Source of the DNA: Lautropia sp.
GTDB lineage: Bacteria; Pseudomonadota; Gammaproteobacteria; Burkholderiales; Burkholderiaceae_E
Assembly: GCA_030532895.1 (NCBI GenBank)
Contig: JAUNKF010000035.1
Location: 1-32,241, forward strand
DNA: 32,241 bases
Direction: 5' to 3'
The notes under the pieces are model-generated. The model was not told the origin of the DNA. It saw only the letters and a program-made list of their open reading frames with translations, and searched no databases. Both the position numbers and the translations under genes were made by a program. Shown here piece after piece: positions 1 through 32,241 of this stretch (the first letter of the stretch is position 1; each line of letters starts with the position of its first letter).

Positions 1-24
1 TTGCGGGGTAACTTGCGGGGTCAC
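1..24. repeat. Two tandem 12-bp units at the window edge
   Basis: Two adjacent copies of TTGCGGGGT(A/C)AC differ at one base. They sit just past the stop codon of the membrane protein gene and the array may continue outside the window. Two units alone could be chance or a small slippage duplication. Confidence 0.4.
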
Positions 25-503
25 ATCAGTGGACGGCGCTCAGACATCCCTGACCTCAACAACAACAAGACCACCGCCAAGGTCAGCAGCAGATTGACAC
101 CTCCCGCGACATCCTCCCGGCGCTTGAGCGCCGCGAGCAGGCTTACCTCTGCTTGCTGCCGCGTCAACGACAGCAGCTCTTCACCCACGGGTACGATCTG
201 CAACCAGGCGTTCATGACGATCAGAACCACCAGCAACAACGCTCCCTGAACCCCGCGATCAGAGCGCCAAGGAAGAAAGCCAACCAGACACAACCCCAGC
301 ATGCTTGCAGCCCAGACAGAGAGACCCGGTAACGTGACAGCCCAGGTCGCCAGGCTGATCTGTTCCCGCGCAAGGGCAAACGCAACGCTGCCTGCCTCTC
401 CCCCGGCCACACTGCTCGTCAAGTGACAGAAAATCGATCCCAGAAATCCCGCAAAACCCAGCAAGCCGCTCATGAGAAGCCATAATGTGCATCGCTTGTT
501 CAT
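21..503 (-). CDS. Hypothetical four-helix integral membrane protein
   Basis: This 160-residue protein is mostly hydrophobic. I see four likely membrane helices: near the N-terminus (about residues 5-28), about 50-76, about 85-105, and near the C-terminus (about 133-148). I see no metal-binding or catalytic motif and do not recognise a named family. The start at 503 is chosen because a doubled GGAGG lies directly before the ATG with good spacing; the frame stays open to 554, but that start has no comparable site. The gene is divergent from the MarR-type regulator at 629. A 26-bp palindrome lies between them, so it is the obvious candidate target of that regulator. MarR regulators often control a neighbouring membrane or export gene, so a role in stress or drug response is possible, but this is inference from position. 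Confidence 0.72.
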   Translation of the reverse strand: MNKRCTLWLLMSGLLGFAGFLGSIFCHLTSSVAGGEAGSVAFALAREQISLATWAVTLPGLSVWAASMLGLCLVGFLPWRSDRGVQGALLLVVLIVMNAWLQIVPVGEELLSLTRQQAEVSLLAALKRREDVAGGVNLLLTLAVVLLLLRSGMSERRPLM

Positions 504-540
504 CCTCCACCTCCCGAGTCGCAAGCATGATTGCTCACTC

Positions 541-566
541 GATAAATATAGCATGCTATGTTTATC
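541..566. promoter_or_regulatory. Near-perfect 26-bp palindrome, candidate MarR operator
   Basis: The element reads GATAAA, then T/G-flanked ATAGCATGCTAT, then TTTATC. Reverse-complementing it changes only one symmetric pair. It is AT-rich in a GC-rich setting. It lies between the membrane protein start (503) and the MarR-type start (629). A plus-strand promoter candidate (TTGCTC at 531, 17-bp spacer, TGCTAT at 554) overlaps it. Size and symmetry fit a dimeric winged-helix regulator, and the position fits autoregulation plus control of the divergent gene. Confidence 0.72.
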
Positions 567-628
567 GGGAATGAATGATCACGACATCAATGGCATGATG
601 GCGCTTTCTGACCCCGATTACCTTTGCC

Positions 629-1411
629 ATGCGCCCCTTGCAGAAGGAAGAATCTGCCGGTTATCTGACCAACCTGATGGCCCGGCTCTTTGCCAGCATG
701 TTGTCGGATGCCTTGAGACCACTCAACCTCGCCCCAGCCCCTTTTGCGATCTTGCTGGAACTCTGGCAGACCGATGGGCTGACACAACGTGATATCGTCG
801 ACAGACTGGAAATCGAACAGCCAACAGCCACCAATACCCTGGCACGGATGGAACGTGATGGACTGATCCGTCGCGTTCCCGATCAGCACGATACACGCGT
901 GAAACGGATTCTGCTCACCGACAAAGCCAGACGCTTGCAGGGTCAGGCCACGAGGAGTGCGCGATTCGTCAATCAGCAAGCCCTGTCAGGACTGACTGAA
1001 CAGGAGCGTATTCACCTGTTGGCGTTGATACGCCGTGTCATCGAACAACAACGTGCCCACCTGTCAGACACAGCCCCCAGCTCATCCCAACAGGAGACAA
1101 CGGCCATGAATCAACCCGTGGATGCGCCCCCACCGCAAGACAACTTGCCCGCCGACGTGCAACAAGCCTTGGCCGGCAATGCTGAAGCCCGTCAGCGCTT
1201 CAACGCACTGCCGCCATCGCACCAACGTGAATACCTGACATGGATCGATGAGGCCAAGCGCGACAGCACGCGCCAACGCCGCACGGCAGGCATGATCGAG
1301 CGCCTGTTGGCCACACCGCCCGGCCAGAAAGGCCAGCACTGCAGCCACCAGGCATCCACCCAAAACGTGCCAGGCAGGCTCAAAGCCCCCAGAACGACCA
1401 AAAGGGCTTGA
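629..1411 (+). CDS. MarR-family regulator fused to an OmdA/YdeI-like C-terminal domain
   Basis: The 260-residue product has two parts. Residues about 10-145 look like a MarR winged-helix dimer: recognition region around TQRDIVDRLEIEQPTATNTL (52-71), wing with the typical D-x-R (88-90), and a C-terminal dimerisation helix. Residues about 172-229 resemble the OmdA/YdeI-associated family, with the signature of an F-N-x-L start, a W-I-D-E-A-K-R stretch and T-R-x-R-R. The linker 146-171 is Ser/Gln/Pro-rich. Ordinary MarR proteins are about 140-160 residues, so the second domain is an addition. An AGGAG (1092-1096) lies 9 nt before an in-frame ATG at 1106, exactly at the start of the tail, so the tail may also be made alone. 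The 629 start has no clear ribosome site; an in-frame stop at 596 limits alternatives. Function of the tail is unknown to me. Confidence 0.82.
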   Translation: MRPLQKEESAGYLTNLMARLFASMLSDALRPLNLAPAPFAILLELWQTDGLTQRDIVDRLEIEQPTATNTLARMERDGLIRRVPDQHDTRVKRILLTDKARRLQGQATRSARFVNQQALSGLTEQERIHLLALIRRVIEQQRAHLSDTAPSSSQQETTAMNQPVDAPPPQDNLPADVQQALAGNAEARQRFNALPPSHQREYLTWIDEAKRDSTRQRRTAGMIERLLATPPGQKGQHCSHQASTQNVPGRLKAPRTTKRA

Positions 1412-1494
1412 ACAGAGATGGCCAACAAGTGCGTGCCACGCGCCTCGCAAAGGTAAAATGGCCGATCACACGCGCCACCCAAGAAAGGTAGCCC

Positions 1495-1534
1495 CCTGTC
1501 ATCCACCATGAGACATCCACCATTGGATGACAGG
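1495..1534 (+). promoter_or_regulatory. Inverted repeat with competing 5' arm in the arginase leader
   Basis: CCTGTCATCCA (1495-1505) pairs perfectly with TGGATGACAGG (1524-1534) across an 18-nt loop. The loop holds a second CATCCACCAT copy whose CATCCA can pair with the same TGGATG. The 3' arm therefore has two possible partners. It ends 49 nt before the chosen rocF start. It could be a leader structure or an operator; nothing else supports a specific role. Confidence 0.4.
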
Positions 1535-1583
1535 CACCCTCATCCTTTTCCAGGCGCCGGAGCGAGACACAGAGAGCATCACC

Positions 1584-2576
1584 ATGAGCCATGATCACAT
1601 CGAACAGGCCGAGGCGCATCCGCGCATCGAAACGAATCTCAGCAACCGACTCATCGCGCTGATCGGCGCCCCCACCGATGCCGGTGCCAGCCAACTGGGC
1701 GCCGCGATGGGGCCAGATGCGCTGCGCGTGGCCCAACTGCCACAGGCACTCGCCCAGATGGGCCTGGACGTGCTCGACACTGGCAACCTGAGCGGCCCCA
1801 TCAACCCGCGTGGCGACCGTGACCCGGCCCATGACGGGTTACGCAACCTCGATGAGTGCATCATCTGGAACCGCAAGGTCTACGAAGCAATGCTGGCGCA
1901 GTTCAAGGCCGGCCGGATGCCGATCCTGCTCGGTGGCGATCACCATCTGGCCGCCGGCTCGATCAGCGCCGTGGCCCGCCATTGCCGCGAATCCGGCAAA
2001 AAACTGAAAGTGCTGTGGCTGGATGCACATTCCGACTGCAACACGCCCGAGATTTCGCCGAGCGGTAACGTGCATGGCACCCCCGTGGCGAGCCTCTGCG
2101 GCCTTGGCCCCGAATCCCTCGCCAGCCTATCGGGCCTGACCCCGGCGCTGTCGCCCGAGCAGTTCTGCCAGGTGGGGCTGCGCTCGGTGGATGACCACGA
2201 GAAGTGGATGATCCGCAAACTCGGGCTGCGCGCCTTCGACATGCGCAGCATCGACGAGCTGGGCATGCGCGAGGTGATGCAACGCGCACTCGATGACGTG
2301 GACGACAACACCCACCTGCACGTCAGCTTCGACGTGGATTTTCTGGATCCCGAGATTGCCCCCGGCACCGGCACCGACGTGCCCGGCGGCCCCTCCTACC
2401 GTGAGGCGCAGCTCTGCATGGAAATGATCGCCGACACCGGCCGCCTGCGCTCCCTTGATGTCGTCGAGCTGAACCCGGCGCTCGACATCCGCAACAAGAC
2501 GGCCCGGCTGGTCGTCGATCTGGTCGAAAGCCTGTTCGGCAAGAGCACGCTGTTGTATGACAAGACGCCGGATTGA
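1584..2576 (+). CDS. rocF: Arginase
   Basis: This ureohydrolase splits L-arginine to ornithine and urea with a two-manganese centre in the cytoplasm. The 330-residue chain carries the family metal ligands in order: GGDHH (His120), DAHSD (Asp147, His149, Asp151), and SFDVDFLDP (Asp250, Asp252). HGTP at 164-167 is another conserved arginase element. Length is slightly above the usual 300-320 because of a short N-terminal extension. I chose ATG 1584 (AGAGAG about 8 nt upstream) over ATG 1527, which would add 19 residues with no family resemblance. Agmatinase and formimidoylglutamase share the metal motifs; the overall wording fits arginase best, but substrate is inferred. No urease or ornithine gene is adjacent, so the gene appears to be monocistronic. 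Confidence 0.88.
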   Translation: MSHDHIEQAEAHPRIETNLSNRLIALIGAPTDAGASQLGAAMGPDALRVAQLPQALAQMGLDVLDTGNLSGPINPRGDRDPAHDGLRNLDECIIWNRKVYEAMLAQFKAGRMPILLGGDHHLAAGSISAVARHCRESGKKLKVLWLDAHSDCNTPEISPSGNVHGTPVASLCGLGPESLASLSGLTPALSPEQFCQVGLRSVDDHEKWMIRKLGLRAFDMRSIDELGMREVMQRALDDVDDNTHLHVSFDVDFLDPEIAPGTGTDVPGGPSYREAQLCMEMIADTGRLRSLDVVELNPALDIRNKTARLVVDLVESLFGKSTLLYDKTPD

Positions 2577-2622
2577 TAGAAGGCCCTCAACACTTGCCAA
2601 GGTGTTTTGACCAACAGCCAGG

Positions 2623-2647
2623 ATTGTCTACCCATTGGGTAGACAAT
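2623..2647. promoter_or_regulatory. Perfect palindrome, 12-bp arms, one-base centre
   Basis: Arms are ATTGTCTACCCA and TGGGTAGACAAT around a single T. It shares the core TACCCATYGGGTA with the palindrome at 2717-2745; the two centres are 96 bp apart. It could act as a terminator stem after arginase (stop 47 nt upstream) but has no T-tract and almost no loop. A protein-binding site is more likely. Confidence 0.6.
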
Positions 2648-2716
2648 TCCCCCAACCCGTCCACTTCCTGGACACGATTCAAGCGGTTTGCTCAGCAGAA
2701 ACCAGGGGCAACCTAC

Positions 2717-2745
2717 GAATTTTGTACCCATCGGGTACAAAATTC
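2717..2745. promoter_or_regulatory. Perfect palindrome, 13-bp arms, three-base centre
   Basis: Arms are GAATTTTGTACCC and GGGTACAAAATTC around ATC. The core matches the one at 2623-2647, while the outer arms differ in sequence yet each remains self-complementary. That pattern argues for selection on dyad symmetry rather than simple duplication. The regulator is not identified and is probably encoded elsewhere. Confidence 0.62.
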
Positions 2746-3023
2746 CTCTACGCGCCTTCAACCCCATTGAGCCATGAATGTCAGTGGCATGCAACGAACG
2801 CCACTATCCTGGCAAATCAACCGCTGATCCACCGACCAACGGCATCCTTACATCCCCCACCGACTGACGGGCTACCGCACAAGACAACCGGCCTGATCCC
2901 CCCTGCCATTATGGGCCGCCAACCGGGACAATCTCACGGATAAAACCTGCGTTTTTCCTGCTGGCGGTCATCCTGAACCAAACCAACCTCTGCCCCAGTG
3001 CGTGTGTCGATACGGCCTCCCCG

Positions 3024-5828
3024 GTGCCAGCGCTTCAGCGCTGGCAAGGGCGGCTGACGGCGCTTTGGCTGGCACGGGTGGGCTTGCCGGTGCTGGTGAT
3101 GGCGATGCCACCAGGGCATGTGCCGGCCCTGGCACAAGCGCAGGCTGTCGCACCAAAGCCCGCTGTAGCCCAGATCCGGCTGATTCTGGCGAGCGGGGAT
3201 GTGCGCATCGAAACGCGAACAACGCCGGCCCTCCCCGATCAAGGCCCCCATACTCCAACCGGCAGTCCTGGTCACAGTCAGCACGACCTGCAAAGCACCA
3301 CCTCTTACGCGGCACGCAGTGGTGACTGGCTTCAGCCAGGGCAGATCATCGTGACGGGCGCCGATGGTCGTGCGCAGATCCGCTTCAGCGATGGCGGGCT
3401 GATTTCGATGCAGCCGGGCTCGCGCTTTCAGATTGATCAATATCAGTTTGACCAGCAGAATCAGCGCGGTTTTTATCGCTTGTTCGAAGGCACGATCCGA
3501 GCCATTTCCGGCAAGATCGGCAAGCGTCATCCTGATGATTTTCGACTGAACACGCCTTCGGCCTCGATCGGTATTCGTGGCACCGAATTTCTGGTGCAGG
3601 AAACCCGTTGTGCCCCCAGCTGTGCGCCCGGACAACGCGAAGGCTTGAACGTGGCCGTCAGCCGCGGGCAGGTTTTCGTGTTCAATTCGGCGGGCGCCAT
3701 CGAGCTGGATGCAGGCCGCGCCACCTATGTGGCCTCGGCCTCGTCACACCCCCAACCCACCACGACCAAACCGGTGCTCAGCGCCCCGCCCACCCGCAAG
3801 GAAAAGGAAGCGGCCGACAAGGAACGTGCCGAGCAGCAAAAAAAGGAAGCCGCCAAACAAAATTCTGCTGAAAAGAAGGATGACGGCCAGGGGCAGGACG
3901 AAAGCCAGGACAAGGCCGACAACGAGTCGACATCAGCAGACAGCACCGAGAATAACGGACAACCCAAGACCTCCGACGATGCCAAGAACAAGGACGATGG
4001 CACGGCCGAACAGCAAAACGCCGGTGCAGACGCCCGCGCAGCATCTGGCACCAAGACGGATGCCGATGCAAACGCCCTGAACGACCAGGATGGTACGTCA
4101 ACGAATAAAACGGGCGCATCCGGCCCTTCGTCTGCCCCGTCGGGCAACGCACCAGCCAGCAGTCAGCCGAAAAACCTTGGCAACATCGCAGGCGCCACCC
4201 CGTCCTCAATACTGACGAACAGCAACCAGGACAATACTGCCCGCCCTGACAGCACCCTGACCCACCCGGCCCCCAGCACACCGCCGACGGCCCCCACCCC
4301 CAAACCAGGGCCAACGCCAACACCGGTGCCCGGCCCCTCGCCGCTACCCGAACCGGCACCAGCCCCCGAGCCCAGCCCGGCGCCTTCACCGGCCCCGGAA
4401 ACTCGGCCAGTACCCACGCCCGTGCCTACCCCGGCACCTGCACCAACCTCCGATCCTGGCCCTGCACCCACCCCGGCCCCAGAGCCTGCGCCCAGCCCCA
4501 CGCCTGTGCCACCACCAGCGCCGGAACCATCGCCCGTGCCGGCCCCCACGCCAGCCCCAGAGCCCGCGCCCGCGCCAGAATCAGGCCCAGCGCCCTCGCC
4601 CGCCCCGGAACCGGGGCCAGCCCCAACACCCGTGCCCAATCCGGCACCGGTGCCTGAGCCTGCGCCAGTGCCCGCCCCCACGCCGGAACCTGCACCAGTC
4701 CCCAACCCTGTACCGGTGCCCACACCAGTGCCAGAGCCGGCCCCTGAGCCAGCACCGGTTCCCCCGCCGGCGCCAGAACCAGGGCCAAGCCCCTTCCCGG
4801 TGCCCGATCCGGTGCCAACGCCCGTGCCTACACCGGCCCCGGCGCCCACCCCAGAGCCAGTCCCTGTCCCCCCGCCTGCCCCGGAACCTGGCCCAACGCC
4901 CGCACCCGGCCCTGCACCAGTGCCCGAACCGGCACCTATGCCCGAACCAGCCCCGGTGCCTCCCCCCGCGCCGGAGCCTGTGCCTGTACCCACGCCTGTC
5001 CCGGTGCCCGTTCCCACACCGGTGCCCAACGCCCTGAAACCCGGTCTCAACACGCCGGATCAGGTGCGGCAAAGCCTGTTGAACGTGCCATGGCTCTTCA
5101 ATTTCCGTCTCAACGGCTCAGGGACAACCGCGACGCTGGACGAGCAGTTGCGACTCGTGCAGCTGGATGACTGCAGCGGGCGTAACAACTGCTTCGCACT
5201 GGGCACCGCACAGATCGTCGAAGCCGGCACGACCGGGCACGTGAGCTGGGGCCGCTGGGCCAATGGCGAAGCGCGCTTCAAGCGGCTGATGCGGGAGCTG
5301 TCGCAGACGCTCGCCCCCGATGCGGGCGTGCATTATCTGGTGGGCGCACCGACGCTCACGATGCCCACCGAAGGACAGGCCCGTTATGAGCTGGCCGGTG
5401 CCACGGCCCCCACCTTCCTGAGTGGCAAACACCCACCAGGCAACTTCTCGGGCCAGGGTTTCGTGCAGTTCGGCCCTGGCACCGGCACGCGGGTAGCCAT
5501 TGAAGGCCATCTGAAGTTTGGCACCGACCAGCACTACCGGATGGTGAGCGAAGGCGCACAGTTCGACGCCGCCAACCGCCTCTCGGGCGTGGGCAGCACC
5601 AACCTGAACATGGTCAGCCCCAACACCTTCACGGGCGACCTCTCGGTCAGCTCGTTGGGCAGCAACGATGTGATGGGCTGCGGCACGGGCGGGTGTCAGG
5701 CCGCCATCGATGGTGCGTTCTTCGGCGACAAGGCCAGCCACCTGGGCTTCAGCTACTCGGTGCAAAATCCTTCACCCGGCGGCAACACCGATACAATCCA
5801 CGGTGTCGCGGTGATGAAGCGAGAGTGA
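3024..5828 (+). CDS. Exported FecR-domain protein with long Pro-x-Pro tract and TbpB-like C-terminal domain
   Basis: The product is 934 residues. An N-terminal signal peptide (1 to about 39) has basic residues, a hydrophobic core and an A-L-A-Q-A cleavage region; there is no lipobox cysteine. Residues about 98-235 form a FecR-type domain ([20 protein letters not shown] at 114-133, then the [13 protein letters not shown] stretch). A charged Lys/Glu/Asp/Gln linker follows (about 255-345), then a Ser/Thr/Asn-rich part. Residues about 412-672 are an almost unbroken alternation of Pro with Ala, Val, Thr, Glu or Gly. The C-terminal 260 residues look like an all-beta domain with a G-A-F-F-G-D-K-A-S motif, reminiscent of the TbpB/factor H-binding barrel; this match is by eye. 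Likely a periplasm- or envelope-spanning surface protein. GTG 3024 is the first canonical start in the open frame and has no ribosome site, so the true start is uncertain. Confidence 0.78.
3025..3046 (+). promoter_or_regulatory. 22-nt palindrome over the putative GTG start
   Basis: TGCCAGCGCT and AGCGCTGGCA pair perfectly around TC and include the last two bases of the GTG at 3024. In mRNA this would bury the start codon in a strong stem. With only two bases between the arms, at least one pair must open for the loop. It could limit translation, or it may mean that GTG 3024 is not the real start. Confidence 0.45.
4258..5036 (+). repeat. Degenerate Pro-x-Pro coding repeat tract
   Basis: About 780 bp of imperfect CC-rich six-base periodicity encodes alternating proline. 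The codons vary, so the protein pattern is better kept than the DNA. The opposite strand shows a long Gly-rich open frame here only because of this base composition. Tract length may vary between strains by slippage or recombination. Confidence 0.85.
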
Positions 5829-5877
5829 CCTGGCCGCTTCTCGATGCGAAGCATGCCACGATGCATGATGAAGCCTG

Positions 5878-5902
5878 GCGTGTGCCATGCACGTGTTCGT
5901 CC
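5878..5902 (-). repeat. Dispersed intergenic repeat, copy A
   Basis: Read on the minus strand it has ACGAA followed by CGTGCATG, a GC insertion, then ACACGC. It matches the copies at 12702, 23726, 23759 and 25049. It lies between the FecR protein and phoH. A partly complementary stretch at 5850-5865 could form an arm with it. Confidence 0.65.
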
Positions 5903-5977
5903 TCGTGAAAGCCCCGCCCCGGGCGTCCAGATCAAGGCGCCCCTCGCCTGTTCTAACGACATACCTATCCCGTCACC

Positions 5978-7006
5978 GTGCCCCAAAGCCCTGCCCAAAC
6001 GCAATTCAGCCTTGCCGAACCCGACAACCAGAAGCTCGCCAGCCTGTGCGGCGCGCTCGACCAGAACCTGCGATCGATCGAGAATGCGCTGAACGTGCGC
6101 ATCACCCGGCGCGGCACCACCTTCATCGTGGAAGGCGAAGACGACGAGCCAGCCCGCACCGTGGCGCTCCTGAAGCGCCTCTACGCCGGCCGCCATCCAC
6201 TCACGCCCGAGGAACTCCAACTGGCCATCATCGAATCCCGCCACACCGCTCCCGTCACCGACGATCCGCATTATCCGCCCGTGACGCCCGTGCTCCCCCC
6301 GCAGTCGCCCGACAATCCGGTCATCCGCACCCGGCGCGGCGAGCTGCAAGGCCGTACCCCCAATCAACGCAAGTACCTGAAGAACATCCTCTCGCATGAC
6401 CTCACCTTCGGCATCGGCCCGGCCGGCACCGGCAAGACCTATCTGGCCGTGGCCTGCGCGATCGATGCGCTGGATCGTGATCAGGTCGAGCGCATCATCC
6501 TCACCCGCCCGGCCGTCGAGGCGGGGGAACGTCTGGGCTTTCTGCCGGGGGATCTCACCCAGAAGATCGACCCCTACCTGCGTCCGCTTTTCGATGCACT
6601 GAACGACCTGATGGGGTATGAGCGGGTCGTGAAGCTCACCGACCGGCAGCAGATCGAGATCGCACCGCTTGCCTACATGCGAGGGCGCACGCTGTCGAAC
6701 GCCTTCATCATTCTGGACGAAGCGCAGAACACCACGCCCGAGCAGATGAAGATGTTCCTGACCCGAATCGGTTTCGGCGCCAAAGCCGTCATCACCGGTG
6801 ACGTGACACAGATCGACCTGCCTGCCCCCAAGAAAAGCGGGCTGGTGCAGGCCGAGCGCGTGCTGAAAAAGGTGAAAGGCATCGGCTTCAGCCACTTCGA
6901 CGCAAGCGACGTGGTGCGTCATCCGCTGGTGGCCCGCATCGTCGAAGCCTATGAAAAACAGCAGGCCGAGCAGCGCCGGCGCGCCAACGCCCCCACCTTT
7001 GATTGA
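5978..7006 (+). CDS. phoH: PhoH-like ATPase
   Basis: This cytoplasmic P-loop ATPase belongs to the PhoH/YbeZ family, linked to RNA metabolism and ribosome maturation together with YbeY. The 342-residue product has Walker A GPAGTGKT at 147-154 and Walker B IILDEAQN at 244-251, followed by TTPEQMKMFLTR typical of the family. Residues about 20-85 form the small N-terminal nucleic-acid-binding region. GTG 5978 is the only usable start since an in-frame TAA lies at 5954; no strong ribosome site is visible. The stop at 7006 lies 34 nt before the chosen ybeY start, so the two are probably cotranscribed, as is usual in proteobacteria. Length and motifs are normal. Confidence 0.95.
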   Translation: MPQSPAQTQFSLAEPDNQKLASLCGALDQNLRSIENALNVRITRRGTTFIVEGEDDEPARTVALLKRLYAGRHPLTPEELQLAIIESRHTAPVTDDPHYPPVTPVLPPQSPDNPVIRTRRGELQGRTPNQRKYLKNILSHDLTFGIGPAGTGKTYLAVACAIDALDRDQVERIILTRPAVEAGERLGFLPGDLTQKIDPYLRPLFDALNDLMGYERVVKLTDRQQIEIAPLAYMRGRTLSNAFIILDEAQNTTPEQMKMFLTRIGFGAKAVITGDVTQIDLPAPKKSGLVQAERVLKKVKGIGFSHFDASDVVRHPLVARIVEAYEKQQAEQRRRANAPTFD

Positions 7007-7040
7007 TGAAGATTGGCCATCACTTGCCCTGGCAACACGC

Positions 7041-7520
7041 ATGACCCCTCCCCCCCTCGCCTCTTCCCTGCGCCCACGCCTGGCGTTGTCCATCCAGCAT
7101 GACCCCGAAGCGGGCGATCTGCCGGTGGATCGCACGCAGCTGCGACGCTGGGTGCAAAGCAGTCTCGCACGCGATGCTCAGCTCGTGCTGCGCTTCGTGG
7201 GCCGTGATGAAAGCCAGGCACTCAACCACCAGTATCGGGGCAAGAACAGGCCCACCAATGTGCTGACCTTCGATTACAGCCATGAGCCGGCGATCGAGGC
7301 CGACATCGTCATCTGCCTGCCAGTGCTCGAAGACGAGGCACGCGAGCAGCAGAAAACGCTGCGAAACCATTTGGCGCATCTGGTGATTCATGGCGTGCTG
7401 CATGCACACGGCATGGATCATCTGACCGAGGCCGAAGCAGCCGAGATGGAAGCCTTGGAGATCGCCCTGCTGCGCCGATTCCGTATCAAAGACCCCTACA
7501 CGCTGCCCGAAGACGCCTGA
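7041..7520 (+). CDS. ybeY: Endoribonuclease YbeY
   Basis: YbeY is a zinc-dependent endoribonuclease involved in 16S rRNA 3'-end maturation and ribosome quality control. The 159-residue product carries the family metal motif H-x3-H-x5-H at His117, His121 and His127, and the upstream GKNRPTNVLTF segment (68-77) typical of the family. ATG 7041 was chosen because it gives the usual family length; an ATG at 6951 in the same frame would add 30 residues and overlap the end of phoH by 56 nt. Neither has a clear ribosome site, so the start is moderately sure. The gene follows phoH. The corC/ybeX gene often found after it is not present before lnt. Confidence 0.93.
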   Translation: MTPPPLASSLRPRLALSIQHDPEAGDLPVDRTQLRRWVQSSLARDAQLVLRFVGRDESQALNHQYRGKNRPTNVLTFDYSHEPAIEADIVICLPVLEDEAREQQKTLRNHLAHLVIHGVLHAHGMDHLTEAEAAEMEALEIALLRRFRIKDPYTLPEDA

Positions 7521-7684
7521 TCGGATAGCTGGCGCGGCATAATGGGGCGCGGCCACGCGATTGACCATCCTCGCGTCGTCCCCCGGTTGACCAGGCGCAT
7601 GGGTCAGCCGTGTTCATCAAACGCCGAGCGCATGCCGCCGACCGACTGTCGCCTTCACCACGCGCTGCCTGCCGATGCCCGCCC

Positions 7685-9343
7685 ATGCCTGATTCTCACG
7701 CTGACTCCCACGCGCTTGCCCGCGCCTCACGCGCAGCCTCTCCCCCTGCCACCGTTCCCCCCCCCAACGCGGCCTCCCCCCGTCGATGGCCAGCCCTCCT
7801 GGCGCTGCTGCTGGGTCTGGCCCACGCCTTCTGCTTTGCTCCCTGGGGCAACGGCTGGCTGCAACTGGCGGTCTTTGGCGGATTTGCCACCTTGCTGGCA
7901 CACCAATGTCAGCGCGGTGCCAGCCTGCGCCGCTTGGGCCTGCTTGGTGCTCTGTTCGGGCTGGGCTGGTTCACGGCCGGTGTCAGCTGGCTCTTTGTAG
8001 CCATGCACGACATCGGCGGTCTGCCTGCGCCTGTGGCTGGCCTCGCACTCCTGCTCTTCGCTGCTTATCTGGCGATCTTCCCGGCGCTGGCCTCGATGCT
8101 CACCGGCCACCTGGCCAAGCCGAACCGCCCCACGGCCTTCATGCTGACGATGACCGGCGCCTTCACGCTCGGCGAGCTGGCGCGAGGCTGGCTGCTGACC
8201 GGTTTTCCGTGGCTGGGGTTCGGTTATGCGCACATCGACAGCCCGCTGGCAGCGCTCGCACCAGTGGGCGGCGTCTATCTGGTGACAATGGCGGTGAGCT
8301 TCATCTCGGCCGGCATCGCGCTCAGCTTCCAGCGGCTTCGGCCCTGGCTGATCCTGCCGGCACTCGGGTTGATCGCCGTGGCCGATTCGCTCGAAGGCAT
8401 GCAATGGACATATCCGCACGGCAAGCCGATCTCGGTGAGCCTCCTGCAGGGCAATGTCCCTCAGGTGATGAAATTCGACCCGGTGGCCAGTGCCAAGGCA
8501 CGGCAGGACTATCTCGCGATGATCGAATCCTCGCCGGCCGACCTCGTGCTGCTGCCGGAGACGGCCTGGACGGTGCCCTGGGAACGAACCGACCCGGCCA
8601 CCCAGGCAAGACTCTACGAGTTCATCCTGAGGACGGACAGCAGTGTGGCGCTCGGTAGCCCGCGCGTGGTGCAGCTGCCCGAGCCGCCTGCCGACGACCC
8701 CTATCAGGGTATGCGATTTGCCAACAGCATGGTGATGCTCGATCGCACGAGTCTGGCGGACGGCCAGCTGCCGCTCGCTTACGACAAGGCCCATCTCGTG
8801 CCCTTCGGCGAATTCATCCCACCGGGCTTTCGCTGGTTCGTCGACATGATGAAGATTCCGCTGGGCGATCTCTACCGTGGCCCGGCCGACCAGGCCGCAC
8901 TGCCACTCAAGGATCAGGCCATCGGCTTCAACATCTGTTATGAAGACATCTTTGGCGAAGAGCTGCTGCCTGCCGTCCGGGGTTCAAGCGGCAACGGGCA
9001 GAACGGCGCCACGATCCTCGCCAACCTGACCAACCTCGGCTGGTATGGCAAATCACACGCACTGCCCCAGCACCGGCAAATTGCCCGGATGCGGGCACTC
9101 GAAACAGGCAGACCGATGATTCGGGCCACCAACAACGGGGTCACGGCCATCATTCTGCCCAATGGCGAGGTGGCAGCCGAGCTGCCCTCGCATCAAAGCG
9201 GCGTGCTGAAAGCCAGCGTGCAAGGCCATGGCGGGTTGACCCCCTATGCCGAGGCCGGTGGAAATTGGCCGGTGGCCCTGGCCGCCGCCCTGATGCTGCT
9301 GCTCGGCGGCCGGCTGGGCCGTCGCACCAAAGGCAAAGGCTGA
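7685..9343 (+). CDS. lnt: Apolipoprotein N-acyltransferase
   Basis: Lnt is an inner-membrane enzyme that adds the third acyl chain to the N-terminal cysteine of lipoproteins, finishing their maturation. The 552-residue product has an N-terminal hydrophobic half with about six membrane helices, a nitrilase-like periplasmic domain from about residue 248, and a final C-terminal helix. The catalytic triad is visible: Glu292 (LLPETAW), Lys368 (YDKAHLVPFGEF) and Cys418 (NICYEDIFGE). Residues 1-35 are a Ser/Ala/Pro-rich cytoplasmic lead. ATG 7685 is preferred over GTG 7610; neither has a strong ribosome site. It sits 164 bp after ybeY. Confidence 0.94.
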   Translation: MPDSHADSHALARASRAASPPATVPPPNAASPRRWPALLALLLGLAHAFCFAPWGNGWLQLAVFGGFATLLAHQCQRGASLRRLGLLGALFGLGWFTAGVSWLFVAMHDIGGLPAPVAGLALLLFAAYLAIFPALASMLTGHLAKPNRPTAFMLTMTGAFTLGELARGWLLTGFPWLGFGYAHIDSPLAALAPVGGVYLVTMAVSFISAGIALSFQRLRPWLILPALGLIAVADSLEGMQWTYPHGKPISVSLLQGNVPQVMKFDPVASAKARQDYLAMIESSPADLVLLPETAWTVPWERTDPATQARLYEFILRTDSSVALGSPRVVQLPEPPADDPYQGMRFANSMVMLDRTSLADGQLPLAYDKAHLVPFGEFIPPGFRWFVDMMKIPLGDLYRGPADQAALPLKDQAIGFNICYEDIFGEELLPAVRGSSGNGQNGATILANLTNLGWYGKSHALPQHRQIARMRALETGRPMIRATNNGVTAIILPNGEVAAELPSHQSGVLKASVQGHGGLTPYAEAGGNWPVALAAALMLLLGGRLGRRTKGKG

Positions 9344-9381
9344 GTCACTTCAGCCTCCCCAATAACATAGCGGAGTATTCG

Positions 9382-9906
9382 ATGACACCCGACACCCCAA
9401 AACACTACGGCAGTGTCAGCCGTTTCTTTCACTGGACGATGGCTGCCGGATTTGGCTTCATGCTGTTCACCGCCCTGGCATGGACATTTGCCGAGGATGA
9501 ACCGTGGACAAAAGGCTTGATGTATTACCACAAGTCCGTTGGCTTCACACTGATGGTGCTCGTCGTACTTCGATGTATCTGGGCTGTCCTCCATCATGCG
9601 AAGCGCCCGCCTTCGGACAGCCTGCTCGCCTCACTGGGGCACTTGGCGCTGTATGCCCTGATGATTGCCGTACCGCTCACGGCGCTGATTCGTCAATATG
9701 GCGCAGCCCGTGGCCCACTGGAAGTGTTCGGCGTGCAAGTGATGCAAGGCTCGGCTGAAAAAATCCCGACCATGGTCAGCATCGGCAGCAATTTCCACAG
9801 CACGCTCGCCTGGGTACTGTTCGCCTTGGCAGCAGGCCATATCCTGATGGTGGTCGTGCACCGGCTGCAAGGCCATGACGTGTTGCCCCGGATGCTGGGT
9901 CGATGA
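9382..9906 (+). CDS. Cytochrome b561 family protein
   Basis: This 174-residue inner-membrane protein has four helices and the four histidines expected to bind two b-type haems: His17 (RFFHW), His50 (YYHKSVG), His139 (NFHS) and His153 (AGH). Family members such as CybB oxidise quinol and can act as superoxide:quinone oxidoreductases; others pass electrons to partner proteins. The start at 9382 has GGAG 7 nt upstream and gives a normal length. It lies 38 bp after lnt and could read through from it. No partner such as a YceI-like protein is next to it, so the physiological acceptor is unknown. Confidence 0.9.
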   Translation: MTPDTPKHYGSVSRFFHWTMAAGFGFMLFTALAWTFAEDEPWTKGLMYYHKSVGFTLMVLVVLRCIWAVLHHAKRPPSDSLLASLGHLALYALMIAVPLTALIRQYGAARGPLEVFGVQVMQGSAEKIPTMVSIGSNFHSTLAWVLFALAAGHILMVVVHRLQGHDVLPRMLGR

Positions 9907-10021
9907 ACCGCCCTTTGTCAGTTTGAAACCACCGCGCAACATTCTCTGATAGTGCAGTGCAGCATCTTCAGGTTGGCTATGCGATCATGTGATTTTGTTC
10001 AACACTTCACGAGCGTTCTCC

Positions 10022-10786
10022 ATGAGCAACAGCATAGCCTCCGCCGGCCGCCTGGCAGGCAAAGTCAGCATCATCACGGGTGCAGCACAGGGTATCGGCG
10101 AAGCCACGGCCCTCAAATTCGCCAAAGAAGGGGCGATCGTCGTCGCTTGTGACCTGAACGAAAAAGCGCTGGCAGATGTCGTCAAGCAATGCCAGGACCT
10201 GGGCGCACAGGCTGTCTCCTTCGTGATGAACGTGACGGATCGCGCCCAGGTGGACGCGGTGGTGGCCAAGGTGCTGGAACAGTTCGGCCGTATCGACGTG
10301 CTCGTCAACAATGCCGGCATCACGCAAGATGCCCGCCTCGTCAAGATGAGCCTGGAGCAGTTCGATCGCGTGATCGACGTGAACCTGCGTGGCGTGTTCC
10401 ATTGCACGCAGGCCGTGGCCGAGACGATGATCCAGCAAGGCAGCGGCGCCATCCTGAATGCCAGCTCGGTGGTGGGCCTCTATGGCAATTTCGGGCAAAC
10501 CAACTACGCCGCCACCAAGTTCGGCGTCATCGGCTACACGAAGACCTGGAGCCGCGAGCTGGGGCCAAAAGGCGTGCGCGTCAACGCCGTGGCCCCCGGC
10601 TTCATCGCCACCCCCATCCTGGCGAGCATGCCCGAGAAGGTGATCGAGGGCATGAAGGCCCGCGTGCCACTGGCCCGCCTCGGCAAGCCCGAGGAAATCG
10701 CCAACGTCTACGCCTTCCTCGCCAGCGACGAAGCCAGCTACATCAACGGTGAGGTCATCGAGGTGTCGGGCGGCATCTCCCTCTGA
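10022..10786 (+). CDS. SDR-family reductase, FabG-like
   Basis: This 254-residue short-chain dehydrogenase/reductase has the NAD(P)-binding TGAAQGIGE (19-27), NNAG (96-99), and the catalytic Ser149, Tyr162 and Lys166 (YAATK). The end [12 protein letters not shown] is typical of FabG-type 3-oxoacyl reductases, which are cytoplasmic tetramers. An Asp at the end of strand 2 (ACDLNE, Asp44) hints at NADH rather than NADPH preference, by family rule. No acpP, fabD or fabF is nearby, so this is probably not the essential fatty-acid synthesis copy; it could act on 3-oxoacyl-CoA or another ketone. The chosen ATG at 10022 removes an 11-residue stretch unlike the family. Confidence 0.88.
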
Positions 10787-10795
10787 TCTCGCATC

Positions 10796-10839
10796 AGCCG
10801 CCAGACAACGACCAGTAGCACCTGCGGTGTCAGGCGGCT
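10796..10839. terminator. Weak inverted repeat in the convergent gap
   Basis: AGCCGCC (10796-10802) and GGCGGCT (10833-10839) could pair across a 30-nt loop between the convergent SDR and BCCT genes. There is no T-tract. It is the best terminator candidate I can see in this gap, and it is weak. Confidence 0.25.
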
Positions 10840-10899
10840 CGTATCACGGGCAGACTGCTGTCAGGGGCACCTGATGCCACCCGGACACGCTTCCCTGTT

Positions 10900-12552
10900 T
10901 CACCCTGGCCGCACCTCCGTATGCGGCCCTGCCGAAGGCAGGTCAACTGCCGGGATCCTGAGACGCTGGCGCTTGAGCCTTGCCCGCCGCCGTGCCACGC
11001 GATAGCGGCGCAAAGCCAGCGACTTGGGCCTCAATTGCCGGCCAAAATCCCGCTGCACCCAGCGCAGCAGCGACAGCACCAACAGCACCAGCACCGGAAT
11101 CATCGGCAGTGCCACGATCACCGTGGAAATCTGCACCGCCTCCAAGCCGCCTACCATCAGCAGCGCCACCCCCACCATCGACACCATCACCGTCCAGAGG
11201 ATGCGGTTCCAGCGGGCCGGCTCCTGATAGCCGCTCAGCTCACGCGTGCAGATGGCGGCCAGCATGTAGGCCGAGGAATCGACCGTGGTGGCCAGGAAGA
11301 TGAAGCACAGCACGGTGAACACCGGCAGGATGGCATTGCTCCAGGGCAGGGTCTTCAAAATGGCCACCACCGTGGCCGGCGCCCCACCCTCAGCGGCCAG
11401 AATGGCCTGCAGATGGACCACGCCATTGACTTGCAGGTTGAGCGCGTAGCCACCCCAGATCGCAAAAAAGGCCCAACAGCCGACGCTGCCCCAACCCACC
11501 CCGTTGAGGATCAGCGCCTTGATCGTGCGGCCGCGTGAGATGCGGGCCACGAACAGCCCCATCATCGGCGCATAGGCCACCCACCAGGCCCAGTAGAAAA
11601 TCGTCCAGTTTTCCGGAAAGCTGCGGTTCTGTACCGGATCCGTCCAGAAACTGATGCGAAAGAAGTTGTCGGCCAGCATGCCAAGGCTGTTGCTCCAGAG
11701 CTTGAGCAAAAACACCGTGGGGCCGATGAAGAGAATGAGCAGCAGCATGATCAACGCCAGCAAGGCGTTCAGGTTCGACAACGACTGAATCCCCTTCTTC
11801 AGGCCGTTGTACACGCTCCAGCCGATGATCAACGTCCAGATCGCCAGAATGCCCAGCTGCAGCCCGAAGCTGTCGGGCAACCCGAACATGTTGCGCACGA
11901 GTGCCGTCACGAGAGGCACCGATAGCCCGAGCGAGGTGCCCACGCCGCCCACGATCGAAAAGATCACCGTCACATCGATCAGCTTGCCAAGCGGCCCGTC
12001 GACCCGTTCACCCAGCACGCCACGACAGGCTTCGCTCATCCGCAGCACGTTCACCTTGCGCACATACAGCGCGTAAGCGATGGGCAGCGACGGGATCAGG
12101 TACAAGGCCCATGGCACCACCCCCCAGTGAAACATCGGGTACATCGCCGCCCATTCCACGGCCTGCGGCGAATCCGGCTCGATGCCGAAAGGCGGTGTCT
12201 TCAGAAAATAAAGCGGCTCGACGAAAGCCCAGTAACAGATCGAGATGCCAATACCGGCGCAGAACAGCATCACGATCCACGGGCCACGCCCGAACTCGGG
12301 CTTTTCATCGGCTGCGCCGAGCTTGATCCTGCCGATGGGGCCGAACGCGAGCCACATCATCACGAAAAAGCTGGCAATGCCCACCAGCAGATACAACCAG
12401 CCCAAATTGCCCGTCATCCACGACAGCACCTGGCTGATCACCTGCTTGCCCGATGCCGGATAGAGCATCAGCGGCGAGATGATCAGACAGAGCGCAATCA
12501 CTGCCGACCAGAACACGCCCCGGTCGATCTTCAGTTCGGTCTCCTCTGCCAT
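10900..12552 (-). CDS. BCCT-family transporter, CaiT-like
   Basis: This 550-residue inner-membrane protein belongs to the betaine/carnitine/choline transporter family, with the signature WTIFYWAWW (316-324) and about twelve helices. Wording is closest to CaiT: FHWGVVPWALY (141-151), GTSLGLSVPLVT (205-216), and ARISRGRT (336-343). The aromatic substrate box of CaiT (Trp323, Trp324, Tyr327) and its Met331 are kept at the same numbers. CaiT Arg262, which stands in for sodium, aligns by eye with Asn262 here. The likely substrates are quaternary amines; which one is not shown. The C-terminal 40 residues are Arg-rich and cytoplasmic. The start has AGGAG 7 nt upstream. No carnitine or betaine catabolism gene is adjacent. 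Confidence 0.9.
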   Translation of the reverse strand: MAEETELKIDRGVFWSAVIALCLIISPLMLYPASGKQVISQVLSWMTGNLGWLYLLVGIASFFVMMWLAFGPIGRIKLGAADEKPEFGRGPWIVMLFCAGIGISICYWAFVEPLYFLKTPPFGIEPDSPQAVEWAAMYPMFHWGVVPWALYLIPSLPIAYALYVRKVNVLRMSEACRGVLGERVDGPLGKLIDVTVIFSIVGGVGTSLGLSVPLVTALVRNMFGLPDSFGLQLGILAIWTLIIGWSVYNGLKKGIQSLSNLNALLALIMLLLILFIGPTVFLLKLWSNSLGMLADNFFRISFWTDPVQNRSFPENWTIFYWAWWVAYAPMMGLFVARISRGRTIKALILNGVGWGSVGCWAFFAIWGGYALNLQVNGVVHLQAILAAEGGAPATVVAILKTLPWSNAILPVFTVLCFIFLATTVDSSAYMLAAICTRELSGYQEPARWNRILWTVMVSMVGVALLMVGGLEAVQISTVIVALPMIPVLVLLVLSLLRWVQRDFGRQLRPKSLALRRYRVARRRARLKRQRLRIPAVDLPSAGPHTEVRPG

Positions 12553-12701
12553 GGGCAGTCTCCTCTTCGTTCCTGGTGCGTCTTATAGCAGACAGTATCC
12601 TCCAAACGGCGCTTTGATGTGCCAAACCCCGGATATACCCCAAGAGGGCATCCATGTCTGGCGCTGCCCCCACCCATCAGGCAGCGCCATGCGGAGCTGA
12701 C

Positions 12702-12725
12702 GCGTGTCATGCACGTTTTCGTGCC
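12702..12725 (-). repeat. Dispersed intergenic repeat, copy B
   Basis: The minus strand carries the exact 14-mer CGTGCATGACACGC preceded by ACGAA. It is one of three exact copies of the core (with 21091 and 23769). It lies upstream of both flanking genes, so here it cannot be a 3'-end terminator. Confidence 0.75.
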
Positions 12726-12992
12726 TGGCTGTGTGCAGCATCTCATAGTCTCTTTGTTTTCGCAGCAACACGGAAACAAATCAGGACATGAAAGGGATTC
12801 AATGAGGCACCTCGTTCCAAAATAAGAACAAAACCCGAATGAATCGTCCCCAAAAAACCCTGAATGATTATCAAACCGCTTCGTGTCAACCGCTTCGCCA
12901 TCTTCTGCGTTTTTTTGAAAACCGGCTGATCAGGCGAAAACATGGACAGGTGTTCGAGATCACGAACACATGCACAAGACGCAGCCCGCGGT

Positions 12993-13006
12993 TTGATATA
13001 AAACAA
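12993..13006 (+). promoter_or_regulatory. FNR/ANR-like box upstream of the peroxidase gene
   Basis: TTGAT-ATAA-AACAA differs from the consensus TTGAT-N4-ATCAA at one base. Its centre (12999.5) is about 40.5 bp before the start point expected from the -10 hexamer TATACT at 13028-13033. That is the class II activator position, and the -35 region has no good hexamer of its own. FNR-type control of cytochrome c peroxidases is known in other proteobacteria. Confidence 0.65.
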
Positions 13007-13027
13007 GCTGCCAAAAACCGGACTGAC

Positions 13028-13033
13028 TATACT
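13028..13033 (+). promoter_or_regulatory. -10 hexamer of the peroxidase promoter
   Basis: TATACT is a strong -10 match; the predicted start point is near 13040, about 40 nt before the ATG. There is no recognisable -35 at 16-18 bp, consistent with activator dependence through the box at 12993. Confidence 0.55.
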
Positions 13034-13079
13034 CGATTTCAAAAACCAATAAACCAACCTTCTCAGGAAAGAAAACACG

Positions 13080-14204
13080 ATGAGCCAGGTGATTCGGCGC
13101 ACAAGTTTGGCTTTGGGCATTTTGATGGCCTTTTCCTCCGCGGCCGTGATGGCCAAAAAAACCAGTGACACCAGCATGCCGGCACAACCGCAGGCAGCCG
13201 CCGTGTCGGAGGCCGACAAGGATCTGCTCGAACAGGCGCAGTCCTTCTTTCAGCCCCTGCCCACGCCTGAAGAAATGCAGAAAATCAAACCTTTCACCGA
13301 AGCACAGGTCAAGCTTGGGCACCAGCTCTGGTATGAACCGCGGCTGTCCCGCGGCAACACCGTCAGCTGCAACTCCTGTCACAACCTCGCCAGCGCCGGT
13401 GTCGACAACCTGCCCACCAGCCCCGGCCACAAAGGCGCTTTCGGCCCGCGCAACTCGCCCACCGTGCTGAATGCCGCACTCCTGGGCAGCCAGTTCTGGG
13501 ATGGGCGCGCTGCAGACCTCGAAGAACAGGCTGGCGGCCCGCTCGTCAACCCGATCGAAATGGCCAATGTCGATCAGGCATCGGTCGAAAGGAAAATCGC
13601 CGACATTCCCGAATATCAAGCGCTGTTCAAACAGGCTTTTCCACAGGATGGTGGCAAAATCTCCTTCAAGAACATCACCCACGCCATTGCTGCCTTCGAG
13701 CGCACGCTGATCACCCCAACCCGTTGGGATAATTATCTGCGGGGTAATGCGCATGCACTCACCGAGAAGGAACGCAAGGGTTTGAGCGCCTTCATCGATA
13801 ATGGCTGCATCGCATGCCATAAAGGGGTGAACCTCGGTGGCGAGGGCTTCTTCAAATTTGGCCAGGCCAAAGGCCCATATTGGGATTTCATCCCCAGCGA
13901 CAAGCACGACGAAGGCCGTTTTGAAGTGACGAAAGACGAGGCCGACAAGTTCTTCTTCCGCACGCCCGGCCTGCGCAATGTGGCCAAAACCTTCCCCTAC
14001 TTCCACAACGGCAGTGTATGGGAGCTGGACAAGGCCGTCGCCATCATGGGTGAAACCCAGCTGGGTCAGACGCTCTCGCCCGAGGACGTGAGCGACATCG
14101 TCAGCTTCCTCGAATCGCTCTCCGGCTCGGTGCCGGCGGCTGCACGCACGCTGCCCGAGCTGCCGCTGTCGGCCCACCGCAACACGCAGCCAGACAACCG
14201 CTGA
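13080..14204 (+). CDS. ccp: Di-haem cytochrome c peroxidase
   Basis: This periplasmic enzyme reduces hydrogen peroxide to water with electrons from cytochrome c or quinol-linked donors. The 374-residue precursor starts with a signal peptide cleaved near residue 25 (V-M-A/K-K). Two c-haem sites are visible: CNSCH (97-101, the peroxidatic haem) and CIACH (243-247, the electron-transferring haem). GPRNSPTVLNA (122-132) and FWDGRA (139-144) are typical of the family, as is TPGLRNVAKTFPYFHNG near the C-terminal haem. An AGGAAAG lies upstream of the ATG with somewhat long spacing. It is not the larger three-haem type. An FNR-like box in class II position suggests induction when oxygen is low. Confidence 0.94.
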   Translation: MSQVIRRTSLALGILMAFSSAAVMAKKTSDTSMPAQPQAAAVSEADKDLLEQAQSFFQPLPTPEEMQKIKPFTEAQVKLGHQLWYEPRLSRGNTVSCNSCHNLASAGVDNLPTSPGHKGAFGPRNSPTVLNAALLGSQFWDGRAADLEEQAGGPLVNPIEMANVDQASVERKIADIPEYQALFKQAFPQDGGKISFKNITHAIAAFERTLITPTRWDNYLRGNAHALTEKERKGLSAFIDNGCIACHKGVNLGGEGFFKFGQAKGPYWDFIPSDKHDEGRFEVTKDEADKFFFRTPGLRNVAKTFPYFHNGSVWELDKAVAIMGETQLGQTLSPEDVSDIVSFLESLSGSVPAAARTLPELPLSAHRNTQPDNR

Positions 14205-14538
14205 ACGCTGGCATCCCACGTCCCGGATCGCGCACTGATGACGCTGCCTTGCTCACCAAAGCAGCCAAGTCTGACAGGCGGCATGCGCGATCCTTATCAG
14301 CCCGGGCTTGCGAAGGCATCGAGCCTTGGCTGCGCGCGGCGCCTTGTCAGCCCACGGTTTTTGGGCCCGATGCGCTGACGATGATCAGCGCACGACGCGC
14401 GCCAACCGGCATAATCCGGCATGGCGCATCGCTCGGCGCGCCCGTTGCCAGGACAGCAATGTGCCTGTTGCCCCGGCATGACCCCGAAGGCAACCCCACC
14501 CAGCTCCCTCCCTCCTGACCAACCCAACAGGATCTGCC
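14205..14538. other. 334-bp gap between the peroxidase and LysR genes
   Basis: I see no gene here. It includes a small hairpin (AAGGC/GCCTT, 14313-14327) and an inverted repeat at 14399-14427 described separately. Confidence 0.6.
14399..14427. promoter_or_regulatory. Inverted repeat, possible LysR-type operator/promoter
   Basis: GCGCCA (14399-14404) and TGGCGC (14422-14427) flank two CCGG units around CATAAT, which resembles a -10 hexamer. It is 112 bp upstream of the lysR-type gene. Autoregulatory LysR sites are often imperfect dyads of this sort. No good -35 is seen. Confidence 0.35.
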
Positions 14539-15471
14539 ATGCAGGATCTGAATGACTTGGCCTATTTCGTGGCAGTCGCCGATCACGGCGGCTTTGCGGC
14601 AGCGGGCCGGGCATTGGACATCCCCAAATCGAAACTGAGCCGGCGAATCGCGATGCTCGAAGCCCGTCTGGGCGTCCGGCTGATCCAACGCACCACGCGC
14701 CGTTTTGCCGTCACCGACACAGGCAAGGATTTTTTACAGCATTGCCGCGCAATGCTCGTCGAGGCAGAGGCTGCCGAAGCGGTCGTGGCCGAACAATCCA
14801 GCATGCCCCGTGGCACGGTACGCCTGTCGTGCCCACCCGCGCTGATGCAGTATGCGGTGGGGGATATGCTGGCCGACATCCTGAACGGCTGGCCCCTGAT
14901 CAAGCTGCACGTTCAAGCCACCAATCGCCATGTCGATGTATGGGAAAGTGGTGTGGATCTGGCTTTGCGCGTGCGCGCCCCGGACAGCCCGCTACCGGCT
15001 GAAGAAACCGTCAAACCGCTGGCCATCAGTCCACATCTGCTGGTGGTGGCGCCCCAGCTGCTGAGCAACACGGCGCCGCCCTCGGCGCCGGAAGACCTGA
15101 ACCGGCTCCCCACCGTCGGCCTGGGCAATGCCCCATCGGAAAACATCTGGACGTTGACCAGCCCGACCGGCACGACCGTGAGACACACCCACCAGCCGCG
15201 TCTGGTGGTCGACGACATGGCCGCCCTCAAACAGGCGGTTTGCCGAGGCGTGGGCTGCGCCGAACTCCCCCGCATGATGGTTCACGACGAACTGGCTGCC
15301 GGCACACTGTTGCCGCTGCTGCCCGACTGGCAGGCTTCCATCGGCGTGATCCAGGCTGCTTTTGCCACCCGCCGTGGCATGCGCCCGGCCGTCCGACAAG
15401 TGCTCGACGCACTGGGCGCAGCCTTCCTGACACTGGCCGAGGAAGGACGCTGCCTGAAGGTGCCCGCTTGA
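14539..15471 (+). CDS. LysR-family transcriptional regulator
   Basis: This 310-residue protein has an N-terminal winged helix-turn-helix (about 1-60: DLNDLAYFVAVADHGGFAAA, then S-K-L-S-R-R-I and the typical R-x-T-R-R end) and a periplasmic-binding-like effector domain from about residue 90. Wording such as PRGTVRLSCPPAL and VDLALRVRAP places it in the common AaeR/DsdC-like group whose effectors are mostly unknown. AGGA lies 9 nt before ATG 14539. It follows the peroxidase on the same strand after a long gap and is convergent with the biotin carboxylase gene. Neither neighbour is an obvious target; no divergently transcribed gene exists, which is unusual for this family. Confidence 0.92.
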   Translation: MQDLNDLAYFVAVADHGGFAAAGRALDIPKSKLSRRIAMLEARLGVRLIQRTTRRFAVTDTGKDFLQHCRAMLVEAEAAEAVVAEQSSMPRGTVRLSCPPALMQYAVGDMLADILNGWPLIKLHVQATNRHVDVWESGVDLALRVRAPDSPLPAEETVKPLAISPHLLVVAPQLLSNTAPPSAPEDLNRLPTVGLGNAPSENIWTLTSPTGTTVRHTHQPRLVVDDMAALKQAVCRGVGCAELPRMMVHDELAAGTLLPLLPDWQASIGVIQAAFATRRGMRPAVRQVLDALGAAFLTLAEEGRCLKVPA

Positions 15472-15493
15472 CACGCCTCATGCACGGATAGCG

Positions 15494-15521
15494 CCCCGCA
15501 ATACACGCCCAGCGGGGTTTT
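15494..15521 (+). terminator. Rho-independent-like terminator after the LysR gene
   Basis: CCCCGC (15494-15499) pairs with GCGGGG (15512-15517) across a 12-nt loop and is followed by four T. It starts 22 nt after the stop. Confidence 0.5.
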
Positions 15522-15638
15522 CCCGCCAGGCTGGCCCCGAACCCGAACGCTGACGACGTGGCCACATGGCGAAGGTAGCGACACAGCCTTGACGGCGTGT
15601 GGCAGCTCGTCGACACACGGTTGGAAGGCCGGCGCGGC

Positions 15639-15663
15639 AACGAATCAGTGCATGACGACACGT
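15639..15663 (+). repeat. Dispersed intergenic repeat, divergent copy D
   Basis: AACGAAT then AGTGCATG, a three-base insertion and ACACG. It matches the family with one substitution and an insertion at the same point where other copies vary. It lies directly beside the biotin carboxylase stop in the convergent gap. Confidence 0.5.
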
Positions 15664-15665
15664 GC

Positions 15666-17432
15666 TTAGGTGATCTCGGCCAGCACGGCCCCTGCCGTCA
15701 CGGCCTGCCCAGCCTCGATGCGTCGGCTCAAGCGGCCGGTCTTGTGTGCCATCACCTGCATTTCCATTTTCATCGCCTCCATCACGGCGATGAGCTGCCC
15801 CTCAGCCACCTGCTCCCCCTCCTCCACCTTCCAGGCATGCAGGTTACCGGCAATCGGGGCCGTGACGGCATCAGGTGACACGGCGCCACCCTCTGCCTCA
15901 GCCGAAGCCTGAGCCATGCCGGCCGTTCCCCCTCCTGTTGCCCCCACCACGCCGGCCGACAGCGCACCGAGCAACTGGGCTGGCAAGCCCAGGTTCACAC
16001 GGCGCCCATCCAGCTCCACCGGCATGCGAATCAAGGTCTGCGCCGGCAGCGGCGCCGGTCGAGCAGCAGCCGCCAAATCATCGGCGAACGCCGTCTCGAT
16101 CCAGCGCGTGTGGACATGAAACCCTTCATCGCCCACCGCCACGAAAGCCGGCGCCACGATCACAGCCCGGTGAAAAGGCAGCACACTGGGCACGCCCTCG
16201 ATCTGGAACTCGGCAAGCGCCCGACGGGCACGCTGCAGGGCCTGCTCTCGGGTGCTGCCGTGCACGATCAGCTTGGCCATCATCGAATCGAACTGGCCGG
16301 CCACGACAGAGCCACTTGCCACACCGGTGTCGACCCGCACACCAGGGCCAGCCGGCGGCTGGAACCGCTCGATCAGCCCAGGCGCCGGCAGAAAGCCTCG
16401 GGCCACATCTTCCGCATTGATTCGGAACTCGATGGCATGCCCGATGGGCCGCGGCGTCTGCTGGATCGACAGCGGCAAGCCGTCGGCCACCCGCAGCTGC
16501 TCGACGACCAGATCCACGCCTGTCGTCTCTTCGGTCACCGGGTGCTCGACCTGCAGGCGGGTGTTGACTTCCAGAAAAGAAATGGCACCACGACGGCTCA
16601 CCAGAAACTCGACCGTCCCAGCCCCCACATAACCAGCCGCTGCACAGATGTCGCGCGCCGCCTGATGAATCCGCTCACGCTGCTCATCGGAGAGGAAAGG
16701 TGCCGGCGCCTCTTCGACCAGTTTCTGGTTTCGCCGTTGCAGGCTGCAGTCGCGTGTCCCCAGCACGACCACCTGCCCGTGCTGATCGGCGATCACCTGC
16801 GCCTCCACATGGCGAGGCTGGTCCAAAAACTGCTCGACGAAGCATTCCCCCCGGCCGAACGCAGCCGTGGCCTCACGCACGGCCGACTCGTACAGCTCGG
16901 CCACTTCGTCCATCTCCCAGGCCACCTTCAGGCCACGTCCACCGCCACCAAAAGCAGCCTTGATCGCGATCGGCAAGCCATGCTCACGCGCAAAAGCCAA
17001 CACCTCGTCCACGTGCTGAACCGGCTCGGGCGTACCGGCCACCAAGGGTGCCCCGACCTGCGCGGCAATCTTGCGGGCAGCCACCTTGTCGCCCAATTGC
17101 GCGATGGTCTCGGGCCTGGGGCCGATCCAGATCAGCCCGGCATCGATCACGGCCTGTGCAAAACCGGCATTTTCCGACAGGAAGCCATAACCCGGATGCA
17201 CGGCATCAGCACCACAGCGCCGGGCCACCGCCAGCAATTTCTCGATGTTCAGATAAGTATCTGCCGGCCTCTCACCTTCCAGCCCATAAGCCTCGTCGGC
17301 CATCCTCACATGCAGTGCATCCATATCCACATCGGCATAGACGGCCACGCTCTGGACACCATAATCGGCACAGGCCCGCACGATGCGAACGGCAATTTCT
17401 CCCCGGTTGGCAATCAGGACTTTCTTGATCAT
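15666..17432 (-). CDS. Biotin carboxylase fused to biotin carboxyl carrier domain
   Basis: The 588-residue product joins two halves of a biotin-dependent carboxylase. Residues 1 to about 445 are a biotin carboxylase: [14 protein letters not shown] (7-20), the ATP-grasp glycine loop FGGGGRG, and [14 protein letters not shown] with its catalytic Arg and Glu. Residues about 515-588 form a biotinyl carrier domain with VMEAMKMEM, so Lys555 is the biotin site. Between them is a short beta-rich and Gly/Ala linker. This resembles the alpha subunit of acyl-CoA carboxylases but is shorter. The ATG overlaps the pxpBC stop by 4 nt and has GGGGA 6 nt upstream, showing translational coupling. With no acyl-CoA carboxyltransferase beta subunit nearby, the most likely partner is the neighbouring PxpBC protein. 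Confidence 0.93.
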
Positions 17433-19327
17433 GAGGATTCCCCGTTGAAATACGCCCGAAACGGCGACACGACCCTGAAACGCACGTGAACCCCTGCCGG
17501 CAGTTGTGCCGCGCTGTCGAGATGATGGGGCACGACACAGCCGATGACCGGATAACCCCCGGTAAGTGGATGATCGGCCAAAAACAACACAGGCTGCCCA
17601 TTGGCAGGCACTTGCAAGGCCCCCAGCGCCGTCCCCTCGGAGGGGAGTTCCACGCCCTCGAAAGCTGGCGCCCTGACCAACGGCTGCTCACCCACCAGGC
17701 GCAAACCCACACGATTGGATTGCAGTGTCACCTGCCAGGACTGCCGCTGGAGCAATTCAATGGTATCTGGCGTGAACCAGTCGGTTCGTGGGCCGAGCAC
17801 GATGTCGAGCACGACGCTACCCGCATCATCACCGACGGGCTGATACGGCGGGTTGGCCGGGTGGATGTCATGGTGCATCATCACGGCACCCTTGGCCCAC
17901 TGCCCCACGGACAAGATTTGCCCAACCGACACCGGTTCAGGCCCGATTCCGGACAAGGTATCGGTGGCAGCGCTACCAAGCACAGGGGCCACCTTGAAGC
18001 CGCCTCGCACCGCCAGATAGCTGCGCAAGCCCACGTCCGGCGCGCCAATCGTCAACGTGTCACCGGGGTCTAGCGCCAGCGGCCGGTTACGCTCGGCAGG
18101 CCAGGCCGAGCCATCGGCATGACGCAGCTCAAGCGCCCCTTCTGCCCCCGTGATCGCCACCACCACGGGCGAGAGGACACGCACCGAAAACCCACCATGC
18201 AAAATTTCAAGGACAGGTGCACGACGATCGTTACCCACCAAACGATTCGCCAACATACAAGCACCTTTATCCAACGCCCCGGAAGCCGACACCCCCTGAG
18301 ACGCCTGCCCTTCCCGGCCCTGATCCTGAAAGATCGCCTGCAACCCCGTGGCCAGAACCTCGAAGGCATCGGGCACCGGCCGGGTGAGGTGCGGCGTCAT
18401 CGACGCTGACGGGGGCGGTTCGGTACGAACTTCACCGGCCTCGTCGGCCGGATGGGCCAGTCCTGCGCCTTGCGCATCCGAGGCATCATTGGCGGCAGCC
18501 AACGGCAGCATGTGCTCGACGGCATGCATGCCCCTGACATCCGCCCGGTTCATCGACACGGCCAGATCTGAAGAAGGCACGGCTGACGTGTCGGCTGAAA
18601 CCGCCGACACAGACGACGCCAGGCACGTACCGGTATCGCCCCCAATGCGTGTGCCTTCGGCAGACAAGGCGTCTGCGGCCCGACGCCAATGCTCGACCAG
18701 GCGCTGCCCTTCCTCGGTGGCAACATCCACGAATCGCACCCGTCCACCGGGCTGGAGCAAGGCTGGCGGCTGGCGAGCGAGATCCCACATCGGCACCATC
18801 GTGGTGCCCAACAGCTGCCATCCACCTGGGCTGGATCGCGGGTATATGCCGCAGAAACGGCCCGCCAGGGCCACTGAGCCGGCCGGAATTTTCGTGCGCG
18901 GGCTGGCACGTCGTGGCACATCGAAAAGCGGGTCATCGCCAGTCATGTAGGCAAAGCCCGGCGCAAAACCGGTAAACGCCACCTGCCAGATGGCCTTCGT
19001 GTGGCGTTCGATCAAGGCCGCCACGGACAGCCCCAGATGCTCGGCCATCTCCGCCAGATCCTCACCATCGTATCGCACTGGCAGTATCAGCAAAGCCCCG
19101 CTAGCCTGCTGGCGCCCCCCCACCTGTCGCCCGGCAATGGCATCGGCCAAGCGCTCAGGGCGACAGATGGACGGATCGAAAGTCACCAGGACGGTGCGCG
19201 CAGCCGGCACCAGCTCGGTGATGCCTGCAATCGGTTCAGTCTGCAAGGCATCGAAGAGCGCCAGCGTCTCTTCCAGGCTGTCCAATTCGACCAGCATGGC
19301 ATCCAGATTGGCGGGAAGAATACGCAT
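17429..19327 (-). CDS. pxpBC: 5-oxoprolinase subunits B and C, fused
   Basis: PxpB and PxpC (KipI/KipA families) together with PxpA open 5-oxoproline to glutamate with ATP. Here they are one 632-residue chain. Residues 1 to about 224 are PxpB, with [16 protein letters not shown] (120-135) and the [20 protein letters not shown] stretch (147-166). A poorly conserved Ala/Ser/Asp-rich linker follows (225-322). PxpC spans about 323-632, with FQDQGREG (333-340), GVSASGALD and LANRLVGN. Both families are homologous to the carboxyltransferase half of urea carboxylase. An AGGAG-type site precedes ATG 19327, 12 nt after the DUF1445 stop; the 3' end overlaps the biotin carboxylase start by 4 nt. Fusions of these two subunits are known elsewhere. 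Confidence 0.93.
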
Positions 19328-19339
19328 GAACCTCTCCTC

Positions 19340-20170
19340 TCAGCCCTCGTAGTACACGTCCGGCACATCGGTGATGAACATGTGTCCGGGCGCATGCGTG
19401 ATGGCAAAAGGCACGCCGGAGGCCATGACCGCCGCCTGCGGGGTCACACCGCAGGCCCAGAACACGGGCACCTCTCCCGGCTCGATACGCACCGGATCAC
19501 CAAAATCGGGCCGATCGAGATCGGCAATGCCCAAAGCCTGCGGATCGCCCACCTGCACCGGCGCACCATGCACCGAGGGAAATCGCCCTGAAATGCGGCA
19601 GGCATCCGCCACCCTGTTGGCAGGTATCGGACGCATCGACACGACCAGATTGCCCTTCAGGCGCCCCGCTGGACGGCAGGCGATGTTCGTGCGGTACATG
19701 GCCACATTGCAGCCATCGGTGACATGGCGCACCTCGATGCCAGCCTCGATCAGCGCGTTTTCAAAGGTGAAGCTGCAGCCGATCAGAAAGGTGACGAGAT
19801 CCGGATGCTCTGCCCAGGCCGCCCGCGCATCCGTCAACGCTTCCACCAGACACCCGTCGCGCCAGATGCGATACAGCGGGAGATCGGTGCGCAAATCAGC
19901 CCCTTCTGCCAGCACCGTATCGAAGGCCCCCGCTTCGACCACATCCAGCACCGGACAAGGCTTTGGATTGCGCTGGGCATACAACAAAAAATCCCAGGCC
20001 CACTCACGTGGCAAGGCGATCAGATTGGCCTGCGTCATGCCGCGGGCGATGCCAGCCGTCGGCGCCACCCGGCCCGACCGGTAGGCCGCGCGGGCGGCGC
20101 GGGCCGCTGCCTGCGCGGCGCGTTGGGCCTCGGTGAGTGATCGTGCGCCAGGCATCATGGTCGTTGTCAT
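19340..20170 (-). CDS. DUF1445 putative hydro-lyase / D-glutamate cyclase family
   Basis: This 276-residue protein belongs to the UPF0317/YcsI family (DUF1445), described as putative hydro-lyases. Vertebrate D-glutamate cyclase carries a domain of this family and converts D-glutamate to 5-oxo-D-proline. Conserved-looking parts are [11 protein letters not shown] (44-54), the [13 protein letters not shown] segment, VSMRPIP, and the C-terminal [13 protein letters not shown] and [10 protein letters not shown] stretches. The first 35 residues are Ala/Arg-rich and unlike the rest. ATG 20170 overlaps the pxpA stop by 4 nt, which supports this start. Setting between pxpA and pxpBC suggests that it supplies or processes 5-oxoproline; the exact reaction in this organism is inferred. 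Confidence 0.9.
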
Positions 20171-20925
20171 GCAAAGGGTTTCAACTCGACGCCCGCGGCC
20201 AACAACACACGACGCACTTCACGCGCCATGCCAACCGCGTCGGGGCTGTCACCATGCACGCAGATCGAATCCGCCTCGATACGCGCAAGGCTACCGTCAA
20301 CCGCCTCCACCACACCTTCTTGCACCAGCCGCAGCATGCGGGCTGCCACCAGCGCCGGATCGTGCAGCACCGCTCCTGGCGCCCGCCTCGACACCAGCGT
20401 GCCCTGAGGCGTATACCCTCGATCGGCAAATGCTTCGGCCACGACCTTCAGGCCGGCCGCCTTCGCCCACCCCACCAGCGGCGAGCCGGCCAGCACCACG
20501 AGCGCCAGCGAATCATCGAGCGCACGGATCGCTTCGATCACGTCCGTGGCCTGCCGCTCGTCATGAGCAATGGTGTTGTAGAGCGCGCCGTGGGGCTTCA
20601 CGTAACGCACCTGAGTACCCGCCACCTTGGCCAGCGCCTGTAAGGCGCCAATCTGGTAGAGGATGTCCGCCCTCAATTCGCGTGAAGCCACATCCATGTT
20701 GCGACGACCAAAGCCCACCAGATCCGGATAAGCCACGTGCGCACCGATACTGACCCCATTGGCCGCAGCACGCCGCAGCGTGTCGAGAATCCCGGCCGGA
20801 TCGCCCGCATGAAAGCCGCAGGCCACATTGGCGCTGGTGACGATATCGAGCATGGCCACATCATCACCCATCGGCCAAGCACCGAAGCTCTCGCCCAGAT
20901 CACTGTTCAAATCCATTCTTGCCAT
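20167..20925 (-). CDS. pxpA: 5-oxoprolinase subunit A (LamB/YcsF family)
   Basis: PxpA works with PxpB and PxpC in the ATP-dependent opening of 5-oxoproline. The 252-residue product has the family's opening [18 protein letters not shown] (5-22), then [13 protein letters not shown] and the KPHGALYN motif near the middle. Length matches the usual 245-255. ATG 20925 has GAAGG 9 nt upstream. It is the first of four closely packed minus-strand genes ending with the biotin carboxylase. The upstream NRAMP-like gene is separated by 180 bp, so pxpA may also have its own promoter there. The end overlaps the DUF1445 start in an ATGA. Confidence 0.95.
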
Positions 20926-21090
20926 GTCTCGATACCTTCAACGCGATGACGCCCAGTCCTCGTCAGGACAGCAGGCGTCCGTCACGACATTCATCGCCAG
21001 ACACCGGGATGACAGGCCACGGGGTCTGGGTCTTTGACTCGGCGTCCCGAGCATGCCTTGCCGTTGAGCACGTTCGATGCCTGCGCGGCC

Positions 21091-21104
21091 CGTGCATGAC
21101 ACGC
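21091..21104 (+). repeat. Dispersed intergenic repeat core, copy E
   Basis: Exact 14-mer CGTGCATGACACGC, one base beyond the NRAMP-like stop codon and upstream of pxpA. The usual ACGAA flank is missing here. Its placement inside an apparent operon means it could affect read-through or mRNA stability between transporter and pathway genes. Confidence 0.7.
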
Positions 21105-21105
21105 C

Positions 21106-22341
21106 TCAAGCAGCCAGCAGGTTGAAGATCGGGCCAATCGACTTGTAGCCCATGTACCAGGTCAACAGGCACACCAGCGAGCCAAGTACCAACAACCATT
21201 TTGGATAGGACACACCGCCCAGCAGATCCTGGCGCGTCCAGCCGATGATCATGAAGATCGTCATGCCCAGCGGCAGGATCAGGCCATTGAAGCCACCTGC
21301 AAAAATCAGCAAGGCTTTCGGCGCCGTGCCCATCAGCAGAAATACCGTGAGCGACACGGCAATGAAGACGGCTGTCGCCCGATTGCGCACGCTCTCGGAG
21401 AGATCGGCCTTGAAAGCTTTCAGGAAGGACATCGAGGTATAGGCCGCACCGATGACGCTGGAAATCCCCGCAGCCCAAAGCACCAGGCCAAAGAAGCGCA
21501 AGCCCAGATCACCTGCAGCCGACTCGAAAGCCTTTGCGGCCGGGTTGGCCCCATCGAGCACCACCCCGCTGGAGACGACCCCCAAGATGGCCAGAAAGAG
21601 CACGAAACGCATGACGCCCGTCACGGCAATGCCGTTGAGCGCCCCTTTCGTGACGGCCCCGATGTTCTCGACGCCCACCATCCCCTTGTCGAGCAGCCGA
21701 TGCGCCCCCGCATAGGTGATGTAGCCCCCCACGGTGCCCCCGACGATGGTCGTGATGGCGGCCCAATCGACCAGCTCGGGCATGACGGTCTGGCGCAACG
21801 CCTCGCCCACCGGCGGATCCGACACCACGGCCACATAGGAGGTGAGCACGATCATCATCAACCCCAGATAGACGATCAGCTTGTCGACGGCCACGCCGGC
21901 CCGTGGTGAGGCAAAAATGCCCAGTGCCACCAGGGCACTGATCAGCCCACCCCATTTAGGGGAGAGCCCGAACAAGGCATTGAGACCCAATCCGGCCCCG
22001 GCAATGTTACCCACGTTGAAGACCAGCCCGCCGAAGATGACCAGGACAGCCAGCACATGGCCGCTACCAGGCAATGCCTCGTTGGCAAGCGATGAAGCAT
22101 TTCGGTTGGCCAGCGTGATCATCCGCCACACGTTGAGCTGAACGACGAAATCGATCAGGATCGAGGCGAGAATGCCGAAGGCAAAAGCCGCGCCCAGCTT
22201 CGCGGTGAAGGTGGCCGTCTGCGTGATGAAACCGGGGCCGATGGCTGAGGTTGCCATGAGGAAAATGGCGGCCAGCATCGAGGCGCGACGCGATTGCACG
22301 AATGTCTTGGCCTGATCGCCGGGGGAGACGGGTTGATTCAT
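21106..22341 (-). CDS. NRAMP-fold transporter lacking the metal-binding motifs
   Basis: This 411-residue inner-membrane protein has about eleven helices and an NRAMP-like layout. The canonical DPGN of helix 1 reads I-G-P-G-F (34-38), and the canonical MPH of helix 6 falls in GGTVGGYITYAGAHRLLD (201-218), without Met-Pro-His. The side chains that bind manganese or iron are therefore absent, so metal transport is unlikely. Related genes (YcsG in Bacillus) sit in the same kind of cluster with pxpA, a DUF1445 gene and pxpBC. I infer a role in uptake of 5-oxoproline or a related compound. ATG 22341 has only a weak ribosome site. The promoter should lie in 22342-22520, shared with divergent dtd. 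Confidence 0.88.
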   Translation of the reverse strand: MNQPVSPGDQAKTFVQSRRASMLAAIFLMATSAIGPGFITQTATFTAKLGAAFAFGILASILIDFVVQLNVWRMITLANRNASSLANEALPGSGHVLAVLVIFGGLVFNVGNIAGAGLGLNALFGLSPKWGGLISALVALGIFASPRAGVAVDKLIVYLGLMMIVLTSYVAVVSDPPVGEALRQTVMPELVDWAAITTIVGGTVGGYITYAGAHRLLDKGMVGVENIGAVTKGALNGIAVTGVMRFVLFLAILGVVSSGVVLDGANPAAKAFESAAGDLGLRFFGLVLWAAGISSVIGAAYTSMSFLKAFKADLSESVRNRATAVFIAVSLTVFLLMGTAPKALLIFAGGFNGLILPLGMTIFMIIGWTRQDLLGGVSYPKWLLVLGSLVCLLTWYMGYKSIGPIFNLLAA

Positions 22342-22520
22342 GATCGAAAGACCGCAAAAATCGGAGCACCTACAGTGTAGCGATGTGCGCTACTACGGGT
22401 TTTCCCAGGCCAGGCGCCCGGCCCCCTGTCCGACACACCCGGGCTTTTTTGCCCCCGTGCCTTGCCTGGACGGCCGCCTGTCTTTGCCTGACTGTTTTGT
22501 TACCCATCGATCAGACCACC

Positions 22521-22961
22521 ATGTACGTTCTGGTTCAACGTGTTCGCCAAGCCACCGTTCGCATCGACGAGCAGATCGCCGGCCACATCGACCGTGGGCT
22601 GCTCGTCTTCATCTGCGCCGAGCCGAACGACACGCACGAGCATGCACGACGTGCCGTGGCCAAGCTGCTGAAGCTGCGGGTCTTTGCCGACGATGCCGGC
22701 AAGATGAATAAAAGTGTTCAAGATATCGACGGTGCATTACTGATCGTCAGCCAGTTCACGCTGGCTGCCGACGTCTGGCAGGGCAACCGCCCCAGTTTCA
22801 CGGGCGCCGCACCAGCAGCTCTGGGAGAAGCGCTTTATGATCAGGTGGTGACACTGGCACGCGAGCAGCACCCGACCGTGGAAACAGGTCGCTTCGGTGC
22901 CGACATGCAGATCAGCCTGATGAACGACGGCCCCGTCACCATCCCTTTCCGGGTACTTTGA
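22521..22961 (+). CDS. dtd: D-aminoacyl-tRNA deacylase
   Basis: Dtd removes D-amino acids (and mischarged glycine) from tRNAs in the cytoplasm. The 146-residue product has the two family signatures: SQFTLAAD (77-84) and the Gly-cisPro motif NDGPVT (135-140). Length is the normal 145-150. ATG 22521 was chosen over an upstream in-frame ATG at 22383, which would add 46 residues unlike the family; no strong ribosome site is present. It is divergent from the NRAMP-like gene. With a D-glutamate-linked locus next door the neighbourhood is suggestive, but dtd is a common housekeeping gene. Confidence 0.95.
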   Translation: MYVLVQRVRQATVRIDEQIAGHIDRGLLVFICAEPNDTHEHARRAVAKLLKLRVFADDAGKMNKSVQDIDGALLIVSQFTLAADVWQGNRPSFTGAAPAALGEALYDQVVTLAREQHPTVETGRFGADMQISLMNDGPVTIPFRVL

Positions 22962-23022
22962 GCAGGGCATGACCGCGAATGGCCCCCACCGGGCTTGACC
23001 AGATTGAAGGCAGCTGGCGCCT

Positions 23023-23040
23023 GATGGGAATGGCCCCATC
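23023..23040 (+). terminator. Small stem after dtd
   Basis: GATGGG (23023-23028) pairs with CCCATC (23035-23040); no T-tract follows. It is 37 nt before the tenA start and could be a weak terminator or a leader structure. I see no TPP riboswitch landmarks here. Confidence 0.25.
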
Positions 23041-23076
23041 CCCTTCATTCCTACAACCGAACAAGAATCAACGACG

Positions 23077-23724
23077 ATGACAGGATTTTCAGAACTTCTT
23101 CGCAACGAATGCTTTCATGATTGGCAAGCCGCCGTCGACCACCGCTTCGTCAACGAGCTGTTCGAGGGCAGCCTGCACGATGAGCACCTGAAGCGCTATC
23201 TGGTGCAGGACTATCAGTTCGTCGACCGCTTCGTGGCGCTCTTGGGGGCTGCGATTGCCTCGGCCGATCATTTTGGCGCGAGGGTTCGCTTTTCCCAGTT
23301 TGCCGCGATGGTCACCAGCGAGGAAAACACCTATTTCCTTCGCTGCTTCGACCTGTTGGGCGTACCCGAAGCCGAACGCACCCACCCGACCCTGCTGCCC
23401 GTCACCCAGGCTTTCCAGGCGCTGATGGCCGAAGCCGCCCATAGCCTCAGTTATGCCAAAGCACTGGCCGTGCTCTGCGTGGCCGAGGGCCTGTATCTGG
23501 ACTGGGCCGACCAACCCGGTCGGCCACTGCCCCAAGGCTTTCAGCACGCTGAATGGATCACGCTACATGCCAATGATTTTTTCCGCGATTTCGTGGGCTG
23601 GCTGCGATCCGAACTCGACCGTGTAGGCGAAACACTCTCGCCAGAAGAACAGAAGGAAGTGCGCCAACTCTTCTACCAGGCCGTCAAGCTCGAACGCGCC
23701 TTCTTCGACGCCGTCTACAGCTAG
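23077..23724 (+). CDS. tenA: TenA/thiaminase II family protein, TenA_E-like
   Basis: This 215-residue all-helical cytoplasmic protein belongs to the TenA family, which hydrolyses thiamin breakdown products such as aminopyrimidines in salvage. Typical segments are QDYQFVDRFVALLGAAIA (44-61) with Asp45, and a C-terminal KLERAFFDAV with Glu207. In the region where TenA_C proteins have their catalytic Cys within P-C-P-W, this one reads LCVAEGLYLDW (133-143). The A-x-E-x-x-Y pattern fits the TenA_E group, although a Cys (134) is close by. No thi gene is adjacent and no TPP riboswitch is seen. The ATG lacks a strong ribosome site. It converges with hmp across an 82-bp gap. Confidence 0.88.
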   Translation: MTGFSELLRNECFHDWQAAVDHRFVNELFEGSLHDEHLKRYLVQDYQFVDRFVALLGAAIASADHFGARVRFSQFAAMVTSEENTYFLRCFDLLGVPEAERTHPTLLPVTQAFQALMAEAAHSLSYAKALAVLCVAEGLYLDWADQPGRPLPQGFQHAEWITLHANDFFRDFVGWLRSELDRVGETLSPEEQKEVRQLFYQAVKLERAFFDAVYS

Positions 23725-23725
23725 C

Positions 23726-23782
23726 GCGTGTCCATGCACGCCCAGAGGGACTGTCTCAGGAACGAATCCGTGCATGACACGC
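23726..23782. terminator. Inverted pair of the dispersed repeat, likely bidirectional terminator
   Basis: GCGTGTCCATGCACG (23726-23740) faces CGTGCATGACACGC (23769-23782); the arms pair except for one bulged base, across 28 nt. It fills the gap between the convergent tenA and hmp stops (23724 and 23807). The stem is symmetrical, so it could work on both transcripts. The right-hand copy has the full ACGAA flank (23759-23768). Confidence 0.65.
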
Positions 23783-23806
23783 ACCGGAAAGCCGACACCC
23801 CCCGCA

Positions 23807-24988
23807 TCAATCCAGTGCCTCGGCCGGCCCGAAAAACTCATAGTGTGTCTGCGCCTCGGGCACACCCAGCGTCACCAGGGCACGCTTGATGAATGCCATG
23901 AAAGGCTTGGGCCCGAGAAAATAGACCTCGGCGTCCTCAGGCACCCATTGACGCAATTGTTCAACACTGGGTCGGCCGGTGGCATCCGGCTGGCGGGTGT
24001 CAGAAGGCGAGACCTGCTCGAACACCAGATGATGCTGGAATTGCGGATATTCCCGCGCCCATTGCTCGACGACCTCACCGAAGGCATGCACGGCAGCATT
24101 GCGCGCGTAATGAATGAACACCACGGGCCGCGCGGTGTGGGTCAGCGCCCATTCGGCCATCGCCAGCGTCGGCGTGATCCCCACGCCCCCGCTGATCAAT
24201 ACCAACGCCCGCTCGCCATCATCCAGCGTGAAGGCACCAGCCGGTGGAAACAGCGTCAGCTCCCCGCCCTCCGGCATCCGGTCATGCAGAAAACCCGACA
24301 CCACGCCCTGCGCCTCACGCTTGACGCTGATGCGATAGCCACGTCCATTGGGCGCGCTTGACAGCGAATAGTTTCGCCGGACTTCATGGCCATCGATCTC
24401 CAGCTTGAGGCCGATGTACTGTCCAGGCTTGAAAGCCACGACCTCGCCGCCATCGACCGGCACCAGGTGAAAGGACGTGATCTCCGCGCTTTCCGGCACC
24501 TTGCGAACCACACGGAAACGCCGTTCGCCACGCCAGCCGCCAGGGGCTTGAGCCAATTCATCATATGCTTTGCTTTCGGCGCCGATCAGGATGTCGGCCA
24601 GCTGCTGATAAGCCGCCCCCCAGGCGTCGATCACGGCAGGTGTGGCCACCGATTCCCCAAGCACTTCACGGATGGCTCGCAGCAGACAGGCACCCACGAT
24701 CGGATAATGTTCCGGAAGAATCTGTAATGCCACATGCTTGTTGACGATCTGCGCCACCAAGGGCCCCAGGGCTTCCAACTGGTCGATATGCTTGGCGTAC
24801 ATCAGCACGCCATTGGCCAGCGCCCTGGGTTGGGCGCCGCTGGCCTGATGCGCCTGGTTGAACAGCGGACGAACAGCCGGGTATTCCCCCAGCATGATCC
24901 GGTAAAAGTGCGTGGTCAGGGCCTCACCACCACTTTCCAGCAAGGGAACGGTAGCCTTGATGATGTCGAGTTGAGCTTGTGTGAGCAT
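23807..24988 (-). CDS. hmp: Flavohaemoprotein (nitric oxide dioxygenase)
   Basis: Hmp oxidises nitric oxide to nitrate using oxygen and NAD(P)H. The 393-residue product has an N-terminal globin domain (1 to about 140) with distal Tyr29 and Gln53 and proximal His85 (NKHVAL), an FAD domain with RRNYSLSSAP, and an NAD domain with GGVGITP; it ends with the typical HYEFFGP. Length is close to the usual 395-400. I prefer ATG 24988 because MLTQAQLDIIKATVPLL is the usual start; an in-frame ATG at 25033 would add 15 residues. An FNR-like box lies at 25207-25220, about 219 bp upstream. I did not find a convincing NsrR site. It converges with tenA. Confidence 0.95.
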   Translation of the reverse strand: MLTQAQLDIIKATVPLLESGGEALTTHFYRIMLGEYPAVRPLFNQAHQASGAQPRALANGVLMYAKHIDQLEALGPLVAQIVNKHVALQILPEHYPIVGACLLRAIREVLGESVATPAVIDAWGAAYQQLADILIGAESKAYDELAQAPGGWRGERRFRVVRKVPESAEITSFHLVPVDGGEVVAFKPGQYIGLKLEIDGHEVRRNYSLSSAPNGRGYRISVKREAQGVVSGFLHDRMPEGGELTLFPPAGAFTLDDGERALVLISGGVGITPTLAMAEWALTHTARPVVFIHYARNAAVHAFGEVVEQWAREYPQFQHHLVFEQVSPSDTRQPDATGRPSVEQLRQWVPEDAEVYFLGPKPFMAFIKRALVTLGVPEAQTHYEFFGPAEALD

Positions 24989-25048
24989 GTCAATGTCGTT
25001 GGTCGATATCCTGAGAACGTCTTGTGCGTGCACAACACGGCAGTGTCA

Positions 25049-25072
25049 GGGACGAATGCGTGCATCACACGC
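25049..25072 (+). repeat. Dispersed intergenic repeat, copy H
   Basis: GGGACGAAT, then CGTGCATCACACGC: one mismatch to the core. It lies upstream of hmp, which makes it another copy not at a gene's 3' end. Confidence 0.65.
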
Positions 25073-25177
25073 TGTCGTCCTGTGAAAGGGCCAGGCACAT
25101 GAGCGGCCATCGGCTGACGGCATCACGAGCCGCCAGGACATACAAGGCGGCCCGGTGCCCTGTCTTCGGGATGGCCT

Positions 25178-25220
25178 ATCAGAACAGAGCGTTGATGGCC
25201 TCACATTTGATCCAAGTCAA
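25178..25220 (-). promoter_or_regulatory. FNR/ANR-like box and -10 for hmp
   Basis: TTGAT-CCAA-GTCAA (25207-25220) differs from the FNR consensus at one base. On the minus strand TCTGAT (25183-25178) matches the -10 consensus at four of six bases; a start near 25171 would place the box centre about 42 bp upstream, the class II position. The transcript would have a leader of about 180 nt before hmp. The plus strand has only a poor -10 at a similar distance. Confidence 0.5.
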
Positions 25221-25294
25221 GATCGAAACGGCTTTTCAAGACTGTGTCACACCATCTCGATACAGCGTTCGACTCCATCCCTCGTGCCCAAGAC

Positions 25295-25312
25295 CGGGGG
25301 CCGAAGCCCCCG
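25295..25312. terminator. GC-rich hairpin with CGAA loop
   Basis: CGGGGGC and GCCCCCG close a four-base CGAA loop. There is no T-tract on either side. It could end a short plus-strand transcript starting near the FNR box, or insulate hmp from acnB. Confidence 0.4.
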
Positions 25313-25488
25313 TATGACGCCCCCCGTGGAGACTTTCGCAGGCAGCCACGGCATCAAGCCGGTGGTCAAGCGTCTGCATTGGCGAGGGCCTGCTCGGGGA
25401 ATCCCCTAGAGAGCACTGCATATGTCGGCTTCTCCAGACAAATGGCGCTAAACATCGGTATCTGAACGGACAAGCTGCATCCAGATGC

Positions 25489-25518
25489 TTACGGCGGCAT
25501 GCTGCATTGCCGTACAAT
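25489..25518 (+). promoter_or_regulatory. Candidate acnB promoter
   Basis: TTACGG (25489-25494) and TACAAT (25513-25518) are separated by 18 bp. If used, it gives a leader of about 350 nt before acnB. A partial copy of the repeat core (GCGTGTCAT at 25532-25540) lies just downstream. Confidence 0.4.
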
Positions 25519-25669
25519 CTGGCCCGTTGGTGCGTGTCATGAACATGGCCGCTGCCGCACGACCCGACACGGTGTGATGAGCAGGCGCCACGCCGGAACC
25601 GCCCGAAAGGCCGTTCTCTACCGACGTGTCCCCCGCCATGCACTTGCAAGCGCCATGCTCTGCCCAAAC

Positions 25670-25742
25670 ATGGGGAGGAAGGATCTATCCCCCATGACGT
25701 ACCGCCGGCGTGACGCGATCCTCCCCTCAGGACGACTCGGGT
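25670..25742 (+). promoter_or_regulatory. Long-range complementary stretch in the acnB leader
   Basis: GGGGAGGAAGGATC (starting near 25672) can pair with GATCCTCCCC (near 25728-25737) apart from a few extra bases in the 5' arm. The stem would enclose about 40 nt. A second small stem CGATGG/CCATCG follows near 25801-25820. Together they suggest a folded leader; no known riboswitch is recognised. Confidence 0.3.
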
Positions 25743-25877
25743 TCCGCCAAGCAGGCCAATGGGCGGCACTGGCCATGACAGGCGCGCCAGACCGATGAGA
25801 CGATGGCCCCCCATCCATCGAACTGGTTCGCCCCGGATTCGCGTGACCCACTTAAAGGATGGATTTGGGAGAAACCT

Positions 25878-28490
25878 ATGTTGAATGAATATCGCCAACA
25901 CGTTGCCGAGCGCGCCGCGCTGGGCATTCCGCCGTTGGCGCTCGACGCCAAGCAAACCGCCGAGCTGATCGAGCTGATCAAGAACCCGCCGGCTGGTGAA
26001 GAAGCGTTCCTGATGGAGCTGCTCACCTACCGGGTGCCACCGGGCGTGGATGATGCCGCCAAGGTCAAGGCCAGCTTTCTGGCTGCCGTCGCCCACGGCG
26101 ACATTGAAGTTGGCCTGATCAGCAAGGCCAAAGCCACCGAACTGCTCGGTACGATGGTGGGTGGCTACAACGTGCATCCGCTGATCGAGCTGCTCGACGA
26201 CGAGGAAGTGGCCAGCGTCGCGGCCGATGCACTGAAGAAGACGCTCCTGATGTTCGACTTCTTCAACGACGTGGCCGAAAAAGCCAAGGCCGGCAATGCC
26301 AAGGCCAAGGAAGTGATGCAGAGCTGGGCCGATGCCGAATGGTTCACCAGCCGCCCCAAAGTGCCCGAGAAGATCACCGTCACCGTCTTCAAGGTGCCGG
26401 GTGAAACCAATACGGACGACCTCTCACCCGCCCCCGACGCCTGGAGCCGCCCGGACATCCCGCTGCACTACCTGGCCATGCTGAAGAACACCCGTCCCGA
26501 CGCGGCTTTCAAGCCCGAGGAAGACGGCAAGCGCGGCCCGATCCAGTTCATCGAAGACTTGAAGAAGAAAGGCCACCTGGTCGCCTACGTGGGCGATGTG
26601 GTCGGCACCGGATCCAGCCGCAAGTCAGCCACCAACAGCGTGATCTGGGCCACCGGCCAGGACATCCCCTATGTGCCGAACAAGCGCTTCGGCGGTGTCA
26701 CGCTCGGCGGCAAGATCGCCCCAATCTTCTTCAACACGCAGGAAGACTCCGGCTCGCTGCCGATCGAGGTCGATGTCTCGAAGATGGAGATGGGCGATGT
26801 GATCGACATCTTCCCCTACGATGGCCGCATCGAGAAGGATGGCGAGAAGATCGCCGACTTCGAGCTGAAGAGCCAGGTGCTGCTGGACGAAGTGCAGGCT
26901 GGTGGCCGCATCAACCTGATCATCGGCCGCTCGCTCACCGCCAAGGCGCGTGAAGCACTGGGCCTTCCCGCCTCCACCGAGTTCCGCCTGCCGAAAGCGC
27001 CGGTGGATAGCGGCAAGGGCTTCACGCTGGCTCAGAAGATGGTCGGTCGTGCCTGTGGCCTGCCTGAAGGTCAGGGCATCCGTCCAGGCACCTACTGCGA
27101 GCCGCGCATGACGACGGTCGGCAGCCAGGACACCACCGGCCCGATGACCCGCGACGAGCTGAAGGATCTGGCCTGCCTCGGCTTCTCGGCCGACATGGTG
27201 ATGCAGTCCTTCTGTCACACGGCTGCCTATCCGAAGCCGGTGGACGTGAAAACGCACCGTGAGCTGCCCGCCTTCATCAGCAACCGGGGCGGTGTGGCCC
27301 TGCGTCCTGGCGATGGCGTGATCCACAGCTGGCTCAATCGTCTGCTGCTGCCCGATACCGTCGGCACCGGTGGCGACTCGCACACCCGCTTCCCGATCGG
27401 CATCAGCTTCCCCGCTGGCTCCGGCCTGGTCGCCTTCGGCGCCGCCACCGGCGTGATGCCGCTCGACATGCCCGAGAGCGTGCTGGTTCGCTTCAAGGGT
27501 GAGCTGCAGCCGGGTGTCACGCTGCGCGATCTCGTGCACGCGATCCCGTTGTACGCCATCAAGGCCGGTTTGCTGACGGTGGCCAAGGCCGGCAAGAAAA
27601 ACATCTTCTCGGGCCGCATCCTGGAAATCGAAGGGCTGCCCAACCTGAAGGTGGAACAGGCTTTCGAGCTGTCCGACGCCTCGGCAGAGCGTTCGGCCGC
27701 CGGCTGTACGATCAAGCTCGACAAGGCACCGATCATCGAGTATCTCAACTCGAACATCGTGCTGATGAAGAACATGATCGCCAACGGCTACCAGGACGCC
27801 AAGACGCTGGCTCGCCGGATCGAGAAGGTGGAGCAGTGGCTCGCCAACCCGCAGCTGCTGGAGGCCGATGCCGATGCCGAGTACGCGGCCGTGATCGAGA
27901 TCGACATGAACGAGATCAAGGAGCCGATCGTCTGCTGCCCGAACGACCCGGACGATGCCAAGTTCCTGTCGGAAGTGGCCGGCACCCCGATCGACGAAGC
28001 CTTCATCGGTTCGTGCATGACCAACATCGGTCACTTCCGTGCCGCCGCCAAGCTGCTGGGCGGCCAGCGAGACATCCCGGTCAAGCTCTGGGTGGCACCA
28101 CCCACCAAGATGGACCAGGACGAGCTGATCAAGGAAGGCCACTACTCGGCCTTCGGCACCGCCGGTGCCCGTACCGAGATGCCCGGCTGCTCGCTGTGCA
28201 TGGGCAACCAGGCCCAGGTGCGCGAAGGCGCCACGGTGATCTCCACCAGCACCCGGAACTTCCCGAACCGTCTGGGCAAGAACACGAACGTGTTCCTCGG
28301 CTCGGCCGAACTGGCGGCCATCGCCTCGCGGATGGGCAAGCTCCCCACGCCCGAAGAGTATCTGAAGGAAATGGGCGTGATCGATGCCGACAAGGCCAGC
28401 GTGTACCGCTACATGAACTTCGATCAGATCGACGAGTACGCCAACGTGGCGGCGGGCGTGGACACCGGCAAGGTGGCTCAGGAAGCCTGA
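25878..28490 (+). CDS. acnB: Aconitate hydratase B
   Basis: AcnB interconverts citrate and isocitrate in the TCA cycle using a 4Fe-4S cluster; in the related 2-methylcitrate route it hydrates 2-methylaconitate. The 870-residue product has the AcnB-type order: an N-terminal HEAT-like domain (1 to about 160), the swivel domain moved forward (about 165-390), then the catalytic domains. Cluster ligands are Cys713 (GSCMTNIG), Cys771 and Cys774 (PGCSLCMGN), close to the E. coli positions 710, 769 and 772. GGGAG sits before ATG 25878 with good spacing; an upstream in-frame ATG at 25803 would add 25 residues with no resemblance. The leader is long and structured. A strong hairpin follows the stop. 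Confidence 0.97.
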
Positions 28491-28520
28491 AGCGGTTGAG
28501 CAGCCAAGTAGCTGAACGAC

Positions 28521-28546
28521 GGCCCGGACTCTGATGAGTCCGGGCC
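28521..28546. terminator. Perfect GC-rich terminator stem between acnB and xthA
   Basis: GGCCCGGACTC and GAGTCCGGGCC pair perfectly over a TGAT loop, 30 nt after the acnB stop. No T-run follows on the plus strand. It lies in the convergent gap before xthA (stop at 28667) and may serve both directions. Confidence 0.65.
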
Positions 28547-28666
28547 ACGTCAATCTCAGTCACGTGTGGTGGTGGGTCTTGGCTGAACTCAGGCCCACAG
28601 CCACACGCAAGATGCCATCAGCGCTTTCAGACCCCGCTGTTGTCCGGGCAGGCATCATGCAAGACC

Positions 28667-29461
28667 TCACCGCCACGACACCACCACTGGCGTGTGATCA
28701 CTCGGCTTCTCCAGCCGGCGCGGCGCCTTGTCGATCCAGCAGGCGTCCACGCGATCCTTGAGCTGATCCGAGACGAGGATCAGGTCGATCCGCAGCCCGG
28801 CATTGCGCCGGAAACCCAGCATCCGGTAATCCCACCAGCTGTAGAGTTTGGGTTCCTGCTCGAAGAGGCGGAAGGCATCGACCAGGCCCAGATCAAGGAA
28901 GGATTGCAAGGCGGCCCGCTCTTCGGGCGAGACATGCACCTTGCCTTCCCAGGCGGCCGGATCATGCACGTCGGCGTCAGAAGGCGCGATGTTGAAGTCG
29001 CCGGCCAGCACCAGTGCGGTGTCAGGCTCGGCCTGCTGCAACTGCTGCATCCAGTCGCGCAGTGACGCGATCCAGCCCATCTTGTAGACGAACTTGTCGC
29101 TGTCGAGCGCTTGCCCGTTCGGAAAATACGCGCCGATGATCCGCACCGCGCCCCCCGGCGTCTGAAAACGCGCCGACACCAGCCGCTTTTGCGCATCTTC
29201 CTTCAGCGGGTTGTTCAGCTGCACGTCTTCGGGCTGATACCCCCCCTCCTTCCGGTACAGCAAGGCCACGCCGTTGTAGGTTGGCTGACCGGTGAAGATC
29301 ACGCCATAGCCTGCCGCCTCGATCTCGGCCTGCGGGAACTTGTCGTCGGTCAGCTTCGTTTCCTGAAGGCAGATGAAATCCACCGGGTTGGCCGCCAGCC
29401 AATCGAGCAGATGGGGCAGACGGACTTTGAGCGAATTGACGTTCCAGGTGGCAAGTTTCAT
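28667..29461 (-). CDS. xthA: Exodeoxyribonuclease III
   Basis: ExoIII is a magnesium-dependent AP endonuclease and 3'-5' exonuclease in base-excision repair. The 264-residue product starts MKLATWNVNSLKVRL and has the metal ligand Glu34 (LQETKL), the catalytic GDFNIAP segment and the C-terminal SDHTPVVV motif. GFRRNAGLRIDLIL is the conserved DNA-contact stretch. ATG 29461 gives the standard length and start; a further in-frame ATG at 29578 would add 39 residues unlike the family. Convergent with acnB. It appears monocistronic. Confidence 0.95.
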   Translation of the reverse strand: MKLATWNVNSLKVRLPHLLDWLAANPVDFICLQETKLTDDKFPQAEIEAAGYGVIFTGQPTYNGVALLYRKEGGYQPEDVQLNNPLKEDAQKRLVSARFQTPGGAVRIIGAYFPNGQALDSDKFVYKMGWIASLRDWMQQLQQAEPDTALVLAGDFNIAPSDADVHDPAAWEGKVHVSPEERAALQSFLDLGLVDAFRLFEQEPKLYSWWDYRMLGFRRNAGLRIDLILVSDQLKDRVDACWIDKAPRRLEKPSDHTPVVVSWR

Positions 29462-29875
29462 GGGCAAGAGCAGGCGGGTGGACAGGGGCCGGGGAAAGGA
29501 GAATGGAGAATTGAATAGGGAGAAGACTGTTTCGCCAGGCACGGCAAGGAACCGGCAGGAACGGAAAACAGCCAGCACCGCTTCATTCTAGATCGTGTCA
29601 TGCTCCCTGGGACGCTTCATGCCCCCAGGGACACGCCCTCAAGGGAAGCGCTGAACCAATCCCGTGTCGGGGGCGCGTCGCCTGACGGGACTTGTTCAGA
29701 GGTTCAGAGCCTCCCGGATACGAGAGCCTGCGTGACAGACCTGTGGCATGGTTCAGTGGCATCAGCCCCGTGACCAGAAACAGATTCAGTGCCCTGCCTT
29801 CGGGACACACCCAAAAAAATAGTAACATCACTACAATTTAGCGCCAGCGGATACCCATTGCAAAGGAGTAAGCGG
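29462..29875. other. 414-bp gap between xthA and the toxin-antitoxin pair
   Basis: No gene is seen. CGTGTCATGC (29594-29603) resembles the left part of the dispersed repeat and is followed by a stem TCCCTGG/CCAGGGA (29605-29611 with 29625-29631). TACAAT (29832-29837) is a likely -10 for the antitoxin gene, with a poor -35. Confidence 0.5.
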
Positions 29876-30130
29876 ATGAGTGCGATCATGACGAGCCGTG
29901 AATTCAATCAGCAGGCCAGCAAGGCCCAGAAGGCGGCGGAGCAGGCGCCGGTTTTCATCACCCGACACGGAAAGATGGTCAACGTGCTGCTCAGCTACGA
30001 GGCATATCAGCGCCTCTCCGGCAAGCCCCGCTCCATTCTGGAGACGCTGGCAGACCCCGATCCGGCCGCAGCCGACATCGAGTTTTCTCCCGAACGCCCT
30101 CATGGCAGCCTGCGCCCGGTCGAGTTCTGA
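29876..30130 (+). CDS. Phd/YefM-type antitoxin
   Basis: This 84-residue protein resembles the Phd/YefM antitoxin family: M-T-S-R-E-F-N-Q-Q at the N-terminus forms the DNA-binding part, followed by A-P-V-F-I-T-R-H-G-K, the typical second strand, and SYEAYQRL. The C-terminal 35 residues are acidic and proline-rich and would wrap the toxin. AGGAG stands 8 nt before ATG 29876; an ATG at 29888 is an alternative. It ends 2 nt before the toxin start, so the two are one operon, and by family rule the complex represses its own promoter around TACAAT at 29832. Confidence 0.9.
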   Translation: MSAIMTSREFNQQASKAQKAAEQAPVFITRHGKMVNVLLSYEAYQRLSGKPRSILETLADPDPAAADIEFSPERPHGSLRPVEF

Positions 30131-30132
30131 GC

Positions 30133-30552
30133 ATGTTCCTGCTCGACACCAACATCATCTCCGAATTGAGGCGAGCGGCACATGGCCTGAGCGATCCGGG
30201 CGTGGTCGCCTGGGCGCAGGCCACCGACCCCATCCTGATGCACACCAGCGTCATCGTGCTGATGGAAATCGAACACGGCATCCAGCGACTCGACCGGAAG
30301 GATCCTGCCCAGGCCAGCCGGTTGCGCCACTGGTTCGAGCATCAGGTCAGGCCCGGTTTCGGCACTCACGCCCTGCCCATCGATCTGGACACGGCGCTGA
30401 TCTGCGCCGGTCTTCACGCGAGAGGCCCCCGCAGCCCGCATGACACCCTGATCGGTGCCACGGCCCTTCGACACGGGCTCACGCTCGTCACCCGCAACGT
30501 GCGGGACTTCGAGGTCATGGGCGTACCAACACTCAATCCCTTCGCATCCTGA
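30133..30552 (+). CDS. PIN-domain toxin, VapC/FitB family
   Basis: The 139-residue product is a PIN-domain ribonuclease. The acidic metal site is visible as Asp5 (LLDTNIISEL), Glu45 (VLMEIEHGI), Asp104 (HDTLIGATA) and Asp125 in the VTRNVRDF motif. LLDTNIISE and the ending G-V-P-T-L-N-P-F are typical of FitB/VapC proteins, many of which cut initiator tRNA or other RNAs. It is paired with a Phd/YefM-type antitoxin rather than VapB, a known mix. The start follows the antitoxin stop by 2 nt, fitting translational coupling. All catalytic positions appear intact, so it should be active. Confidence 0.93.
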   Translation: MFLLDTNIISELRRAAHGLSDPGVVAWAQATDPILMHTSVIVLMEIEHGIQRLDRKDPAQASRLRHWFEHQVRPGFGTHALPIDLDTALICAGLHARGPRSPHDTLIGATALRHGLTLVTRNVRDFEVMGVPTLNPFAS

Positions 30553-30651
30553 GCGCTTCGAAGCTGTCACGCATCGACTTGCTCGTGGCGTACCCCGGTT
30601 GCGGCAGAACATCGCGCCGCTCTACTGCGATCCGCGCGCCACACAGCCGCG

Positions 30652-30675
30652 CATGACGCGCTGGAGCGTGTCATG
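30652..30675. terminator. Hairpin between the toxin gene and glyQ
   Basis: CATGACGCGCT and AGCGTGTCATG pair with one mismatch around GG. The right arm contains GCGTGTCATG, part of the dispersed repeat core. No T-run follows. It would end the toxin-antitoxin transcript about 100 nt after its stop. Confidence 0.5.
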
Positions 30676-30746
30676 AAAGGCTAGAATCACTGGTTGCCCT
30701 TTCATTCCGTCCGACCCCGGTCGGGCGCTCATCTCACCGATCAACG

Positions 30747-31649
30747 ATGCTGAGCTTCCAACAGATCATCCTGCGCCTGCAGGAATACTGGGACAAGCAG
30801 GGCTGCGCCCTGCTCCAGCCATACGACATGGAGGTGGGTGCCGGCACCTTCCATACCGCCACCTTCCTGCGCGCCATCGGCCCCGAGCCCTGGCGTGCCG
30901 CCTATGTGCAGCCTTCGCGCCGCCCGAAGGACGGTCGCTATGGCGAAAACCCCAACCGGCTCCAGCACTATTACCAGTATCAGGTGGTGCTGAAGCCCGC
31001 CCCGCCCAACATTCTCGACCTGTACCTGGGTTCGCTGAAGGCGCTGGGGCTGGATCCGGAAGCCAATGACATCCGCTTCGTCGAAGACGACTGGGAATCC
31101 CCCACGCTTGGCGCCTGGGGCCTGGGCTGGGAGGTCTGGCTCAATGGCATGGAAGTCACGCAGTTCACCTATTTCCAGGAAGCCGGCTCGCTCAAGTGCC
31201 TGCCGACCACCGGCGAGATCACCTACGGCCTGGAGCGGCTCGCCATGTACCTGCAAAAGGTCGAGAGCATCTTCGATCTGGAGTGGGCGCCCGGCATTTC
31301 TTACCGCGACGTGTTCCATCAAAACGAGGTGGAGCAGTCGACCTACAACTTCGAGATCGCCGACACCGCCATGCTCTTCGTCCACTTCGACGACTACGAG
31401 CGCGAGGCACGCCGGCTGATCGAGGCCAAGCTGCCGCTGCCTGCCTACGAGATGGTGATGAAGTGTTCTCACACCTTCAACCTGCTCGATGCGCGTGGTG
31501 CCATCTCCGTCACCGAGCGGGCCGCCTACATCGGTCGCGTCCGTGCGCTGGCCCGCGGCGTGGCCCAAGCCTATTACGAATCGCGTGAACGACTGGGATT
31601 CCCGATGATCAACGCCGAAGACCACGCCAAGCTGGGAGCACGCCCATGA
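30747..31649 (+). CDS. glyQ: Glycyl-tRNA synthetase alpha subunit
   Basis: GlyQ carries the catalytic class II core of the alpha2-beta2 type glycyl-tRNA synthetase. The 300-residue product opens with [24 protein letters not shown] (4-27), contains the motif-2-like REP-poor region [22 protein letters not shown] typical of GlyQ, and has the normal 295-310 length. ATG 30747 matches the usual family start; the ribosome site is weak. Its stop overlaps the glyS start in an ATGA, so the two subunits are coupled. Some betaproteobacteria keep glyQS next to lnt; here they are about 21 kb apart. Confidence 0.97.
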
Positions 31650-32241
31650 ACCAATCCCCTCTGCTGGTCGAACTGCTGACCGAAGAACTGCCGCCGCACG
31701 CCCTCACCCGCCTGGCCAACGCCTTCAGCGAGGGCATCCGCAGCCGGGTTGCCAACCTGCAACTGCTGGCAGACCCGAACGCCGCGGTCGAGACCTTCTC
31801 CACGCCACGCCGTCTGGCCGTGCGCATCCCCGGCGTGCTGGCAGCAGCCCAGGCCCGCGAGATCCAGGTCAAAGGCCCCTCCGTGGCCGTCGGTCTGGAT
31901 GCCGACGGGCAGCCCACGATGGCCCTGAAGAAATGGGCTGAAAAACAAGGCACCGAGGTGGCGGCGCTGACCCGCGGCCACGATGGCAAGCAGGACGTGT
32001 TCTTCTGGACGAGCACCCGTCCCGGCGCCGTGCTGGCCGACGTGATCGGCGGCATCATCCAGGAGACGCTCGCCCAACTGCCCATCCCCAAAGTGATGAC
32101 CTATCAGCTGGCCGATGGCCTCACCACCGTGAGCTTCGTGCGCCCTGCCCACCGGCTCACGGTGCTCTTCGGCGACACCGTGCTGCCCTGCCAGGTGTTC
32201 GGCATCCCGGCCGACCGCATCACCGACGGCCACCGCTTCCT
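31646..32241 (+). CDS. glyS: Glycyl-tRNA synthetase beta subunit, 5' part only
   Basis: The frame from ATG 31646 runs open to the window end, giving 198 residues of a protein usually near 700. It begins [17 protein letters not shown], the standard GlyS start, and continues with [11 protein letters not shown] and [17 protein letters not shown], all typical of the family. GlyS binds tRNA and is required with GlyQ for charging. GGGAG lies 7 nt upstream, inside glyQ. The 3' part lies outside the window. Confidence 0.95.

Follow-up and report, generated by a model that had tools for sequence, protein, structure and literature searches.

A dispersed intergenic repeat in Lautropia sp. is very probably an IS5/IS427-type MITE

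Prokaryotic MITEs such as Correia, QMITE1/2 and Chunjie are described, in the sections of PMC10969869 devoted to them, as intergenic, hairpin-forming elements of less than 500 bp with terminal inverted repeats (TIRs), whose flanking repeats fade with age and which also occur as truncated copies. The same sections give MITEs as typically AT-rich and QMITE1 copies as 39-400 bp long. As for autonomous elements, the Paracoccus examples of the IS427 group listed in Table 2 of PMC3281130 measure 832-865 bp, with IRs of 12-21 and a 2-bp repeat in nearly all of them. The repeat family analysed here was found in a window of 32,241 nucleotides of Lautropia sp. (contig JAUNKF010000035.1). As far as those sections of PMC10969869 go, it is like the above MITEs in size, TIRs, intergenic location and hairpin, as well as in its fading flanking repeats and truncated copies, but it differs from Correia, QMITE1/2 and Chunjie in its TIR, its parent IS and its compact two-ended unit of ~60 bp, and it is G+C-rich (~60%), whereas MITEs in general are given as AT-rich. 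On the sequence evidence, it is very probably an IS5/IS427-type MITE on which an IS5 transposase would have acted in trans. This reading was adopted because of the TA borders, the ends common to ~857-bp IS5 elements and a decayed IS in a sister species. It would make the family a new one of a well-known, ordinary kind, and gives a previously unexplained motif a complete anatomy and a named likely engine. Within the PMC library and with the terms used, the four TIR strings were not found, nor was any paper joining nonautonomous MITE, Burkholderia and IS5; one paper there mentions both Lautropia and insertion sequences, and a looser search had no "lautropia" among the matches listed.

The family was originally predicted from a 14-mer, the three exact copies of which are indeed present at 12702-12715 (minus), 21091-21104 (plus) and 23769-23782 (plus). 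Its gapped variants at 5878-5893 and 23726-23740 (both minus) were recovered with the pattern CGTGCATGN{0,6}ACACGC, that at 25059-25072 has one mismatch to the 14-mer, and that at 15647-15662 was borne out by direct reading of the sequence. The gapped pattern gave 5 matches in the window vs. a shuffle mean of 0.00 (100 shuffles). The original prediction had asked for a genome-wide search, which returned 30 exact matches to the gapped pattern across 3.64 Mb vs. none in the reversed control, so that the motif is far beyond chance. At one mismatch at most, the TIR 13-mer occurs 234 times in the genome vs. 5 times in the reversed control, and a covariance model of the ~60-bp element found 134 copies at E ≤ 0.1. 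From these, 108 copies were fetched, the remaining 26 being nearly all among the weakest. Genes were called by codon usage with a simple program that had been trained on 20 genes of the window, the majority with Pfam matches, and 105 of the 108 copies lie outside the called genes. Their gene contexts are varied (36 ++, 24 --, 22 convergent, 17 divergent and 9 other), and the family is, as had been proposed, dispersed, intergenic, variable in orientation and gene position, and not simply a terminator.

The 14-mer is a genuine repeat, but only one end of a larger unit: it corresponds to one TIR of a ~60-bp element, TA[GMGCGTGTYATGCAC...GTGCATRACACGCKC]TA. The TIRs bounding this element (GMGCGTGTYATGCAC) leave no space for a transposase gene, and none is carried by the multi-copy short form (134 model matches). 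The sites at 23726-23740 and at 23769-23782, predicted as separate copies, belong to a single element (23722-23785), of which they form the opposite ends, and the ACGAA reported upstream of the motif is in fact part of the interior. Insertions, said to fall always at the same point, are seen in a few window copies, but most of the two-ended copies have no TIR insertion. Allowing three mismatches, both TIRs are retained in 42 of the 108 fetched copies, one in 60 and neither in 6. A long version of 267-294 bp, likewise without a transposase gene, has the same ends and occurs in the window genome as well as in three relatives. At the loci sampled in the sister species (G006), 11 complete short copies and 4 true long copies were found; a fifth long pair, of 243 bp, consists of two adjacent short copies.

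The sole window copy keeping both ends, at 23722..23785 (minus strand; one TIR with one extra base), lies between a tenA-like gene (+) and a flavohaemoglobin-like gene (-, ending at 23807), neighbours being named here and below from Pfam. Its border forms the TAG stop codon of the tenA-like gene (23722-23724), and in four relatives the 77 bases following the stop codon of the tenA-like orthologue contain no element. It scores 76.7 bits with model R1, being itself among the 12 copies that built it, and E 8.9e-9 in an independent single-consensus nhmmer search. The decayed copy at 5877..5946 (plus), between a FecR-domain gene (ending at 5828) and a PhoH gene (starting at 5978), has kept its left TIR, with extra bases, and its interior, and has lost its right TIR (R1 26.0 bits, E 6.1e-5; nhmmer E 7.7e-4). 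Two weaker copies, each with 13.8 bits and E 0.086 for R1, are a decayed one, degenerate in both of its TIRs and situated at the 5' end of the flavohaemoglobin-like gene (25018..25073, minus; nhmmer E 0.029), and a decayed half copy between convergent LysR and biotin-carboxylase genes (15601..15662, minus; nhmmer E 0.042), in which the TIR has inserted bases and the interior TGATTCGT is retained. The half copy at 12701..12722 (plus), between divergent BCCT-transporter and MauG-type genes, has an exact TIR and a few interior bases, with a whole-element score of only E 2.8. At 21091..21104 (minus), a single exact TIR, scored as a whole element at only E 8.4, stands directly 3' of the TGA stop of an Nramp-like gene (21106-22341, minus). 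Concerning the fragments also predicted, that at 25532..25545 (plus) is doubtful as a single TIR: it has 2 mismatches to the 14-mer and matches the TIR variant GCGTGTCATGAAC known elsewhere in the genome, but reaches only E 0.94 as a whole element. By the same score, the one near 29594 (E 0.087) and the one near 30666 (E 2.4) scarcely rise above noise, if at all. Positions 1490-1538 were rejected as a copy despite a model E of 0.015, the sequence being an unrelated hairpin.

In its best-kept copies the element lies beside TA, mostly YTA. In G006, TA stands on both sides of 8 of the 11 complete short copies and of 4 of the 5 long pairs; counted by distinct TIR ends, TA is found at 41 of 46 and YTA at 36 of 46. 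Both-side TA was also found in 6/7 long and 0/2 short copies of G003, in 0/5 long copies of G001, and in only 5 of the 42 two-ended copies of the window genome. In G001, the uninserted repeats have diverged too far for a clean TA duplication to be recognised. The family is seen at several ages: G006 has TA-bordered copies that are nearly identical, together with the relic of an IS, and the window genome has half copies and lone ends. Of 200 relatives searched for the exact two-TIR pattern, 2 had it, as did 1 of 399 genomes sampled from the order (a set without G006); since exact ends were demanded, these figures understate the spread. Look-alikes in a Paracidovorax MAG (51 bp) and in Allofranklinella (63 bp) have the same TIRs but different interiors, and are probably separate mini-elements of related ISs.

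The same ends delimit IS5-family elements of Burkholderia and Mycetohabitans (L155-L158), all of which have their ends beside TA, with 857-858 bp between the TA borders. Out of 18 TIR positions, L155 and L158 have no mismatch at either end, L156 has 2 and 2, and L157 has 2 and 1; the L155 protein matches DUF4096 and DDE_Tnp_1. In size (~857 bp), ~18-bp imperfect-to-perfect TIR, DDE transposase and TA on both borders, these elements are like the IS427 examples tabulated in PMC3281130, from which the Lautropia element itself differs by having no transposase. By analogy in size, TIR and TA, rather than by a transposase tree, the putative parent is placed in the IS427 group of the IS5 family. G006 holds a decayed IS of ~859 bp between such TIRs (4 and 1 mismatches), two ORF pieces of which match DDE_Tnp_1. 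No IS-sized pair was seen in a TIR-pair scan allowing 2 mismatches over the sampled G006, G003 and G001 loci, the left TIR of the relic having 4. No transposase of the L155 type was detected in the window genome or in G001-G005, so the family looks extinct in the window genome. TIR pairs 1.8-2.5 kb apart on two contigs (C16 and C42) were dropped as an autonomous element because some of their ends belong to separate short elements.

We propose that an IS5 transposase acting in trans would have recognised the TIRs and placed the element into TA sites, with duplication of the TA, and that the family would have amplified within Lautropia. The source of transposase may then have decayed, leaving a relic in one sister species. 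Copies of the window genome would by now be drifting, with loss of their TA borders, of their interiors and, in many cases, of one TIR, those surviving being mainly those between genes.

Other readings were weighed against this one. The original prediction suggested a REP-like element, which is fitting in a loose sense, the copies being short, palindromic, dispersed and intergenic, with many single ends, as in REP/REPIN families, whose mobility depends on a RAYT (Y1 tyrosine) transposase. Such a likeness is also expected of truncated MITEs, which come to resemble REPs according to the MITE sections of PMC10969869. A search for PF01797 gave no match in the window genome, the same search being positive in 5 of 14 control genomes, and the ends are IS5-type TIRs beside a TA target; a true REP/REPIN origin is therefore very improbable. 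A binding site for a host protein (regulator, nucleoid or segregation factor), also suggested, would agree with an inverted 13-15 bp motif conserved in many copies, but the conserved unit is of ~60 bp, with a common interior, TA borders and versions of 267-294 bp, and just 17 of the 108 copies lie between divergent genes, without concentration there. We hold this extremely improbable as the primary identity; the ends are most likely built for an IS5-type transposase.

A structured RNA or 3'-end element under selection (terminator, mRNA stabiliser or RNase III site) would account for the consensus fold of -37.2 kcal/mol (z -8.3), for an arm match of 0.813 within copies vs. a mean of 0.794 when arms were dealt among copies (16 of 2000 shuffles as high), and for the called stop codon that touches the border in 27 of the 108 copies. 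However, pairing is lost in 85 of 630 stem pairs, and changes on both sides were found at 10 positions where 5.9 were expected, with complementarity in just 5 of the 10. No run of four Ts lies within 6 bases of either end, on either strand, in any of the 42 two-ended copies, i.e. the T-run that directly follows the hairpin of an intrinsic terminator is absent. The varied gene contexts also speak against it, as do the two TIRs kept in 12 of the 27 stop-touching copies, about as often as overall, and the window gave no Rfam match at gathering score. A transcribed copy is predicted to form a strong hairpin, with at most weak selection on it. The RNA processing site of the original prediction is not supported as primary identity, and we judge such an RNA element very unlikely.

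Under the preferred IS5-type MITE reading, an insertion at the TA of a stop codon would rebuild TAG, since the TIR begins with a G next to the TA target, and could therefore be harmless. This explains the copies starting at a gene's stop codon, which could otherwise be mistaken for regulatory sites. A called gene ends exactly at the rebuilt TAG in 23 of the 108 fetched copies; the comparison figures are 40 of 980 for TA sites that are noncoding or in a stop codon (p 7e-11) and 19 of 138 for YTAR sites (only p 0.021). Such ends were not significant in G006 (2/46, p 0.16) and numbered 0/19 in G003 and 0/12 in G001. The association is kept as an observation, not a rule, because it is weak against YTAR sites, non-significant in G006 and based on our own simple gene caller. 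No relevant paper on MITEs and stop (or termination) codons was among the literature matches listed. In a G+C-rich, TA-poor genome, the ~60-bp unit might owe much of its persistence to insertions within or next to stop codons, leaving strong hairpins right at the 3' ends of intact genes, some of which might now act as mRNA-end elements even with the transposase gone from the genome, a scenario that we regard as rather unlikely. Among the 23 copies, one has borders that terminate two convergent genes at once.

In the better copies among 30 aligned loci, the 14-mer of the original prediction is matched by a second, inverted arm about 30 bases away; the full unit reads GMGCGTGTYATGCAC - TGATTCGTCCCCGCGAAAGCCCCTCTGGGC - GTGCATRACACGCKC and is about 60 bp long. 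A covariance model was built from 12 copies, that of the window included, and at least 134 copies were recovered at E ≤ 0.1 when the best 150 first-look candidates were scored. Among the 108 copies fetched for close reading, both terminal inverted repeats (TIRs) are kept at ≤3 mismatches in 42, a single one in 60 and neither in 6, the window copy at 23722 being counted among the 60 because one of its TIRs has an extra base.

A scan of the window re-located the three exact 14-mers and all the close variants where the original prediction had placed them, and the gapped pattern gave 5 matches (shuffle mean 0.00). The excess holds genome-wide as well, with 30 matches in the 3,642,343-base genome vs. 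0 for the reversed control; for the 13-mer GCGTGTCATGCAC, allowing one mismatch, the counts were 234 and 5, respectively. The copies were rightly described as intergenic, 105 of the 108 lying outside genes called by a simple codon-usage caller. As for the ACGAA reported near them, it is present but corresponds to the interior of the element itself (TTCGT on the other strand).

Within the window, 23722-23785 is the sole copy with both ends. The covariance model also detects a clear decayed copy at 5877-5946 (E 6e-5) and further copies at 15601-15662 and 25018-25073 (both E 0.086), while the exact 14-mers at 12702 and 21091 are single ends with poor whole-element scores. A hit at 1490-1538 (E 0.015) was rejected, being by sequence an unrelated hairpin. 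Elsewhere in the window, FecR is the sole Pfam domain recognised in a 934-aa ORF (3024-5828), and a small ORF (29876-30130) is directly followed by a PIN-domain gene (30133-30552), the two together (29876-30552) resembling a VapBC-type toxin-antitoxin pair.

The covariance model hits 6 of the 61 searched genomes, all in the genus of the window. Under stricter filters applied across the 61, there are 79 hits in the window genome, 62 in the sister species G006, and 27, 18, 8 and 2 in the relatives G003, G001, G004 and G007, with none in G002, G005 and G008. Scanning GTDB genomes for two exact TIRs returned four loci, of which two belong to one Lautropia MAG, a third to a Paracidovorax MAG and the fourth to Allofranklinella. 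The mini-elements of the other genera (L032 1316-1378 in Paracidovorax, L034 7033-7083 in Allofranklinella) have the same TIRs and a different interior.

Concerning the parent element, a loose search of plasmids, using the consensus as query, produced a single match (93.5% over the first 31 consensus bases), located at the left terminus of an incomplete IS5-type element of Cupriavidus necator. This stretch matches 58 plasmid records, and an IS5 family transposase is annotated in 26 of 30 among the matches listed. Four IS5 elements that were read carry the same TIR at both ends, TA-bordered and 857-858 bp apart, with 0 mismatches over 18 bases in Mycetohabitans (L155) and B. glumae (L158), 2 and 2 in B. 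multivorans (L156), and 2 and 1 in B. ubonensis (L157); DUF4096 and DDE_Tnp_1 domains were identified in the protein encoded by L155. Their size, TIR and 2-bp repeat all fit the entries for the IS427 group in the table of PMC3281130. Two separate searches found no IS5-type transposase in the window genome or G001-G005. G006 has a decayed copy of this type (TIRs 859 bp apart, 4 and 1 mismatches, transposase interrupted), G008 a transposase fragment (residues 177-267, 65% identity) and G007 a DUF4096 match above cut-off with two stops inside. The REP-associated transposase (RAYT) suggested earlier was sought in the window genome and not found.

At the G006 sampled loci, TA adjoins 41 of the 46 distinct TIR ends and YTA 36 of them; TA-bordered ends number 13/19 in G003 and 5/12 in G001. 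In G006, TA flanks 8/11 short complete copies and 4/5 long pairs on both sides; the remaining pair consists of two short copies side by side. The corresponding counts are 6/7 long and 0/2 short copies in G003, and 0/5 long copies in G001. In the window genome, TA lies on both sides of 5 of 42 two-ended copies, TG and CA being common instead, as would be expected of old copies. The element is absent from the 77 bases 3' of the stop codon of the tenA-like orthologue (the gene preceding 23722) in four relatives; two of these orthologues share the C-terminal position of the window protein, and the other two run on for 2 and 7 residues. Several G006 contigs (e.g. C9, C16, C24, C33, C35, C65, C71 and C91) start some 20 bp into the element; the short-read assembly probably breaks at young copies.

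By the same simple caller, the 108 copies lie in ++ (36), -- (24), convergent (22), divergent (17), undetermined (6) and coding (3) contexts. In 27, the border abuts a called stop codon, which in 23 is exactly TA/G, i.e. the target TA plus the first TIR base (window 23722-23724, for instance); of the 167 genes at these loci that end away from an element, 24 have TAG as their stop. At L087 (1501-1563), both ends form the TAG of convergent genes (dihydrolipoyl dehydrogenase-like and BioB-like). The domain scan covered 19 of the 28 products ending at such borders, and many reach the model end: LptG (350/351), dihydrolipoyl dehydrogenase (461/461), BioB (306/307), asparaginase (348/348), AraC HTH (80/80) and frataxin (106/107). 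PBP4 extends about 22 residues past its model, two products have no match and others are only partly covered. These insertions thus lie at, or close to, the native ends of genes and do not truncate the proteins. The excess of TA/G stops is strong vs. plain TA sites (p 7e-11) and modest vs. YTAR sites (p 0.021), and was not reproduced in G006 (2/46 ends), G003 (0/19) or G001 (0/12).

Some covariance-model hits are termini of a larger element that shares the TIRs and cannot accommodate a transposase. It measures 294 bp in the window genome, TA borders counted (L097 496-789), and in G001, G003 and G006 its length from one TA border to the other is 267-289 bp. At four G001 loci it is nested in another repeat, which also occurs close by without the insertion, in copies too divergent for a clean duplication. 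This second repeat, of about 200 bp with internal hairpins (L110 1391-1498, 1772-1866 and 2258-2464; also L114, L118 and L122), contains the long form in some copies and lacks it in others.

The folding energy is -37.2 kcal/mol for the consensus, and -26.2 and -31.8 for the two strands of the window copy. Among 630 stem pairs, 512 are Watson-Crick, 33 G-U and 85 broken; positions changed on both sides number 10 vs. 5.9 expected, five of them complementary. The two arms fit each other a little better within a copy than after re-pairing across copies, a level reached in 16 of 2000 shuffles. We interpret the copies as almost neutral relics of an IS5-type MITE, single ones possibly having a 3'-end role; both TIRs are kept in 12 of the 27 stop-touching copies vs. 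42 of 108 overall.
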